Positions 1-64,000 of a stretch of 64,000 bases of DNA are shown here, one piece after another (the first letter of the stretch is position 1; the number at the start of each line of letters is the position of its first letter). The notes under the pieces were generated by a model, which searched no databases, had not been told where the DNA came from, and saw only the letters and a program-made list of their open reading frames with translations. The stretch is from Streptococcus oralis (GTDB lineage Bacteria; Bacillota; Bacilli; Lactobacillales; Streptococcaceae). The DNA is taken from positions 1,213,501 to 1,277,500 of the forward strand of contig NZ_CP046524.1 of assembly GCF_021497945.1 (NCBI RefSeq). Reading direction: 5' to 3'. The position numbers and the translations under genes were made by a program.

Positions 1-380
1 CCACGATGAAGCAATACAGACAAGGCCTGATGGGCATTCTTATAGCGACGTTTATCTACAAAATCATCCTGTGTCAGCAAGATTTGTGCAGAAACGATCT
101 GGCGCATGAGGAGGTTGGTTGTATATTCCTCCAACAAAAGTCCCTGACCAACTGCAGCCGAAGCTTGTTTATCTGCAATCTTGGTCGGACGTTTTTTAAA
201 ACCCAAAGCTCCAAATCCAGCAGCTACTGCCCCAGATGACACTAAAATCAACTCATGTCTAGCCTCATGCAGCATAGCCAATTGCTGGGTAATTGCCTTT
301 ACTTTGCTTCTTGATAAACTCCCGTCTTCATTTGTCAAGGAGGAGGTCCCCACCTTAAAGACGATTCGTTTGTACTTCAT
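1..380 (-). CDS. proB: Glutamate 5-kinase, N-terminal part (3' end outside window)
   Basis: First enzyme of proline synthesis, phosphorylating glutamate to gamma-glutamyl phosphate in the cytoplasm. The ATG is at 380-378 and the frame stays open to the window edge, giving about 126 residues. The translation starts [20 protein letters not shown], the amino-acid-kinase nucleotide-binding start (KVGTSSL), followed by [16 protein letters not shown] and [10 protein letters not shown], both typical of ProB. It lies downstream of rluD on the same strand but is separated from it by a terminator, so it probably has its own promoter. proA would be expected just beyond the window. Confidence 0.93.
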
Positions 381-450
381 ATTCTCACTCCGATTCTTCA
401 TATTTATCCATTATAACATGAATACTTTAAAATAGAAAAGACTTGAAATG

Positions 451-478
451 AAAAAGGTTGAGACAAGGCATCTCAACT
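451..478 (-). terminator. Intrinsic terminator after rluD
   Basis: On the minus strand GTTGAGA pairs with TCTCAAC across a short loop and is followed by CTTTTT. It lies directly after the rluD stop codon and separates the lspA-rluD transcript from proB. Confidence 0.75.
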
Positions 479-481
479 CTT

Positions 482-1381
482 TTATCTATTCTCAGTTTTA
501 CGCAATCTTTCCAGCGTTTCTTTAAAAATTTCTGGAATATCTGCTGTGAACTCCAAGGTTTCACCTGTTCTCGGATGGGTAAAGCCTAGAGTCTTGGCAT
601 GGAGAAATTGTCCATGTCCTTTCAAAGTCTTACGAGGACCATAGACTTCATCACCAGCGATTGGATGGCCAATATAAGCCATATGAACACGGATTTGGTG
701 AGTACGCCCTGTTTCCAGTTGCAACTCTAGCAAACTATAATCTCCAAAGCGTTCCAAGACGTGAAAACGTGTTACTGCAGGCTTTCCTTTAGCAGTCACA
801 GCCTGTTTCTTACGGTCTTTTTCACTACGACCAATCGGCGCTTCAATGACACCACGATCATTGGGAAGATTGCCATGAACAATCGCCCAGTATTTACGTA
901 GAGACTTCTTGTCCTTGAGTTCTTGGGCAAGTGCCAAGTGGGCCTCGTCATTCTTCGCAATCATAAGGAGACCAGACGTATCCTTATCAATACGGTGAAC
1001 GATACCCGGTCGGAGAACCCCATTGATACCTGACAAATCCTTGATATGGTACATGAGGGCATTGACCAAGGTTCCACTTGTATGACCGGCGCTCGGATGG
1101 ACCACCATGCCTTGAGGTTTGTTAACAACGGCTACATCCTCATCTTGGTAGATAATCTCGAGCGGCAGATTCTCAGCCACATATTCTAAAACCTCTGGTT
1201 CTGGCACGTGATAAGTGACGACATCCCCCTCTTGGACAGTGTATTTTGCTTTCTTGGCTTGCCCATTCACCAAGACTTGTCCAGCCTTGATTTGTTCATT
1301 CGCGAGACTGCGTGACAATTCTGTCAGATCCGACAGAGCCTTGTCTAGTCGTTGCCCACCAGTTTCAATTTTTATTTCCAT
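482..1381 (-). CDS. rluD: 23S rRNA pseudouridine synthase, RluD family
   Basis: RNA-modifying enzyme converting uridine to pseudouridine, most likely in the helix 69 region of 23S rRNA. The 299-residue protein has an N-terminal S4-like RNA-binding domain (about residues 10-70) and the RluA/RluD catalytic domain with HRIDKDTSGLLMIAKN, whose Asp is the catalytic residue, and GRTHQIRVHM near residue 225. Its start lies within the 3' end of lspA (17 bp overlap), so the two are translationally coupled. This lspA-rluD order is standard in streptococci. Confidence 0.93.
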   Translation of the reverse strand: MEIKIETGGQRLDKALSDLTELSRSLANEQIKAGQVLVNGQAKKAKYTVQEGDVVTYHVPEPEVLEYVAENLPLEIIYQDEDVAVVNKPQGMVVHPSAGHTSGTLVNALMYHIKDLSGINGVLRPGIVHRIDKDTSGLLMIAKNDEAHLALAQELKDKKSLRKYWAIVHGNLPNDRGVIEAPIGRSEKDRKKQAVTAKGKPAVTRFHVLERFGDYSLLELQLETGRTHQIRVHMAYIGHPIAGDEVYGPRKTLKGHGQFLHAKTLGFTHPRTGETLEFTADIPEIFKETLERLRKTENR

Positions 1382-1832
1382 TTACTTCCTCTTTAAGCAT
1401 TGCAATCAATAAAACAATCACACCAACTGTCAAATAGCTGTCAGCAACATTGAAAATCGCAAAGTTGATAAAGTCTAGGTGAAACATATCCACCACAAAA
1501 CCTTGACTCATTCTGTCGATAAAGTTGCCCAGACCTCCCGCTATTATCAGGGTCAGTCCAAAAACCATCCAGAGAGAATCCTCCATGTGTTTATGTAGAT
1601 ACCAAATGGCACCGACCATAACGACCAGTGTAATAACAGCAAATAACCACTGCTGATCTTGCAGCATGGAGAAGGCTGCTCCTCTATTTTGCAGATAGGT
1701 CAAGCTAACAAGATTGGGTATCCACGAACGCACTTCACCCAGTGGAATCTGCTGGAGAACATAGGCTTTAACCCACTGATCCAGCCCAATCAAAAGCAGT
1801 ATAATGACTGCCACTATTCCTCTTTTTTTCAT
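1365..1832 (-). CDS. lspA: Lipoprotein signal peptidase (signal peptidase II)
   Basis: Membrane aspartyl protease that removes the signal peptide of prolipoproteins after lipidation. The 155-residue protein has four predicted membrane helices and the conserved blocks NRGAAFS, GNFIDR and FNVADSYL, the last two carrying the catalytic aspartates. It overlaps the LysR gene by 4 bp upstream and rluD by 17 bp downstream, forming a compact operon. The lipoprotein at 17176-18255 would be one of its substrates. Confidence 0.95.
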   Translation of the reverse strand: MKKRGIVAVIILLLIGLDQWVKAYVLQQIPLGEVRSWIPNLVSLTYLQNRGAAFSMLQDQQWLFAVITLVVMVGAIWYLHKHMEDSLWMVFGLTLIIAGGLGNFIDRMSQGFVVDMFHLDFINFAIFNVADSYLTVGVIVLLIAMLKEEVNGNKN

Positions 1833-2737
1833 GATTTCCTCTTTTGATCAAAATATTCTTGCATGACTTCTACGAAAAGAGTCCCAGCTTGACTAAGCTC
1901 AACTTCTTCCCGTTTGACATAGACCATGCGGTTATCTAGATTATCCTTGAGACGAATGACTGTAATCCCATTAACACTGTCGCTATCTAAAAATCCAGAT
2001 CCAGTCGCATAAGCATCCGTCCGCTCCAAAATACCATTCAAAGTAGCACGGTCGGTCACATTAAACATTAGGGAGCTCGCGCTGGTGTCGACAAAGTTCT
2101 CTGAATAGTATAGGTACTCGTCCTTTTCCTGAGTAAACCGAACTGTTGGTAAATCTGCTAGGTCCTCCATGACCAATTCCTCTTTCTGTGCTAAAGGATG
2201 TCCTTCACGAAGATAAATGTGAGTCTGGAAAGGAATTAGTTCAATAACTTCTAAACCAAGCTTCTCAACCCGTTGCATAATTCCCTTTTGATTTTGATTA
2301 TTAAGGTAGATAATCCCAATCTCACTGTGACCCTGAGCTACTTCATCTAGGATTTGAACGGTAGTGGACTCAAAAATACGGAAGTTTTTGTAGTCAGGAT
2401 AGCGTTCTGAAAAAGCCGTAATCGTTGGTGGCAAGAAATCATAGTGCTGACTGGCAATGGAAAATTCATCCTTTTCTTCCTCAGGATTGGCATACTGATT
2501 TTGAAAAACATCAAAGCCTTTGACCAATTCTTGCGCTTTCTCATAAAATTCCATTCCACGACGAGTCAAAAATGTCCCCGAACTCGTCCGACGGAAAATT
2601 TTAAAGCCTAACTCTTTTTCCAAATCGCGCACAGAAATAGACAGACTCGGCTGACTCACATACATCTTTTCAGCAGCTTCACGAAAAGTACCACTATTCG
2701 CAATAGCAACAACATAGCGTAATTGTTGAATGTTCAT
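1829..2737 (-). CDS. LysR-family transcriptional regulator, CpsY/MtaR-like
   Basis: A 302-residue LysR-type regulator. The N-terminal winged helix-turn-helix covers residues 1-60 (MNIQQLRYVVAIANSGTFREAA, YVSQPSLSISVRDLEKELG) and the rest is a periplasmic-binding-like effector domain. The sequence closely resembles the streptococcal CpsY/MtaR group, which controls methionine and cysteine acquisition and cell-surface traits; that assignment is from memory of the family. It is the first gene of the lspA-rluD operon (4 bp overlap with lspA). The start is supported by a GGGGGT-like ribosome site just upstream. Confidence 0.85.
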   Translation of the reverse strand: MNIQQLRYVVAIANSGTFREAAEKMYVSQPSLSISVRDLEKELGFKIFRRTSSGTFLTRRGMEFYEKAQELVKGFDVFQNQYANPEEEKDEFSIASQHYDFLPPTITAFSERYPDYKNFRIFESTTVQILDEVAQGHSEIGIIYLNNQNQKGIMQRVEKLGLEVIELIPFQTHIYLREGHPLAQKEELVMEDLADLPTVRFTQEKDEYLYYSENFVDTSASSLMFNVTDRATLNGILERTDAYATGSGFLDSDSVNGITVIRLKDNLDNRMVYVKREEVELSQAGTLFVEVMQEYFDQKRKS

Positions 2738-2867
2738 CTTTTACCCCCAACTTCTCTATCTGTTCATTATACCATATTTTAGAAATTATCCACTTAGGAA
2801 AAATAATATCGCTCATAAAATTCATCTACACTATTAACAAAGAATTATGGGTATCAAAACAAAAAAA

Positions 2868-2895
2868 TAGGCTCTCCGAAAACTCGGAAAGCCTT
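2868..2895 (-). terminator. Terminator after rpmA
   Basis: Minus-strand hairpin AGGCTTTCCGA / CGGAGAGCCT followed by ATTTTTTT, just after the L27 stop codon. It ends the rplU-prp-rpmA transcript. The remaining 130 bp up to the LysR gene holds only that gene's upstream region. Confidence 0.8.
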
Positions 2896-2916
2896 ATTTA
2901 ATGCTACTTAGAGCGA

Positions 2917-3210
2917 TTATTTTGCGATTGGGTAAACAGAAACTTGTTTTTTATCGCGTCCTTTACGTTCAAAGCGTACTACGCCTTCAACTTTAGCGAA
3001 CAAAGTATCGTCTCCACCACGTCCAACGTTTACACCTGGATAGATGTGTGTACCACGTTGACGGTAAAGGATTGATCCACCTGTTACAGTTTGTCCGTCA
3101 GCTGCTTTAGCCCCAAGACGTTTCGCTTGTGAATCACGTCCGTTTGATGTAGAACCTCCACCTTTTTTGTGGGCGAAAAGTTGCAAGTTGTTAAGAGTCA
3201 TTTTTAACAT
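2917..3210 (-). CDS. rpmA: 50S ribosomal protein L27 (precursor form)
   Basis: Ribosomal large-subunit protein whose N-terminus reaches the peptidyl-transferase centre. The 97-residue protein contains the L27 core [21 protein letters not shown] and the [10 protein letters not shown] block. It begins [18 protein letters not shown]: the residues before AHKK form the Firmicute-specific leader removed after LQLF by the protease Prp. Prp is encoded immediately upstream (16 bp gap), and rplU lies before that, the usual Firmicute operon. Confidence 0.97.
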
Positions 3211-3226
3211 AATGTTTTCCTCCGTG

Positions 3227-3580
<354 letters not shown>

Positions 3581-3586
3581 TTAAAA

Positions 3587-3901
3587 TTAAGCGTTGATCG
3601 CGTTGATGACAACTTTTGTATATGGTTGACGGTGACCTTGTTTACGGTGGCTACCTTTTTTAGGTTTGTACTTGTAAGTAACAACTTTCTTTTGTTTTCC
3701 TTGTTTTTCAACAGTTCCAACTACAGTAGCTCCAGCAACAAGTGGAGTTCCGACAACAGTGTTTTCACCACCAACAAGAACAACTTCGTTAAAAGTAACT
3801 TCTTGACCAGCTTCAACGTTCAATTTTTCAACGTAAACTGCTTGACCAACTTCAACTTTAACTTGTTTTCCGCCAGTTTTGATAATTGCGTATGTGCTCA
3901 T
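3587..3901 (-). CDS. rplU: 50S ribosomal protein L21
   Basis: Large-subunit protein L21, 104 residues, starting [20 protein letters not shown] and ending with the RNA-binding [19 protein letters not shown] segment. The frame is open upstream, but ATG at 3901-3899 is chosen because it follows an AGGAGGT ribosome site and matches the family N-terminus. First gene of the L21-Prp-L27 operon. Confidence 0.97.
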
Positions 3902-3904
3902 TAT

Positions 3905-4068
3905 GCACCTCCTATGATTTTTAGGGTTTCCCCGTATTTTTGTGAAGACTCGCCTAGCATCGTGGGACGAACCACTTAAAAGAAGAGCTCTAAGCATAAC
4001 AAAGTTTAAATTTTGTATACGACGAGCAACGATGTTCGTGCGGTTGCACAGGATTGTGCATAGTCAAC
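3905..4068 (-). promoter_or_regulatory. L21 leader (ribosomal-protein autoregulatory 5' UTR), probable
   Basis: About 165 nt of untranslated sequence lies between the promoter and rplU, with several short complementary segments such as GCACAATCCTGTGC and GTTGCTCGTCGTATAC. Firmicute rplU operons carry a known structured L21 leader here. The call rests on position, length and visible pairing; no covariance model was run. Confidence 0.55.
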
Positions 4069-4074
4069 TCTTCA

Positions 4075-4103
4075 AGTATAGCATATCTTCTTTTTTCTTA
4101 CAA
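4075..4103 (-). promoter_or_regulatory. Promoter of rplU operon
   Basis: On the minus strand -35 TTGTAA (4103-4098) is followed after 17 bp by -10 TATACT (4080-4075), preceded by TGC in an extended -10 arrangement. This places the transcript start near 4068, giving the leader described above. Confidence 0.65.
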
Positions 4104-4119
4104 GTAAAATCAATCAAAT

Positions 4120-4806
4120 TTAAGCTTTTTCTTTCCCTTTTTTTCTCCAAGAAGCAAAAAGCATACTGATGTAAAAGATACTCATCATAAGAGGAATACC
4201 TAGAATTGTCTTCTCCTGATAGTAAATCGTCAAATAAGCCGAAAAAATGACTCCAAAGACAAAACTGCTAAGCAAGCTAACAAAAATCAAGCCCTCTCGT
4301 AGGAAAGGCGTATGTTTGGTCCGAAAATAATCCCCAAAAGCTAACATGGTACGTTTGATATTCCCTGTCATAAAAGCATTATTATAGGCAATACCTGACA
4401 CTTCTCCAAAAGCAGTTGTCACCAGTCCCATACAGAAGGCCAATGGCGGTACGAGATAGATATTATCAACAGTTTTCGGTACAAAGCCAATAATTAGGGA
4501 CAGGACTGCAAGTGGAATCAAGGATAAAATCGGTTTTTTAACAATTCGAAGTTTTTCCTTATACAATGTCAGAAAAAAGATACCCATCATAAAGGAAAGC
4601 AAGGTCATTACTTTGGCACTGGCATCCGAGACATTCTGCTGAATGAGTCCTACAGAAAGAAAAACCACATTCCCAGTTTGTCCAGCCACAAGGGTGTTCC
4701 CTCGCACGATAAAAGTATAAGCATCGACATATCCTGCACAAAAAGTCAAAAAAAGCGCTAGTCGCTTAGACTGACGTGATATTTTTCTTATTGGTAATAA
4801 TCTCAT
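4120..4806 (-). CDS. DUF1275 (YoaK-like) membrane protein
   Basis: A 228-residue integral membrane protein with about six hydrophobic segments and the family hallmark near residues 20-55: LTFCAGYVDAYTFIVRG, then AGQTGNVVFLSVGL, and FMTGNIKRTM near residue 145. These motifs place it in the DUF1275/YoaK family, whose function is unknown. The start follows a GGGGGAG ribosome site. It is a single gene facing away from the oxidoreductase gene that starts at 4962. Confidence 0.85.
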   Translation of the reverse strand: MRLLPIRKISRQSKRLALFLTFCAGYVDAYTFIVRGNTLVAGQTGNVVFLSVGLIQQNVSDASAKVMTLLSFMMGIFFLTLYKEKLRIVKKPILSLIPLAVLSLIIGFVPKTVDNIYLVPPLAFCMGLVTTAFGEVSGIAYNNAFMTGNIKRTMLAFGDYFRTKHTPFLREGLIFVSLLSSFVFGVIFSAYLTIYYQEKTILGIPLMMSIFYISMLFASWRKKGKEKA

Positions 4807-4897
4807 TTTCTCCCCCTTCTTATTTCATCTACTTATCTAAATATTGTACCACTTTCTCCAAGAAATTCGTAGTCCATTTGAAAATTTTTACCATCTG

Positions 4898-4927
4898 TTG
4901 GATAGTCCTTCTTTTCTATGTTATAAT
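4898..4927 (+). promoter_or_regulatory. Promoter of the oxidoreductase-helicase pair
   Basis: TTGGAT at 4898-4903 and TATAAT at 4922-4927 with an 18 bp spacer, 35 bp upstream of the ATG at 4962. Confidence 0.6.
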
Positions 4928-4961
4928 GAAGGAAGGATTTGAAGTCGGAAAAGGAGTATCT

Positions 4962-5939
4962 ATGCTTAAATTAGGTGTCATCGGAACAGGGGCTATCAGC
5001 CATCATTTCATAGAAGCAGCCCATGCTAGCGGAGAATACCAGCTGGTTGCAGTCTATTCTAGAAAACTAGAAACTGCCACAACCTTTGCTTCTCGCTATC
5101 AGAATATTCAACTCTTTGATCAATTAGAAGACTTCTTTAAGTCTTCCTTTGATGTAGTCTATATCGCTAGTCCAAACTCCTTGCATTTTGTGCAAGCCAA
5201 GGCTGCCTTGTCTGCTGGTAAGCACGTCATTCTTGAAAAGCCAGCTGTCACTCAGCCACAAGAATGGCTAGATTTAAGGCAAACGGCTGAGAAAAATCAC
5301 TGTTTTATCTTTGAGGCAGCTCGTAATTACCACGAGGAAGCCTTTACTACTATTAAGAATTTTTTAGCAGACAAGCAAATCTTAGGCGCAGATTTCAACT
5401 ATGCCAAGTATTCTTCCAAGATGCCGAACTTGTTGGCTGGGCAGACGCCAAATGTCTTTTCAGATCGTTTTGCTGGTGGAGCCCTTATGGATTTGGGGAT
5501 TTATCCTATCTATGCCGCTGTTCGTCTCTTTGGAAAGGCTCAGGACGCGACTTATCAGGCTCAACAGCTTGACAATAGCATTGACCTAAATGGCGACGGT
5601 ATCCTCTTCTACCCTGACTTTCAAGTTCACATTAAAGCTGGGAAAAACATCACTTCCAATCTCCCTTGCGAGATTTACACAGCAGATGGAACCTTGACAC
5701 TCAACACGATTGAGCATGTCCACTCAGCTATTTTTACCAACCACCAAGGAAATCAAGTCCAACTCCCTATCCAACAGGCTCCTCATACAATGACTGAGGA
5801 AGCAGCTGCATTTGCACACATGATCCAGCAACCAGACCAGACGCTTTACCAGAACTGGCTGAATGATGCAGGTTCTGTTCATGACCTATTATATACCATG
5901 CGCCAGACTGCTGGCATTAGATTTGAGGCAGAAAAATGA
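4962..5939 (+). CDS. Gfo/Idh/MocA-family NAD(P)-dependent oxidoreductase
   Basis: A 325-residue dehydrogenase with an N-terminal Rossmann fold (LGVIGTGAISHHFIEAAHASG) and the Gfo/Idh signature VYIASPNSLHFVQAKAALSAGKHVILEKP around residue 85, containing the EKP motif. The C-terminal half (from about 120) is the alpha/beta domain forming the substrate pocket. Substrate is unknown; relatives oxidise sugars, inositols or related polyols. The start at 4962 is chosen over an earlier in-frame start because it has an AAGGAG site and aligns with the Rossmann start. Its stop overlaps the start of the helicase gene by 4 bp. Confidence 0.88.
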   Translation: MLKLGVIGTGAISHHFIEAAHASGEYQLVAVYSRKLETATTFASRYQNIQLFDQLEDFFKSSFDVVYIASPNSLHFVQAKAALSAGKHVILEKPAVTQPQEWLDLRQTAEKNHCFIFEAARNYHEEAFTTIKNFLADKQILGADFNYAKYSSKMPNLLAGQTPNVFSDRFAGGALMDLGIYPIYAAVRLFGKAQDATYQAQQLDNSIDLNGDGILFYPDFQVHIKAGKNITSNLPCEIYTADGTLTLNTIEHVHSAIFTNHQGNQVQLPIQQAPHTMTEEAAAFAHMIQQPDQTLYQNWLNDAGSVHDLLYTMRQTAGIRFEAEK

Positions 5940-7018
5940 AAACCAAACTACCGACTGAATGGCAAGAACTGAGTGACCAACTCGGTTTCCAAGAATTCAC
6001 CCCCATTCAAACTCAACTATTTGAGCCTATACTTGCTGGAGAAAACCTCCTAGGAGTAAGCCCGACAGGAACTGGTAAGACCCTCGCTTACTTACTCCCA
6101 AGTCTACTCAGACTGAAAAAGAAAAAAGCCCAACAGATCTTGATCCTAGCACCAAATACAGAACTAGCTGGACAGATTTTTGACGTGTGTAAAACCTGGG
6201 CTGAAGCTATTGGTTTAACAGCTCAACTCTTCCTATCAGGCTCCAGTCAGAAACGCCAGATTGAACGCCTTAAAAAAGGACCAGAAATTCTAATTGGAAC
6301 TCCTGGCCGTATCTTTGAGTTGATTAAATTGAAAAAAATCAAGATGATGAATGTGGAAACCATCATTCTGGATGAATTTGACCAATTGCTCGATGATTCT
6401 CAGATTCACTTTGTCGAGAAAATCACTCACTACGCACCTCGTGACCACCAACTCATCTACATGAGTGCGACGACCAAGTTTGACCAAGAAAAGATTGCAC
6501 CAAACACGCGCACCATTGATCTCTCTGATCAAAAACTGGACAACATCCAACATTTCTACATGCAGGTAGACCAACGTCACCGAGTAGATATGCTACGAAA
6601 ATTGGCTCATGTAGAGGATTTCCGCGGACTAGTTTTCTTTAATAGCCTATCAGATCTTGGAAGTGCAGAAGAAAAATTACAGTATCGCGATATCTTGGCT
6701 GTTTCCCTCGCTAGCGATGTCAATATTAAATTTCGAAAAGTTATCTTGGAAAAGTTTAAAGATAACCAACTGACCCTGCTCCTTGCAACTGACCTTCTGG
6801 CTCGTGGAATTGATATCGATAGCCTAGAATGTGTCGTAAACTTTGACGTCCCAAGAGATACTGAAACCTACACTCACCGGGCAGGACGTACAGGTCGCAT
6901 GGGTAAAGAGGGCTATGTCATCACTCTTGTAACCCATCCCGAAGAACTTAAAAAACTCAAGAAGTTTGCAAATGTACGTGAAATTGTCCTAAAAAACCAA
7001 GAACTCTATATCAAATAA
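5936..7018 (+). CDS. DEAD-box ATP-dependent RNA helicase
   Basis: A 360-residue two-domain RNA helicase. Visible motifs in order: Q-motif-like FTPIQTQL, motif I SPTGTGKT, GTPGR, motif II as DEFD rather than DEAD, motif III SAT, and the C-terminal ARGIDI and HRAGRTGR. The protein lacks the long basic tail of CshA-type enzymes. Likely role is remodelling of structured RNA in ribosome assembly or cold growth. It overlaps the preceding oxidoreductase gene by 4 bp, so the two are coupled. Confidence 0.9.
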   Translation: MKTKLPTEWQELSDQLGFQEFTPIQTQLFEPILAGENLLGVSPTGTGKTLAYLLPSLLRLKKKKAQQILILAPNTELAGQIFDVCKTWAEAIGLTAQLFLSGSSQKRQIERLKKGPEILIGTPGRIFELIKLKKIKMMNVETIILDEFDQLLDDSQIHFVEKITHYAPRDHQLIYMSATTKFDQEKIAPNTRTIDLSDQKLDNIQHFYMQVDQRHRVDMLRKLAHVEDFRGLVFFNSLSDLGSAEEKLQYRDILAVSLASDVNIKFRKVILEKFKDNQLTLLLATDLLARGIDIDSLECVVNFDVPRDTETYTHRAGRTGRMGKEGYVITLVTHPEELKKLKKFANVREIVLKNQELYIK

Positions 7019-7042
7019 GGTTGGCATTCGCCAACCTTTTTC
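7017..7042. terminator. Terminator between convergent genes
   Basis: AAGGTTGGC / GCCAACCTT hairpin with TTTTTCTT on the plus strand, right after the helicase stop codon and immediately before the stop of the convergent DUF1934 gene. It serves the plus strand best. Confidence 0.8.
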
Positions 7043-7420
7043 TTATCCCCAAGTGATTTCTAATTGATAGCTGGCAAAGGGGTGTCCCTCTTGGTTTTGC
7101 AGTTGATAGGCTAGCTCAATCTTTTGCCCATCCAGTTTGTAGTGACTCGTTTGGATGATAAACTCCTGCATGCCCATAGGTGTAGGAATATAGGCTAAAC
7201 TATCACTATCCTTTAGAAATCTCATAATGGTCTTCGGATTGGAAAAACGGGTCATCACCAGTTCTTCTTCATGAAACTTGAGAACCACTTTTTCCTTTTC
7301 CTCATTGTAGAAAAGCAGATAGTGATAATCTCCCTTTTCACGCACTTCCACGTCATAGAGTTGGTCAATGACTTCCAACTGCTCATCAAACTGAATCGTA
7401 TTTCGCATCCGAATCTTCAC
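7043..7420 (-). CDS. DUF1934 family protein
   Basis: A 125-residue protein of the DUF1934 family (YwiB-like, calycin-type beta-barrel). The sequence runs in alternating beta strands (KGDYHYLLFYNEEKEKVVLKFHEEELVMTRFS, then MGMQEFIIQTSHYKL). No catalytic residues are known for the family. The start codon appears to be GTG at 7420, with GAGG upstream. It is divergently arranged with the HD phosphohydrolase gene. Confidence 0.75.
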   Translation of the reverse strand: MKIRMRNTIQFDEQLEVIDQLYDVEVREKGDYHYLLFYNEEKEKVVLKFHEEELVMTRFSNPKTIMRFLKDSDSLAYIPTPMGMQEFIIQTSHYKLDGQKIELAYQLQNQEGHPFASYQLEITWG

Positions 7421-7456
7421 ATCAGGTCCTCTTTCTTCTCTCTTGTTCTACTATTT

Positions 7457-7485
7457 TACCAAAAAGAGCAGGATTTTGCTATAAT
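7457..7485 (+). promoter_or_regulatory. Promoter of the HD phosphohydrolase gene
   Basis: TATAAT at 7480-7485 preceded by TTTTGC, an extended -10 (TGn); a weaker -35-like TTTACC/TTACCA lies about 18 bp upstream. The ATG follows within 10 bp, so the transcript would be nearly leaderless or start slightly upstream. Confidence 0.45.
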
Positions 7486-7491
7486 GGTCAT

Positions 7492-8796
7492 ATGAACGAA
7501 AAAGTATTCCGTGACCCAGTTCACAACTATATCCACGTCAATAATCAGGTCATATACGACTTGATCAATACAAAAGAATTTCAACGATTGCGTCGTATCA
7601 AACAGCTAGGAACTTCCAGCTATACCTTCCACGGTGGAGAGCACAGTCGCTTCTCCCATTGTCTTGGAGTCTATGAGATTGCACGACGCATCACAGAGAT
7701 TTTTGAAGAAAAATATCCTAAAGAATGGGATCCTGCTGAGTCTCTCTTGACCATGACCGCTGCGCTCCTTCATGACCTCGGGCATGGTGCCTACTCCCAT
7801 ACTTTTGAACATCTCTTTGATACAGATCATGAGGCCATTACCCAGGAAATCATCCAAAGTCCTGAGACAGAGATTCACCAAGTCCTACTACAAGTGGCGC
7901 CCGATTTTCCTGAAAAGGTGGCTAGTGTCATCGACCATACCTACCCTAACAAGCAGGTCGTACAGCTCATTTCCAGTCAGATCGATGCGGACCGTATGGA
8001 CTATCTCTTGCGCGACTCCTATTTTACAGGAGCATCTTATGGGGAATTTGACTTGACTCGAATTCTCCGAGTCATTCGCCCAGTCGAAAATGGGATCGCC
8101 TTTCAGCGTAATGGCATGCATGCCATCGAAGACTACGTGCTCAGTCGCTATCAGATGTATATGCAGGTTTATTTCCACCCAGCAACACGCGCCATGGAAG
8201 TTCTTCTACAGAATCTCCTCAAACGCGCTAAGGAACTCTATCCTGAAGACAAAGATTTCTTTGCACGAACTTCTCCACATCTCCTTCCTTTCTTTGAAAA
8301 AAATGTGACCTTGTCTGACTATCTAGCTCTGGATGATGGCGTGATGAATACCTACTTCCAACTCTGGATGACCAGTCCTGACAAGATACTAGCCGACTTG
8401 TCGCAACGCTTTGTCAACCGCAAGGTCTTTAAATCCATTACTTTTTCAGAAAAAGACCAAGACCAACTCGCAACCATGAGACAACTGGTTGAAGATATCG
8501 GTTTTGATCCAGACTACTATACTGCTATTCATAAGAACTTTGACCTCCCTTATGATATCTATCGACCCGAATCTGAAAATCCAAGGACACAGATTGAGAT
8601 TTTACAAAAAAATGGTGAACTGGCAGAACTATCTAGCCTGTCCCCTATCGTCCAATCCCTTGCTGGCAGCCGCCACGGTGACAATCGTTTCTATTTTCCA
8701 AAAGAAATGTTGGATCAAAATAGCATCTTCGCAAGTATCACCCAGCAATTTTTACACTTGATTGAGAACGATCATTTTACCCCAAATAAAAACTAG
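7492..8796 (+). CDS. HD-domain phosphohydrolase, YwfO/dNTPase-like
   Basis: A 434-residue HD-superfamily protein. Metal-binding residues are visible as FSHCLGVYEIA (His), ALLHDLGHGAYSH (HD pair plus a further His) and the Asp of SQIDADRMDYLLRDS, the pattern of dNTP triphosphohydrolase-like enzymes. Characterised relatives in Enterococcus hydrolyse dNTPs, so a role in nucleotide pool control is likely but not proven here. Only 12 bp separate it from the HAD phosphatase gene downstream, suggesting one transcript. Confidence 0.85.
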   Translation: MNEKVFRDPVHNYIHVNNQVIYDLINTKEFQRLRRIKQLGTSSYTFHGGEHSRFSHCLGVYEIARRITEIFEEKYPKEWDPAESLLTMTAALLHDLGHGAYSHTFEHLFDTDHEAITQEIIQSPETEIHQVLLQVAPDFPEKVASVIDHTYPNKQVVQLISSQIDADRMDYLLRDSYFTGASYGEFDLTRILRVIRPVENGIAFQRNGMHAIEDYVLSRYQMYMQVYFHPATRAMEVLLQNLLKRAKELYPEDKDFFARTSPHLLPFFEKNVTLSDYLALDDGVMNTYFQLWMTSPDKILADLSQRFVNRKVFKSITFSEKDQDQLATMRQLVEDIGFDPDYYTAIHKNFDLPYDIYRPESENPRTQIEILQKNGELAELSSLSPIVQSLAGSRHGDNRFYFPKEMLDQNSIFASITQQFLHLIENDHFTPNKN

Positions 8797-8808
8797 AAGA
8801 GGAAATTT

Positions 8809-9615
8809 ATGAGTATTAAACTAATCGCCGTCGATATCGATGGTACTCTGGTTAACAGTAAAAAGGAAATCACTCCTGAAGTCTTTTCTGCCATCCAAGA
8901 TGCCAAACAAGCTGGCGTCAAAGTCGTGATTGCAACTGGCCGCCCTATCGCAGGTGTTGCTAAACTTCTGGACGACTTGCAGTTGAGAGACGAGGGTGAC
9001 TATGTCGTTACCTTCAACGGTGCCCTTGTCCAAGAAACTGCTACTGGCCATGAGATTATCAGCGAATCTTTAGCCTATGAGGACTATCTCGATATGGAAT
9101 TTCTCAGTCGCAAACTCGGTGTCCACATGCACGCTATTACCAAGGACGGTATCTATACTGCCAATCGCAATATCGGAAAATACACAGTGCACGAATCAAC
9201 CCTCGTCAGCATGCCCATCTTCTACCGCACTCCTGAAGAAATGGCTGGCAAGGAAATCGTCAAGTGTATGTTTATCGATGAACCTGAAATACTCGATGCG
9301 GCTATTGAAAAAATCCCAGCAGAATTTTACGAACTATACTCCATCAACAAATCTGCTCCTTTCTACCTTGAACTCCTTAAAAAGAATGTAGACAAGGGTT
9401 CAGCCATTACACACTTAGCTGAAAAACTCGGATTAACCAAAGATGAAACCATGGCGATCGGTGACGAAGAAAATGACCGTACCATGCTCGAAGTCGTTGG
9501 AAACCCCGTTGTTATGGAAAATGGAAATCCAGAACTCAAAAAAATCGCCAAATACATCACCAAGTCTAATGACGAATCCGGCGTTGCCCATGCTATCCGT
9601 ACGTGGGTACTGTAA
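8809..9615 (+). CDS. Cof-type HAD phosphatase
   Basis: A 268-residue HAD-superfamily IIB (Cof/YidA) hydrolase. Motif I is DIDGTLVNS (residues 9-17), followed by VIATGRP, the C2-type cap domain (about 85-190) and motif IV GDEENDRTML. Such enzymes dephosphorylate sugar phosphates and other small phosphoesters with broad specificity. In pneumococcal genomes, as I recall, a HAD gene precedes tRNA-Arg and rplS; here 16 kb of accessory DNA separates them. Confidence 0.9.
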   Translation: MSIKLIAVDIDGTLVNSKKEITPEVFSAIQDAKQAGVKVVIATGRPIAGVAKLLDDLQLRDEGDYVVTFNGALVQETATGHEIISESLAYEDYLDMEFLSRKLGVHMHAITKDGIYTANRNIGKYTVHESTLVSMPIFYRTPEEMAGKEIVKCMFIDEPEILDAAIEKIPAEFYELYSINKSAPFYLELLKKNVDKGSAITHLAEKLGLTKDETMAIGDEENDRTMLEVVGNPVVMENGNPELKKIAKYITKSNDESGVAHAIRTWVL

Positions 9616-9631
9616 AAAGGTAAGAATAGAC

Positions 9632-9657
9632 GAAAACCGCTCAGCAGAGCGGTTTTT
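9632..9657. terminator. Terminator after the HAD phosphatase gene
   Basis: AAAACCGCTC / GAGCGGTTTTT, a near-perfect hairpin with a T-run on the plus strand, 20 bp after the stop codon. It marks the end of the core block before the accessory region. The 170 bp that follows is AT-rich with no clear signals. Confidence 0.85.
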
Positions 9658-9827
9658 AGTATGAACATATCACAATGAGGGTAAATCAATAAATTAAATT
9701 GCAGTTTTACAGTTACTTAAATCTTGAGAGTGCAAAAATAGGTATTGCTTCCTTAATTGTGGTACTGAATTATAATAAATCACCCTCTTTATTTCCATAT
9801 TTTATCTCTTTATAATCTCTTTTAATT

Positions 9828-11597
9828 TTACGATAATTTCATATACAAAGTATAAATAGGAAAGTCTTTATATCTTTCTTTTGTCTCGTTATCCAGTTTA
9901 TTCCAAAACAAATCAGCTTGCGGTTTCGATTTTAATAACACTGATGAACCGAAACAAAGTTCATAGTTATCATTACTATTTACTAAAATATTGCTTAGAA
10001 TCTCCATTTCTTTGCTGTTTAATTTACGAACTCTAGATTTTATTTGAAGGTCATTTATTATAGCTATCTCACTATTTTGGGAGTATTTTAAGTTCCAATT
10101 AGAAAGACATTGTGCCCAATTAAGCAATAACTCTCTTCTAGAAACATCTTCTGCCATGTCAGCAGCAATAACTATTTTTATAATAGTGTTATTAGCATCT
10201 TCAAATTTCAAGTCATTATCAACTAATCTTTGATATGAGGCAATAACCGAATCAAAATTACAATTATCTATTTTTAGCCAATCGTTAGGTTCAAAAACTT
10301 CAAAAATTGAAATATCTGAAGAATCTTTACCCTCACCTCTCCTACACCAGGGAATTTCAGTAAAGATATCAATCATAGTTCCGTTCTTATCTATTGTAAA
10401 ATTATATAAGGCAATAATATGGATATTAGCAATTCTTAGATGAAGTAATTTAGATTCATTATAATCTAAGGCAACCTTCTTCTTTAGAACAAGACCTGAA
10501 TTAAGGATATTTAGATTTTTTTGAGATTGTTTATCAAAGTAGTTTAGATCAAGATCCTTTTGTACACCCATATTTTCCAAGAAGTTAGAAATCTGTCTCA
10601 AATCCTTTATATCGCTATCTAAATTCCGTGAAGTAATATCCGATATTGACTGATTATCTAGTTCTATTTTATTTCCATTGAGATTGAAATATCCTACTCT
10701 TCCTAGCTCTTGAAGTACCTCCGTACACTCCATGGCTTTTGAGAGCATATTAGACCTTGTATAATTAAATTTAAATATTTTTTTATTTACATCAAAGGAC
10801 ATTTTAAAGCATTCACCAAAATGTAGTTGTACACTCCCATCAGGGAATCGATGTCTTTTTACATCTTGAAAAGTAAAATCTCCAATTGTAATAATTAAAT
10901 CAGTTTCCTCGTAAGTTTCGACAACCTTTATTGTATTTTCAAGTGGTATTTCAATACCAGTTAAAGGATCTTTATAATAAATGAAGAGATCGTGTTCTTT
11001 CTGATAGTTAAATATCTCTCCTTTTCCTTGTCCATAAAAATAGAATTTAAGATTATTATCGTCAGAGATATCTTCAACTGAGATACCATCAGTATTTATG
11101 AAGCTATACTGTCTCTGACTATTATTTATAAAATCCACTAACATTGGATACATCTTTTTTTCATCTAGTTTAAATATCTGTATGGACAGTTTCTTACTAT
11201 TTGTAGATTTATTTTTTAATTTACTTTTTTTGAGCAAATCTTTTATAGAAAAAGGAGGCAATGATTTATAATAGATTTCTCGTAAGTCATTATTCTCACT
11301 CAACCAAACTACAAATAAAACTACGCCGCCATTTGATTTATATAATTCTAAATCTCTAGCATCTAATGGAAAGGATTTTAACACATCTTTTTTCTGTCTA
11401 GTGGTTTTAATCTGAACAGGTACTTTACCTAATATTTCGTCTTTCTTCTCACTCGATGATTTAAGAACATGAATTTCTCCATCCCACACTGGAGTTTTAT
11501 CATTTCTATCAAAATAAGATTGAAGTAACTCATGCTTATCTATAAATGTCGACAGATATGAAACACCTAATGTCTCAATTTTTTTATTATTTGCCAA
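9828..11597 (-). CDS. Accessory protein with putative DUF4365/PD-(D/E)XK-like N-terminal domain
   Basis: A 589-residue soluble protein, very AT-rich and unlike its core neighbours. The N-terminus contains WDGEIHVLKS (about residues 38-47) and VPVQIKTTRQ (about 60-70), the acidic...QxK spacing of DUF4365/PD-(D/E)XK nuclease-like domains, followed by LFVVWLS. The remaining 450 residues are not recognised. The start seems to be TTG at 11597 behind GAGGTG. It stands alone between the HAD gene and the first copy of the tRNA-linked repeat, a typical place for a single-gene defence or restriction-like function. That role is inference; no partner methylase or ATPase is nearby. Confidence 0.5.
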   Translation of the reverse strand: MANNKKIETLGVSYLSTFIDKHELLQSYFDRNDKTPVWDGEIHVLKSSSEKKDEILGKVPVQIKTTRQKKDVLKSFPLDARDLELYKSNGGVVLFVVWLSENNDLREIYYKSLPPFSIKDLLKKSKLKNKSTNSKKLSIQIFKLDEKKMYPMLVDFINNSQRQYSFINTDGISVEDISDDNNLKFYFYGQGKGEIFNYQKEHDLFIYYKDPLTGIEIPLENTIKVVETYEETDLIITIGDFTFQDVKRHRFPDGSVQLHFGECFKMSFDVNKKIFKFNYTRSNMLSKAMECTEVLQELGRVGYFNLNGNKIELDNQSISDITSRNLDSDIKDLRQISNFLENMGVQKDLDLNYFDKQSQKNLNILNSGLVLKKKVALDYNESKLLHLRIANIHIIALYNFTIDKNGTMIDIFTEIPWCRRGEGKDSSDISIFEVFEPNDWLKIDNCNFDSVIASYQRLVDNDLKFEDANNTIIKIVIAADMAEDVSRRELLLNWAQCLSNWNLKYSQNSEIAIINDLQIKSRVRKLNSKEMEILSNILVNSNDNYELCFGSSVLLKSKPQADLFWNKLDNETKERYKDFPIYTLYMKLS

Positions 11598-11709
11598 ATC
11601 CGCACCTCGAAAAATAGCTCTATATACTTTATATTATAACATTAACAAAGAAAAACTTATATACTATAATTACAACTATTTAACTTAAACTGAATATTAT
11701 AAACTTAAA

Positions 11710-11899
11710 AAATACTGTTCATTAATAATTACAAAATAAATAGACCAGTTTCCTGATCCACTTTATTCTATATTGGTCACACTTTGGTCAAAGATTCCAA
11801 AAATACTATCCTATCTTAAAAACTAAATTGTGATGATTACCTTTAAACTAACACTTTAAATATTCTTTGTTTTTCTTTACACTTCCCAAAATGCCCCCT
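11710..11899. repeat. tRNA-linked direct repeat, copy A (att-like remnant)
   Basis: Diverged copy of 25555-25765. Shared blocks in order include AATACTGTT, AATAGACCA, TTGGTCAAA-like repeats, TTGTGATGATT, CACTTT and TTCTTTGTTTTTCTTT. It ends in AAAATGCCCCCT (11888-11899), identical to the 12 bases covering the 3' end of tRNA-Arg at 25754-25765; beyond that the copies diverge. It therefore looks like an old attachment site. Together with the 460 bp gap 11598-12057 it contains no gene. Confidence 0.75.
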
Positions 11900-12057
11900 A
11901 TGGATATTATGGAGCCTATTTTGTTGTAGAAAAAAGTCCCATATCATCTATAATGAAAAGCGACTAAACAACTCATTAGAAACTAAATGGAGGCTAAACA
12001 GAACTTATTTTAGAACACTCCATCTTTTCCACTAGGATTTTCAAGAATTAAACAATA

Positions 12058-13059
12058 CTAGAAACTCTGTCTCCTAACAAATTTAGGAGAAACTTCAACA
12101 GATGTGACACTTTCCCCTTTAATAATTGCTAAAACACCTTCTATCATTTTTTGGGCTAACATAGCATAATTAGGAGAAATAGTAGACAGAGCTGGAGTAT
12201 AATATTGCGAAATAGGAATATTATCGAATCCAATTATTGAAATATCATCAGGAATGGTAATCCCCTTCTCATAGCACGCACGAATCAGCCCTTGAACCTT
12301 CTCATCCCCAGAAACAAATATCATATCCGGATGATTTTGATTAGATAAATTATTTATTGCATATGAATAAACTGAATCAATTGTAGTTAAGCCATAAATA
12401 ACTTGCAAATCCATTAAATAATTTTTATCAGTCAAAAAAGTACGAATACCTTTTTCACGATCCTTATTAACAAGAGATTCCCCTCCCATAAGTAACAACA
12501 TACTTTTAATATTCTCTTTTGTTACTAATTCCATCATATCATAAGTGGCTTGAAAATTGTTATTAGATACATAAACAACATCAGGTGTTCGAGATTCTCC
12601 AAAAACTATAAAAGGCATATTATTCTTCTGTAAATAATTAATCCGAATATCGTCTTTACTTTCATAAAATACTATTACTCCATCTATTAAGCTTCCTGTA
12701 CTTGAAATTATTGAATTCCTAATCGTATCTTCTTCACCAAAGTATTCAACAATAGCGTTTACACCAAACTCTTTACAAGTTTGTAGAACTCTATCTAGTA
12801 AAGTTTGAAACCAAATCAAGGGAAAAGAATCAATCTTTTTAACGGAAATCAAAATATTTGTAGTTTCTTTCTTAGTCAAATTTTTTGCATATGCATTTGG
12901 AACATACGACAACTCATCAATGACTTTTTGAATAGCTCGATAAGTTTCTTCTTTTACCTTTTCACCACCGTTAATAACACGTGAAACAGTTTTTGGAGAA
13001 AAACCTGATAAATTCGCAATATCATAAATAGTTACCTTTTTACCGTTTAAATTTTTCAC
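12058..13059 (-). CDS. LacI/GalR-family transcriptional regulator
   Basis: A 333-residue regulator with the LacI headpiece at the N-terminus (VTIYDIANLSGFSPKTVSRVINGGEKV, then ELSYVPNAYAKNL hinge) and a periplasmic-binding-like effector domain (ISIIGFDNIPISQYYTPALSTI). The start is GTG at 13059 behind GGAGGACTAAA. Its own promoter is probably the TATAAT near 13100. It is the last gene of the accessory locus, and is the obvious candidate to bind the two TGACA-N4-TGTCA operators at 18971-18988 and 25341-25358. Effector unknown; a sugar or sugar phosphate is expected for the family. Confidence 0.88.
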   Translation of the reverse strand: MKNLNGKKVTIYDIANLSGFSPKTVSRVINGGEKVKEETYRAIQKVIDELSYVPNAYAKNLTKKETTNILISVKKIDSFPLIWFQTLLDRVLQTCKEFGVNAIVEYFGEEDTIRNSIISSTGSLIDGVIVFYESKDDIRINYLQKNNMPFIVFGESRTPDVVYVSNNNFQATYDMMELVTKENIKSMLLLMGGESLVNKDREKGIRTFLTDKNYLMDLQVIYGLTTIDSVYSYAINNLSNQNHPDMIFVSGDEKVQGLIRACYEKGITIPDDISIIGFDNIPISQYYTPALSTISPNYAMLAQKMIEGVLAIIKGESVTSVEVSPKFVRRQSF

Positions 13060-13188
13060 TTTAGTCCTCCATTTATGATTTATCTAATATCATTATACAA
13101 TATTTACTTTTTTTAACAAGAGAATTTAGTAAAACATTTTAATGTATCTTAACAAAAACTTTAATTTCAAAATTTTCTATTTTATACT

Positions 13189-13551
13189 CTATTCTTCCGA
13201 TTCAAAAAAATAACATTGACAATTAAAATTTTTATTCTTTACAATTTTTTCTACTTCACAACTGATAAACTTGTATGAAAATAACTTACCACGAAAATAT
13301 AAAAAATCATTTTCGGTAAAATCCATTGAAACTATAAAAGTATCTAATAACATTTGGACATAGCAGTCTAAGATCGGAATAATCTTTTCCTTAACAATAA
13401 CTTTTGCTAATATATCATCAGCTGGTAAAGAAGACGAAAATACAATTTCACAAATATCATGAAAAGAATGAAATCTATATACTTGCACTAAAGAATTATA
13501 TTCAAAATACGTTATTCTTCCACAGTCAAAATTAATATTATATACCTTCAT
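13189..13551 (-). CDS. Hypothetical protein, 120 aa
   Basis: Not recognised. A 120-residue soluble protein rich in aromatic residues with alternating beta-like stretches and two cysteines near the C-terminus (FNCQCYFFESEE). It is preceded by its own promoter: TTGACT, 17 bp, TATAAG (about 13584-13556), downstream of the terminator that ends the mgtC-containing operon. It therefore belongs neither to that operon nor to the lacI transcript with certainty. AT content resembles the rest of the locus. Confidence 0.6.
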   Translation of the reverse strand: MKVYNINFDCGRITYFEYNSLVQVYRFHSFHDICEIVFSSSLPADDILAKVIVKEKIIPILDCYVQMLLDTFIVSMDFTENDFLYFRGKLFSYKFISCEVEKIVKNKNFNCQCYFFESEE

Positions 13552-13603
13552 TTATGTTTATCCTTATACTTTGCAAATAATTTCGAGTCAATTATCACCT
13601 AAA

Positions 13604-13637
13604 AAACAAAGGGGCAAGAATAACTGCCCCTTTGTTT
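13604..13637. terminator. Terminator after the mgtC-like gene
   Basis: AAACAAAGGGGCA pairs perfectly with TGCCCCTTTGTTT across an 8 nt loop; the T-run serves the minus strand after the stop codon at 13646 and also has Ts on the plus strand. Confidence 0.85.
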
Positions 13638-13645
13638 ATTCTATA

Positions 13646-14356
13646 TCAACTAACTTCTTCGACATAAATAACACCAACAATATTTGCTATTTCTTCCATT
13701 AGTTTAAGATGTTCAAACTTACCTGAAAGTTCTAGAGTCATAAATGATGCTATTCTTTTGTCTGGAACATCAAAATATTCAATTCTTTCAGAATTAACAT
13801 CTCCAAAAGCAGTTCTTGAATCATTCAATCGAATTCCATTTTCTGCACAATAAACTAATACTCGATTATATGCCTCAGTAGATTTAACTACAATATATAA
13901 TTCAATAACTTTTGAACGACTTTGCAGATATTTTTTTAAAGGCTGAAACATAGAAATCACACTCCACACAGAAATAGCTACTAACAGAGCACCTTCATAA
14001 AAACCTACTCCAATAGCTAAACCTATTCCTGCAGAAGCCCAGATTCCTGCTGCAGTTGTCAGACCAGTAACCTTCTTTTTATCTGTGATAAGAATTGTTC
14101 CAGCTCCAAGAAAACCAACACCAGAAATAACTTGAGCACCTAAACGTGTCGGATCTCCTGTTCCAAACTTATAAGATACAAATTCATTAGTCATCATAAT
14201 CAAACAAGCAGCCATACAAACGATACTATGTGTACGAATACCTGCTGGTTGAGATTTACTTCCTCTTTCTAAGCCAATAATACTTCCAATGACCAAAGAT
14301 AACACGACTCTAATAATAATTTCAATGTATGATAGTCCAATGCTGGATGATTGCAT
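13646..14356 (-). CDS. MgtC/SapB-family membrane protein
   Basis: A 236-residue protein with four to five N-terminal membrane helices bearing the MgtC signature GLERGSKSQPAGIRTHSIVC (about residues 25-45) and GVGFLGAGTI, followed by a cytosolic ACT-like C-terminal domain from about residue 145. MgtC proteins are linked to Mg2+ or phosphate homeostasis and virulence in other bacteria rather than acting as plain transporters. It is the last gene of the ABC-importer operon, starting 2 bp before the permease stop, and could help balance phosphate or divalent cations when the importer is active. That role is inference. Confidence 0.85.
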   Translation of the reverse strand: MQSSSIGLSYIEIIIRVVLSLVIGSIIGLERGSKSQPAGIRTHSIVCMAACLIMMTNEFVSYKFGTGDPTRLGAQVISGVGFLGAGTILITDKKKVTGLTTAAGIWASAGIGLAIGVGFYEGALLVAISVWSVISMFQPLKKYLQSRSKVIELYIVVKSTEAYNRVLVYCAENGIRLNDSRTAFGDVNSERIEYFDVPDKRIASFMTLELSGKFEHLKLMEEIANIVGVIYVEEVS

Positions 14357-14358
14357 TA

Positions 14359-16050
14359 CTATTTCCTTTTCTTACCACGCGGTCTCTGTGTGAAGTACAA
14401 TACAGTTCCTGAAATAATCATTAGAACAATTGTATAAACAAATACAAGAGCTTGTGCATTAGATGTTGCTGTTTCATCACCTGCAGAACGAATCGTAATA
14501 CCTAATGGTTGAGCCAATGGATGATAAAGGAATACAGATAAATCGAAATCGGTCAATAAAGAGTTAAAGTTGAGTGCGATAACAGAAAGAACTACCGGCA
14601 AGATGAAAGGAATAATAACCTTCATCATTGTGTAAAATGGTGAAGCCCCCATACTTCTAGCAGCATCCTCCATCTCATCATCAACACTAAATAAGATTGC
14701 ACGCACCATTCTATAAGAGAATGGAATTTTTACAACAATATAAGCGATTAGCAAAATTACTAAACTACCAACTAGAATCTGGTTAAAGACTAAAAGTTGA
14801 GGTTGGTTGAAAGTGAACAATAAACTAACTGCTAGAAGTGTACTTGGTAATAGCCAAGGAAGAAGAGCTCCGTATTCGAACAAGAAATCAAATCGAGCTT
14901 TATGTTTACGAACTACTCGCGCAAACACAACAGCAAGAACTGTTGCAGTAGTTGCAGCAATAATAGAGTATATAAAGCTGACTAAGAATGGAGAGAACGC
15001 AGCACTATTACTAAAGAATAACTTATAATTATCTAAAGTAAAGTTTGATAATGATAAGTTTCCTGTCTGTATTGCAACTGGGTCAGTAAATGAATACAAT
15101 ACAATGAAAATCAATGGTAACATGAAAACAGTGAACAAAGCATAAGCAACAATATGTGCAATGATATTCCATGGTTTAGATGTGATTTTTTGTTTTTTCA
15201 AAGGTGCTTTCGTTTTAGAAATAGAAATATAATTTCCGCCTTTTTCGATCTTGTTCATAATAGTAAGCAAAATCGTAGTGGCAACACCCAAAATAATTGC
15301 TAGAAAGGCGGCTAAGTCACGAGAATTTCCCATTCCAGCAAAAGTTATGATCATTGGGTTAATAGTTTGGAATTCTTTCCCACCAACAATCATAGGTGCT
15401 GCTACTGCTGATAACCCACTTAGAAAAACCATAATTGTCAGAGCGAATAAAGTAGGAATAAGAGTTGGCAATACTACTTTTCTAAACACTGTAAATGGTT
15501 TTGCACCCATATTACGTGCAGCTTCAATAGTATGATAGTCTACACTACGAATTGTATTAGTTAGGAATAAGGTGTGATTAGCAGTACCAGAAAATGTCAT
15601 AATAAATAGAACTGCACCATAACCAATAAACCAGTTAGGATCTAAAGATGGAATAATACCTTGTAAAAATTTGGTAATCATTCCATATGGTCCATAAACG
15701 AATTTATAACCAGTAGCCAAAACTACTCCACCGTAGATTAGTGACGTCATGTATCCTAGTTTTAATATTTTAGCTCCTTTAATATCAAAATATTCTGTAA
15801 ACAATACACAAAGTACACCAACAACATTAACAGTTATAATTAGTGAGAATGCTAACTTAAAACTGTTCATAATACTCTGAATCGCACGTTGAGATTTAAG
15901 AGCTCGTTGTACGACATCAAGTGAAAACTCCCCACCTTTCACAAATACATTAACTACTAAATCAAAGTTTGGATAAATGATGAAAGTTACCAAGAACCAG
16001 ATTAAGCCTAAACGAATGAGCCAATCTTTCCAATTTAATTTATGACGCAT
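14359..16050 (-). CDS. ABC importer permease, fused two-domain type
   Basis: A 563-residue membrane protein made of two homologous permease halves (about 12 membrane segments). Each half has an EAA loop: [20 protein letters not shown] near residue 180 and [20 protein letters not shown] near residue 465. This fused layout is found in Fe3+ (FbpB-like), thiamine and phosphonate/organophosphate (PhnU-like) importers. It lies between the ATPase and mgtC-like genes. Substrate cannot be read from the sequence; neighbours suggest a phosphorylated compound. Confidence 0.85.
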
Positions 16051-16061
16051 ACTGCACCTCC

Positions 16062-17072
16062 TTAAAATTGCAGAACGTCTGATGGTGTGATAAATAATTC
16101 CACACTTTCTCCGACAGATCTAATAGCTGACTGACTATCGATACTTGTTACATTAAGAATTTGATTTTCAGATACCTGAACAGTATAGTGAATTGTAACT
16201 CCTGAAAATTCCACATCAATAATTGAACCTTTTAAGACAAAATCCTGATCCGTTTCACGTTTGAAGCGAACTTTTTCTAAACGAATGTAACCTTTTTTAT
16301 CTTCCAAAAGAACATGAGCATTATTTAGAAGAATTCCGTGAACAGTTTCATCTGTAAGTACGTTAATGTCTCCAATGAAATCACATACAAATTCTGTTTG
16401 AGAATTATGATAAATTTCTACTGGTGTTCCCACTTGTTCAATAAAACCATTATTAAAAACAGCAATCCTATCAGATAGCGTTAACGCTTCCTCTTGGTCA
16501 TGTGTAACATATAGAGTCGTAATTCCCAATTCTTTTTGAAGACGTTTCAACTCTTTTCTCAAATCCACACGTAATTTTGCATCTAGGTTTGACAAGGGTT
16601 CATCCAAACATAGGATTTTAGGTTCCAGAACAAGAGCACGAGCTAAAGCTACACGCTGCTGTTGTCCTCCAGATAATTCTGAAACGTTACGTTGCAATTG
16701 TTGATCTGAAATCTTAATTTTAGCAGCCACTGCAGAAACCTTGGCTTTAATAACATCTGGAGCAACTTTTTTAACCTTTAGACCGAATGCAATATTATCA
16801 AAAACTGTCATTGTTGGAAATAGTGCGTAAGATTGGAATACGATCCCGATTCCACGTTTTTCTGGCTCCATATGAGTAACATCTTTCCCATTAACCTCAA
16901 TGCTTCCAGATGAAGGGTCTAAAAAACCTACCAAAGCTCTCAAAGTTGTTGATTTACCGCATCCAGATGGTCCAAGGAAGGTAAAGAATTCTCCTTCCTT
17001 AATATCTAAATTTAGATTATCAATCGCGATAAAATCACCGTATTTAATTTGAATGTTATCAAATTTAATCAT
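16062..17072 (-). CDS. ABC importer ATP-binding protein (CUT1/Fbp-type)
   Basis: A 336-residue ATPase with Walker [11 protein letters not shown] (about residues 35-44), Q-loop [12 protein letters not shown], signature [15 protein letters not shown] and Walker [16 protein letters not shown], followed by a C-terminal TOBE/OB-like domain (from about 240). The TOBE extension is typical of iron, sulfate, spermidine, sugar and phosphonate importers. It is separated from the upstream lipoprotein gene by a hairpin that may reduce its expression relative to the binding protein. Confidence 0.9.
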
Positions 17073-17099
17073 ATTACTAACTTCCTTTACTTATAAATG

Positions 17100-17148
17100 A
17101 AAAGTCTCTCTTAATTTCTCATGTAGGTTTAGAAACTTTAGAGAGACC
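17100..17148 (-). terminator. Attenuating stem-loop between binding protein and ATPase
   Basis: GTCTCTCT and AGAGAGAC (17140-17147 and 17104-17111) form an 8 bp stem followed by TTTTCATTT on the minus strand. Such stem-loops commonly lower expression of importer ATPase and permease relative to the binding protein. Confidence 0.55.
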
Positions 17149-17175
17149 TGGAATTTTAAAATTTACACTTATGTC

Positions 17176-18255
17176 CTATTTTACATATTCTAGTTCAGCT
17201 TTTTCAACCCATTCATCCAAATGTTTTCCAACAGCTTCCCAATCAATACTTTGCGGTTTCACTTGATCAACAAATTTCTTAGTAGCTTCTGGTAACTCTT
17301 TCACTGCCTCAGTATTTGCAGGAATAGAACCAAAGTTTTTGCTGTACTCTACTTGAATTTCTGTTTGACCAAACCAATCAATAAATTCTTTAGCTAAAGC
17401 TTGTTTCTTACTAGTATTCAAAATCATTGTTTGTTCAGTTACAAACGGAACACCAATTTCAGGAGACATTACTTTAAATACAACATTTTGTTCTTTTTGT
17501 CCAACTAATGCACCAGAACCCCACATCATACCGTACTGGATTGGGTCATCCTTATCTAACATTTTAACAATTGAACTTTCACCCTTTTGAAGAGTGTACG
17601 CATTTTCCAAATATTCTTTAGCTGCTTGCCAACCTTTTTCAGAAACGCCTAATTCTCCTTTATCATCGAGATAGCGAACAAGGATACTTGCCAAGATCGC
17701 ACGCCCTGTTCCCCCTGAAAGTCCAGAAATTGAATATTTACCTTTATATTTGCTGCCTAACTCAGTCCAATCTTTAGGCATTTCAGTAACATCAGGAGCA
17801 CCAATCAAGACCAATGGCTGAACAATTACAGGATTGTAGTAGTTATCTTTATCTGATAGAGATTGGTCAATTTTATCTAACCATTTAGGTTTGTACTGTA
17901 CCAATAATTTTTGATCTCTAATTTTATTTGAATCAACAGCTCCAATACCAAATACCATATCAGCTACTGCATTATTTTTTTCAGCAATAACACGATCGGC
18001 CAACTGAGCACCTGGAATGTCAACCATTTTAATATTGAAACCAGCTTCTTTAGCCTTAGCAGTTAACCAATCCCCACGTCCGTTTGAAACAGAGTTAGAA
18101 TAAATTACTAATTCTTGGCTCTTGTCAGCTTTTTCTTCTGATTGAGGTGTATCGCTCGAAGAATTTGATGAATTAGTTGAACCACCTGAACATGCTGCCA
18201 ATGTTGTAACCGCAACCCCTGTAGCTAAAAACGATAATAATTTAGATTTTTTCAT
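17176..18255 (-). CDS. ABC importer substrate-binding lipoprotein
   Basis: A 359-residue extracellular solute-binding protein. Residues 1-22 form a lipoprotein signal with lipobox LAAC and a Ser/Asn-rich linker follows. The body (ELVIYSNSVSNGRGDWLTAKAKEAGFNIKMVDI...GDVADMVFG-like pattern) fits the family-1/type-2 binding proteins that include Fe3+ and 2-aminoethylphosphonate binding proteins. No Tyr-pair of the FutA/FbpA iron site is evident at the end. It is the second gene of the operon starting at 18949. Substrate unknown; a phosphorylated small molecule is my working idea. Confidence 0.85.
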   Translation of the reverse strand: MKKSKLLSFLATGVAVTTLAACSGGSTNSSNSSSDTPQSEEKADKSQELVIYSNSVSNGRGDWLTAKAKEAGFNIKMVDIPGAQLADRVIAEKNNAVADMVFGIGAVDSNKIRDQKLLVQYKPKWLDKIDQSLSDKDNYYNPVIVQPLVLIGAPDVTEMPKDWTELGSKYKGKYSISGLSGGTGRAILASILVRYLDDKGELGVSEKGWQAAKEYLENAYTLQKGESSIVKMLDKDDPIQYGMMWGSGALVGQKEQNVVFKVMSPEIGVPFVTEQTMILNTSKKQALAKEFIDWFGQTEIQVEYSKNFGSIPANTEAVKELPEATKKFVDQVKPQSIDWEAVGKHLDEWVEKAELEYVK

Positions 18256-18292
18256 ATGAAATCTCCTTTTTATTTTTAATTATAATTTTATT

Positions 18293-18949
18293 TTAAAATT
18301 TTTCACAATATGGAACAAAACGTCTCATATCTTCAAATACTGTGTAATCGATACGATTTACTGTAATGACAGGAATCTTTTCAAGCAGAACTTCCGTTAA
18401 TTCCTTTTTCACTTTAGTAAACTCTTCATTTTCTTCTTCAGTTAATGGAACTCGAAGATATCCAATTGAGATATGGAATTGATAGCGATCATGATTAGGG
18501 AATCGAACACCTGCTTTTTCTGAAACATACGTTCTAATTTCTTCTAATCGTTTAGCTGATTTTTCATCTGCTGGTTCAACTAAAATGTTTTGATTGCCCA
18601 TTTCAGTCACACGCATATGAATCTCTTCGTTTAGTAATGGGAAGATTTCTAGTTGCTTAGCAAAGTAATCATGAATTTCTTGTAATGGTGTATCTAGTGG
18701 TAGATGACTACTCCAAAATTCAGACTCACGATTTTCGTGACAAAGTAACTCTATTACTGTCATATGAATAGAATCTCTTGGAGTTAATGTAAATTTATCT
18801 ATAAATGGCAACTCTCTATAACGTGATTGAATGATATCAACAACTTCCATCAAATCTGAATTAGTATAAAGATTTGCAACAACTGTATTCCCTGGGAAAT
18901 GATTGAATTCCCCGTTCTCTTTGAACTTAATTTTTGTTAAGTTTTTCAT
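18293..18949 (-). CDS. DUF1868-type 2H phosphoesterase
   Basis: A 218-residue protein with two histidine motifs, HMT (H62) and HIS (H159, in YQFHISIGYL), diagnostic of 2H phosphoesterases. Family members hydrolyse 2',3'-cyclic phosphates, cyclic phosphodiesters or related bonds. The start at 18949 (MKNLTKIKF) is chosen because it follows AGAAGG; an upstream in-frame ATG would run through the operator. It is the first gene of the importer operon, implying that the imported substrate or its product carries a cyclic phosphate or phosphodiester. Confidence 0.8.
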   Translation of the reverse strand: MKNLTKIKFKENGEFNHFPGNTVVANLYTNSDLMEVVDIIQSRYRELPFIDKFTLTPRDSIHMTVIELLCHENRESEFWSSHLPLDTPLQEIHDYFAKQLEIFPLLNEEIHMRVTEMGNQNILVEPADEKSAKRLEEIRTYVSEKAGVRFPNHDRYQFHISIGYLRVPLTEEENEEFTKVKKELTEVLLEKIPVITVNRIDYTVFEDMRRFVPYCEKF

Positions 18950-18970
18950 AAAAAGACCTTCTTTTTTATT

Positions 18971-18988
18971 TTTGACATCGGTGTCATT
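18971..18988 (-). promoter_or_regulatory. Operator 2 (LacI-type), importer operon
   Basis: Minus-strand AATGACACCGATGTCAAA, an inverted repeat TGACA-CCGA-TGTCA starting 9 nt after the -10. It matches the operator at 25341-25358, which lies at nearly the same distance from its own -10. A central CG is typical of LacI-family operators. Binding here would block transcription start. Confidence 0.7.
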
Positions 18989-18998
18989 CATGTTTACA

Positions 18999-19027
18999 TT
19001 ATACAATGTAAACGATTACTTTGTCAA
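18999..19027 (-). promoter_or_regulatory. Consensus promoter of importer operon with overlapping 22 bp dyad
   Basis: Perfect -35 TTGACA (19027-19022), 17 bp spacer and perfect -10 TATAAT (19004-18999). A perfect inverted repeat, GTTTACATT / AATGTAAAC with a 4 bp centre, occupies 18992-19013 and covers the -10. A sequence close to a CcpA site (TGAAAGCGCTTGACA, one mismatch to the usual pattern) overlaps the -35. Confidence 0.8.
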
Positions 19028-19090
19028 GCGCTTTCATAATTTTTTTTTGATTTTTTTTATATATACATATCACAAGACTATTGTGCTTTA

Positions 19091-20104
19091 TTATTTATTG
19101 TATCCATTAGGATTTTTGGATTGCCAATTCCATGTATCTCTACACATGTCTTCAACCGTTTTCGTAGTCTTCCAATTTAACTCCTTATACGCTTTGTCTG
19201 CATTTGCATAACAAGTCGCAACGTCTCCTGATCGTCTTGGAACAATTTTATAAGGAATTGGAACCTTATTGACACTTTCAAATGTATTTACAAGTTGTAA
19301 TACACTAGTTCCCTCTCCTGAGCCCAGGTTATAAATATAAACATCTGTTTTTTCGGATACTTTTTCTAAAGCTTTTATATGCCCTATCGCTAAATCCACT
19401 ACATGGATATAATCGCGAACACCAGTACCATCTACCGTATCATAATCATCTCCAAAAACACTTAGCTCTGATCGCTTGCCTACAGCTACTTGTGCAATAA
19501 AAGGCATCAAGTTGTTGGGAATTCCAGAGGGGTCTTCACCAATAAGCCCAGACTCATGAGCCCCAATCGGATTAAAATAACGAAGCAATGCAATACTCCA
19601 CTCTGAATCTGCTACATGAACATCTTTTAAAATTTGTTCAAGCATCACTTTGGTGTACCCATAAGGGTTTGTTGCACTTGTCGGCATTGTCTCAATGAGG
19701 GGTGATTGATTGTGAATGCCGTATACAGTCGCACTCGATGAAAATACAATCTTCTTAACTTTAAACTCTGACATCACTTCAACAAGAGCTAATGTGCTCA
19801 TAATATTATTTTCGTAGTACATCACAGGCTTTTGCACGGATTCGCCGACAGCTTTGTATCCTGCAAAATGAATTGCAGCGTCAATTGATTCTTGTTCAAA
19901 TACTTTTCTCAATGATTGTTTATCGCAAACATCAAACTCGTAAAACGTAGGACGTTTTCCTGTAATTGCTTCAATACGATCTAACACTAAGATGCTAGAG
20001 TTCGAAAGATTATCAACAATGACAACTTCCTTCCCTAAATTTAATAATTCTACTACGGTATGGCTACCTATATAACCAGCTCCGCCTGTCACCAATATTG
20101 CCAT
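19091..20104 (-). CDS. galE: UDP-glucose 4-epimerase
   Basis: Interconverts UDP-galactose and UDP-glucose. The 337-residue short-chain dehydrogenase has the NAD-binding GGAGYIGSHT at residues 6-15, FAGYKAVGES, the catalytic YGYTK (Tyr/Lys, about 148-152) and RYFNPIGAHESG. It follows galT by 11 bp and is the last gene of the operon that starts with the surface protein. A weak CACAA/TTGTG hairpin follows it. It is an accessory copy; streptococci usually carry another galE elsewhere. Confidence 0.94.
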   Translation of the reverse strand: MAILVTGGAGYIGSHTVVELLNLGKEVVIVDNLSNSSILVLDRIEAITGKRPTFYEFDVCDKQSLRKVFEQESIDAAIHFAGYKAVGESVQKPVMYYENNIMSTLALVEVMSEFKVKKIVFSSSATVYGIHNQSPLIETMPTSATNPYGYTKVMLEQILKDVHVADSEWSIALLRYFNPIGAHESGLIGEDPSGIPNNLMPFIAQVAVGKRSELSVFGDDYDTVDGTGVRDYIHVVDLAIGHIKALEKVSEKTDVYIYNLGSGEGTSVLQLVNTFESVNKVPIPYKIVPRRSGDVATCYANADKAYKELNWKTTKTVEDMCRDTWNWQSKNPNGYNK

Positions 20105-20115
20105 TTGGGTTCCTC

Positions 20116-21591
20116 CTAATTAATTTCAACCGACTTAACAAATCTCATAAATGCTTCATGTCCAAACGGAGTATTCTTATAAACGCCAGCATCTTCGAGA
20201 ACTCTCGCAAACACTTGTCCTACTTCGTGTTGAACTACGCGATTAACCTCTTCTTTTTTAATATTAGGATATTTTTCTTTCAATTGATCAGCCCATTCTA
20301 AATGATAGTTTGCAATTGAATTTTTTTCTCCTAAAAGATATTTTTCAACTTCTTCTAACTCTGTTTTCAAACGAGGTGGTAAAATCGCAAGTCCCATCAC
20401 TTCGATTAACCCGATATTTTCCTTTTTAATATGTTGTACATCTTGATGAGGGTGGTAAACACCATCTGGGTATTGTTTAGTAGTATGGTTATCTCTCAGA
20501 ACAATATCCAATTCATATCTTCCATCCACTTTACGAGCAATAGGAGTCACCGTATGGTGTGGAATATCTTCAGTCTTAGCAATGATGTCTACTTCTAAAT
20601 CTGAATATTCTCTCCAGATATTTAGGATTTTAGTAGCTAATTCTACCAAACGATTTTTATTTTCACCTTGTAGCCTAATCACTGACATCGGCCACTTTAC
20701 AATACCTGCTTTAACATCCTCAAAGTCTTTAAAAAGAAATTCTCTCTCAATTTTTGCTTTTTCCATTGGGAAAATATGTTTTCCTCCCTGGTAGTGATTA
20801 TGACTAAGAATAGAACCTCCTGAGATAGGAAGATCAGAATTTGAACCAGCAAAATACCCTGGTAAAATATCAACAATCTCCAATAATTGTTCAAATGTTT
20901 TGGACGTAATAGCCATTGGTACATGTTGACTATTCAAGAATATCGCATGCTCATTAAAATATGAGTATGGGGAATACTGGAAACCCCATACTTCGTCTCC
21001 CAGTTCCAACCGAATAATTCTATGATTAGCACGTGCTGGATAATTTATTCTCCCCTGATAACCTTCATTTTCCATACAAAGTAAACATTTTGGATAATTA
21101 GATGACTTTACCAATTTCTCTGCTGCGATTGTTTTCGGATCTTTTTCCGGTTTTGATAAATTGATTGTAATTTCAAGTGAACCATAATTAGTTTCAGTAT
21201 GAAAAGCTATATTTTTAGCGATAGCTGACAATTTAATATAGTCGCTATCTTTACTTAACTGATAGAACTCTTCAACTGCTTCCTGTGGCGAAACATCATA
21301 TGAACTCCAAAAAATATCATTAAGGCGACTTGGTAATGGAACGATAAAATTCATCAGCTCTGCACCTAAACATTCCTTTGCCTCAGCTAAATCAGCAATT
21401 TTACCATTCTTTAAAGCTATTTCTACTAAATTGTCTTTTAATTTTTTAAGATCACTATCATTTGAAATCTTATCAGTTCCTTCTTCACCGATTAAAGCCA
21501 ATATTCTATTTTTTATATATATTTGGTCCATCGATTTATAAATTCCATATTCAATAACTTTATTAGCAAAATTATCTACTATTGTCTGCAT
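20116..21591 (-). CDS. galT: UDP-glucose-hexose-1-phosphate uridylyltransferase, class II
   Basis: Transfers UMP from UDP-glucose to galactose-1-phosphate. The 491-residue protein is the long Gram-positive GalT class (about 490 residues, versus about 350 for the class I enzyme) with blocks [32 protein letters not shown] (histidine motif) and [26 protein letters not shown]. Upstream is the PhoU-like gene (16 bp) and downstream galE (11 bp). No galactokinase is encoded in the locus, so its substrate galactose-1-phosphate must come from elsewhere in the genome or from import. Confidence 0.93.
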
Positions 21592-21607
21592 ATATACTCC
21601 TCTTTAA

Positions 21608-22246
21608 CTATAATACTCCAATTTCCTGATAATCTAACCATTTATAAATAGATTGTGTTGTATGGGATATCTTATCAAGAATATTAATAACTTCTAAAAA
21701 TACAATAGCTTCATCAACATTTGAGAATTCAATAAGAAAGTTCTCTACTACTTTGTCTCCTAGTTTTTGACATAGACCAGATATCAACTTACATTTTTTA
21801 TTATAGTCATATACGTCAGGTTCATAGTTTCTATTCTTATACCATGTTAGAGTTTTCTTTAAGTGATCCCCTATAATAAAATGTATTTTTAGCATTTCAT
21901 AAAATAATGGTCCCCATTCATGCATTGTATGAATATTTTTTAAATTCTTAACTATTTCAATGATTCGATCACCAATACGTTCAATATCTGTTGATAATTT
22001 TACTATAGTTATAATTCTTCTCAAATCAACAGAAACAGGATGTTGTAAACAGATGAGTTCAATACCTTTCATATCTATTGTAACAACTGCTTCATTAATA
22101 ACTAAATCATTATCTATAATACTTTGTTTTTGAACTTCGGTTAAGTCATCAAATATAATTTCATATTTTTTTATTATAGAAATCCATATATCTTCTAGAT
22201 TATTAGACAACTCAATAATTTCATTGTCAAAATGCTTTCTCAACAT
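21608..22246 (-). CDS. PhoU-domain protein
   Basis: A 212-residue all-helical protein with two PhoU-type repeats. The first contains QHPVSVDLRRIITIVKLSTDIERIGDR (about residues 75-100), the metal-binding ExxxD/DxxR pattern of PhoU. PhoU proteins signal phosphate sufficiency and restrain phosphate uptake systems. It lies between the PP2C-like gene and galT, away from any pst operon, which ties this galactose locus to phosphate metabolism. Confidence 0.85.
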   Translation of the reverse strand: MLRKHFDNEIIELSNNLEDIWISIIKKYEIIFDDLTEVQKQSIIDNDLVINEAVVTIDMKGIELICLQHPVSVDLRRIITIVKLSTDIERIGDRIIEIVKNLKNIHTMHEWGPLFYEMLKIHFIIGDHLKKTLTWYKNRNYEPDVYDYNKKCKLISGLCQKLGDKVVENFLIEFSNVDEAIVFLEVINILDKISHTTQSIYKWLDYQEIGVL

Positions 22247-22328
22247 TATCTAACCTCAATAATCAATTGCACTATAAAGAACTCGTATAGATAACTGTCT
22301 TTATAGTTCATCATATGATGAAATTATT

Positions 22329-23060
22329 TTAAACATCAATTATCAAAATACTTGCATCATCTTTTTTACCATAAATAGGATCAATATTTGTAGATTCTTT
22401 TCTCATTTCAATTAACTCTCCAAAATTGTAGCCTGAATTTTGAGTATAAAAATCGTAAAAACCATCAGTCATTAAAACAATATGATTACTAGTTACTTCC
22501 AAACTACCATTGATAACATGATTTATACTACTTTTGTCTAGTGAACCTATCCAATATCCATCTGGTTTATTAGCTAGCTTCCTAATATTTTGTAATATAG
22601 TCTTTTTATCAGCTTCATCATTAGATTTGATTGAAAATTTTCCTTGTTCAAAAAGGCAATCTACTCTATGGTCTGTAATAGTTTGATTGTTGACTATCAT
22701 AACACAATCGCCAATCATTATGTATTCTAATTTTAAACCAGATAATTTCGCAAAAATAAAGGCAAAAGTTGGTAACTGGTAATAATCATCAAACTCACAC
22801 TTATCTATCTCTATTATTTTTCTCACGTCATCCAAAACAAGCTCGAAAATTTTCTTCAATGATAACGAATCGTCACAATACTGCTTGAGACATTCAGAAA
22901 TAAGGTGAGATACTTCTGAAACTGAATAACCTATAGAGTCTTTTGAATTAAATAAATCTGTTGCTCCATCTATAATCCAGAAATATTGATTTTTGTAATC
23001 TACGCTATCTTCGTTCTCTATAGTGCTACCTTGTATTGAGCATATTCTATCTATCTTCAT
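22329..23060 (-). CDS. PP2C-type metal-dependent phosphatase
   Basis: A 243-residue protein with PP2C aspartates visible as NEDSVDY, IIDGATDL, IGDCVMIV, LMTDGFYDF and KKDDASILI, in the canonical order. These bind two Mn2+/Mg2+ ions. Unlike the housekeeping PhpP it is not next to a Ser/Thr kinase, so its target (a protein or a small phosphoester) is open. The start at 23060 is chosen because the upstream frame lies in the surface-protein gene; the resulting 14 bp overlap indicates translational coupling. Confidence 0.82.
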   Translation of the reverse strand: MKIDRICSIQGSTIENEDSVDYKNQYFWIIDGATDLFNSKDSIGYSVSEVSHLISECLKQYCDDSLSLKKIFELVLDDVRKIIEIDKCEFDDYYQLPTFAFIFAKLSGLKLEYIMIGDCVMIVNNQTITDHRVDCLFEQGKFSIKSNDEADKKTILQNIRKLANKPDGYWIGSLDKSSINHVINGSLEVTSNHIVLMTDGFYDFYTQNSGYNFGELIEMRKESTNIDPIYGKKDDASILIIDV

Positions 23061-25275
23061 AATGACGTTTAAAACTCCTTTGTCCAAATAGAAGGCAAAT
23101 TCCAATAATAGTTAAAAGCAACTCAATCATTTTATTTAATCCAGTTTTTGGTAATGCATGTTGATTATTTTTTGTCTTAACTACTTCACTAACATTAGTT
23201 ACGTCATATTGTTTTTGTGAAATTTCTCCTGTTACTACATTACCTGAATCATGATTTGATTTTTCAATTTTATCATCTACACTATTTACTGAGTAATTAT
23301 TAGCTAAATTATTATTGTTTTCAGCTACAGGTTTTATTTCCTCTACATGCTTATCTGAGTGGTTATCTGAGTGATTAACTGAATTTTGCGAAAAGATTTT
23401 ATAACTTTCATTCTCAGTTATAATATTAAAATCACCGACACTATTATTTGTGTCTGAACTGGTCCCATTAAAATCAGTTTTAAGTAAAGAAACATGATTT
23501 CCAGTTAAATTGGAAAGTTGGTTATTTAAGACAGTGATACTTCCAGCGGATTCTTCAATTACGATTCCGTCTTTACCTCCTGAAATGATATTATCAGACA
23601 CTACCAAATTGTCGCTGACTCTTAACATTTCAATATTTGGCTGTTCAGGATTTTTCGAATTATTACGAATGATATTCTTTGTTACAGTAATATCAGTTAC
23701 TTTTCCAAGATAATCTGCACTATCTTTTGCAACTCGTATTGCTTTAGTGTTAGAATCAGCAATATTAAATACATTTCCAGTAATAGTCACATGTTTATTC
23801 AAATCTAATATATCTTTAACATTTTTATAACTATAAGCATTAACTAAAGCGGCACCATTTTCACGATAGTGTCCACTTTCCTCTTTAGTTTTCTTATCAA
23901 ACCTATTTCCTTTTATTAAAATATCAGTAAATCCTGTAAAGCGAACACCCGCATACATCATATTATCAAAATGATTATTTAGAATTTTAATATTTGAAGG
24001 ATTTTCAGTTGTTGCAGTTTGATAATGTGTCCCAATTGCAGTTACTAATTCACCTGATTTTTCACTTTTACCAAAATAAGAATTTTGAATTGTTACATTT
24101 TCAGATTTTTGACCATTATCATTTAATGCATATGGAAAGCCTTTTCTGGTTAATGGCTCTATTTGAATAGACTCCTTACTGATAATCTGACCATCCTTCA
24201 TAGTCTTAGGGAGAGCTTGTCCCAAAAACCGAGAGTTGTCTACTAGTACATTTTTTGAACCTGCAATTTGAATGGCATGTCCCTGATAGCTATCTTTAAA
24301 GGTTACATTACTTATTGTTACGTTTTTTGAATTTCCTATAGCAAAGGCTCCTGAAGAATTAATCAAAGGGAGATTCTTAGCTTTTGTCCTCTCTTCATTC
24401 AAAGCTCCGTTCATATCAATTGTTCCACCAGAGTAACTGATATCTTCGGTTGGTTCCCACTCAACTTGATCTCCATCATCAGTGAATAAACCTGTCATGA
24501 ATACAATAGAAGGATGATTTTTGATATTGATACCATTTAATATTGTAGCTTTTTCATGTACTTCTAGGTGTGTATGACTTCTCAAAAAGACAATTTCTTT
24601 AACTAAATAAGTCCCCTCAGGAAAATATACTTTTCCTCCACCTAATCCTTTAGCAGCTGCATCTATTGTATCTTGAATTGCTTGTCTGTCATCATTAACC
24701 CCATCGCCTACTGCACCATAATCTTTTACATTTAAAGCCGAAACTTCAATTCCTTTTTCTAAGGCAGTGTTACTCTCTCGCACTTCATTACTATTAGAGG
24801 TATCTGCAACTTCGTTCTCAGAACTAACTGACTTTGAATAAGTACTAATAAAATCAGTCAAACTGTCATGTTTACTAGTTAAGGAACCTTCTAAAGTTTT
24901 GATAGTTGAAGTAGAAAGGTCACTATTAGAAACAAGAGGAGAATCTTTCATTTCATCTTCAAAAGTTCCAGTATTTACCCCATCTTCTTTATATTCTTTA
25001 TTAGGTGTCAAAGGAGAATCAACATTACTATCGGTTAATTGTGAAGTAGAAGAGTCAATCCCAGTAGGTTTATCATAATTATTAGTTGATGAGCTTTCTA
25101 AACTATTGGTGGTTGAAGTAGAAAGCTTATTTATAGATATCTGTGAAGTACTTGTAATAACTTCATCAGCAAAAACACTTTGTACCCCCAAGAATGAAAC
25201 CGCTACCAAAACAGAGCACAATCCAACCTTAAGTTTCCGAATACTAAAAACCTCATTGTGAACAAAATGCTTCAT
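23047..25275 (-). CDS. LPXTG-anchored right-handed beta-helix (pectate-lyase-like) surface protein
   Basis: A 742-residue wall-anchored protein. Residues 1-37 form a YSIRK-type signal peptide (FSIRKLKVGLCSV). A Ser/Thr-rich linker runs to about 175, then LNVKDYGAVGDGVNDDRQAI begins a pectate_lyase_3 beta-helix extending to about 620 with repeated N-rich rungs (VTITGNVF, ILNNHF, IKGNRF). A low-complexity stalk follows, then LPKTG at 708-712, a hydrophobic segment and a basic tail. The fold is that of polysaccharide lyases and glycosidases. As first gene of an operon containing galT and galE it may degrade a galactose-containing glycan at the cell surface; substrate unproven. Confidence 0.88.
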   Translation of the reverse strand: MKHFVHNEVFSIRKLKVGLCSVLVAVSFLGVQSVFADEVITSTSQISINKLSTSTTNSLESSSTNNYDKPTGIDSSTSQLTDSNVDSPLTPNKEYKEDGVNTGTFEDEMKDSPLVSNSDLSTSTIKTLEGSLTSKHDSLTDFISTYSKSVSSENEVADTSNSNEVRESNTALEKGIEVSALNVKDYGAVGDGVNDDRQAIQDTIDAAAKGLGGGKVYFPEGTYLVKEIVFLRSHTHLEVHEKATILNGINIKNHPSIVFMTGLFTDDGDQVEWEPTEDISYSGGTIDMNGALNEERTKAKNLPLINSSGAFAIGNSKNVTISNVTFKDSYQGHAIQIAGSKNVLVDNSRFLGQALPKTMKDGQIISKESIQIEPLTRKGFPYALNDNGQKSENVTIQNSYFGKSEKSGELVTAIGTHYQTATTENPSNIKILNNHFDNMMYAGVRFTGFTDILIKGNRFDKKTKEESGHYRENGAALVNAYSYKNVKDILDLNKHVTITGNVFNIADSNTKAIRVAKDSADYLGKVTDITVTKNIIRNNSKNPEQPNIEMLRVSDNLVVSDNIISGGKDGIVIEESAGSITVLNNQLSNLTGNHVSLLKTDFNGTSSDTNNSVGDFNIITENESYKIFSQNSVNHSDNHSDKHVEEIKPVAENNNNLANNYSVNSVDDKIEKSNHDSGNVVTGEISQKQYDVTNVSEVVKTKNNQHALPKTGLNKMIELLLTIIGICLLFGQRSFKRHYEDR

Positions 25276-25340
25276 AAAACACCTCCAAATTTTTTATTGT
25301 TTTTTTACTATGTATCACTAAATTTTTTTACATCAGACAA

Positions 25341-25393
25341 AATGACACCGCTGTCATTATCCTTATCATATATTTTCTAAATAAAATTGTCAA
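25341..25393 (-). promoter_or_regulatory. Promoter and operator 1 of the surface-protein/galTE operon
   Basis: -35 TTGACA (25393-25388), 17 bp spacer, -10 TATGAT (25370-25365), then AATGACAGCGGTGTCATT at 25358-25341, an inverted repeat TGACA-GCGG-TGTCA beginning 6 nt after the -10. The same operator in the same place occurs at 18971-18988. The rest of the 25276-25554 gap is AT-rich leader and upstream DNA. Confidence 0.75.
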
Positions 25394-25554
25394 GGGATAA
25401 CACAATAAAATACAACATTTTTTTAAAGCGTAATCATATTTAAAACTTTATATCTGTTCTATAAACCAAAAATATTATTTAGTCTCTTCCAACATTTTTA
25501 AATGGACAGAACAATTTCATAGTGAAAATGATAAAATATTTTTTAATAACTCTT

Positions 25555-25765
25555 AATACTGTTTCACAAAAAATAGACCAATTTCTTGATCTACTTTACT
25601 TTATATTAATTTCTAAAAATTTAATTTTGGTCAAAATTTGGTCATGATTTGGTCAAAAAAACAAAAAATACTAAATTATTTTTAAAAATTAACTTGTGAT
25701 GATTGCCTTAAAATAAACACTTTGCATATTCTTTGCTTTTCTTTGCATTACTTAAAATGCCCCCT
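25555..25765. repeat. tRNA-linked direct repeat, copy B (att-like)
   Basis: Second copy of the repeat at 11710-11899, ending inside the 3' end of tRNA-Arg. It contains three short TTTGGTCA units (around 25637-25658). Such short repeats beside a tRNA 3' end are common where integrases of phages and islands bind. No integrase gene is left in the interval between the copies. Confidence 0.75.
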
Positions 25766-25829
25766 GCAGGAATCGAACCTGCAACTACTCCTTAGGAGGG
25801 AGTTGTTATATCCATTGAACTAAGGGAGC
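25758..25829 (-). tRNA. tRNA-Arg (anticodon CCU)
   Basis: 72 nt cloverleaf on the minus strand. The acceptor stem pairs GCTCCCT with AGGGGGC, with discriminator A. The anticodon stem ACTCC/GGAGT closes the loop CTCCTAA with anticodon CCT, and the T-arm is GCAGG TTCGATT CCTGC. CCA is not encoded. It lies just downstream of rplS with only 5 bp between the rplS terminator hairpin region and its 5' end. Its 3' end has served as integration site for accessory DNA. Confidence 0.95.
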
Positions 25830-25834
25830 TAGAG

Positions 25835-25864
25835 AAAAACTCTGCTAGGTAAGCAGAGTTTTTT
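25835..25864 (-). terminator. Hairpin between rplS and tRNA-Arg
   Basis: AACTCTGCT / AGCAGAGTT with T-runs on both strands, directly after the rplS stop codon. It looks like a terminator, but the tRNA begins 6 bp beyond it, leaving no room for a separate promoter. Confidence 0.75.
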
Positions 25865-25871
25865 AGTCGAA

Positions 25872-26219
25872 TTAACGACGGATTTCTTTGATACGAGCTG
25901 CCTTACCTTGAAGTGCACGCAAGTAGTACAATTTCGCACGACGTACTTTACCGTAACGAACAACTTCGATCTTTTCAACACGTGGAGTGTGGATTGGGAA
26001 GATACGCTCAACACCTACACCGTTAGAGATTTTACGAACTGTGTAGTTTTCTGAGATGCCAGCACCTTTACGTGCGATAACAACACCTTCAAAAATCTGG
26101 ATACGTTCACGGTTACCTTCGACAACTTTCGCATGTACACGAACAGTGTCACCAGGACGGAATGATGGGATATCTGTACGAAGTTGACCTTCAGTCAAGC
26201 TTTGGATTAATGGATTCAT
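25872..26219 (-). CDS. rplS: 50S ribosomal protein L19
   Basis: Large-subunit protein at the 30S-50S interface, 115 residues, starting [24 protein letters not shown] and containing [16 protein letters not shown] and [17 protein letters not shown], all characteristic of L19. It is transcribed from the promoter at 26304-26332 through a short structured leader. The conjugative element is inserted 16 bp upstream of that promoter, leaving it intact. Confidence 0.97.
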
Positions 26220-26224
26220 TTTAT

Positions 26225-26297
26225 TCTCCTATCTTTGTCAATCTTGAGGAACCTTCCTCAGCGGATAAACTGTATTTTTGTGCGTCCATTACACACA
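26225..26297 (-). promoter_or_regulatory. L19 leader (ribosomal-protein 5' UTR), probable
   Basis: The 75 nt untranslated segment contains the pair GTGTGTAATGGACGCAC and the hairpin CTGAGGAAGGTTCCTCAAG, followed by an AGGAG ribosome site. A structured L19 leader upstream of rplS is known in Firmicutes. Assignment is by position and visible hairpins. Confidence 0.5.
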
Positions 26298-26303
26298 AGA
26301 TAC

Positions 26304-26332
26304 AGTTTACCAAATTTCCACATAAAAGTAAA
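26304..26332 (-). promoter_or_regulatory. rplS promoter
   Basis: -35 TTTACT (26332-26327), 17 bp spacer and -10 TAAACT (26309-26304) preceded by TGG (extended -10). This is the target promoter of the TnGBS-like element: 16 bp (26333-26348) separate the -35 from the element's first base. Confidence 0.7.
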
Positions 26333-26339
26333 GAAATTT

Positions 26340-26348
26340 ATAGCAGAA
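26340..26348. repeat. Left target-site duplication of the ICE
   Basis: ATAGCAGAA, repeated exactly at 60724-60732 on the other side of the element. A 9 bp duplication fits insertion by a Mutator-superfamily (ISLre2/TnGBS) transposase. Confidence 0.9.
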
Positions 26349-26372
26349 GTTTGTGTCTATTCTTTTGAGGTA
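26349..26372 (+). repeat. Left terminal inverted repeat of the ICE
   Basis: Begins GTTTGTGTCTA and ends TTTTGAGGTA. It differs from the reverse complement of the right end at positions 3, 4, 12 and 14. Confidence 0.88.
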
Positions 26373-26400
26373 GTAAAAAAATACATCAAAAACGGAAATA

Positions 26401-26438
26401 TCAAAACAAGGCTAAACAATTTTACTTGCTCAGCCTTG
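26401..26438 (-). terminator. Outward terminator near the left ICE end
   Basis: CAAGGCT / AGCCTTG stem (26407-26413, 26432-26438) followed on the minus strand by TTTTGATATTT. It would stop transcripts leaving the transposase gene before they reach the rplS promoter. Confidence 0.6.
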
Positions 26439-26470
26439 ACATCTACTAAAATTTCTGATAGTATTAATCT

Positions 26471-26534
26471 TACTGATAAACAAGCACCAATTGTTTATCT
26501 TTATGAGAGGTACGTTGCTGCGTGCCTCTTTTTA
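26471..26534 (+). ncRNA. Candidate small RNA at the left ICE end
   Basis: Plus strand, opposite to nearly all element genes. A promoter-like TTGACA (26436-26441) and TAGTAT (26459-26464, 17 bp spacer) precede a perfect 9 bp hairpin GATAAACAA / TTGTTTATC (26475-26499), then the hairpin AGAGGTACG / CGTGCCTCT (26506-26529) followed by TTTTT. The whole unit is about 62 nt. No open frame. It could regulate transposase expression or simply insulate the end. Confidence 0.45.
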
Positions 26535-26598
26535 ATTATAAGAATATTATACACTATTTCTTCCTGTAAGTCAAGAGTTTAAACCGTTTTGAAGCATA

Positions 26599-27993
26599 CT
26601 ATCTATTTATTTTTTTCCCTACAAAACGTTGTTTATCTCTCTGCTTTCGCCCCTTCCAAGAAGCATTTACAATCGTTCCTAAACTCCTTGGAGCTTGATT
26701 AATCTTTTTTCGTACTTTTGCACTGCTCATTCCTTCTGAGTGGTATTTTTCATATTCATTTCTCCAATTACCAAAAAATAAATCTCGGAGTTCTTGATTG
26801 TAAGACAGCAAAATAAGATGGGACATCGCATCGGCATGGTTTAATGACCAATACATCCCTCTATTTTTCATTCGGTAACTGATTTTACGATGCTGACTTT
26901 CCATAATTCCTAAACTTGCTGTATCTAGATTCCTCTGTTCAGGAGGTTGTGTATATTTAAAATTTCCAAGGATTCTATTCTTAAAAACCTTAAAAGTATC
27001 AATCTTCTTTTCGTTCTGATTAAGTAGGACGAATGATTCTAGTGTATCAATAGTTGTTTTCAGTTTCTTCTTGCAATGGCTATCTATGGCTTTCATAAAT
27101 TGCTCTAGTAGCTCTACAGAATACGGTTTGACCAACTTTTTTATTTCTTTGTTTAGATGGTATCGATCCCAAAAATGTTGATGATGCTTTATCCCTAGAT
27201 CGTGTGATATTTCCTTAAATAAATGTGGAGTATATCCGTGACCCATATCTGAGTTTGTCACAAGTAGAGTATCTGACGTAATTTTAAAATGATTATAAAT
27301 ATAATCTACTACTCTTTTTCTTGCTGTTCGATTATTGGGTGACACAATTTCGACCTTATTTTTTAAAATTTTCCTCTTTCCGTACACCTCCGTTCCGGTA
27401 TGGATGACAAAATGAGATAACTCTTTATTCTGTTGTTCTTTTTCACGTCCACTGACCTTTATCCAGACACCGTCTCCTTCAAGATAAATAACAGGAGCCT
27501 CAATTTTTTTGACAGGTACTTCATCGCTATAGAAACGATAATCTTCTTTTTCATTTAACAATTGACTTGCTAGTTTAATCGCTTTTAACACCGTGTCTTT
27601 AGTGATATAAACCTGGTACATCAGTTCAATAACTTCCACTACTTTCCGATACGGTAACATTGTAGCTAGTTTAGTGATTTGATACAGCAGTTCTTTGGAA
27701 TAGGCAATACGTTTCTCCAAACCTAACTTCTCATCTACTGGAATCCTGCATTTTCCATTCTTATACCAGCGCCTTCTTGAAAAAGTTACCTGGCCAAACG
27801 TAAAAGTAACGGTTCTCTCAGCATAGTTTACAAATTTGTAACCTCTAGCTCTCATTGTGGGAGCAATATAGTTGTCATAGTCACTTACAAATTTATGAAA
27901 TCCTTGTAGATTTTTCTCTTTAAATTTCTCTACAAATTCTCTTTCATCAATAATTTTTGTATCCAAAATAAAAACACTCCCAACTAAAATCAT
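26599..27993 (-). CDS. ISLre2-family (TnGBS-type) DDE transposase
   Basis: Excision and insertion enzyme of the element. The 464-residue protein belongs to the UPF0236/ISLre2 branch of the Mutator superfamily. Candidate catalytic residues are D174 (YLEGDGVW), D249 (TNSDMGHG) and E365 (GIMESQHRKISYR), with the D/C-x2-H signature WDRYH (275-279) between the second Asp and the Glu. The N-terminus (about 60-85) carries the family block FGQVTFSRRRWYKNG. It is the gene closest to the left terminus, as in TnGBS elements. No flanking IS ends exist inside the element, so it mobilises the whole ICE, not itself alone. Confidence 0.9.
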   Translation of the reverse strand: MILVGSVFILDTKIIDEREFVEKFKEKNLQGFHKFVSDYDNYIAPTMRARGYKFVNYAERTVTFTFGQVTFSRRRWYKNGKCRIPVDEKLGLEKRIAYSKELLYQITKLATMLPYRKVVEVIELMYQVYITKDTVLKAIKLASQLLNEKEDYRFYSDEVPVKKIEAPVIYLEGDGVWIKVSGREKEQQNKELSHFVIHTGTEVYGKRKILKNKVEIVSPNNRTARKRVVDYIYNHFKITSDTLLVTNSDMGHGYTPHLFKEISHDLGIKHHQHFWDRYHLNKEIKKLVKPYSVELLEQFMKAIDSHCKKKLKTTIDTLESFVLLNQNEKKIDTFKVFKNRILGNFKYTQPPEQRNLDTASLGIMESQHRKISYRMKNRGMYWSLNHADAMSHLILLSYNQELRDLFFGNWRNEYEKYHSEGMSSAKVRKKINQAPRSLGTIVNASWKGRKQRDKQRFVGKKINR

Positions 27994-28049
27994 AATAAAA
28001 AGTATAGAGATTTTAGTTCAGGAGTTCAAATGTTTTTTGTCAGAAAAGA

Positions 28050-28076
28050 TAAAAGCCTTCCCTTATTGGGAAGGCT
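28050..28076. terminator. Terminator between partition and transposase genes
   Basis: AGCCTTCCC / GGGAAGGCT stem with T-rich DNA on both sides (minus: TTTTATCTTTT). It ends the par operon. Confidence 0.75.
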
Positions 28077-28081
28077 GTTTG

Positions 28082-28110
28082 ATTATAAATACAATTATAT
28101 TTATAATTAT
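28082..28110. repeat. AT-rich partition repeat, site 1
   Basis: Repeats of ATAATTATATTTATAATTAT type overlapping the 3' end of the ribbon-helix-helix gene. Related clusters occur at 28348-28402 and 29373-29428. Candidate centromere (parS) for the encoded partition pair. Confidence 0.45.
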
Positions 28111-28334
28111 AGTGATAAACTTTCGATTAGTTTATCAAGGTAATCTGATGCAGACTTTGCGCCGGCTGCTTTAGCAATTTCATCCAATTTTTTCCGATTG
28201 CTTGGTTTCAAAGTAAACTGAAATTGTTTCTTACGTTCAAAACTTTCAAAGCTAGCTACATCTGAAAGTTGCTCAGGTTGATGAGTTGCTTCAATAATCT
28301 GCGAAATCTCTTTTTCTTTTGGTGTGAATGCCAT
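28107..28334 (-). CDS. Small ribbon-helix-helix partition protein (ParB-analogue), probable
   Basis: A 75-residue protein whose C-terminal half (KKQFQFTLKPSNRKKLDEIAKAAGAKSASDYLDKLIESL) matches ribbon-helix-helix DNA-binding proteins, with the beta strand FQFTLK followed by two helices. Encoded 52 bp downstream of parA, it occupies the place of the centromere-binding partner in plasmid partition modules. AT repeats on both sides of the gene are its likely sites. Confidence 0.7.
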   Translation of the reverse strand: MAFTPKEKEISQIIEATHQPEQLSDVASFESFERKKQFQFTLKPSNRKKLDEIAKAAGAKSASDYLDKLIESLSL

Positions 28335-28347
28335 AACGATCTCCTTC

Positions 28348-28402
28348 TAATTATATTTATAATTGTATTTGTGTTTATAAATATAATTATATTGTATCAT
28401 AA
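28348..28402. repeat. AT-rich partition repeat, site 2
   Basis: Between and overlapping the two par genes: TAATTATATTTATAATTG followed by TTATAAATATAATTATATTG. Palindromic TATAATTATA-like units recur. Confidence 0.45.
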
Positions 28403-29193
28403 ATTTTTGAAAAAGTCTGCTCCAACTCAATGAAAAACTTTTTGTGTTTTTGATAAAGCTCAGGATTCTCCTTCATATCTGCAATAGAGATCTTATCAAT
28501 CGTGGAATGATTGAATAACTCTTTTGCTGGTACGATGCCTAGAAGGTTGTCTGTTCCCTTCTCTTTAGCTTCAAGTCCCAGGGCTTCCAGTAACTCTCTT
28601 GATGACCCATAGTTTGGTCGGATCATATTTGCTAAGAAATATAACTCAGCAGTAATGTATGATTCCCTTGTGCGATAGTCAATTACATCCTTTCTGAATG
28701 CTTCTAACCGAGTTGATAGATTGAATTTGGCATTATAACCAAACTCTGAAGGAGTCAAGGGACTAATAATAGCGTGACTGACCGCAACAGCATTTTTAGT
28801 AGCTGTCGCAAAGTCTGGTCTGCAATCAATCAAGATATAGTCAAACTGATCCAACTTTTTCTTTTCGTAGTTATCCTCTAGCCAAAGATAAAGTAACATA
28901 TTTTTTTTATCGCTGTTCTCCAGATCTCGTTCCACCGTATCAAGCTGAACTGAACCTGGAATTAAACTGATATTTTCCTTGACTTGCTTAATATCCACAT
29001 CGCCTCCTTTAAAAGCATTGGCAATTGTATTCTTGCTCTCATAGATATTGTAGCACTGAGTCAAATTACACTGATGATCTAGATCAATCAAAAGCACTTT
29101 ATGACCTTTCTTGGCAAGCCATTCAGCATAATTAAAAGTTAAAGTTGTTTTCCCAACACCGCCCTTAATAGCGGCAAATGTAATAATTTTCAT
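28387..29193 (-). CDS. ParA-family partition ATPase
   Basis: A 268-residue deviant Walker ATPase starting MKIITFAAIKGGVGKTTL, with the signature lysine in KGGVGKTT (residues 10-17), Walker A' VLLIDLDHQCNLT and ILIDCRPDFATATKNA. It segregates circular or replicating DNA by dynamic binding to the nucleoid, fitting an ICE with a plasmid replicon. The ATG at 29193 follows GGAG and overlaps the stop of the small zinc protein by 1-4 bp (ATGA). Confidence 0.9.
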   Translation of the reverse strand: MKIITFAAIKGGVGKTTLTFNYAEWLAKKGHKVLLIDLDHQCNLTQCYNIYESKNTIANAFKGGDVDIKQVKENISLIPGSVQLDTVERDLENSDKKNMLLYLWLEDNYEKKKLDQFDYILIDCRPDFATATKNAVAVSHAIISPLTPSEFGYNAKFNLSTRLEAFRKDVIDYRTRESYITAELYFLANMIRPNYGSSRELLEALGLEAKEKGTDNLLGIVPAKELFNHSTIDKISIADMKENPELYQKHKKFFIELEQTFSKIYDTI

Positions 29194-29336
29194 TCTATTT
29201 CTCCATTCCATCCGTAATAGCAATGGCTACACATTGTTTCTTCTTCATCTATCCACCAACAAGCTCCTTCGTCAGGAGTATAGCAAGCATTGTTCCAAGT
29301 GCAACCGCAAATTTTGCAATGAGATTCTTCTGCCAT
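29190..29336 (-). CDS. Small zinc-binding protein, 48 aa
   Basis: ATG at 29336-29334, stop overlapping the parA start (ATGA). The translation contains CKICGCTW, AC, ACWWID and MCSHCYYGW: two Cys pairs plus extra Cys/His that could bind zinc. The same pattern heads the 153-residue protein at 60121-60582 at the other end of the element (CRRCSCNW ... PCWWVD ... LCSHCFYGF). A GGAGATAG-like ribosome site precedes it. Function unknown; too short for routine gene callers. Confidence 0.65.
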   Translation of the reverse strand: MAEESHCKICGCTWNNACYTPDEGACWWIDEEETMCSHCYYGWNGEIE

Positions 29337-29372
29337 CTACCTATCTCCTTGTTATTTTCTATACTTCTATTA

Positions 29373-29428
29373 TACCATTATAATTATATTTGTCAATATG
29401 TTTATAATTATATTTATAATTATTTTTT
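29373..29428. repeat. AT-rich partition repeat, site 3
   Basis: CATTATAATTATATTTG and TTATAATTATATTTATAATTA, upstream of the zinc-protein/parA genes, where the par promoter should lie. Probably both operator and centromere. Confidence 0.45.
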
Positions 29429-31104
29429 TACAATGAAGTTTCTCTATCCTTACGCTGCTCCACATTTTTCTCAATGTCTTGATGTAACTTATAATCTTTT
29501 GTAATTGCTTCTACTCGTTGATACAAAGCCTGACGCTCAAAAGTCGCCTCCTTAACAAGTTTATCAATCTCAGCTTTGCGAGTGCTAGGATCTACTCTCA
29601 AATCTTTCAAAATAGAAACAGCTAGTTTAACTTCCTGAGGATCGCTCGATTCCAATGCAAGAAATGCAGACTGAATTTTATTAAGCTCACCCAAGCGTTG
29701 ATCTAATTTATCAAGCAAATTATCTACTTCTTCTAGTTCCTCTTCAAAACGATTTAACAATTCATCAAATTGCTGTCCTTCTGTCACTCCATGAGCAGAT
29801 AGATAATTATATTCACGAACAAGCTGATCCAAACTGGAGATTTTCGGATTTTTCCGGACAATCATTTCTCCGTTATCATACGACAACTGAGAAGCGACTG
29901 TTTCTCCTTTCATGTATCGATTCTTATCAGCGTGTTCAGGATTAACAAAATAGTAGAAGTCATTCTTTCTGATAAAAATTTCATAAGAGCCATCTTCTGC
30001 TTTTTCAATCTGATGAGCTGGAATAAGAATGGTTCCCTTATTTCTAATCCCAAATTCCATTTCAAGATAGATTCCATTTTTTGTTTCTTCCATCACCTGC
30101 CATTCTTCAACTGTGATTCTCATTTCAAAATCATCTTCTCGTTCTGCTACCATTTTTTCATATTCGGATTTAATTTCATCGACAGAAAAAGTCACCTCGT
30201 TAGCAACCACTCTCTCAGAAATTTTCTCTAAAGAATAATTTCCTTTTTTGGACAGTGTACGATCCCTAACATTTCTTGTTTGTTCCTGATCAGTTAAACG
30301 ATATTTTATTTCCTTTCCTGAAGTATCAACTACAAGATTTAATGCTTGAGCCTTCGATTTGAAATCTTCTAATGAGGTTGAATGTTTTAAAAGGAAATCT
30401 AAACGAGATTTAATCTCATAGCGAAAAGAATTTTTTTTGCGATAGGCATGATAGGTTTTTCGATTAGTCCATAATCGCTCTTTAAGAATTTTAGCTCCAG
30501 CTAAATCCGCATACTTATCTGAAATATTCTCTAAACTTTTTTTCGTTCCTTTCTGCCAGCGAAATTTATTTAAGGTTACAGAATTAGTAGAATTGAAAAT
30601 GATGTGGTTATGAATGTGCCCCTTATCCATGTGTGTTGCAATGACAAATTCATGTTGACCACCAGTCAATTCTAAAATTGTTTTACGACCAATCTCATGA
30701 ATTTCTTGTGGAGTCAAATCATCTTCAGGCGAAAATGATTGGATGATATGATGAGCCAAAACTCGATTCGGATTTTGAATATCCGATAATTCCTTTGTTC
30801 CTGCTCGCTGAGCTGCATTCTTTTTGGTCAAAAGAAATTCTTCTGTCGCCGTGCTAGCATCTGTAATTCCATAAGTAGATACAAGTTGCTTGACTACTCG
30901 ACCATCTTTAACCACTGCTGGAAATTCAAGCTGTTCATCTTGTTCTAAGAAACTCGTTTTAGATGGATTCTCGATATAGCGTAAAGCATTATTTAAACTT
31001 TTTGTATCAGTCAGCTCGACCGTCTTTGCTTCATCCTCAATATATTTTGTAGATCGTCCTAAAGAAGCCACTCCTTTTATCTGCAACACTTTTGTTACAA
31101 CCAT
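29428..31104 (-). CDS. Relaxase (MobA/PcfG-like, MOBP-type)
   Basis: Nicks oriT and pilots the transferred strand. The 558-residue protein has the relaxase core in the first 210 residues, with the metal-binding three-histidine motif HMDKGHIHNHIIF (H158, H163, H165). An N-terminal Tyr (Y21 or Y43) is the probable nucleophile. The C-terminal 250 residues are helical and charged (coiled coil near the end). It overlaps mobC by 10 bp. In pCF10 the equivalent pair is PcfF-PcfG. Confidence 0.88.
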   Translation of the reverse strand: MVVTKVLQIKGVASLGRSTKYIEDEAKTVELTDTKSLNNALRYIENPSKTSFLEQDEQLEFPAVVKDGRVVKQLVSTYGITDASTATEEFLLTKKNAAQRAGTKELSDIQNPNRVLAHHIIQSFSPEDDLTPQEIHEIGRKTILELTGGQHEFVIATHMDKGHIHNHIIFNSTNSVTLNKFRWQKGTKKSLENISDKYADLAGAKILKERLWTNRKTYHAYRKKNSFRYEIKSRLDFLLKHSTSLEDFKSKAQALNLVVDTSGKEIKYRLTDQEQTRNVRDRTLSKKGNYSLEKISERVVANEVTFSVDEIKSEYEKMVAEREDDFEMRITVEEWQVMEETKNGIYLEMEFGIRNKGTILIPAHQIEKAEDGSYEIFIRKNDFYYFVNPEHADKNRYMKGETVASQLSYDNGEMIVRKNPKISSLDQLVREYNYLSAHGVTEGQQFDELLNRFEEELEEVDNLLDKLDQRLGELNKIQSAFLALESSDPQEVKLAVSILKDLRVDPSTRKAEIDKLVKEATFERQALYQRVEAITKDYKLHQDIEKNVEQRKDRETSL

Positions 31105-31463
31105 CGCTCTTGTTCCTTTGTTTGATTTTCCTGTTTTTGGATAAATTGATTGACGGTATCTTTCAGATGTTTTTGCAATTCAAGAATCTGACTCAATTCA
31201 TTGAGACTAGCTTGATTATCTTCGTTTACCTTTTTTGCAACCTGATTAATATTGACCCCTATCCGATTTATTTCTTTACGCAGTTCTCTCAATTCTTCAA
31301 AATTTAAGATTTTGACCTCGCCCATAATCAACATAATTCGGGCAAAGGCATTAAAATTTGTCATTCCAGATTCTGCAACTTTAGTTGAAATAAACCGTGC
31401 CTCTTCTTCCGTCAAACGAATTTTTTTCTGAATCATTCGCTTTCGTTTTTCTCCATTTTTCAA
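31095..31463 (-). CDS. MobC/PcfF-like relaxosome accessory protein
   Basis: A 122-residue protein with a ribbon-helix-helix start (IQKKIRLTEEEARFISTKVAESGMTNFNAFARIMLIMG) and the MobC core LRELRKEINRIGVNINQVAKKVNE (about residues 60-83). It binds oriT and helps load the relaxase. It lies between the probable oriT and the relaxase gene. Confidence 0.87.
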   Translation of the reverse strand: MKNGEKRKRMIQKKIRLTEEEARFISTKVAESGMTNFNAFARIMLIMGEVKILNFEELRELRKEINRIGVNINQVAKKVNEDNQASLNELSQILELQKHLKDTVNQFIQKQENQTKEQERWL

Positions 31464-31499
31464 AAATCATCACCTCTGTTCTGCTATTTCTTGATTGAG

Positions 31500-31670
31500 G
31501 GGCCCAGCCCCCTTTCTTCTGGCAAGCATAGCACTTGGGTACCCAAATGCTGTTTTTAAAAAGGTCAAAGATAGTCAGGGTGTCGCCCCTGACTATTCTT
31601 GACTTTTTAAATCTTTGGGGAAATCCCCAATCCCCTAATCCCTGCAAGCAGGAATGTTGTTCTATCACGA
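31500..31670 (-). other. Probable origin of transfer (oriT)
   Basis: A 170 bp gene-free stretch upstream of mobC with dense inverted repeats: AGCA-n-TTGGGTACCCAA-n-TGCT at 31530-31551; a 22-23 bp imperfect repeat with arms AAAAAGGTCAAAGATAGTC and its partner at 31558-31608 around a short loop; and CTTTGGGGAAATCCCCAA and CCTGCAAGCAGG at 31612-31652. Position next to mobC-relaxase and this structure are typical of oriT. The nic site is not assigned. Confidence 0.65.
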
Positions 31671-31683
31671 GGGAAAAGTTTGA

Positions 31684-31992
31684 CTAAACTTTTAAGTCTT
31701 CTAGTAGAAGCTCCATTGTATCAACCAGCTCCATTTTTAAAATTTCGTCTTTTAGTTGCTCAAATCTTTCATCACTCATTCCTTCAATTTCTTTAAGTGC
31801 AATGGGATACATTTCTACTTCTTCTAACTCATAGTTTGTTTTGATTCGCATATCTCTACGAAGAATGTAGAGGCATTCTTTACGAGAAATATGCTGGTTG
31901 ACTTCATTCACTTTTGGCGAATCTGTAGCCTCATTCTCAAAAAATATCTCCATTAAAATATCAAAAGTTTCTTGTCTTAGATTTTCAATCAT
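31684..31992 (-). CDS. Hypothetical ICE protein, 102 aa
   Basis: Not recognised. A 102-residue acidic, helical protein (pattern LRQETFDILMEIFFENE and ERFEQLKDEILKMELVDTMELLLEDL). It lies 50 bp downstream of the large primase-like gene and just before oriT, so it may be expressed with the mobilisation genes. Confidence 0.6.
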   Translation of the reverse strand: MIENLRQETFDILMEIFFENEATDSPKVNEVNQHISRKECLYILRRDMRIKTNYELEEVEMYPIALKEIEGMSDERFEQLKDEILKMELVDTMELLLEDLKV

Positions 31993-32043
31993 CTTCTGTT
32001 TCTCCTTTTTTATTTTTCTTCCGACGGGTTAGTAGTGCCTCCA

Positions 32044-35000
32044 TTAGTGAGGGCTGCTCAGGGACTTTTTTTCTTCCACCTGCTTTACAGCCTCCGCCTT
32101 TTGATTACCCAACTGCTCAGATTTTTCTTTTGCCTGTTGGAGTTTATCAGCAAACTTATCTTTCGTTACGCTTTTATTTTTCACCAGTTCTAACTTAGCA
32201 TCCATTCGGTCAATCAAACTTTTTGCTTCCTTCTGAACAATCTGCAGTTGTTCCACCATATCTTCAAAACCATTTTTATCTTTCGCCCAAATAGCCAAAT
32301 ATCCAAAACTGTAACTACTCGTATCAAAACCAAAATGATTAGCTACGACATAGGCTACACTTTCAGCTTGTAATTCTTGCTTACGATATTGGTCGTCCCC
32401 ATATTGGGCATTAGTTCCTCTGTGTAAATCTGAGTGAGCCATTTCATGAAAAATTGTTTTTAGAATATGTTCTTGCCCCTTTAATCCTTTTGAAATGACA
32501 ATTCGATTTTCATCTGGAGAGTAATAACCATTTGCGCTTTCTCTTTTAATATCTTCAAAACTGATAGGAACCTGATTATCCATCGAAACTGCTTTGGCTG
32601 CTCGATATAAATCTTCATAATCTTTAACAGAACCAGTCAATTCATTAATTGCTTTTGGCAATTCTTTTCCTTCTGTTTGAGAAACATCGAAGACATTCCC
32701 TAATTTGAATCGAGTCACAGTGACTTCCTTCTCTTCCATTCCATTCTCAGACGGAGAAAAACTCAACTCATTTTGATTAGCAGAAATCTTAGTTTTTACT
32801 TGATACGGAACCCAAATTTTCAGAGCTTTAGAACCTTTTTTGACTGTTCTTTCAAAATCCGTTTTCCATTTATTAAAACTTGCGACTTGGGAAACATTAG
32901 GATTCTGCATCTTCAGCAAATGAATATTGTTGAGGGAGTAGTTATGAAACTTACTCATCGTATCCAAGAAAGATTTAAACTGTTCTGAATCCAAATAGTT
33001 CTTCATTCCCTCTTTCAAGTGTTCAGCTAAACCTTTTGTATCTTTATTTGCGACCAACTGGGAAATGGTTTGTTCCGAATTTTTAGTAGCAATTTCTTCG
33101 ATAATAATAGCACCTGCAGCTACTTCGGCATCTGTCCTTCTTTCTCGATCTTCCTGCTTTTTATGAAGGTTAGAAGCAGCATTGTATGGATCTGTTCCTT
33201 GCAACATCTCATCAGAATTAGAAATACCATCACCATCCAAATCACGATCCCTCTCATCTTTTCGGTTATACTGATAAATTTTTTCGTATGGATTATCTGG
33301 TGTATTCTGCGAATTCTTGACTTGTGCTTTTTCAAATTCATCCCGAATGTTTTCGATGGTTTGTTCACTCGCCAATTTCTCCATATGATACTGATTGAAT
33401 AATGCCCCATCTATCTTCATCAACTCTGGATGCTCTCGCATTTCTCGTGTTCCAAGTCTCTCTTTGTGAGCGATTGGGTTAATCTCGTCCCCAATATCGT
33501 AACGAATGCCATCCTGAATCAGTTCACCATCAGGAGCGTAGATACTAAACTGGATCTTAGTTGGAGAGATGTAGGCTTCTGGGTGACCACTAGTTACTTG
33601 TTGTAGCCCTTCCTGATGTAGCTGATAGAAGCTCTGATTGGCCTTATATAGTTCCTTAGCAAAATCTTGATAAGATATCAGCTCTGTTTCTTTAAATGGC
33701 AATTTAGGCCCATCTGGGCGCTCTTCAGCCCATTGAAGCCGTACATGGTAGTTCTCCTTATAGATATAATCTTGTTTCCATTCTTTATAAAAATCTGAAT
33801 TTGTATCTAAAAGATGATCTTCTCCAGCTGCAGCAACAATCTGATCAAATTTATCATTGTACTGCTCCGCATAGTCAAGATACTGATTCCAGGCTTGATG
33901 AAATTCTTCTGGAGTTTTTGAGATGTCACCTGGCACACCTACATTATAGACAGTATCTAAGACTTGAGTAAACGTAGCTGAATCAAGTGAGATTTTATTC
34001 AATGTGTTCTTTGGAGCAATCTGTTCAATTTCTTTAGTTGCATCAGGTTGGATTTCCTCAAACAAGCCATTTTTCATAATGGATTGCAATTCTTTGCCCC
34101 CATCCTTAATATAGTCCTCATTGATCGATAGCTGTTCAATGTGGCCATTACGTTCACGGAATACAGCAAGAATAGGAGTTTTATCTGCCGTCTCCAGTTC
34201 TTTGACCAGTCTTGCTCTAGATTGAAATACTGATACTGGAATGTAATTTTCTTCTTCCAGCTCTTTAAACAGTAAAATAATATCTTTATCATCAGACTTT
34301 ATAAGGCTGTCAAAGCGCCCATTATATCGTCTAAGATTAGTTAAATCATCAAAATAGAAAGAGGTACTTTCTGTTGCGACTGAAAGATCTGACAGGACGT
34401 TGATTTTGTCAAAAGCCGCATCATTGTTAGCCAAAAGAATATTATCAAAGTGCCCGTTTCCTTCTGCAAAATCACGTAAAGTTTTTTCAGGTGTCTGCCC
34501 TGGTGCAAGTGGCTTGATCCCCGTCAAGTGCATGAAGTGTTTTTCTTCAAAATTTACTTGTACAGTCTTATCAGGAGTGACATAATAAATCTTAGAGTTA
34601 GCCAATTCAGCCAAATAATACTGCGCTGCATTCTGAATAGTTTGACTACGAATTGGACGATTCAATTTAGCTAATTCATGCGAGGAAATAGAATGATAGT
34701 GGCCATCGTTACTTGACTGAAACTCTTCATTTATGGTAAAATATAATAAATGAGAGGATAACGTAGGACGACTGGTAACAGAGCGTTCAAAGGTACCAAC
34801 TTCTGGTACGGGTGTGGGACTGCCTTCAGCCCTGGGCTGTAAAAACCCCTGACTACCATTGGTCCTCTCATTTTTTTGATACTCTGAATTCACATTTTGC
34901 TCTTGAGACTTCCCAAGGGCTTTTTCTGTGCTCTGATTTTCTTCCAGTGCTTCATAAGTATCTCCAAGAGGATTGGAAGGTTTTTCAAAGGTTACTGTTT

Positions 35001-37050
35001 TATCTGAATCAATAACCATCTGTTTTTTTGGCTCTACTGAAAAGCTGATATTATCCCAGTTCTGCTTCAGCCATTCCGCATCTTCTGGAGATAGATTACT
35101 ATTATCTGGAGTCAAGGCTGCTTTTTGAGTATCATCCTCACGTTTCTTCTGATTGGACAGTAACTTGTTTACTATCTCTTTTTCTTCATCCGTATTAGGG
35201 CGATATTTAGGAGATAGTTCAAATCTCCCTTCCTCGCTCAATTCCAAAGCAACTCGACGTAGCCCTTTTACGAAGTAGATATTTGGCTGCTTAGCCCACT
35301 GCTTGACCTCTCCCGAATCAATTAAAGCTTGTGTCTCTGGTTGAATAACCAGTCCATCAACTTTATCTTGAATGGCTTCTAGGCGTTCTAATTCCTTTTT
35401 GTAACGCTTGATAGTTTCAGGCCTATAACTCGATTCCCCACGTTCTGCCTTCTCAATTTCTTCCCGAATACGGGGAATATTTTGGACACTCATCTCCAGA
35501 CCATTCCCCTGCCGGTTGAGACCTGCTGCTTTTCGGTCTTTTCTTTCCTGGAGCCTTTCAATTCGCTCTTCTTGTTCCTTGATTTCATCCAATTTAGAGA
35601 AGACACGATTTTCAATTTGTTCTTGCTTCTGCATAAAACGGCCTCCACCTCGTTTATCATTCATAGGCTGGCCATTCGTTAGGGACTGATGAGAATAGGC
35701 TGCATTAATCGCCTCATCAGCTTCCCCTTTAAGTCTCTCTAGCTTTCGTTTAGCTTGCGCCAAGCGACTGTTATCTGGCTTTTCTGCTTCATACTCAGCC
35801 CTAGCTTCGTGTACTTCCGACATACTATTTCCCCTTTCTTTCTCTTGATCGATAATCCTTGTATATTCCTGATGGACTTCTTCCTTTGTCAGTTGCCTAG
35901 CTGAGACAAAGGCTTTTACATCATCTTCAGTTAGCTCTTGCGCTTTTGCGAGAGCTATTTCTTTTGAAAAATAGCCCTGGTAATGCCAGGACTCTTCGTC
36001 TGCGCTATAAACATGCACTAGCTCATTAGGAACCTCATTCCCTCGCTTCAGAAAATCATTCCAATCTTCCTTTTCCTGGTCAATCTGGATAATAGGTGGA
36101 ATGGCGATCTGTACCGGAATGCCCTTTTCTTGTAAGCGAGTGATAAAATTCTGCCCTGCAGCATCATTATCTACAGCAAGCGTAATCATATCCTGATGCT
36201 GACCATTTTTAAAATAATTTGTTGTTCTAGCGACAGTTTCTAGAGCTTTTCCAGTATTCTGATCTATTTGATAGGATTTACCGTTCATCTCTGCATACAA
36301 TTCCATAAAACGTCGACTAATGATGCCCTCTTTGACACCATCCATAGCTACTAAGCGAACATCCTGAAGCGCATCCTTATGAAGCTCATAGTAGCTCATC
36401 AGATCGATTGGAGCTTCCGCAAATACCAAACGTTTAGGGATACCAATATCAATTGAAAATCCTAGTTGGCCGTCTGAATTTCTCATAATTTGTTTTAAGC
36501 GACCACGTTCTGGATAGTGCACTCGATTCTCTACTATTCCCTGGAGACTAGCACCAGCTAAAAAGCCCGTGTTGTCTTTATATTTAAAGACAATCACAGG
36601 CTCAAAATAGTCTCCTTTTTTTCGGGTCGCCTCCGCCATACTCCCCTGGCTAATAAAGAAATTAATCGTGTCATCTGAAAGGCCTCTCTGAGTCTTCAGA
36701 TAGCTTCTGGAAGCATTGAAATCCTGATGCTCATATCTTCCTAAGCTATAGTGAAAGGGCTCTTTTACGCCCGTCTGATTCGCTAAATCTACTTCCTTAA
36801 ATTCCCCAGTTTCCAAGAAGTGCATTGCTTCTTTGTATGAAACTCCTCTAATAGTTTGAACTAGCTGAATGACATCCCCAAATTCTGATCGAGAATTCCA
36901 ATGAAAGTCATTCTTCCTTGCATCGATGACAAATGAATCGTGTTCTATCCATGTATAGCTATAACTCCCCGTGCGCTTTAACTCCATTCCCAGCTGTTCC
37001 GCAACAGAAAGGATAGATAGATTTTTAGCCGCTTCTTTAGTTAATACCAT
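32044..37050 (-). CDS. Giant multidomain primase/ArdC-like/zincin protein (LtrC type)
   Basis: A 1668-residue protein conserved in Gram-positive conjugative elements. In order: a DUF3991/zinc-free primase-like N-terminus; a Toprim segment (about 205-345; VFAEAPIDLMSYYEL and LAVDNDAAGQNF with DxD); coiled-coil and charged linkers (about 400-640); a long unassigned middle; a Ca2+-type repeat DRDLDGDGISNSDE near 1270; an ArdC-like ssDNA-binding segment (about 1330-1470, KFHNYSLNNIHLL...FNKWKTDFERTVKKGSKALKIWVP); and a zincin motif HEMAH (1535-1539). Likely acts on the incoming single strand, in priming and protection against restriction. Those roles are from related proteins. Confidence 0.8.
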   Translation of the reverse strand: MVLTKEAAKNLSILSVAEQLGMELKRTGSYSYTWIEHDSFVIDARKNDFHWNSRSEFGDVIQLVQTIRGVSYKEAMHFLETGEFKEVDLANQTGVKEPFHYSLGRYEHQDFNASRSYLKTQRGLSDDTINFFISQGSMAEATRKKGDYFEPVIVFKYKDNTGFLAGASLQGIVENRVHYPERGRLKQIMRNSDGQLGFSIDIGIPKRLVFAEAPIDLMSYYELHKDALQDVRLVAMDGVKEGIISRRFMELYAEMNGKSYQIDQNTGKALETVARTTNYFKNGQHQDMITLAVDNDAAGQNFITRLQEKGIPVQIAIPPIIQIDQEKEDWNDFLKRGNEVPNELVHVYSADEESWHYQGYFSKEIALAKAQELTEDDVKAFVSARQLTKEEVHQEYTRIIDQEKERGNSMSEVHEARAEYEAEKPDNSRLAQAKRKLERLKGEADEAINAAYSHQSLTNGQPMNDKRGGGRFMQKQEQIENRVFSKLDEIKEQEERIERLQERKDRKAAGLNRQGNGLEMSVQNIPRIREEIEKAERGESSYRPETIKRYKKELERLEAIQDKVDGLVIQPETQALIDSGEVKQWAKQPNIYFVKGLRRVALELSEEGRFELSPKYRPNTDEEKEIVNKLLSNQKKREDDTQKAALTPDNSNLSPEDAEWLKQNWDNISFSVEPKKQMVIDSDKTVTFEKPSNPLGDTYEALEENQSTEKALGKSQEQNVNSEYQKNERTNGSQGFLQPRAEGSPTPVPEVGTFERSVTSRPTLSSHLLYFTINEEFQSSNDGHYHSISSHELAKLNRPIRSQTIQNAAQYYLAELANSKIYYVTPDKTVQVNFEEKHFMHLTGIKPLAPGQTPEKTLRDFAEGNGHFDNILLANNDAAFDKINVLSDLSVATESTSFYFDDLTNLRRYNGRFDSLIKSDDKDIILLFKELEEENYIPVSVFQSRARLVKELETADKTPILAVFRERNGHIEQLSINEDYIKDGGKELQSIMKNGLFEEIQPDATKEIEQIAPKNTLNKISLDSATFTQVLDTVYNVGVPGDISKTPEEFHQAWNQYLDYAEQYNDKFDQIVAAAGEDHLLDTNSDFYKEWKQDYIYKENYHVRLQWAEERPDGPKLPFKETELISYQDFAKELYKANQSFYQLHQEGLQQVTSGHPEAYISPTKIQFSIYAPDGELIQDGIRYDIGDEINPIAHKERLGTREMREHPELMKIDGALFNQYHMEKLASEQTIENIRDEFEKAQVKNSQNTPDNPYEKIYQYNRKDERDRDLDGDGISNSDEMLQGTDPYNAASNLHKKQEDRERRTDAEVAAGAIIIEEIATKNSEQTISQLVANKDTKGLAEHLKEGMKNYLDSEQFKSFLDTMSKFHNYSLNNIHLLKMQNPNVSQVASFNKWKTDFERTVKKGSKALKIWVPYQVKTKISANQNELSFSPSENGMEEKEVTVTRFKLGNVFDVSQTEGKELPKAINELTGSVKDYEDLYRAAKAVSMDNQVPISFEDIKRESANGYYSPDENRIVISKGLKGQEHILKTIFHEMAHSDLHRGTNAQYGDDQYRKQELQAESVAYVVANHFGFDTSSYSFGYLAIWAKDKNGFEDMVEQLQIVQKEAKSLIDRMDAKLELVKNKSVTKDKFADKLQQAKEKSEQLGNQKAEAVKQVEEKKSLSSPH

Positions 37051-37062
37051 CTTTTGTCTCCT

Positions 37063-38409
37063 CTACAATGAAAATTCTGGTACTTCTTTTTCTAATACAT
37101 CTTGTGTTCGCTCTTTTTCAAGCTCTTCTGCTTCTACAAAACGGTTTAAACTAGGAAAATGGAGTTGGGTTTGTTTTAGCTTATCATGAACTAACAAGCT
37201 CTCATCGATATGATAGACTGCTTCCTGATGGCCATTGAAACCTTTCTCTAAATCAATATCATCAAAGCGGATGACAGCCAATTCTGTCAAACTTCCCTTA
37301 TACCAAGCTCCAATCTCACTTTCAAGATAGAACTGAACTGATTCTCTATCTTCCGTATTTGTATCTCGCAAATAGGCCAGTTCCCAGCTTTCACCCTGAG
37401 AATACCCAGTGACTTCTTGAACAATTAGCTCCTGGTTGTTAGTGCTTAAAATCCGATTAATATCGTCTAAACGGGGAACTAAGATTTCCTGAGCTAGAGA
37501 GACTGCTTCTGTACGATAGTCGAAAAATTCATATTGTTCCCTATCTTCGACATAGTTCCTAACGAAATCTGAATAATGAGGGAAATGTTCCTGAAAGCTA
37601 GGCGAAATCATCCCATAGATATAGGCTTGTCTTAATGTTTCAAACTGGGCTATTTGATAATATGATGGATCGAGCTTAGCTTCTTGATTCAACATTTCCT
37701 TGATACTTTCTGGAAGTTGTATTGGCTCCGAATCTGGCCAAGTTCTCTTAGAATAGTTGATTACTTCCTCGTAGAGAATAGTATCAATCTCTGAATTCTT
37801 CATTTCAAGCAAAGCCTCTACAATTTGAGCTGATTCTGAAAGATTGGAACGATAATCAGTAATCAAGCCATCTTTACGAACCTCCCACTCCTCAACTTGA
37901 GCATTTTCTGAAGTTCGTAGTAACAATACCTCCTCAGCTTCTAGATCAACTCCAATGACCTGATCCCCATTTGGTAGCTGATCCATCTCCAATTCCTGAA
38001 TCTTAGCATCTAATTGATTATTAACCTGAAGCAAGTCTTGCTTCAAATGAAATAATTCTTCTGCATTGGCTTGTAATTCCTCAAAATACTCTCTGGAGAT
38101 CTTCACTGGTTGAACCAATAAATCTTTCTCTCGTTGTTCTCGAGGGTAAGAAAACAAGTAGGGAGCAACTTCTTTGAAGTCCTGGTAGTTCATCCATTTT
38201 ATAGATTCTGTAACAATCATATTTTGGACATCGATGACATCTGTATGAGGAGTAATCCAGCCAGATAAAGCCAACTCTTTTACTGCTTCAGATAGGGGGT
38301 AAGAAGGGATATGTTCTAAAATCCCCTCAAAATAACCAATCCCTCGAGCAGTCTCTTCCTCAACTTCACGCTTCATTCGTTTAAATTGTTTTTGTAGTAA
38401 TGTATTCAT
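37063..38409 (-). CDS. Hypothetical ICE protein, 448 aa
   Basis: Not recognised. A 448-residue soluble acidic protein without signal peptide. Residues 110-140 look coiled coil (ANAEELFHLKQDLLQVNNQLDAKIQELE). The second half has repeated beta-rich pieces. It lies between the coupling-protein gene and the giant primase-like gene (12 bp gaps on both sides), the position of pcfD/pcfE-type genes in pCF10-like systems, so a cytosolic DNA-processing accessory role is plausible. Confidence 0.65.
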   Translation of the reverse strand: MNTLLQKQFKRMKREVEEETARGIGYFEGILEHIPSYPLSEAVKELALSGWITPHTDVIDVQNMIVTESIKWMNYQDFKEVAPYLFSYPREQREKDLLVQPVKISREYFEELQANAEELFHLKQDLLQVNNQLDAKIQELEMDQLPNGDQVIGVDLEAEEVLLLRTSENAQVEEWEVRKDGLITDYRSNLSESAQIVEALLEMKNSEIDTILYEEVINYSKRTWPDSEPIQLPESIKEMLNQEAKLDPSYYQIAQFETLRQAYIYGMISPSFQEHFPHYSDFVRNYVEDREQYEFFDYRTEAVSLAQEILVPRLDDINRILSTNNQELIVQEVTGYSQGESWELAYLRDTNTEDRESVQFYLESEIGAWYKGSLTELAVIRFDDIDLEKGFNGHQEAVYHIDESLLVHDKLKQTQLHFPSLNRFVEAEELEKERTQDVLEKEVPEFSL

Positions 38410-38421
38410 TCTTTATCCTTT

Positions 38422-40257
38422 CTAACTCACTTTGAGAGGAACTTCCTCGACTTCCTTAATCCCAATATGAATAACATTTTCTTCCCCAACCTGGTCTTTC
38501 CACTCATCAATATCGCTTAGATATCGCTTGTAACGATACCAGTTATCATCGTTCGGGCCATTACTTAAGAGGTAGGCTCTTGGATGCGTGTCCAGGTTAA
38601 ATTTTTGATCTCGAAAAACATTTTGTTTGGATAGGAAGAGCAGGGCTTCTGTTGTTCCAATTGTAGCAACCTCATGCGGTGTCAACAATTCTCGGCCAAT
38701 TTTTGAGTTCTGCTTGGAACTACTGCCATTTCTTCCCCTGCTCTCGCTATAGTTCTGATCATTCAAAGTCTGCTTACCAGATCGCTCAGATAAATACTTG
38801 AGCGTATCTAAGTCATTAGACCCCAAATAGAGAATAGCTCCACAGTTATTGATAATTGTCTTCGTATTCTCTTTCCCGTATAATACTTCGATCTGACTTT
38901 GAGATTGCACCATCATCTTGATAGAAATCTCTCGAGAACGAATAACAGAGATAATTGGCGGTAAATTAGGAATCTTCCCAATCTGACCAAACTCATCCGC
39001 CCATACCTGGACATGCGACAGATCTTCCTTGGTCTTTGTTGGGTGCTCACCTAGCAAGATGGCATCTGCAGTCTTCATCATCACATCAAAGAGTGTACTA
39101 AATAGCAACGCTGACAAGAACTGGTAGGCTGGATCGACTTCTGGAATATGAATGAAGACAGCCGTCTTTTCTATATTCCATTTTTCAATCTCCAGCGTGT
39201 CTTTTTCAATAATCTTTCTCAGCTGTTCATGATCAAATACTGAGAAAGTAGTCGCAAAGATAGCATAGACAGAAGCCCTTGTCTGACCATCAAAGTTTTT
39301 ATTAAACAAGCTCCATTGCCTGCAGGCATAATTCCCTGGGCTCCTTCTCTCCAGGTCTTCAAACATCAATTCAACTGGACTCTCCGCTTCTGGATGATTC
39401 CGTCTCAATTCTCGAATCATATCTGTAACCTGCCCCAAATTAGGAAGATAGTGATCGAGCTGACCATCAAAATAAAGATAGCCAATTAGAGAACGCATCA
39501 GAAGCTTATTGGCCGCCGGCCAGAAAGGATCGCTTTCATGACCATTTCTGTTTAGCGACTCTGTAATGGCCTCTGACACTCGATCTATATCCATTTCAGT
39601 ATGGATATATTTGAACACATTAAAGCCGTCTGAATTCAGGAAAGTAATCAAATCAAAGATTTTTATCTTATATCCTTTTTCTACAAGGGATTTTCCCGTT
39701 TCATGAATGAGAAGTCCTTTGGTATCTGTCGTCACAAAGCTAGAGTTACCTTGTAAAATATTCGGTTTAACAGCGCTTCGAGTCTTTGAATCCCCGGTAC
39801 CTCCATAAACTAAGACATTCTTATTAATCTGATTTTCATAGCTCAATCGGCTATTAAATAGTCCCATCTGGCTATTCTGTGTAAAAATCATATTCTTTTC
39901 AGGCTCTGCGTCTCGGAAGCGCATCAATTCGTCTTTCGTCGCAAAACGTGCCGACCCATGCTCCTCCCCATACCTGTACGTGCCTGTATCAGATACCCTC
40001 AAATACAGTAGAAAAGCAATCAAAAATCCGCCCATACCAACCAATAAAGAAGCAGGAGTAAATTGAAAATCAAGCCAAGATTTATCGCTTAGATGGTCGC
40101 TCATCCAGTTAAGCTTTCCAAATCCAAATACATCCGTTACTGAATCGGTATCTGGTGCTAACAGCCACAGTTTAAAAAGCCAATGAAAGAGGTAGAATAG
40201 ACCCAGTCCTAAAAACAAATACGGCCTAAGTCTCCGTTTCTTCTTTTCTGTAATCAC
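38422..40257 (-). CDS. Type IV coupling protein (VirD4/PcfC-like)
   Basis: Hexameric ATPase that delivers the relaxosome to the secretion channel. 611 residues: two N-terminal membrane helices (about 10-30 and 68-86), Walker A YGGTGDSKTRS (about 150-160; the second G/K region is a variant GDSK instead of GSGK), ATPase domain, and Walker B VQVWADEFGQIG (about 417-428). Its start overlaps the PcfB-like gene by 4 bp, matching the PcfB-PcfC pair of pCF10. Confidence 0.92.
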   Translation of the reverse strand: MITEKKKRRLRPYLFLGLGLFYLFHWLFKLWLLAPDTDSVTDVFGFGKLNWMSDHLSDKSWLDFQFTPASLLVGMGGFLIAFLLYLRVSDTGTYRYGEEHGSARFATKDELMRFRDAEPEKNMIFTQNSQMGLFNSRLSYENQINKNVLVYGGTGDSKTRSAVKPNILQGNSSFVTTDTKGLLIHETGKSLVEKGYKIKIFDLITFLNSDGFNVFKYIHTEMDIDRVSEAITESLNRNGHESDPFWPAANKLLMRSLIGYLYFDGQLDHYLPNLGQVTDMIRELRRNHPEAESPVELMFEDLERRSPGNYACRQWSLFNKNFDGQTRASVYAIFATTFSVFDHEQLRKIIEKDTLEIEKWNIEKTAVFIHIPEVDPAYQFLSALLFSTLFDVMMKTADAILLGEHPTKTKEDLSHVQVWADEFGQIGKIPNLPPIISVIRSREISIKMMVQSQSQIEVLYGKENTKTIINNCGAILYLGSNDLDTLKYLSERSGKQTLNDQNYSESRGRNGSSSKQNSKIGRELLTPHEVATIGTTEALLFLSKQNVFRDQKFNLDTHPRAYLLSNGPNDDNWYRYKRYLSDIDEWKDQVGEENVIHIGIKEVEEVPLKVS

Positions 40258-40802
40258 TTCATTTTCCCTCCAATCTGTGGTTCGATATTTTCCGGAAGAA
40301 CAAATTCTTTGGTATGAATATTTACCTGCAGGGAAGCAATTTTCTCTTGTTCAACTGCTTTGAAATGTTTCAATTTCTCCTCAAAAGAAGTTGTTTTACC
40401 ATTTTTAAGATTCCGATCATTGAATCCTTTCGGATCTCTTGTGATCCCTTCTAGTACATCCTTAAAGGCTTGTTCGACAACACCTTTATCTTTTGCATTG
40501 AAAGCAAGAGTTGTCTTACCATCAGGGTGTGTATAAAAAGAAAAGCCAATCCCGTATTGGCCAAGTTCTTTTCGAACTGCCTCGAGATTGACTTCATTAT
40601 GTAATAATTGCTGGACTTCTTTAGCATCTGCTGTTGCCATGAATTTATTCCAGTCTGTCTCACCAGTAAAGACTACATTCTCCCCTCTGGCTTGATAAGT
40701 TTCAATTCCTTTAGAGCACATCAGGAAAAGACCTTTTAAAATTACTTCTCCTGTCACAAGAGTTGCCCGTCCTAACTGGGCTACCACTTGTTCTTGTTCC
40801 AT
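40254..40802 (-). CDS. DUF3801/PcfB-like accessory protein
   Basis: A 182-residue protein with the DUF3801 core (residues 1-125: LGRATLVTGEVILKGLFLM, KFMATADAKEVQQLL, VRKELGQYGIGFSFYTHPDG). PcfB of pCF10 binds the coupling protein and substrate complex, and occupies the same place immediately upstream of it. The C-terminal tail from about 130 is charged. Confidence 0.8.
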   Translation of the reverse strand: MEQEQVVAQLGRATLVTGEVILKGLFLMCSKGIETYQARGENVVFTGETDWNKFMATADAKEVQQLLHNEVNLEAVRKELGQYGIGFSFYTHPDGKTTLAFNAKDKGVVEQAFKDVLEGITRDPKGFNDRNLKNGKTTSFEEKLKHFKAVEQEKIASLQVNIHTKEFVLPENIEPQIGGKMK

Positions 40803-40803
40803 T

Positions 40804-41676
40804 TTAGCTCACCTCTTCAATTTTGAAATAAAGATCTTTCAATTGAGTGGCTTGAGATTTTTTAGTCAAAATCTGTTGTTGCAACTCATCGATCCTATTT
40901 TGGCACTGGGCAATTTCCTCGTTTGCTTCTTTGATAAAATCTTCGTTAGATTTGATTTTATTTTTAATAGATTGCTTATAAGTAATCGTCTGAGCCTCAA
41001 AGCTATCAATAACCTCTGAAGGTAAATTTACTGTAGTCGCATGAGAAAGAGAGAAAGAAGATTCAACCTTTTGATCAGGAATCATTTTATTCTCTTTCTG
41101 AGTAAATGTTTCAACAACCGGCGATACTTCTTCTGTAGCTGCATCCTGTGTATTTTCATCTTGTGAAGGTTCTACTTGTTCTTCCTCATTTTCATCTAAT
41201 CTACTGAAATGATCTGTAGTCCATTCACTAGAAGAATAGTTAATTTTATCTTCCAAAGGCACTTCCTTTCCAACCTGATCTTGAGGCTTCTGAGAAACTA
41301 GCTCAGCAATTCTTTGTCGAGCCATATCAGCCTCTTCCTTTAACGTTAGATTCTCTAATTCAGGATCTGGTTCTGGTATGCCTTGTGAGGACTTCTTTTC
41401 TTTATGTTTTGCCAAAAAATGAAGAAAACCTCTTTTTTTCTTCCCAACACTCATACCAAAATTTTCCAGCAACTGATCAATAATTCCAACAAAAGGTATT
41501 TCAAGTCTCTCTTCTTGTAGGATTTCACCCTCAGTATTGAGAGAATAGAGTAGATAGATTCCGTTTATTTTATTACTCTTCATTCGTTCGTTGATGATTT
41601 CTAGCTTTGAAAACAGCTCGTCTCGATGCTCAAATGTTTCCTCTTGTTTAGTCAGTTGATTGATAATTTTATACAT
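40804..41676 (-). CDS. Hypothetical T4SS-operon protein, 290 aa
   Basis: Not recognised. A 290-residue soluble protein: a compact N-terminal domain (about 1-90), a basic patch, a disordered acidic centre rich in Glu/Gln/Ser (about 100-220), and a C-terminal coiled coil (NKIKSNEDFIKEANEEIAQ... about 230-290). It overlaps the 79 aa gene by 8 bp, and the PcfB-like gene follows after 1 bp, so it belongs to the transfer operon. Confidence 0.65.
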   Translation of the reverse strand: MYKIINQLTKQEETFEHRDELFSKLEIINERMKSNKINGIYLLYSLNTEGEILQEERLEIPFVGIIDQLLENFGMSVGKKKRGFLHFLAKHKEKKSSQGIPEPDPELENLTLKEEADMARQRIAELVSQKPQDQVGKEVPLEDKINYSSSEWTTDHFSRLDENEEEQVEPSQDENTQDAATEEVSPVVETFTQKENKMIPDQKVESSFSLSHATTVNLPSEVIDSFEAQTITYKQSIKNKIKSNEDFIKEANEEIAQCQNRIDELQQQILTKKSQATQLKDLYFKIEEVS

Positions 41677-41908
41677 GGTTCACTCCTTGGTTACTTGATT
41701 GTGCTGGAAGGATTAGATCCTTCATTTCCTGATAAGATAGCCCACTTTCTTCCGAAAGGGCAACGAAAAGTTGAGCCTCCACATCTCTTTCCTGGACTGT
41801 GTAGTTCTTGATTTTGTCAGTCGCTTCTTCTTTTTGTCGTTGCGCTTTCGCCTTGTCCCTTCTGATTTTTTCAAGTTTATTTTCAAGTTGATTTATTCTC
41901 TTGTTCAT
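41669..41908 (-). CDS. Small coiled-coil T4SS-operon protein, 79 aa
   Basis: A 79-residue highly charged protein, coiled coil over residues 3-45 (INQLENKLEKIRRDKAKAQR), followed by a short helical tail (LSYQEMKDLILP). It sits between the VirB8-like and 290 aa genes, the place of prgM in pCF10. Function unknown. Confidence 0.65.
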   Translation of the reverse strand: MNKRINQLENKLEKIRRDKAKAQRQKEEATDKIKNYTVQERDVEAQLFVALSEESGLSYQEMKDLILPAQSSNQGVNHV

Positions 41909-41918
41909 TCAATTCTCC

Positions 41919-42575
41919 TTATCGGCTACTACTGGATGAGGTCGTTTGTTCAGCAGAGGAAACTGAAGTCGAACTTGAACTGCTAGTATCTGAATAAGTT
42001 CCTATACTTTGCCCCTTTGCTTCAGTCAAGACGATCGGCTCAATTTTATTAATCAATAGCTTCCCTGATTGCTCCACATAGGTCAACCGAATTGTAGCCT
42101 TAGTGGTACCAGTAAGCCCCTTAGAATCTCGATTATCTTTTTCTGTTAAGGTTGTACTAGTATATTTAATCTGAGCTAAAGCAACTTTATGTGTTTTATC
42201 AATGTAGATAGAGCCTGATTCATAAGATTGGTCAACCACATACCCCTTATAGGTTTGATTGACTGGCTTTTGTTCTTCTTGAACGGTTTCCTGATACATA
42301 GAATCAGTCATAAAAGGCTTATATCGTGGACGATTCTCTTCTAAATCCTTTTTAGTATAGTAAGCAATTAGAAAGTCCTCGACCTGCTGTTCAGTAAGAG
42401 ATAGTTGTTCCTGTTGTTTCTCTTCTGGTTTTTGCTTCGCCTCTTCCTGAACTTGACTATTCTGTCTCAAATTCTGTTGTACTTGAGCAATAGAATAGCC
42501 CAGGACAATACATAAAATAGCAGCGACCCCGATGAGAAGTCTCTTGACCATTTTGATTAACTTTTGATTATACAT
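41919..42575 (-). CDS. VirB8/PrgL-like T4SS protein
   Basis: A 218-residue bitopic membrane protein: cytoplasmic tip, one membrane helix (about residues 12-31, LLIGVAAILCIVLGYSIAQV), a charged linker, then an extracellular NTF2-like domain (about 60-185; VEDFLIAYYTKKDLEENRPRYKP) ending in a Ser-rich tail. This layout matches Gram-positive VirB8 analogues such as PrgL and TcpC, which scaffold the channel. Located between the VirB1-like and PrgM-like genes. Confidence 0.8.
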   Translation of the reverse strand: MYNQKLIKMVKRLLIGVAAILCIVLGYSIAQVQQNLRQNSQVQEEAKQKPEEKQQEQLSLTEQQVEDFLIAYYTKKDLEENRPRYKPFMTDSMYQETVQEEQKPVNQTYKGYVVDQSYESGSIYIDKTHKVALAQIKYTSTTLTEKDNRDSKGLTGTTKATIRLTYVEQSGKLLINKIEPIVLTEAKGQSIGTYSDTSSSSSTSVSSAEQTTSSSSSR

Positions 42576-42587
42576 TCTTTTCCTTTC

Positions 42588-45293
42588 TTATTTAGGGGTA
42601 ACAAAATAGATGCCTGATTGTGGTGTCAAGGTACGCCAAGTCGTTACATATAAACCACCAAAGTTCATTTCTGACATTAAGAAGCTACCATCACTATTAA
42701 CGTACTCACAGAATCCAACGTGACCATAGATTGGTGATGCTCCAGCTACACCATTCATGAATACAACTGCAGAACCTGGTTTAGGAGTCGTTGAAATTTC
42801 ATATCCTTGAGCTTGACCACTGTCAACCCACTGATTGGCATTACCTAAATACGGATAAATTCCAATCCCAATCTGAGCAAAGCGATTGTAGACGTACCAA
42901 GTACAATTGCCTAGTTCATAAGCATTACCTGAATAACCTTGGCCTTCTAAAATTGCTTGATCTGTAGGTAGTCCATAAGGGAGCTTATCTTTATACTCTG
43001 CTGGGACTTGTTGACTAGAAATACCTGTTGAACCTCCTCCTTTGTTTTTTAAGAAATTCAACCATTGACGAGCCGCAGATTGCCGTTCTAAGAGCTTGTT
43101 CCCTGGAACTCCCAACCAAGCATTTAAAAAGTCCTCTGAAAGGGCTTCTACGGATCCAGTTGAGGTTACAATTCTTCTAAAGGCTGCCCGTCTAGTCGGA
43201 TCATCTTCTTCTAGCAGAAATTTTGTTTGAACTTCTGCAGACCAAATATCTCCATTCACAGCTTTTGCAAAATTCCACAATGCAAGAGCACGAGGACCAG
43301 TAAATTGACCAATCCCAATCCCGATATAGTGCAATCCATTGACCAGATAACCTCTTTCGTTTAAAGGTAAGGTAGGATACATAGCTTGAAAGGCTCCCCA
43401 ATTGCCAACTAGATTTTCTGCAGTAGGCTCTTTAGCAACCTTATCAAACTGATTATTGGTTAGGTAGTCCGTTTCATATCGTTTAAAAGTGATGGAGCTC
43501 TCAATATCAAATCCTCCCAAAACAGTTGCAATCCCTTCATCAGTTGCTTCGGGTATATTCTTTTTGATTGCATCCGCAAAAGCTCTTGCACGTTTTCCCT
43601 TCTCTCCAGATGTTTCAATACTGCTAACAACAGACGTTGCTTGTGTGTACTCTACACGCTGGAAGTAAAAACCGACATTGACATAGGTCCAACTCTTTTC
43701 AACATTACCATCTTTGTCTTTCTTATTTGATCGATCAGGTTCTAGCTTTTGATAATAGACTGTTTGATTTCCTTCAGCAGCCACCTTTCCGATAATATCC
43801 CCAGACTTAACATGGTCTCCTGTTTTGTAACGAATCGTATCTACGTTCTTATACAGAAACTTAGAGTCTTGATCACTAATTTCTAGGTCATTCCCATTTA
43901 CTTCGACTTTTCCATCTAAAACGGCTAATAGAGTCTGACCACCTGAGGCCTGCAGAACAGAACCATTAAAAATTTCCGTCCTAGTTTTATACCCAAACCG
44001 CTCAATAATTTGAAGTGGAGTTTGCGATTCAGGCTGATCTTCTGTATAAAATGGATTATCTAGCTCTTGTAGCAACATATATTTTCCGCTATCTCGAGCA
44101 ATTTCTAATAGTTCTTTATACTCTTCTAACTCATCCTCACTCAACTTGTAGAGGTCATTTTTAGTATAAAGATCTTCCATTGTTTTAAGATTATCTTTAT
44201 CCCCATTCAAATTCTTCCATAAGGTATCTAAGTAAAGCTTCCCTCGATTATTTTGCGAAAAATACTTGTTCCCGTCTATACGAAGTTTATCTGAAATATC
44301 ATCATACTTATAATTCAAGTACAAAAGCGGATCATCAATTTTTGTCCAATAATCTACCTTATCATTAGATTTTTCACGATCCAATTTTGAAAGATACAAC
44401 CAGGTATCATTCATATCAAACTCATCTTGACGGGTAATTCCTGAACTACCAATACCAAGAATTGCCAGAAACAAAAGCAAACCAAAAGAAATCAGATACG
44501 CCTTTAAGCTAAATGGATTTTTGATAATGCTTCTAATCGGTTTAGAACCTACACGGTAGACCTTCCTGGCCTTCTTGGCAGCTTTCCCAGCTTTAGAAGC
44601 GGCCAAACGTTTCTTATAGTCCTGGATACGACGTGATAGCCGTCCTTCCCAGGAAAACTCTCTTGGAGTTCGGGTGAAACCTCTCCCCTTAGCTTTATTA
44701 TAGAATCTATTTCCTAGACTATAGCTTGATTTAACTACTCCTTGGCCAATCTTACCGCTATATTTCCCAATCGTTTTGGTACGTTTCCCTTGAATCTGAA
44801 TATCCTGATACCGATATTTAGCACGTGCTAAATCTGATAGCGTATCATCCTGATGCGCTGCAGAACTAGCTTGTTGACTCGCAGAACGTTCTAAAGCCTG
44901 TTTAGTAGCACGATAAAACTTCTTCTTACGTGAACCACCATTAGCCTCTTGAGCAACTTTGAAGACTTTTTTAGAAACTCTCTTCTCTAGTTTTGCCTTA
45001 TCCAGTTCTTTCTTGAGTGACGCTAACTTTTTAGCACCTTCTGGAGTTAATGATTTTCCTTGTTTCTGTAAACTTTTATATGCCTTTTTAAGAGATTTTA
45101 CCTTGGCCTTTGAAGCTCTAAATTGTTTACGACTCTTCTTCACTATATGGCGCTTAGAACGTGTTTGTTCTTTTAGCTCCTTCATTTGCTTAGCACTATC
45201 TTGTTGAACAGTTCGGTAATTATTCCGAACCGTCTCCAGTTTTTGATCTAACTTATGACCGATTGTGTTTGGTCTGCCTTGATCCTGATTCAT
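42588..45293 (-). CDS. VirB1/PrgK-like peptidoglycan hydrolase (tail-lysozyme plus CHAP)
   Basis: Opens the cell wall for the transfer channel. 901 residues: a long, very basic cytoplasmic region (1-260), a membrane helix (about 264-284), a LytM/M23-like segment (about 430-520, no clear zinc ligands), a phage-tail-lysozyme-type domain (about 570-770; the Glu in GGFDIESSITF is a candidate catalytic residue) and a C-terminal CHAP amidase/peptidase (795-901) with C797 (GNCTWYVYNR) and H858 (YGHVGF). The arrangement is that of pCF10 PrgK, which also has three such modules. Confidence 0.88.
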   Translation of the reverse strand: MNQDQGRPNTIGHKLDQKLETVRNNYRTVQQDSAKQMKELKEQTRSKRHIVKKSRKQFRASKAKVKSLKKAYKSLQKQGKSLTPEGAKKLASLKKELDKAKLEKRVSKKVFKVAQEANGGSRKKKFYRATKQALERSASQQASSAAHQDDTLSDLARAKYRYQDIQIQGKRTKTIGKYSGKIGQGVVKSSYSLGNRFYNKAKGRGFTRTPREFSWEGRLSRRIQDYKKRLAASKAGKAAKKARKVYRVGSKPIRSIIKNPFSLKAYLISFGLLLFLAILGIGSSGITRQDEFDMNDTWLYLSKLDREKSNDKVDYWTKIDDPLLYLNYKYDDISDKLRIDGNKYFSQNNRGKLYLDTLWKNLNGDKDNLKTMEDLYTKNDLYKLSEDELEEYKELLEIARDSGKYMLLQELDNPFYTEDQPESQTPLQIIERFGYKTRTEIFNGSVLQASGGQTLLAVLDGKVEVNGNDLEISDQDSKFLYKNVDTIRYKTGDHVKSGDIIGKVAAEGNQTVYYQKLEPDRSNKKDKDGNVEKSWTYVNVGFYFQRVEYTQATSVVSSIETSGEKGKRARAFADAIKKNIPEATDEGIATVLGGFDIESSITFKRYETDYLTNNQFDKVAKEPTAENLVGNWGAFQAMYPTLPLNERGYLVNGLHYIGIGIGQFTGPRALALWNFAKAVNGDIWSAEVQTKFLLEEDDPTRRAAFRRIVTSTGSVEALSEDFLNAWLGVPGNKLLERQSAARQWLNFLKNKGGGSTGISSQQVPAEYKDKLPYGLPTDQAILEGQGYSGNAYELGNCTWYVYNRFAQIGIGIYPYLGNANQWVDSGQAQGYEISTTPKPGSAVVFMNGVAGASPIYGHVGFCEYVNSDGSFLMSEMNFGGLYVTTWRTLTPQSGIYFVTPK

Positions 45294-45303
45294 AATGAGA
45301 CTC

Positions 45304-47667
45304 CTAAGCGTCTGTTGCGACTAAGTTATATAACTTAGTATTCTTAGGTATTGGATTCTCAAATGGCACTACAACTGGCCCTGCTACTATTAAGCCAGTA
45401 CCTTTAGCTTTTGGTCGAGCCAAGTAGCGAATCTGTTTGTCAGTCAGATTGACAATCTCCTTTAAGATAGCCAAATCCTGGGGCTTTTGTTTGAGCAAAA
45501 TCATGAACTCGCTATTTGAAAGCAACTTCCGACCTTCTTCAACAGCAGCCAGCGTTTCTACGTTCTGGGTAATTCCTGTTGGAATCGCACCGTATTTCCG
45601 AATCCGTGAATACAATGTAGTAAAGAAATCCGCTTGTGCCTTGTTTTTAAATAAAATCTGCATCTCATCAAAGTAAACCCAAGTAGTACATTTTCCTTGA
45701 TTTTCTACAATTTGATTCCAGATATAATCCTGAATAACCATCAAAGCGAATGGCTTCAATTTGTGAGACAACTTCTTCAAATTAAAGATAACAAAGCGAT
45801 GATTGAGATCCACGTTGGTACTGTGAGCAAAAATATCTTGAGAACCAGTTGTATAGGTTTCCACTGCCAAAGCTAAATCTTGAGCTTCTGGCTCTGGTTG
45901 TTCCTTCAATACCTGGTGCCACTCTTTTAACGTTGGTGTAAAATTCTCTGTCAAATATCGCTCATAAGTCGCACCTGTTACCCGGTCAATAATCCCAATC
46001 TGTGCATCTGTCACCTCAGATAGAATTGATTCAAACAATCCCATCAATAAGTTTGCCTTATCTCCAATCGGATCGTCATCCTCATCGTCCAAACGATCTA
46101 GATCCGGCAGATCTAAAAGATTGATATGTGTTTTAGATCCAATCGAAATATCCACCATCTGAGCACCGAAAGCACGGCCAATATCAGAATATTCATCTTC
46201 GGGATCCACAATGATTACTCGATCTTCTGGATATTTCAGCAAAGTCGGAATGACTTCTCCACCCTTGATAGTAGTAGACTTACCAGATCCAGAGGAACCA
46301 AGCACGACACCTGAACCCGTATTCAGATCACGTTTTCGATCTAGTGTAATGATATTGTTTGATAACTGATTTTGGCCATAGTAGCGGGCAAGTGAGCTGT
46401 CAGACTTCAAATCCACGTTAGTAAAAGGGACTTGCGTAGCAATATTAGCTGTAGTCATCTTTCTCATGAAATTCTTCTTCACATTTACGAAGCACTCACC
46501 GATAGGTAAAATTGTATTTAGAGCCTCTTCCTGGTAATAATAGAGATCTTCAAATTCTACCCCTAACTTCCGGCCAGCACGCTTAATCTTTTGTTCATTA
46601 CGTTGTAGTTCCTCCTGGTCATCTGCCTTAAAATACACCGCAATAAAGCCAGAGAAGATTTTCTGATCATACTCAGTAATCTCATCTCGCCACTTCTTAG
46701 TAGCTTCTGAGATTTCTTGGTCACGACCAGCAACGACCGCATCATCAAAGATACCAGATTGAGCAGCCTTACGTTTAGAACGTAATTTCCCAATTTCAGC
46801 ATCTGTTTCTGCATCATCAATCTTCTCTAAGATTTCAACATTCTCATAGGGTTCTGCATGGATCGTAATAGCTAGCTCCAGCCCCAGTGTCGTCAAATCT
46901 CGAATAAGACGATCAGACATCCAGTTAGGATAGCGACGTGCATAGAGCACCTTGCACCAACGATCATCTATAACCATCCGTTTTTCCTGGAATTCAATCC
47001 GGTTTGGAGCAATAAATGATTTCGTTGACAGACCAGATAAAGCAATTTCTTTGTAATCAAAATTGACATACGGGTTATCTCGTAACAGTTCAGAAAAGAC
47101 CTTTAGACGATCCAAACCATTCATTTCCTTAAATGTAATATCAGATTCCTGAAATTGCGTTCCCAGGGAAACTCCAATATCTTGTAGTAACAACTGAGCC
47201 TGTTTTCGGTCGTCAGCGTTCGTTGAAATGGTCACATACTTATGTACCTCGAAGTTGTTAGCATGTGTTGTAAATCGCTCCTTAATCATCTCATTTAGCT
47301 CCTCACGATAGTCATCGTAGCCATCGTTTGTTTCTTCAAACAAGATATTCTGCAAGGAGTTATCCGATACTCGACGGTTGATTACTAAGAGTTGATAGTT
47401 ACTACCTTCATCCAGTGAGTTGAGAGCATCCATCGTTGTATCGATGATACTCTCTTTTTCATCTTGTTGAGCTGTCGAGTAAGAAGCATCTCCCAACATA
47501 AAGCTCCGAGAATACTTCTCACGTGCAATGTGCATCAATCCGTCTTCATGTAGTAGTGTATAATTGATAGTATTTTGTGTCGTAGGTTTCATCTGACGAC
47601 GCAAGCGTTCAATTTTTTTCTTTTCTGCTTTTTCTAGTTTTTCTCTTTTGCTTTTGAATAAACTCAT
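45304..47667 (-). CDS. VirB4/PrgJ-like T4SS ATPase
   Basis: A 787-residue ATPase powering the channel. Walker A VVLGSSGSGKSTT lies near residue 455 and Walker B VYFDEMQILF near residue 660. The C-terminal half is the RecA-like domain, with LSNSEFMILLKQKPQDLAIL as in other VirB4 proteins. Its 5' end overlaps the PrgI-like gene by 59 bp, an unusually long overlap. Confidence 0.93.
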   Translation of the reverse strand: MSLFKSKREKLEKAEKKKIERLRRQMKPTTQNTINYTLLHEDGLMHIAREKYSRSFMLGDASYSTAQQDEKESIIDTTMDALNSLDEGSNYQLLVINRRVSDNSLQNILFEETNDGYDDYREELNEMIKERFTTHANNFEVHKYVTISTNADDRKQAQLLLQDIGVSLGTQFQESDITFKEMNGLDRLKVFSELLRDNPYVNFDYKEIALSGLSTKSFIAPNRIEFQEKRMVIDDRWCKVLYARRYPNWMSDRLIRDLTTLGLELAITIHAEPYENVEILEKIDDAETDAEIGKLRSKRKAAQSGIFDDAVVAGRDQEISEATKKWRDEITEYDQKIFSGFIAVYFKADDQEELQRNEQKIKRAGRKLGVEFEDLYYYQEEALNTILPIGECFVNVKKNFMRKMTTANIATQVPFTNVDLKSDSSLARYYGQNQLSNNIITLDRKRDLNTGSGVVLGSSGSGKSTTIKGGEVIPTLLKYPEDRVIIVDPEDEYSDIGRAFGAQMVDISIGSKTHINLLDLPDLDRLDDEDDDPIGDKANLLMGLFESILSEVTDAQIGIIDRVTGATYERYLTENFTPTLKEWHQVLKEQPEPEAQDLALAVETYTTGSQDIFAHSTNVDLNHRFVIFNLKKLSHKLKPFALMVIQDYIWNQIVENQGKCTTWVYFDEMQILFKNKAQADFFTTLYSRIRKYGAIPTGITQNVETLAAVEEGRKLLSNSEFMILLKQKPQDLAILKEIVNLTDKQIRYLARPKAKGTGLIVAGPVVVPFENPIPKNTKLYNLVATDA

Positions 47668-47983
47668 CTTTCGTATACATTCCTACCTTTCTAAATTCTG
47701 TCTCATAGGTTCTTTGTTGGATCCGGAAAAAGAAATCGATTTTTTCTTTAATCCGCATTCGCTTGGTCATGCCTGTACCGTACATTGCCCCAGGAACTAC
47801 AAATAGAGCATCCCAAAGATAAATGTACCAATCAGGTAAACCAAAGAAATATATCGTAATTGTCCCTGAGACAGCTATTATCAAACATACGTAGAGAACA
47901 ATCATTCTACCTGTTAATCCAAATAAAATTGGTCTGTCCTCGGTTTCAAATTCTCTTAAAAATTCTGATCCAATTTTTTTCAA
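47609..47983 (-). CDS. VirB3/PrgI-like membrane protein
   Basis: A 124-residue protein with two membrane helices (about 27-48 and 54-72) and a long basic C-terminal tail. Starts with a cytosolic EFETEDRPILFGLTGRMI segment typical of PrgI-family proteins encoded just before VirB4. Its last 19 codons overlap the virB4 start region. Confidence 0.82.
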   Translation of the reverse strand: MKKIGSEFLREFETEDRPILFGLTGRMIVLYVCLIIAVSGTITIYFFGLPDWYIYLWDALFVVPGAMYGTGMTKRMRIKEKIDFFFRIQQRTYETEFRKVGMYTKDEFIQKQKRKTRKSRKEKN

Positions 47984-48039
47984 TTATTTTCCTTTCATAC
48001 AAAATCACATTGATCAATTCTAATTTTTCTAGACATGGA

Positions 48040-48789
48040 TTACACTCCTAAAAGTTGCTTAGCTTTTCGACTGGTTCCAACAAGTGTAAAGATGTATATA
48101 ACACCTTTAGCGATTGAAGCCAATGCTGTTCCCCAACTTCCACTAGATCCTGCCGCAACTTTTAACATATCTGTAGTGACTAAACCGTTATATACAACAG
48201 ATACCACAATTAGAACAACTCCAATAAAGGCAGAAGCAGCAAAGTATTTCAGGAAGTTAATCGTAACAGAGCGTAAGGAATCCATCATAAAGAACGTCAC
48301 TAATAATGGAGCCAAGGCTTTGAGCATATACAAATCTAAATATCGTAAGAAGATGATGATTCCCAGCGTAATATTAGCAATAAATTCAGTTAAACCGCCA
48401 ACTAGACCAAAAATCAGTTTTTCAAACCAGCCTTTGACCGCCCCTTGCGCATATTGATATTTATCAAGTTGTGAGGGTACTACATGGGCAATTACCTTCA
48501 CGACAATATTAAGCAATTCCAGAATGGCATCACAAATTTGGGATGAGGCCGAAATCAAGATGAAAGCAAATAAATACTTCATCAATGCCTCTAGCCAAAT
48601 CTTCTGCGTTAGCGCACCTCCCCTCGACTTGACCATTTGTGACCATGATGCCATTTCAAACCAGAAAAAAAGACCTAAAAGGATATACCCAATAGGTCGG
48701 ACAGCATTGGCCATCATGGTTACAGCTTGGTTAGTATCAAAACTGTAACTGGAAAGAGAGCTAGTCAACTCTCTAATATCTAAATTCAT
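48040..48789 (-). CDS. VirB6/PrgH-like polytopic T4SS protein
   Basis: A 249-residue membrane protein with about five to six hydrophobic segments, including IGYILLGLFFWFEM, FGLVGGLTEFIANITLGIIIFL and the LKALAPLLVTFFMMDSLRS segment typical of VirB6/TrbL-like proteins. It should form the inner core of the translocation channel. Between the VirB2-like and VirB3-like genes, as in pCF10. Confidence 0.82.
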   Translation of the reverse strand: MNLDIRELTSSLSSYSFDTNQAVTMMANAVRPIGYILLGLFFWFEMASWSQMVKSRGGALTQKIWLEALMKYLFAFILISASSQICDAILELLNIVVKVIAHVVPSQLDKYQYAQGAVKGWFEKLIFGLVGGLTEFIANITLGIIIFLRYLDLYMLKALAPLLVTFFMMDSLRSVTINFLKYFAASAFIGVVLIVVSVVYNGLVTTDMLKVAAGSSGSWGTALASIAKGVIYIFTLVGTSRKAKQLLGV

Positions 48790-48798
48790 AGGCTACTC

Positions 48799-49026
48799 CT
48801 AAAATTTTAGCTGTGATAATGCTGCAACGATTGCGGCTGCAATCCCCGCAGAAGCTACGGCCAGAAATGCACCATTAATCATAGAATCAGAACCATCATC
48901 TTGCCTTTGCTTATCTTTGTTCTTTCTTCCTTGAATATAATCGACCGCACCATTCCAGATCCAGATAAGACCTGTAATTGTTCCAACAACACCTAGACCA
49001 GTAATAATTTTTGTAATAATTTCCAT
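48799..49026 (-). CDS. VirB2/PrgF-like small membrane protein
   Basis: A 75-residue protein with two membrane helices (IITGLGVVGTITGLIWIWNG and the C-terminal FLAVASAGIAAAIVAALSQL) joined by a charged loop; no cleavable signal evident. Size and position before the VirB6-like gene fit PrgF-type VirB2 analogues. Start at 49026 is chosen over the upstream in-frame ATG because of the GAGGT site. A strong terminator hairpin sits only about 30 bp upstream. Confidence 0.7.
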   Translation of the reverse strand: MEIITKIITGLGVVGTITGLIWIWNGAVDYIQGRKNKDKQRQDDGSDSMINGAFLAVASAGIAAAIVAALSQLKF

Positions 49027-49057
49027 TTTGATTTTACCTCTTTTAATTTTATTTATA

Positions 49058-49091
49058 ATAAAAAGCACTGTAGAAATTACCTACAGTGCTT
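49058..49091 (-). terminator. Strong hairpin terminator ahead of the T4SS core genes
   Basis: AAGCACTGTAG / CTACAGTGCTT, an 11 bp perfect stem with a 7 nt loop followed by TTTTATT on the minus strand. It lies between the 138 aa gene and the VirB2-like gene. Confidence 0.85.
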
Positions 49092-49112
49092 AGCACGGTT
49101 CTATTTTTATAG

Positions 49113-49529
49113 TTAATCAAATTCTTCACGATAAATCGTCCGAATAGTAGCTACCAGAAGAGCAAGTACAATCATAATAGGAACCTCAATATGTGGATAT
49201 GGAATGAAATTAGTTCCGCCTACAGGAATTGGAAATTCACGAACTTCGCCATCAATCCAAGCACGTTGAACAAAGCCCATAACATGAATTCCATACCACC
49301 GAAAAACATCATCTCCTACTGAAGGACTGACCCAATGTAAGATATCAATCAAAAGCCAGAATGGCAAAAACATAGCTAACCCAACACAGCATTTAGATAC
49401 AATCCAAAATATAATAACTCCAAAAACTGATTTTACGAAATTAATACACCAAAGAATGATATAAAAGGGAGCCGTAAAAATTCTAATAATAGCTACCCAT
49501 AACCAGGAAAAATCACTCCCAAATTTCAT
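49113..49529 (-). CDS. Membrane protein of the transfer region, 138 aa
   Basis: A 138-residue protein with about three membrane helices (residues 9-30, 33-58 and 115-130) and a hydrophilic loop containing GTNFIPYPHIEVP. Not recognised by family. It lies between the antigen I/II-like gene and the VirB2-like gene where pCF10 carries small prg genes, so a T4SS accessory role is likely. Confidence 0.65.
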   Translation of the reverse strand: MKFGSDFSWLWVAIIRIFTAPFYIILWCINFVKSVFGVIIFWIVSKCCVGLAMFLPFWLLIDILHWVSPSVGDDVFRWYGIHVMGFVQRAWIDGEVREFPIPVGGTNFIPYPHIEVPIMIVLALLVATIRTIYREEFD

Positions 49530-49600
49530 AATCCTACTCCTCCACGATTTATCATTATTATACCATAAAAATAGCTTATTTTAAAGATTCCTAGAGTATT

Positions 49601-52600
49601 CTAAGCCTCTTTTTTCTTGCGCTTGCTGTAGAGCAATCCTGCAGCAGCACCCCCCATTGCCAGACCAGCTAACAGCAATTCTGCAGAGGCCTGCTCACCT
49701 GTAGATGGCAGGCTTCGTTCTGGTTGTTGCGGATGTTCTTCAGGAGTTTTTGGCTCTTCTGGAGTATGAGTCACAACCGTATTGGAAACAACTTCCACAC
49801 CGTTAACTGTATGATAGTAAGTATTTTCTACTGTTCCTGACTGAATGCGTGTCATTTGTAGATATACTTCTGCTTGAAACTCTGATGTCTCTAAAATTGA
49901 CTTCAAGAAAGCATCATCAAAGCTAATATCTACTTTACCTTTAGCCTTGTCTACCACTTGACTGGTAAACTTAGTTAATTCATCACCAGCTTTAAATTTT
50001 TGACCGTCACTTGTTTCAAAATCTACAGCAGCAAATACCTTGTAAACACTCTGATAATCATCATGTGTCTCATCGTAATCATCGCTAAATTTATACTCAA
50101 ATAGCTGTTCTGAGCGATCTTTTGGTATCAAGGAACCAACTAATTTATAATTAAATGTTTGATTCAGTTTTACCTCTTTTCCATCCAAGCTTTCTTTGCT
50201 TAGATGGTCGATTACAACATCTTTCTTTGGTTCAATCTTTGGAACATTATTGACTACTGTTTCAGTCACATAGGCCATCCCAAAATCAATTTGGTAGGCT
50301 GTATTCTCATACTTACCACCTGTCTGACCCAATTCCTTCTTAACAGTCATTGGATTAGTAATCGTCAGAACTTCTCCAGTTTGAACGTAGGTCTTGTAGA
50401 ATTCCTCTGGATTCTCCGCCTCAAATACTTGAATCGCTCCTTTAGGGGTAAATCCTTGTTTTTTCAAAGATTCTTGAACTCCTACTGGAGCTTTGTCTAG
50501 ACTTTCATATATAGTAGCTCTCAACCCCTTAACTACTTGACCTTTAGAATCAGTCACTTGAACACCATCTTGATTGATCGTAACAGCTTCTTCTGGGTAA
50601 TCATCAACGATATAGAAGCCTTTGCCAATACGATCTTTATCTACTTCAATGCCCTTGTATTGGCTATAATCTGCCGTTACCTTGTAGTAGTTGACAGAGC
50701 CTGACAAGACCTGTTTCCCATCGATGTTAACACCTTCCTTGTTAAGATTCTTTTTGGTTGGTTTAACAGTAGGAACATTATTTACAACTGTATCAGTTTG
50801 ATAGCCATTACCGAAATCAACTTGGTAAGCCGTATTCTCAAATGATTTTCCTGTATTTCGCAATTCTTCCTTAGTTACCATTGGATCAATAATTGTAACA
50901 GATTTTCCTGCCTTGATATATTTGTTAAAATAGGCTTCTGGATCATCCACTAAAAATACTTGGAAAGCTCCCTTAGGCTTAATTTCAGAACTTTCTAGAA
51001 AAGCTTTAACCTTATCATTATCAACAGATTCAATAGAATCGTACTGATACACTGAAATACCAGAAACTTCTTTTCCTTCGCTATCAATATAACGAATATC
51101 TGATTTATTAATAGTCACTGCCTCTTCTGGATAATCATCAATCGCACCAAAGCCTTTTAGAATAGCAGATGGAGCTGCCTTTATCCCTTTATACTGATCA
51201 TAATCCAAGGTTATACGGTAGTAATTCGTTGAACCAGCTAGAACTGTCTTTCCATCGATGATAACACCATCCTTGTTATGATTGTGTTTGAGAGGTTTGA
51301 TCAAGTTGTTATTCGGATTGTCAGGATCATTCGGTTTACCTGGGGTTGTTACCTTAACAATATTTGAATAAGACTCAAATTCATTATTCAAATTCAGGCG
51401 GAAGTTGTTCTTATAGGTTGCACCATCATTCGTTACTGTACCATACACTTTAAGAACAGGTGCGGTAAATACTTTAGTTAAATCCAAATTAACTTTAGCT
51501 AAACCTTCAGACTTCAATAACCCTTTTAACTGATGTTTAGCTTTATCATAAGTTATTGTAAAATCTGAGTTTTGAGCTACAGTTTTTGCTAAATCAAGTT
51601 GATACCCTTGAGGTAAGTTATCTGTTAACTCATAAATTGTAGTTTTCTTACGATTAGCAGCAAGAGGTTTAGTTTTCAACTCCCAAACAACTTCTGATAA
51701 CTTGGGTACTGACGAATTATTCACATTTGTACCTGCAGAGTTCTTAACCAACTTTTCTACAGTAGGCGTAGTTTTCAAGCGAGTGTATGTAACCTTAATT
51801 TCTCTCGGTGCGACCTCATTTGGCACAGGTTTTAAGTCTGGTGTAGGAGGTTCACTCGGAATAGGAACGTGAGGTTTATCTGGTTCATCTTTTGGTGAGG
51901 CTAATAAAGGTTTCTCCGTAGGAGGTGTCAATGGAGTCTTATCCTTCTCCTTATATTTAGGTTCTAAAGGTCTTGGTTTTGTAGATTCACTTGGTTTAAG
52001 TGGCGGTTTTGGTTCCTCTAGTTGATTAATAACAGAGCGACCACCCCATAGTTGGAACGCAAACCCTGATGAAAAGATTTCATCATCATTATCCTCTGGT
52101 TGCCCGTTAGCTCTACGCTCATCATTCCAATACTTACGGTAAGAAGCTGACTGCGACTCTGTATAGGTACTGAAAGGTTTATCTCCATAGTGTAAGTAAG
52201 TTAAGTGTTGAACAGAACCATGACCGGCACTTACAACAGAACCCTCTGGGATAGAATTGTAATCATCTACATCGGTATAGTAAGGGTCACCTGCTTTATA
52301 AAGGTTCAACCCACTTGGATCATCTTTCTTATACACGCCATCAGATTTCACACCCATCCAATAGTTTTTCCCATTGACTGTGGTTTCTTTAACAGAAGAA
52401 CCTGATGGGTTGATTACAGTGCCCGTGTTACCATCTCCATAAGTATGTCTTACGGCTTGTCCAAAATCTAGGTCAGAGTAAAAAGAGACTGAACCTAAGT
52501 CGATAGGTTTACCTGTTTTCTCATCATAGTAATGAATATCCCACTCAACATTAAAGTAATTATATGGGTTGAAGTTAACTGAAGAAGTCTCCGTATCAGT

Positions 52601-53905
52601 TTTAACTTTATTCCACCAAACATTCAAACGAGTATAAGTTGAAGGGTTGCCTGCAATTTTATGCTCTGGTATAGGATTATTACGAGCCACAAATCTTGCA
52701 GAAATTGTTTTTCCCGTTTTTGTTTTACCAACATTATGTAAAGTGAAGGTAGAACCTTGTTTGATACCCGTAACTACATAACCACCATAGGTTCCCTTAG
52801 AATCAGAGTGACCATAGAAATCTTTATTTTCTAATCTGTCATGCTGTAAATCTTTATCGAGGGTCATAGTTGTGTTTTTATTAGCAGCTAAAACACCATC
52901 CACAACTTCCAATTCTGGATTGGCATCGAATACTGCTGTTAACTTAGAATAGTAATCCAATGAGCCACGTTTCGACTCATCAAATTCACCATAGATTGTG
53001 ACACCGTTAGCACGACCTTGGACTCGTTGTGTTTGTAACTCTGCCAATTTACGTTTATATTCAGCTGAGTCTTTTTCATACTGAGCTAATTGCTCTTTGT
53101 ATTTTGTTAAGTCAGCCTCAGACTTACCTTTTTCAATAGTCCACTGTTTTAAAGCTTCTTCGTAAGCTTTCTTGGCAGCTGCGTTTTCCTTATCAATAGC
53201 AGCGTCTTTATTAGCTTTTTCTTTTACTGCTTTTTCATAAGTAGACTTAGCAAGAGCGTTTTCTTGTTTGATAAGCTCATTCTCTTTTGCTACACGCTCT
53301 CTCTTATCTTTTAAGCGCTCATTCTTTTCTTGATTTTCTTTATCAATCTGAGCGTTTTTAGTAGTAGCATCTGCTAAGTCTTTCTCATACTGAGCTTTAG
53401 CTTTGTCATAAGAGTCTTGCTTTTCCTGGTTCTCAGTAGTAATCGTTTTAATCTCTTCTTTACGAGTTTCTACTTCTTTTTTGTACTTCTCAGACTCGTC
53501 TACAATAGTAGTTGCTTGCTTGTCGTAACTAGACTCAATCTCAGCAGTTTTCTTAGCTAACTCTTCTGAATTAGCAATTAAACCACCATCAACCACAGTC
53601 TCCTTAACAGTCAAGCCAGCTTTCTTTGCAGTGGATACCGCAGACTCTACCTTAGCACGATCCACAGTCACCTCAACAGAACCTGTTGATTTCCCTGCAC
53701 TACCTTGATCATTTTTAGACTCCGTAGTTGGAGAATCTTGCAAAGGTTTTGCATTTGTAGCAGGATTTGGATTTACTCGTTCATCTGCTCTAACTGGACT
53801 AGTTATCAAACCCAGGGCAGCTAGACCAAGAATTACTCCACATGTTCCCCATTGTCGTGTTTTTCGGATTGATCCGAATGCTCGTGTCTCATTATTGAAT
53901 TTCAT
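49601..53905 (-). CDS. Antigen I/II-family LPXTG adhesin (PrgB-like)
   Basis: A 1434-residue wall-anchored adhesin. Signal peptide 1-41 (a GSIRK-type variant), coiled-coil A-like region (about 115-295), V/GbpC-like domain (about 300-625, GVTIYGEF to FAFQLWGG), proline-rich stalk (about 629-700), several C-terminal isopeptide-type domains (about 700-1395) and LPSTG at 1399-1403 with a membrane segment and basic tail. Two C-terminal domains are tandem homologues (each with NYYK/RxTxDYxQYKGI, DDYPEEAVTIN and NTAYQxDFG). Start at 53905 has AAAGGAG. PrgB of pCF10, with the same architecture, promotes donor-recipient aggregation; same role inferred. Confidence 0.9.
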   Translation of the reverse strand: MKFNNETRAFGSIRKTRQWGTCGVILGLAALGLITSPVRADERVNPNPATNAKPLQDSPTTESKNDQGSAGKSTGSVEVTVDRAKVESAVSTAKKAGLTVKETVVDGGLIANSEELAKKTAEIESSYDKQATTIVDESEKYKKEVETRKEEIKTITTENQEKQDSYDKAKAQYEKDLADATTKNAQIDKENQEKNERLKDKRERVAKENELIKQENALAKSTYEKAVKEKANKDAAIDKENAAAKKAYEEALKQWTIEKGKSEADLTKYKEQLAQYEKDSAEYKRKLAELQTQRVQGRANGVTIYGEFDESKRGSLDYYSKLTAVFDANPELEVVDGVLAANKNTTMTLDKDLQHDRLENKDFYGHSDSKGTYGGYVVTGIKQGSTFTLHNVGKTKTGKTISARFVARNNPIPEHKIAGNPSTYTRLNVWWNKVKTDTETSSVNFNPYNYFNVEWDIHYYDEKTGKPIDLGSVSFYSDLDFGQAVRHTYGDGNTGTVINPSGSSVKETTVNGKNYWMGVKSDGVYKKDDPSGLNLYKAGDPYYTDVDDYNSIPEGSVVSAGHGSVQHLTYLHYGDKPFSTYTESQSASYRKYWNDERRANGQPEDNDDEIFSSGFAFQLWGGRSVINQLEEPKPPLKPSESTKPRPLEPKYKEKDKTPLTPPTEKPLLASPKDEPDKPHVPIPSEPPTPDLKPVPNEVAPREIKVTYTRLKTTPTVEKLVKNSAGTNVNNSSVPKLSEVVWELKTKPLAANRKKTTIYELTDNLPQGYQLDLAKTVAQNSDFTITYDKAKHQLKGLLKSEGLAKVNLDLTKVFTAPVLKVYGTVTNDGATYKNNFRLNLNNEFESYSNIVKVTTPGKPNDPDNPNNNLIKPLKHNHNKDGVIIDGKTVLAGSTNYYRITLDYDQYKGIKAAPSAILKGFGAIDDYPEEAVTINKSDIRYIDSEGKEVSGISVYQYDSIESVDNDKVKAFLESSEIKPKGAFQVFLVDDPEAYFNKYIKAGKSVTIIDPMVTKEELRNTGKSFENTAYQVDFGNGYQTDTVVNNVPTVKPTKKNLNKEGVNIDGKQVLSGSVNYYKVTADYSQYKGIEVDKDRIGKGFYIVDDYPEEAVTINQDGVQVTDSKGQVVKGLRATIYESLDKAPVGVQESLKKQGFTPKGAIQVFEAENPEEFYKTYVQTGEVLTITNPMTVKKELGQTGGKYENTAYQIDFGMAYVTETVVNNVPKIEPKKDVVIDHLSKESLDGKEVKLNQTFNYKLVGSLIPKDRSEQLFEYKFSDDYDETHDDYQSVYKVFAAVDFETSDGQKFKAGDELTKFTSQVVDKAKGKVDISFDDAFLKSILETSEFQAEVYLQMTRIQSGTVENTYYHTVNGVEVVSNTVVTHTPEEPKTPEEHPQQPERSLPSTGEQASAELLLAGLAMGGAAAGLLYSKRKKKEA

Positions 53906-53940
53906 GATTTCTCCTTTAACTTTTAATATAGTATTCAATA

Positions 53941-53997
53941 TTATTCGCTTTCGATATAATTTGAAGGAGCTCTCGCCCTAAAATGTATAATTTTCAT
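53941..53997 (-). CDS. Possible 18-codon leader ORF upstream of the adhesin gene
   Basis: ATG at 53997 to TAA at 53941 (MKIIHFRARAPSNYIESE) behind GGAGAAAGAA, 35 bp before the adhesin start. It could be a translated leader. The same stretch also contains a possible promoter (TTGATT, 18 bp, TATACA), in which case it would not be transcribed as an ORF. Kept as a low-confidence item. Confidence 0.25.
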   Translation of the reverse strand: MKIIHFRARAPSNYIESE

Positions 53998-54007
53998 TTC
54001 TTTCTCC

Positions 54008-54040
54008 AATCAAAAAGTCACCAAGAAATCTTGATGACTT
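54008..54040 (-). terminator. Terminator after the PrgA-like gene
   Basis: AAGTCATCAAG / CTTGGTGACTT with TTTTTGATT on the minus strand, 8 bp after the stop codon. It separates the surface-exclusion gene from the adhesin gene. Confidence 0.75.
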
Positions 54041-54048
54041 TAGCATGT

Positions 54049-56646
54049 TTAGTTTTCCTTAGATTCTCGTTTGATTTTCAACAAACTCAAAAGTGAAATA
54101 GTTACCATCCCCAAGAACCAAAGACTAGAAGTTTTTTCCCCTGTTTTAGGTAATTCGTATGTTGCAGCAGGTGCTTGATAGACTGGATTTTTCACTTCTG
54201 ATGCTTGATTTTCAACTTGATCTTGCACATACTTCACAATCTTACCATTTTGAAATACTGGAATCGGATGCCCTCCAGATCGCTCAATACTAGCTTTCTG
54301 AGCAGCCAATTTTTCTTGGCGCTCGATTTCCAGTTGTGCTTCCAGATAATCACGATAAGCCGACAACAACTCTTTATGAGCCTCCAATACCTTTCTTTGA
54401 CCTGCTTTCGCAGTTTCTAGTTTTGCTAGTGCTAACTCAAGAACTGATTTCTTTTCTTTCAAAACTTCTTGAGCAGCTTCTAGATTAACTTTAGCCTTTT
54501 CTAAGAGCTGAGGGGCATTCTTCAAAACTTCCACTCGCTCTTTTGATGCTTTTAAGGCTTTAGTTGATTCTGAAAGTAAGGTTTGACGATTGAGGACAAG
54601 TTCTTTAATTCGAGTAAGGTCACCTTGTTTAGCAATCAATGCCTCTTTCTCAGCAGTCAAAGCTTCATTCAGTGATTTCCTTTCAGTTTGTTTTTTAACT
54701 AGTTTATCTTTAGCTAACGCAAGTACTTCACGTTTGTTTTGTACGTCCGCATTCAACTGTTCCAAAGCCTCTTGCGCTTGTTTATTTTCTAAACCAGCTT
54801 TTTCAAGATTTTCTTCTGCCTGTTTCAATTTAGCTTTCGCTTCAGGAGTTTTTAAAGCAATATTCTGAATGGCTTTACGATTAGTCACCGCATTTTGCGC
54901 AGCAACTTCTGCTTGAGTATATTCTGTCTGTGCTTGTTTTTTTCTAGCTAGAGCATCTTTACGATTCGTTTTCGCAGTATCATAAGTATCCTGAGCTTGT
55001 GCCACAGAATTTCTAGCTACTTGAATTCTTTCCTGAAGACTAGCCAGATTGTTCTTAGTATCAACTTTAACATTTTGATGGAAATCATTTTTCAGCAAAT
55101 CAATTGTTTTAGAATCTGTTCCAACATAGTGCATCGCAATCAAACCAAGATCTGTCTTTCGGGTTGCTACACCGATATATTGTAGCGTGACTGACTTACG
55201 ATCTAGTCCTGCAAAGTTTAAAGCATGGCCCCAATCAGCATGTTTATCATAAAACAGCATCATAATCATGTTGTTGTATGCCTGTTGTTTCAGATCAGCT
55301 AATGTTACTACATCACCTGCATTTTGAAAGCCTATGTTTTCAGCAAGTAGGCCTTGATTCCCTTGATTCAAACCAACTTCTTTCGCAACTATATTCAAAG
55401 CATCTAGGTCATGGCCGTACTGATTAGTAGATAGTTGAGTTGCTTTCTGTGCCACTTTCTGCATATCACGATTCACTAAAACTGGAATATCATCTGTTCC
55501 CATCAATCTACGAAAATCATTGATCATATGCGCATTGAAAGCAGCAAGTTCATCTTGAACTTCAGCAGATAAATGATTGACATCAGTAATCACAGTCTTT
55601 TTATCTGCTTCACTCTGCTTAAATGGAGAAGTTGGATTGCCGTAATAAGTCTCACCACCATCTGGCGAACTAAAGCCAGCAGCAGTCATTCCTTTCTTGG
55701 CAATTTCTTGTAACTTATTTGAATTTTCTTCAGTGGGGTTATTGAAGTAAGCCTTTAAAGCTTCTACATAGCCAGCAGGATAAGTGATAGAGGTCGTTGT
55801 CAAACTATCCAGGATACTTTGAGCCTTAGATAGATTCTCTTTAGCTACTCGATACTGATTTTCAACGTTAGTAGCGTGAGTGGTTGCTTGATCTAGTTCC
55901 TCCGCTTTCACTAATCTAGTTGCTTCTGTAGTCGTTACTTCATCTTCTGCCTGTTTCAGTTTAGAAGCACGTTGATCATCTGCTTCTTTAGCGAGTAGCA
56001 AATCTTGTCGAGCTTGTGATTCGGCTTTTTCGCTCCTTTCTAAGTTTCGCTCAGCCGCTTCAGCGTTGGCAACAATGCCTGCAACTCCAGTTCCGTCTAA
56101 AATAGCCTGTTTTTCAGCTACAATTTGTTCTGCATCTGTAACTTCTTTTGTTTTGTCAGCAAGCTTTCTCGTAGCTTCTGTGACATTTGCTTCCTGATCA
56201 GTAACATTCTTTTCAGCTAGCTTTTGTTCCTCTTCAGCAGAGGACAGTTCTTCTTGAGCCTTCTTCTCAGCAGCCTCTTTTGCAGAGACATCTTCTTTTG
56301 CATCCTGGATATTTTTAGGAGTAGCTTCCTGGACAGCTTTCTCCGCTTGAGTAACAGCTTCTGTAGCTTCTTCTACTACTTTCTCTGCATCGTTTACCTC
56401 GTTTTGAGCTGTTTTTACAATCTCCTCCTGGGTTTTTACAACTGAGCTTGCCTGTTCCACATTTGCTTTGGAGATAACGATATCGGTTTCTGTAATTGTT
56501 TTTTGAGTTGCTGTCTTCTGTTGGCTCCCTGAAATTGGCTCTGCAGGCTTTACTTCTTCTGCGGAAGCCTGAGTCGTTACTCCAACCGCTGCGGTTGCAA
56601 TTGCGCTAGCCAACATAAATTTCTTAACTTCATTCATCATTTCCAT
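54049..56646 (-). CDS. SEC10/PgrA-type surface exclusion protein (PrgA-like)
   Basis: An 865-residue LPXTG protein. Signal peptide to about residue 30 (ending TTQASA), then a long Ala/Glu-rich coiled coil (about 50-290), a CAP (SCP-like) domain at about 360-520 (FNAHMINDFRRLMGTDDIPVL, NQYGHDLDAL, DWGHALNF), a second coiled coil (about 530-800) and LPKTG near 831-835. This coiled coil-CAP-coiled coil layout is that of Sec10/PrgA, which reduces redundant transfer into cells already carrying the element. It precedes the adhesin gene, as prgA precedes prgB. Confidence 0.9.
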   Translation of the reverse strand: MEMMNEVKKFMLASAIATAAVGVTTQASAEEVKPAEPISGSQQKTATQKTITETDIVISKANVEQASSVVKTQEEIVKTAQNEVNDAEKVVEEATEAVTQAEKAVQEATPKNIQDAKEDVSAKEAAEKKAQEELSSAEEEQKLAEKNVTDQEANVTEATRKLADKTKEVTDAEQIVAEKQAILDGTGVAGIVANAEAAERNLERSEKAESQARQDLLLAKEADDQRASKLKQAEDEVTTTEATRLVKAEELDQATTHATNVENQYRVAKENLSKAQSILDSLTTTSITYPAGYVEALKAYFNNPTEENSNKLQEIAKKGMTAAGFSSPDGGETYYGNPTSPFKQSEADKKTVITDVNHLSAEVQDELAAFNAHMINDFRRLMGTDDIPVLVNRDMQKVAQKATQLSTNQYGHDLDALNIVAKEVGLNQGNQGLLAENIGFQNAGDVVTLADLKQQAYNNMIMMLFYDKHADWGHALNFAGLDRKSVTLQYIGVATRKTDLGLIAMHYVGTDSKTIDLLKNDFHQNVKVDTKNNLASLQERIQVARNSVAQAQDTYDTAKTNRKDALARKKQAQTEYTQAEVAAQNAVTNRKAIQNIALKTPEAKAKLKQAEENLEKAGLENKQAQEALEQLNADVQNKREVLALAKDKLVKKQTERKSLNEALTAEKEALIAKQGDLTRIKELVLNRQTLLSESTKALKASKERVEVLKNAPQLLEKAKVNLEAAQEVLKEKKSVLELALAKLETAKAGQRKVLEAHKELLSAYRDYLEAQLEIERQEKLAAQKASIERSGGHPIPVFQNGKIVKYVQDQVENQASEVKNPVYQAPAATYELPKTGEKTSSLWFLGMVTISLLSLLKIKRESKEN

Positions 56647-56666
56647 TTGATTTCTCCTTTTTGATA

Positions 56667-56807
56667 TTACTTAAAATAATGCTTATTTGAATAGTCTTTT
56701 AGTTCTCGTGAGATTTTATCAGACAATTTATTTGGGATAAAAGTCATAAATACTAGAATCCCTGAGACTAAAAGAATAACTGTAAATATTAGCTGTATAG
56801 TACTCAT
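56667..56807 (-). CDS. Small single-pass membrane protein, 46 aa
   Basis: ATG at 56807 behind AAAGGTGA, stop at 56667. One N-terminal membrane helix (QLIFTVILLVSGILVFMTFI) and a basic cytoplasmic tail. It lies 20 bp before the PrgA-like gene. No family recognised; too short for routine gene calls. Good ribosome site and codon use support it. Confidence 0.6.
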   Translation of the reverse strand: MSTIQLIFTVILLVSGILVFMTFIPNKLSDKISRELKDYSNKHYFK

Positions 56808-56899
56808 TTATTCACCTTTTCATAACATCACCTATCTGCTTTCAGCAACAAAGAAACAGTTCTTTGCTCCCCAAAACAGATAGATGAGGACTCTATCTG

Positions 56900-57217
56900 T
56901 TAAATTTTACCGCTAGGTCGGTGATAACCTTTACCGGTTAGCTGTAAGATTGATTTATTTCCTTGTTTAATTCGTCTGGCAACTAAAATATCTCCACGTT
57001 TAATGGTGCGTATATCTCTATAGATTTTAGAGTATTCTGCAATCATTTCAACAGTTTGAAGTTTTCCTGCCACATATCCTTTTTTAGGAATAAGACCATA
57101 CTTACTAGTTAATTTCATTTCTTCACCACTTGCAAGCCGTGCGGTTGCATCACCTTGCAAACCTAGTCGTCTTAAATCAGTGAGTGTAACCTCACTAGTT
57201 GATTTTATTTGATTCAT
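56900..57217 (-). CDS. Hypothetical ICE protein, 105 aa
   Basis: Not recognised. A 105-residue basic protein with beta-rich segments (LTSKYGLIPKKGYVAGKLQTVEMIAEYSKI, DIRTIKRGDILVARRI). It follows the long structured intergenic region and starts behind AGGAGG. It may be a regulator of the downstream surface-protein genes, but nothing in the sequence proves this. Confidence 0.6.
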   Translation of the reverse strand: MNQIKSTSEVTLTDLRRLGLQGDATARLASGEEMKLTSKYGLIPKKGYVAGKLQTVEMIAEYSKIYRDIRTIKRGDILVARRIKQGNKSILQLTGKGYHRPSGKI

Positions 57218-57527
57218 ATTGTCCTCCTTTTTGAATCAAAGGCTGATTTACAGCCATGCCGAGTTGATGCCGTAGCATCTCTACTGTGTTTTTTACGCAC
57301 GATTTATAGTTTAGGAATCGCAAACTCTTTCGTCTTACGGGACAAGTCAACCGTGACTTTACATAATGCAGTCAGCACTAGATATACTTTCTAGCTACAC
57401 ACCGCCCCTATTCTTCTTTTTATGCCTAGACTGCGCTAATCGGGACAGTGGGGATATTCAATTTTCAAAGGTCATAAGTAGTTTTATGACTTGCTCAGGT
57501 CAAGTATTTTAGAAATATGGAGCTATC
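57218..57527 (-). other. 310 bp structured gene-free region
   Basis: No convincing gene. GC content is higher than the surrounding element DNA and several hairpins are visible: GTCATAA-n6-TTATGAC (57472-57491), GGCTG-ATTTA-CAGCC (57240-57254), GATGC-CGTA-GCATC (57267-57280) and GCAGTC ... GACTGC arms. Could be a leader RNA, a second replication or copy-control element, or a regulatory region for the surface-protein operon. Confidence 0.45.
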
Positions 57528-57641
57528 TTAATTCCAGTCTTCACCTACTAAAGAATCGTAATCTTCTCCACAACACGGACAGAATCCGCACTCCTCAGCA
57601 GAATCGAACTCTGTATCACACATTGGACAATCTACTAGCAT
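57528..57641 (-). CDS. Small zinc-ribbon protein, 37 aa
   Basis: ATG at 57641, TAA at 57528. The translation has CPMC and CGFCPCCG, two Cys pairs suggesting a zinc ribbon (VDCPMCDTEFDSAEECGFCP). It is acidic at the C-terminus. It starts 16 bp after the stop of the 88 aa gene, behind GGAG. Function unknown. Confidence 0.6.
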   Translation of the reverse strand: MLVDCPMCDTEFDSAEECGFCPCCGEDYDSLVGEDWN

Positions 57642-57656
57642 GGTAATCTCCTATCC

Positions 57657-57923
57657 TTATTTTGTCTGATAGGTTATCTTCTTCACCCATCTAGGATTGA
57701 TAGAAAACGGTGGAGTCGCTGATGGAAAATTCATACTCGCTCCTGTTCCAAATGAACTTGATACCAATTTTTCTAGTTCCTCTAAGTTGGAAGTGACGGA
57801 AATACTGTCTACCGTTTTATCAAAATACTCTACAATCATTTCAATCTCTTGAACTGGTTGGGAAGGTGTAGCTTTCATAGCTTGTCCTCTGTTAATTCTC
57901 TCTTGATGATTAAACAATCCCAT
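57657..57923 (-). CDS. Hypothetical ICE protein, 88 aa
   Basis: Not recognised. Starts MGLFNHQERINRGQAMKATP behind GAGG, chosen over an upstream in-frame ATG that lies in the neighbouring gene. The middle (VQEIEMIVEYFDKTVDSISVTSNLEELEKLVSS) is helical and the C-terminus PSATPPFSINPRWVKKITYQ is beta-like. Part of the rep operon. Confidence 0.55.
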   Translation of the reverse strand: MGLFNHQERINRGQAMKATPSQPVQEIEMIVEYFDKTVDSISVTSNLEELEKLVSSSFGTGASMNFPSATPPFSINPRWVKKITYQTK

Positions 57924-57945
57924 AAAATCAATCCTCTTTCTGTTG

Positions 57946-58095
57946 TCATGATGAGAAAATTTGGCTGAGTTTCTCAGCTCTTTCTTTTTTCGGTAAATCA
58001 AAAACAGCTTTAGGAACCATGTAGATTTTCTCCTTCGGGCTACGACCTACCGTTAGCACTTTACCATCAATTGGTCTAAATTCATCTTTTAACAT
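57946..58095 (-). CDS. Small rep-operon protein, 49 aa
   Basis: ATG at 58095 overlaps the repA stop codon; TGA at 57946-57948. Sequence MLKDEFRPIDGKVLTVGRSP followed by a basic helical tail. GGGAG lies just upstream inside repA. Translational coupling to repA suggests a role with replication. No family recognised. Confidence 0.55.
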   Translation of the reverse strand: MLKDEFRPIDGKVLTVGRSPKEKIYMVPKAVFDLPKKERAEKLSQIFSS

Positions 58096-59231
58096 GTTTC
58101 AACTCCCTTAGACAATTCTGATAAATAGCTATTGAGTTTCGTCTCCGACAATTTATCTGGATAATAGTATGCAATCAGACCAGGGCACTCATCAGGGAAT
58201 TTTCTAGCGTGCTCACTTTGTCCTGATAGCTCCATAAATCCCTGTTCTTTTTCGATAAGTAGAGCCATTTTCCAGAAGCGAATCATCATTTTGTAGAAGT
58301 AGGCTGGGACATTCTGGATTGATTTTCCTTCAGCCTCTCCTGTTTTAATTTTGAAAATCAATTTATCAAGCTCACGTTCAAGATCTTGCAGCCAAACCTC
58401 TCCATAAATTTCCTGACCGGCTAAGAGGTTGTTGTAATTCTTCTCAACTTGACGTTTCGATTGATAGATTTTATTTTCAAGAATTTTTGCATCTTTTCCA
58501 AACATACTGAGTTTCTGAACTAGTTGAGGAGAAAGAAAACCATGTTGCCCCATTTTAAATGCTTCAGAAATTGATAAACCAGATAAAGATGACTCGCCCT
58601 CGTATCGATTAGTATCGTATGAGGACTCTGTCTGACTCCTCTCTGTATTTATTCCGTCCGTTTTATGGACGTTTTGAAGTCCATTTTGTGGACGTCCGTT
58701 TTGTGGACTTCCGCTATTACCGAGGGGTTTTGGTGTTTTTTCTATATCACACTCTTTTTCATAGAGAACTTTACCAAAAGCATCTATCCTCTTTAACAAC
58801 TCACCATCGATTGAATAGTGCTCCACTATTTCTAAATTAGCATCTACTAGCTGAAGATAAAGTCTGTTGGGTTTATTGAGGCCCTGCCTAACTTCTCGTA
58901 AGAGACCATGTTCTTGCAGTTCTTTCTTAATCTTGGTAACCTTCATCTTTCCCTTATCCAGTAACAACATCAAATCAGATACTGTAAAAATTAGAAAGAC
59001 TGCTCCGTTCTCATCAACGTAATCTCTATTTCCCTTCTGAAAAGAACTGATACTTAATTTACAACGATTATAGAGAGCGCCATATGCTAACTTGGCATCA
59101 GATGAAAGACCAGTATAGGAACTAGTCAATTTGATGTAGCCGTTCTCATTATGTTGAATACGAGTGAAAAAGATTTCTGGAATTTGATAAAAAGTTTGTG
59201 TTGATAGTTGATCAATCGTGATATCCGCCAT
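58089..59231 (-). CDS. repA: RepA_N-family replication initiator
   Basis: A 380-residue theta-replication initiator. The N-terminal RepA_N domain (about residues 12-120) includes FYQIPEIFFT, YTGLSSDAKLAYGALYNRCKLS and the winged-helix stretch LLDKGKMKVTKIKKELQEHGLL. The middle (about 165-195, SPQNGRPQNGLQNVHKTDGI) is encoded by iterons, and the C-terminal domain (about 260-370) is host-range-type. RepA_N initiators drive large plasmids such as pCF10 and pAD1, and occur in TnGBS elements, allowing autonomous replication after excision. Starts by 1 bp overlap with the upstream small gene. Confidence 0.9.
   Translation of the reverse strand: MADITIDQLSTQTFYQIPEIFFTRIQHNENGYIKLTSSYTGLSSDAKLAYGALYNRCKLSISSFQKGNRDYVDENGAVFLIFTVSDLMLLLDKGKMKVTKIKKELQEHGLLREVRQGLNKPNRLYLQLVDANLEIVEHYSIDGELLKRIDAFGKVLYEKECDIEKTPKPLGNSGSPQNGRPQNGLQNVHKTDGINTERSQTESSYDTNRYEGESSLSGLSISEAFKMGQHGFLSPQLVQKLSMFGKDAKILENKIYQSKRQVEKNYNNLLAGQEIYGEVWLQDLERELDKLIFKIKTGEAEGKSIQNVPAYFYKMMIRFWKMALLIEKEQGFMELSGQSEHARKFPDECPGLIAYYYPDKLSETKLNSYLSELSKGVETC
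58656..58708. repeat. Iterons inside repA: probable oriV
   Basis: Three 15 bp repeats of pattern GTCCRTTTTRTGGAC at 58656-58670, 58679-58693 and 58694-58708, each also an imperfect palindrome (GTCC...GGAC). Location within the central part of repA is the known origin position of RepA_N replicons. Confidence 0.8.
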
Positions 59232-59413
59232 TAAAATCCTCCTACAACTTGTAACCTCAAACCACCAGCATCAGGAAAATAGACAAGGTGGGACTTTTCT
59301 AATTCTTCAATAGCCGCCATAGCACGCTTTCTAGTCCATCCCATCGTCTTCATCAAGTCTAAAATCATTACGTCTCTAGTCAAACTTGAGACGTTTGTTT
59401 GGTGTTGCTTCAT
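59231..59413 (-). CDS. Small winged-helix-like protein, 60 aa
   Basis: Start MKQHQTNVSSLTRDVMILDL at 59413 behind AAAGGATC; the long upstream frame extension lies in the neighbouring gene. The sequence MKTMGWTRKRAMAAIEELEKSHLVYFPDAGGLRLQ reads as a helix-turn-helix with a wing. Its stop codon overlaps the repA start, so it is coupled to and may regulate repA. Confidence 0.65.
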   Translation of the reverse strand: MKQHQTNVSSLTRDVMILDLMKTMGWTRKRAMAAIEELEKSHLVYFPDAGGLRLQVVGGF

Positions 59414-59447
59414 ATGTGATCCTTTCTTTAAGTAAGCCACTTTATAT

Positions 59448-60119
59448 TCATACTTGTAGTAATTCTTCTGATAGCAAGCTAGTCTCTTTTGCGTTTTCAA
59501 AACCAGCAATATAGGCCTCATAATCAACGTCAACTTTAACATTAATGGTTCTATTATTTAAACTTCCCATGCGACGATGTTGTTCTTCCAAAACTTCTGC
59601 TGGGATTTTTACCATCAAACCAAATTCTTCTGATGATTGAGCCTGGTCCTGAAAACGTTGATCTATTCCGTTTAAGAAACCTAGTAAGTACGATTTCTTA
59701 TAGTCTTTCCATCTTGCTCTTGAGACTGTAGGGAAAAGTCGTTTCAGCCGATATTTAAGGTATAAGAGCGCACCTTCGTAAACCTTGCTACAAAATTCAG
59801 CATCAGATTGATATCCAAAGAAAATTATCTGTGTGATGCCGTCTTCAGGAAGTCGTCTTCTTATCGTTTTACATCTAAAATTTTCACCTAAAATACCTGC
59901 CAACTTTTCTTGCCACCATGGAAGTCTGTATTCCCATGTTCCTATTGTTTCACCAATATCTTTTTGAGTTTTACTATTCGTTAAATCATTCATAGAAAGA
60001 TTATGCTTCACCATAAGTCTTTGAGCCATCAGAAGGGCAGTCTGCCCCTCTTCATCGTTTGGTGCATCGTAAGCTAACTCTAAAAGATTTTGTATCTTCT
60101 CAATAATTTTATTATCCAT
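59448..60119 (-). CDS. DUF2786 protein
   Basis: A 223-residue protein with the N-terminal DUF2786 segment (MDNKIIEKIQNLLELAYDAPNDEEGQTALLMAQRLMVKHNLS), an unknown-function domain common in mobile elements, followed by a region with the histidine-poor EFCSKVYEGALLYLKYRLK stretch. Start at 60119 overlaps the end of the upstream zinc-protein gene. Function unknown. Confidence 0.75.
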   Translation of the reverse strand: MDNKIIEKIQNLLELAYDAPNDEEGQTALLMAQRLMVKHNLSMNDLTNSKTQKDIGETIGTWEYRLPWWQEKLAGILGENFRCKTIRRRLPEDGITQIIFFGYQSDAEFCSKVYEGALLYLKYRLKRLFPTVSRARWKDYKKSYLLGFLNGIDQRFQDQAQSSEEFGLMVKIPAEVLEEQHRRMGSLNNRTINVKVDVDYEAYIAGFENAKETSLLSEELLQV

Positions 60120-60120
60120 A

Positions 60121-60582
60121 TCAATCCACATGTTTATACTTTCTAGGCAAAGAACTAGCGTAATGTTTTGAATCATTGACCTTTGCATTATAAAAAATCA
60201 TATTATTCCCAATAATTTCTTGCCATTTAGGAATCTCCTCACGATAAATGCGATTAAGTCCATAAAAGTTCCTTACAATAAATCTAACGGCTCCAATATG
60301 ATCTCCTAAACCAACCACACACAACACATCATGTTCCATATCATATACCCAATGACTTTTTGAATTTGTCAGTATCTCCCAAGCAAATTCCCAATCTCTC
60401 TCAAGCCAATCATACCCTGGTCTGTAATAAACTTTTGTCTGACAAGATTCATCATTAAATCCATAAAAACAGTGGCTACACAGCGTTCTGTTTTTATCTA
60501 CCCACCAACAAGGACCATACTTTTCATTAATGCAAGGTGTAACCCAGTTGCAAGAACATCGTCTACAAATTCCAGTTTCCAC
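60121..60582 (-). CDS. Zinc-binding ICE protein, 153 aa
   Basis: GTG start at 60582 behind AAGGAGTAAAGC. The first 45 residues (CRRCSCNWVTPC, GPCWWVDKN, LCSHCFYG) carry two Cys pairs and a CWWVD motif shared with the 48 aa protein at 29190-29336 on the other end of the element. The remainder (about 55-153) is not recognised. First gene of the rep operon next to the right end. Confidence 0.7.
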   Translation of the reverse strand: METGICRRCSCNWVTPCINEKYGPCWWVDKNRTLCSHCFYGFNDESCQTKVYYRPGYDWLERDWEFAWEILTNSKSHWVYDMEHDVLCVVGLGDHIGAVRFIVRNFYGLNRIYREEIPKWQEIIGNNMIFYNAKVNDSKHYASSLPRKYKHVD

Positions 60583-60655
60583 GCTTTACTCCTTCCTACC
60601 TAGACATATCCATTACAATTTCAATATTATCTGACATTTTTTCTCCCAAAATACA

Positions 60656-60686
60656 AAAAAGAGCTAACGGAATTTTCCGTTAACTC
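60656..60686 (-). terminator. Inward-facing terminator at the right ICE end
   Basis: GAGTTAACGGAA / TTCCGTTAGCTC hairpin followed by TTTTTTG on the minus strand. It stops transcription running from the crcB operon into the element. Confidence 0.8.
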
Positions 60687-60699
60687 AATATTTTCTATT

Positions 60700-60723
60700 T
60701 ACCTCAAAACACTAGACACTTAC
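60700..60723 (-). repeat. Right terminal inverted repeat of the ICE
   Basis: Read on the minus strand it begins GTAAGTGTCTA and ends TTTTGAGGTA, 20/24 identical to the left end. It supplies the last six codons and the stop of the neighbouring crcB. Confidence 0.88.
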
Positions 60724-61051
60724 ATAGCAGAATTCCTAAAAAAATCGCTAGAAAACCACCTATGTAGGTTAAGACTAAATAGCTATAAAATACCTTCTTG
60801 TCACTAAGTAGTCTTTGCAGCTCATCATTCAAGGTTGAAAAGGTCGTCAACCCACCACAGAAACCTGTCGCTAGGATAGCATAGACTTCCTTGGACTCCA
60901 CATGGTTGTAGAGCAAGCCAATCAAAAAACAACCGAGAAGATTGGCTATGAGAGTTCCTAGGGGCAATTTCGAGGATTGATTGTATCGGGAAAAGAAATA
61001 GCGCACTAGGGCTCCAAAGCCACAGGCGATTGCAAGATAGATGATTACCAT
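60704..61051 (-). CDS. crcB: CrcB/Fluc fluoride channel subunit (C-terminus altered by ICE)
   Basis: A 115-residue membrane protein with four helices and the CrcB core GTLIANLLGCFLIG and FCGGLTTFSTLNDE. CrcB/Fluc proteins export fluoride; when two genes are paired they may form heterodimers. The last residues CKCLVF are encoded by the element's terminal repeat: in the reconstructed empty site the gene reads GILL followed by TAA (109 residues). The fold should be intact. Overlaps the next crcB gene by 7 bp. Confidence 0.93.
   Translation of the reverse strand: MVIIYLAIACGFGALVRYFFSRYNQSSKLPLGTLIANLLGCFLIGLLYNHVESKEVYAILATGFCGGLTTFSTLNDELQRLLSDKKVFYSYLVLTYIGGFLAIFLGILLCKCLVF
60724..60732. repeat. 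Right target-site duplication of the ICE
   Basis: ATAGCAGAA, identical to 26340-26348. It lies inside the 3' end of crcB. Confidence 0.9.
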
Positions 61052-61419
61052 TTCTTCCTCCCTAGAATATAAGCCAATAGCAGACCTCCTCCAATACTCA
61101 AAAGCAGATAGCTAATTAAGCTAAGATAACGCCCGGTATCGAGCAATTTCACGGCATCAAGCATTAGACTAGAAAAGGTTGTCAGGCCACCACAAAATCC
61201 TGTCCCAAGCGCCAAAACCAAGCCCTTGCTGGTTCCCTTATAGGCCAGATAGCCTTTTACCAGATAGACCAGGTAGAAAATACCCAGATAGTTGACAAGG
61301 AGGGTACCCCAAGGAAAGTCTGGACTAGCTGGTAACCAAGTGGAAACCAGATAGCGGACAAGACCTCCCAACATAGCAGCCAGAAAAATCCCTAGCGGAT
61401 AAAATTGTTCTTTTTTCAT
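61045..61419 (-). CDS. crcB: CrcB/Fluc fluoride channel subunit (second copy)
   Basis: A 124-residue four-helix membrane protein with GTLLVNYLGIFYLV and GTGFCGGLTTFSSLMLDAVKLL, the CrcB signature. Overlaps the chorismate mutase gene by 4 bp upstream and its partner crcB by 7 bp, forming one operon. No fluoride riboswitch is placed upstream of it. Confidence 0.93.
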   Translation of the reverse strand: MKKEQFYPLGIFLAAMLGGLVRYLVSTWLPASPDFPWGTLLVNYLGIFYLVYLVKGYLAYKGTSKGLVLALGTGFCGGLTTFSSLMLDAVKLLDTGRYLSLISYLLLSIGGGLLLAYILGRKKW

Positions 61420-61682
61420 TTGATGTTTTGATCCTGATAATCACGCGAACGTTTGAGAATGTCTGAAAAAGTCGCAACAATGGTCTCCTGATAGCGCTTA
61501 TCTTCTACTCGATTTTTGACTTTTTCAAAAATAACTTCTTCTCTCTTAGAATCTAAGATTGGTTTACCAGATGCTTTTTTATAAGCGACAACCCCTTCAA
61601 CTAAATGCATTCTTTCTTCCAGGAGCTTGACGATTTGATCGTCAATTTGATCAATTTCTTGCCGAATACTATCTAAATCCAT
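61416..61682 (-). CDS. Chorismate mutase, AroQ type
   Basis: An 88-residue all-helical enzyme converting chorismate to prephenate for phenylalanine and tyrosine synthesis. MDLDSIRQEIDQIDDQIVKLLEERMHLV at the N-terminus and KVAYKK-like VVAYKKASGKPILDSKREE carry the conserved Arg, Lys and Glu residues of monofunctional AroQ proteins. First gene of the crcB operon. Confidence 0.9.
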   Translation of the reverse strand: MDLDSIRQEIDQIDDQIVKLLEERMHLVEGVVAYKKASGKPILDSKREEVIFEKVKNRVEDKRYQETIVATFSDILKRSRDYQDQNIK

Positions 61683-61756
61683 AGTGTCTCCTCCTTTATT
61701 TGAATTATTGTATCAAAAAGCCACCAAATAGGCTAGTAAAATCCCAAAATAGCTAA

Positions 61757-61790
61757 TAAAAAACGCACCGACTCCTTCCAGTCAGCGCAG
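61757..61790 (-). terminator. Terminator after flavodoxin gene
   Basis: GCGCTGACT / AGTCGGTGCG hairpin with TTTTTTATT on the minus strand, just after the flavodoxin stop. Confidence 0.7.
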
Positions 61791-61798
61791 TTTGATTC

Positions 61799-62242
61799 TT
61801 ATCCTACTTTTGCAGCCAATTCTTCTGCGAATTGTTCCAAACGTTCGATGTCTTCTTCTTCGGCAGAAAGATCAACTTTAACACACTCTGAACCTTTTTC
61901 TGCTCCTGTCGCTACAAAAACGCGATCAAAGTCATCAACAGCCTTACAAAATTCGTCGTAGAAGGTGTCACCTGAACCGACCACTCCGTAGATTTTACCA
62001 TTCAAGTTGAGGTCTGCTAGGTCTTCATAGAAGTCCATCATCTCATCTGGCAATTCTCCATCTCCGTAAGTGTAAGTCGCAACGATAGCGATGTCCGCTT
62101 CCAAGAAGTCTGAAGCGTCAACAGTCGTACATTCATCAACATCGACATCCAAGCCCAAATCACGCAATTTATCTGCTACAATATCTGCAATTTCTTCGGT
62201 ATTACCGGTCATACTGGCAAATACAATTTTTGCTAATGCCAT
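61799..62242 (-). CDS. Flavodoxin
   Basis: A 147-residue short-chain FMN electron carrier. The phosphate-binding loop is SMTGNTEEIAD (residues 10-20), with isoalloxazine-contacting loops TYTYGDGELPD (about 56-66) and VGSGDTFYDEFC (about 88-99). Acidic overall, as usual. It faces the DHH phosphodiesterase gene divergently. Confidence 0.93.
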   Translation of the reverse strand: MALAKIVFASMTGNTEEIADIVADKLRDLGLDVDVDECTTVDASDFLEADIAIVATYTYGDGELPDEMMDFYEDLADLNLNGKIYGVVGSGDTFYDEFCKAVDDFDRVFVATGAEKGSECVKVDLSAEEEDIERLEQFAEELAAKVG

Positions 62243-62345
62243 ATCGTCCTCCTCAATTTATCTCCCTCCATTATATCATATCTTTTTCATTTTAAAAATA
62301 AAAATTCTTGTGCTACAATGAAATGAGAAAGAATTGAGGTTACTT

Positions 62346-63281
62346 ATGGAAATTTGCCAGCAAATTTTAGAGAAAATCAAAGAATACGATACTATTATCA
62401 TTCATCGTCATATGAAACCAGACCCTGATGCCTTGGGAAGTCAGGTAGGCTTGAAAGCCTTGCTCAATCACCATTTTCCAGAAAAGACCATCAAAGCTGT
62501 TGGTTATAATGAACCGACTTTGACTTGGATGGCAGAAATGGATACTGTCCAAGATAGTGACTACCAAGGTGCTCTTGCTATTATTTGTGATACAGCGAAT
62601 CGTCCGCGTATCGATGATAAACGCTATGAACAAGCTGATTTTACCATCAAAATCGATCACCATCCAAATGATGATGTTTATGGTGACCTATCTTGGGTGG
62701 ATACAAGTTCAAGCAGTGCTAGTGAAATGATTACTCTATTTGCTCAAGAAAATCAGCTGGCTTTGTCTAGTGAAGCGGCACGACTTCTCTATGCAGGAAT
62801 TGTCGGGGACACTGGGCGTTTTCTCTACCCGTCAACTAGTGCTCGTACCTTTAGAATAGCTGCCCAGCTCCGAGAAGTTGATTTTGACTTTGCTGGATTG
62901 TCTCGTCAAATGGATACCATGAGCTTCAAGATTGCAAAACTTCAAGGCTATGTCTATGATCACTTAGAAGTTGATGAAAATGGAGCTGCTCGCGTTCTTC
63001 TCAGTCAAGAAATCTTGAAACAGTACAATGTTACCGACGCTGAAACCGCAGCGATTGTCGGTGCACCTGGTCGAATTGATACTGTTAAGGCTTGGGCTAT
63101 CTTTGTTGAACAAAATGATGGCCACTTCCGCGTTCGTATGCGCAGTAAAATCACCCCTATCAATGACATTGCCAAACAACACGACGGAGGAGGACACCCA
63201 TTAGCCAGTGGCGCCAATTCCTATAGTCTAGAAGAAAACGAAATCATCTACCAAAAACTAAAAAACTTGCTTAAAAACTGA
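62346..63281 (+). CDS. pde2: DHH-DHHA1 phosphodiesterase, Pde2-like (c-di-AMP/pApA)
   Basis: A 311-residue DHH-subfamily-1 enzyme. N-terminal DHH domain: IIHRHMKPDPDALGS, CDTANRPRID and KIDHHPNDD (the DHH motif); C-terminal DHHA1 domain with GGGHPLASGA. In pneumococcus the gene at this position encodes Pde2, which cleaves c-di-AMP breakdown product pApA to AMP. Start at 62346 follows GAGG and matches the usual MEICQQ N-terminus. The rpmE gene follows about 95 bp downstream. Confidence 0.88.
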   Translation: MEICQQILEKIKEYDTIIIHRHMKPDPDALGSQVGLKALLNHHFPEKTIKAVGYNEPTLTWMAEMDTVQDSDYQGALAIICDTANRPRIDDKRYEQADFTIKIDHHPNDDVYGDLSWVDTSSSSASEMITLFAQENQLALSSEAARLLYAGIVGDTGRFLYPSTSARTFRIAAQLREVDFDFAGLSRQMDTMSFKIAKLQGYVYDHLEVDENGAARVLLSQEILKQYNVTDAETAAIVGAPGRIDTVKAWAIFVEQNDGHFRVRMRSKITPINDIAKQHDGGGHPLASGANSYSLEENEIIYQKLKNLLKN

Positions 63282-63376
63282 TAAAATACTTGCCAAACTT
63301 TTCATAATCTGATAGACTAGTAGGGTAACAATCTATGGCTCGCAAAGAGACCATGGCAGAAAGGAAATATTGCAAA

Positions 63377-63619
63377 ATGAAAAAAGATATCCATCCAGAA
63401 TATCGCCCAGTTGTCTTCATGGACACAACTACTGGTTACAAATTCCTTAGCGGTTCAACAAAACGCTCTAACGAAACTGTTGAGTTCGAAGGCGAAACTT
63501 ACCCATTGATCCGTGTGGAAATTTCATCAGACTCACACCCATTCTACACTGGACGTCAAAAGTTCACTCAAGCAGATGGACGCGTGGATCGTTTCAACAA
63601 AAAATACGGTCTCAAATAA
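63377..63619 (+). CDS. rpmE2: 50S ribosomal protein L31 type B
   Basis: An 80-residue L31 lacking the N-terminal CxxC zinc motif (type B, zinc-independent). Sequence [20 protein letters not shown]...[14 protein letters not shown]...[10 protein letters not shown] is typical. Start at 63377 is taken because it matches the family; the upstream in-frame extension is unlikely. Followed by a terminator and then a mobile-element integrase. Confidence 0.95.
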
Positions 63620-63652
63620 TCAACCGCATTTATTGCTTAAAAACGTTGATAC

Positions 63653-63687
63653 AAAGCCTTTTCCAAGAAATTGGAATTGGCTTTTTT
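63653..63687 (+). terminator. Terminator after rpmE2
   Basis: AAAGCCttttCCAA / TTGGaattGGCTTTTTT hairpin with a T-run on the plus strand, 35 bp after the stop codon. Confidence 0.8.
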
Positions 63688-63722
63688 GTTTTTAATACCG
63701 TTTTTGGTACCGTCTTGGAAAA

Positions 63723-64000
63723 CTAACCTTTTGCACTATCCAGATAATCTACAAATTTTGTGATAGCTTTCTTCTCTCCTGCTACCGTAGAATGGCTATA
63801 GATATCCAAGGTCATCTGACTACTTGCATGCCCTAACCTTTTGGCTGCATTTACAGGATCAACACCCGTTTTAATCGTCAAGGTAGCATGAGTATGTCTG
63901 AAACCATGAGGAGTTATCTTCTTCAAGCCATGTTTCCTGATAATGCGCTTCAGTATACTATTGATATAGTCCTGATATAAAGGACTCTCTACCCATGCCT
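63723..64000 (-). CDS. Tyrosine integrase, C-terminal part (5' end outside window)
   Basis: Site-specific recombinase at the edge of another mobile element. The 92 residues visible include HGLKKITPHGFRHTHATL (HxxR motif), LGHASSQMTLDIYSHS (His and the probable catalytic Tyr) and the C-terminal tail. Translation is open to the window edge. It lies about 100 bp after rpmE2 and reads towards it, the usual orientation of an integrase next to its attachment site. The element itself lies outside the window. Confidence 0.88.
   Translation of the reverse strand, partial: AWVESPLYQDYINSILKRIIRKHGLKKITPHGFRHTHATLTIKTGVDPVNAAKRLGHASSQMTLDIYSHSTVAGEKKAITKFVDYLDSAKG

Follow-up and report, generated by a model that had tools for sequence, protein, structure and literature searches.

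From our analysis of a 64-kb stretch of DNA (hereafter the window), positions 26349-60723 (34,375 bp) very likely represent a complete TnGBS2-family ICE whose transposase lineage repeatedly targets the promoter of rplS. A TnGBS2-family ICE is in itself a known kind of element; the locus-locked transposase lineage is the new part. As far as we searched, recurrent use of rplS by one TnGBS2 transposase lineage is new to the literature: no paper linking TnGBS with rplS or rpmB was found in a search whose coverage excluded Guerillot 2013. The features of the element and its surroundings are as follows.

25872..26219, minus strand: rplS (ribosomal protein L19; PF01245), the targeted gene, outside the element
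26304..26332, minus strand: likely rplS target promoter (consensus match to -35 and -10)
26340..26348: target-site duplication, left copy, ATAGCAGAA
26349..26372: IRr, terminal inverted repeat on the rplS promoter side (named by transposase orientation)
26599..27993, minus strand: ISLre2 (p-MULT 3) DDE transposase (PF06782, NF033529)
28387..29223, minus strand: ParA-type partition ATPase (PF13614)
29428..31104, minus strand: MobP-type relaxase (PF03432, PF20874, PF11083)
31095..31463, minus strand: MobC/NikA-like accessory relaxosome protein
32044..37050, minus strand: large polyvalent protein (Toprim, PBECR4, ArdC-N and metallopeptidase-like domains)
38422..40257, minus strand: VirD4-type coupling protein (PF02534, PF12696)
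42588..45293, minus strand: VirB1-like cell-wall hydrolase (Phage_lysozyme2 and CHAP domains)
45304..47667, minus strand: VirB4 ATPase, CD1110 family (NF045971, 960 bits, cut-off 325; P-loop_TraG)
47609..47983, minus strand: candidate VirB3/PrgI-like protein, by position only and without a Pfam match
48040..48789, minus strand: VirB6/TrbL-like membrane protein (18.1 bits, under the Pfam cut-off of 25.9)
49601..53938, minus strand: antigen I/II-type LPXTG adhesin, cargo (PF17998, PF16364, PF18652, PF00746)
54049..56646, minus strand: SEC10/PgrA surface-exclusion-type surface protein (TIGR04320, 257.4 bits, cut-off 70)
58089..59231, minus strand: RepA_N replication initiator (PF06970)
58655..58708: three 16-nt repeats inside repA, 81-100% identical to the reference copy
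60700..60723: IRl, terminal inverted repeat on the crcB side
60704..61051, minus strand: CrcB-family gene, on the opposite side (PF02537)
60724..60732: target-site duplication, right copy, identical to the left copy

The two 9-bp duplication copies match exactly and leave no doubt about the limits of the element, because ATAGCAGAA occurs on the plus strand only at 26340 and 60724 (on the minus strand it occurs once, at 31479). The initial annotation had proposed this duplication and a right end at 60723, both correctly, positions 60724-60732 being the second copy. The 24-bp inverted repeats that it described were also recovered: the 24 bp at 26349 and the reverse complement of 60700-60723 agree at 20/24 positions, and nothing else in the whole window pairs as well, in inverted orientation, with the left 24 bp (runner-up, 17/24). 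Repeats of 24 bp and a duplication of 9 bp fall within the TnGBS2-family range (18-39 bp and 8-9 bp). Fusing the two flanks gives a predicted empty site of 140 bp, a check that had been suggested along with the element. From 117 genomes with the crcB flank, 30 loci were retrieved, one of them the window itself, and the predicted site was uninterrupted in all 29 related genomes (L048-L076), matching at 140/140 positions in three and at least 129/140 in every one. The 3'-most 20 bp of crcB lie inside the element, and its product is 115 aa here and 109 aa via the predicted empty site. A C-terminal fragment of a phage integrase was noticed outside the element, at 63723-63926.

The transposase matched PF06782 (E 5.3e-23) and the NCBIfam ISLre2 transposase model NF033529 (222.6 bits, cut-off 200), so the earlier ISLre2-type call stands, also against the proviso that the protein might belong outside the ISLre2/TnGBS group. 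Its candidate triad, D174, D249 and E365, was conserved in 52/52, 52/52 and 51/51 aligned rows, and 27 residues separate D249 from the D(2)H motif, against 11-19 in the published description. No relatives of the transposase were found in a search of viral contigs, and no integrase was found among the 27 element ORFs scanned with Pfam (crcB was also scanned), as had been claimed. The relaxase matched PF03432 with E 1.8e-30, the VirB3/PrgI-like label derives from a VirB4 neighbour annotated as PrgI family in NZ_CP046625.1, and the three repeats in repA are candidate origin iterons. With PADLOC, 8 ORFs were scanned and a single weak hit came up (RTasDnaG-like, 30.4 bits, residues 4-100 of a 1,668-aa protein).

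The rplS promoter predicted by consensus match comprises a -35 box TTTACT (26327-26332), a 17-bp spacer and a -10 box TAAACT (26304-26309). IRr ends 16 bp upstream of this likely -35 box, as it does in TnGBS elements, and with the promoter so predicted the window fits the family pattern, in which IRr faces a sigma-A promoter and stops 15-17 bp short of its -35 box. For a wider comparison, 56 transposases were judged by hand to be ICE-borne (a VirB4 match lay either on the transposase's own contig and strand or on a different contig of a draft), the survey being confined to transposase copies with a VirB4 match and to one genome per species. Junctions came from 51 of the 56, G068, G052a, G012 (contig ends), G270 (no end) and G125 (masked bases) being left out. 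The best -35/-10 match begins 15-17 bp from IRr in 48 of these 51 junctions; in shuffled sequences 6% of best matches begin at 15-18 bp. The transposase, the TnGBS2-type conjugation genes, RepA_N with ParA, the ends and the promoter placement all agree with the TnGBS-family ICE originally proposed, and both the flanks and the near-identical elements of S. mitis and its relatives support a mitis-group host.

With the TnGBS2 family (ConjTnGBS2 module, Tn5252 superfamily), the element has in common the PF06782 ISLre2-type transposase, the MobP, VirD4 and VirB4 domains, RepA_N, ParA and an IRr about 16 bp upstream of a -35 box, with no integrase found. Varied promoters or low specificity are reported for the family in PMC3942029, PMC4701971, PMC7563491 and PMC12479173, whereas the window's lineage returns to rplS (6/6 readable junctions). 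Low specificity is a reported behaviour and not a defining gene, and TnGBS2-family membership is therefore unaffected. For relaxase, coupling protein and VirB4 the family threshold is more than 40% identity each, and the comparison here covered VirB4. Compared with genome G002, the window's transposase is 48% identical and its VirB4 54% identical over a partial match (residues 11-493). The VirB4 matches include a band at 52-62% identity, many with a transposase match nearby (judged by hand), and, among the matches listed, a second band at 40-43%. The TnGBS1 family, as published, is alike in its related transposase, promoter-upstream insertion and plasmid-like replication, but its relaxase, according to PMC7168690, is one without PF03432, whereas the window's relaxase has this domain. 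ISLre2 insertion sequences (p-MULT 3), to which PMC3942029 ascribes 8-9 bp duplications and promoter targeting, have the same transposase family but no conjugation or replication genes. A similar gene order is found in the circular, 41,625-bp plasmid p1 of S. ruminicola CNU_G3 (NZ_CP046625.1), which has a 48.3% identical ISLre2 transposase and, in common with the window's element, RepA, ParA, an SspB-related adhesin and a SEC10 protein; its IRr and IRl adjoin, separated by ATA, as a circular form would predict, and it was deposited as a plasmid. Integrase-driven ICEs at rplL, rpsI and rpmG and GBS prophages inserted at the 3' end of rplS (PMC7563491, PMC7168690 and PMC7487436) likewise reuse one ribosomal-protein locus, but with an integrase and mostly at gene 3' ends, unlike the window's element with its DDE transposase, position upstream of a promoter and target duplication.

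A transposase at least 95% identical was found in seven Streptococcus genomes, and the IRr junction, readable in six, is at rplS in all six; these carriers are related species with the same site. The 90% cluster of P0001 (97% identical), to which this lineage corresponds, contains 1,083 member sequences. In the seventh, G068, the transposase is 95% identical but interrupted, and the element is elsewhere: its IRl borders other sequence, the rplS site is empty, and a promoter-side end was sought and none found. Read in the rplS sense, the duplication is TTCTGCTAT in three carriers, TTTTACTGT in two and ATTCTGTTGT, of 10 bp rather than 9 bp, in one (G107); the duplications of the six carriers, as of G020 and G198, were read by eye. 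In every rplS element the two copies are the same and match the spacer sequence found in that host group. Since the duplications are the same within an element and different between host groups, several of the rplS insertions are independent, separate insertion being not provable for all carriers with a common duplication sequence. On the tree (labelled rows), the rplS carriers need one change, as do the rpmB carriers. Judged from these genomes, the lineage appears to be near-locked to the rplS promoter, where it almost always lands, through repeated separate insertions.

In G098, G139a and G228, the relaxase (95-96%), coupling protein (94-95%) and VirB4 (97%) are very similar to the window's proteins, with a transposase just 51-52% identical; together with G139b, their four junctions are at four different promoters. 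Because similar conjugation proteins with another transposase gave four promoters in four junctions, insertion specificity is shown, at the level of sequence comparison, to follow the transposase rather than the host or the conjugation genes.

The common site could instead reflect a single transposition into rplS followed by homologous-recombination spread of the flanks, with no preference of the transposase. Mitis-group streptococci are naturally transformable, and one duplication sequence is common to three carriers. The element is moreover a mosaic (RepA is of another type in three of the five other carriers, and their DNA relative to the window is 86-89% identical for the coupling protein, 78-88% for VirB6 and 79-89% for orf290), so that not every part is more alike than the flanks. 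VirB4 DNA (92-96%) and transposase DNA (93-96%), compared between the window and the other carriers, are above the crcB-flank identity. In the 500 bp adjoining the element towards crcB, the window is 98.2% identical to the empty relative G115 but 76.6-82.6% to the five other carriers, less than in the next 1.4 kb (83.0-90.8%); with identity lower adjoining the element, an imported flank could only be very short, and by eye some 25 bp are shared. Towards rplS, the window and the other carriers agree at 95.8-98.4% over the first 500 bp, as such spread would predict, but this flank is uninformative since non-carriers, the two closest excepted, are 95.6-98.6% identical to the window. Considering also that the duplications differ between host groups and that another transposase lineage in the same host group is scattered over different promoters, we regard spread by recombination as unlikely.

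It is decidedly doubtful that the element is an immobile, decayed remnant with ends intact by chance, as the broken transposase of its relative G068 might suggest: the window's main genes have uninterrupted reading frames, and the exact duplication with flanks 98-100% identical to an empty relative indicates a recent insertion. Ribosomal-protein and rRNA promoters do recur among the 51 junctions (rplS six, rpmB six, rpsU three, 16S rRNA gene two, the last read by eye); nevertheless, that rplS is a general hot spot or the sole tolerated site, whatever the transposase lineage, is highly improbable, as the remaining 45 junctions all lie at other loci and five hosts with other TnGBS-type elements (G047, G098, G129, G139, G228) keep the rplS site empty. 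Least probable of all is vertical inheritance of one old rplS insertion later lost from most mitis-group lineages, which would account for six carriers in related species at one site, but old duplication copies are expected to drift apart and these are identical within elements, differ between host groups, fit the local empty site and in one case span 10 bp, while the site is empty in genomes closely related to carriers, namely G115 (flanks 98-100% identical to the window) and G068 (crcB side 96-97% identical to G170).

By analogy with published work on the family, the cycle of the element would comprise excision by the ISLre2-type DDE transposase as a circle with abutting ends, replication and maintenance of the circle by RepA_N and ParA, transfer of one strand to a recipient by the MobP relaxase and VirB/D4 machinery, and insertion of the circle by the transposase ahead of a sigma-A promoter. 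For promoter targeting by ISLre2/TnGBS transposases, PMC3942029 proposes contact with the initiation complex of RNA polymerase. Beyond such general targeting, either the transposase itself or the way it pairs with the ends may recognise a feature specific to the rplS promoter. On balance, we favour the view that TnGBS2-family transposase lineages have evolved locus specificity (rplS, rpmB, rpsU), a DDE transposase taking the role of a site-specific integrase while making duplications, in these lineages beside promoters of ribosomal-protein genes, with the determinant in the transposase or ends. If true, a DDE transposase would be acting almost as a site-specific integrase, and such ICEs could be found in oral streptococci by checking a few loci. 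One-promoter and many-promoter lineages in related hosts with very similar conjugation proteins form a natural experiment, which separates the transposase from the host and transfer machinery and supplies proteins and targets for testing. Opposite ends were sought for 10 elements and located for 3. In a parallel transposase lineage, six of seven junctions are at rpmB (the exception is G113), and the opposite end was found for three of the six rpmB copies, whose duplications differ; in a sister lineage both junctions (2/2) are at rpsU, again with different duplications.

The element spans 34,375 bp (26349-60723) and ends in terminal 24-bp inverted repeats that match at 20/24 positions, the best inverted match to the left end anywhere in the window (next best, 17/24). 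An exact 9-bp target-site duplication, ATAGCAGAA, lies on both sides of it. All 27 element genes scanned are on the - strand, and no integrase was found among the element ORFs scanned. The main features, all assigned by domain scan unless another basis is given, are:

strand, ISLre2-family transposase, first listed from the left end (PF06782; NCBIfam NF033529, 222.6 bits against a cut-off of 200)
strand, ParA ATPase
strand, MobP relaxase, with a MobC/NikA-like protein as partner
strand, polyvalent protein of 1,668 aa (Toprim, PBECR4 and ArdC-type domains)
strand, VirD4 coupling protein
strand, VirB1-like protein (lysozyme/CHAP)
strand, VirB4, CD1110 family (profile search)
strand, TrbL/VirB6 candidate (weak match)
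strand, LPXTG adhesin, antigen I/II-type
strand, SEC10/PgrA surface-exclusion-type protein (profile search)
strand, RepA_N initiator

The repA gene contains three 16-nt repeats, which are candidate origin iterons. On the other flank, the duplication overlaps the end of a crcB-family gene (60704-61051, - strand), and 20 bp of the element alter the tail of its protein from 109 aa in the predicted empty site to 115 aa. Outside the element, the window also carries a phage-type tyrosine integrase fragment from the C-terminus (63723-63926, - strand; PF00589) near its end and, past rplS, a surface protein with a YSIRK signal and pectate-lyase/beta-helix domains (23047-25275, - strand).

The empty site that the initial annotation had predicted was reconstructed as 140 bp by joining both flanks and retaining one copy of the duplication, and it was borne out in relatives: all 29 related genomes read, out of 117 with the crcB flank, have an unbroken crcB-rplS site, and three of them match the prediction at 140/140 positions. 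In the empty relative G115, the rplS-side flank matches the window at 100% over 1.4 kb and the crcB-side flank at 98.2-98.9% over 1.9 kb. These comparisons show that the insertion is real, and probably recent.

On the - strand, 16 bp separate the element end from TTTACT-N17-TAAACT, which is likely the promoter of rplS (PF01245), with a -35 box agreeing with the consensus at only 4/6 bases. Passages of PMC3942029 describe insertion of TnGBS/ISLre2 elements 15-17 bp upstream of a sigma-A -35 box, with the inverted repeat IRr facing the promoter. Among 51 IRr junctions from ICE-borne relatives, the best -35/-10 match begins 15-17 bp from IRr in 48, and at 15-18 bp in 6% of shuffled flanks. The transposase, ends, placement, RepA_N/ParA pair and conjugation-protein domains thus uphold the earlier assignment to TnGBS, within the TnGBS2 family. 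The element is of a known kind, and TnGBS2 has already been reported in S. mitis and S. oralis, according to a passage in PMC6398412 citing Guerillot 2013. A relative from S. ruminicola, deposited as the 41.6-kb circular plasmid NZ_CP046625.1, has a similar TnGBS2-like layout. Its IRr adjoins IRl, the counterpart of the window's crcB-side repeat, across a three-base spacer, ATA (35455-36060); this fits a circular form and is uninformative on the window's own copy.

A transposase match (E <= 1e-20) was found in 79 of 284 Streptococcus genomes, and seven of the 284, the window's included, carry a transposase at least 95% identical to that of the window. The promoter-side junction was readable in six (G000, the window's genome, and G109, G107, G124, G170 and G096), and all six lie upstream of rplS, crcB being the neighbour at the other end. 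In the seventh, G068, the transposase is interrupted, IRl borders other sequence, the rplS site is empty, and a search for the promoter-side end found none; G068 counts against absolute rplS specificity.

Within each of the six carriers the two duplication copies match each other. Read along rplS, the duplication is TTCTGCTAT in G000, G109 and G096, ATTCTGTTGT (10 bp) in G107, and TTTTACTGT in G124 and G170. These sequences agree with host group; for example, TTTTACTGT also occurs at the unoccupied site of G068, a genome with flanks that rank among the nearest to those of G124 and G170 in the comparison. Over the first 500 bp of the crcB-side flank, the window is 76.6-82.6% identical to the other carriers, lower than the 83.0-90.8% over the next 1.4 kb; identity thus shows no increase on approach to the element. 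The first 500 bp on the rplS side are 95.8-98.4% identical and uninformative either way, since non-carriers score likewise. Within the element, DNA identity among carriers is 92-96% for VirB4 and 93-96% for the transposase, with a more mosaic pattern in other genes, such as those for the coupling protein (86-89%) and VirB6 (78-88%), and with two RepA types. In the replicon region (58089-59542), RepA is 97% identical in G107 and 89% in G124, and 33-34% identical across one third of its length in G109, G096 and G170; the replicon is therefore swapped as a module. From these sequences we conclude that the rplS promoter has received at least three separate insertions, and probably no fewer than four; separateness cannot be proved for all carriers with a common duplication.

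Site preference tracks the transposase. Elements in G098, G139 (copy a) and G228 have relaxases 95-96%, coupling proteins 94-95% and VirB4 97% identical to those of the window, with transposases only 51-52% identical and different RepA and LPXTG genes; counting the second G139 copy, these elements give four junctions, each at a different promoter, and all three genomes have an unoccupied rplS site. Grouping the 51 junctions by transposase identity (>=88%) gave 14 clusters with at least two members. The rplS cluster is concordant (6/6), and a second has six of seven members at rpmB (L28, PF00830), with the other end located in three of the six and duplications AAATCTTTC, AAGTCTTTC and AAAATCTTC. 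The lineage sister to that of rplS, comprising G020 and G198, lies at rpsU (S21) in 2/2 cases with differing duplications (TTATGGCAG and TACAGAAGA); G059 and G060 (copy a) share a site preceding an apparent 16S rRNA gene, and G190 and G193, from a three-member cluster, share a site of their own. The other nine clusters are fully discordant. In a tree of 52 transposases, rplS carriers require one change (support 100/99; unlabelled G068 inside the clade), as do rpmB carriers (100/100; exception G113 inside).

Alongside the observed anatomy, site, distance rule and recurrence, published work on the TnGBS2 family suggests that the element would excise as a circle, replicate through RepA, transfer by conjugation and reinsert. 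In the rplS lineage, promoter targeting, which is general across the family, may have narrowed through recognition of some feature in or at the promoter of rplS. Passages of PMC4701971, PMC7563491 and PMC12479173 describe TnGBS-type insertion sites as diverse or low-specificity, and our literature search, which did not cover the main 2013 paper, found nothing linking TnGBS with rplS or rpmB; near locus-specific transposase lineages therefore look new.

Beside the rpsU-site element of G198 (locus L091, ~14448), a further inverted-repeat-like end lies past the duplication, as though this promoter had received a second element as well. The window's genome also encodes a second VirB4, 41% identical (G000:C1:711427-713733), with a RepA_N match ~10 kb off (701605-701856), and this region is possibly another ICE.
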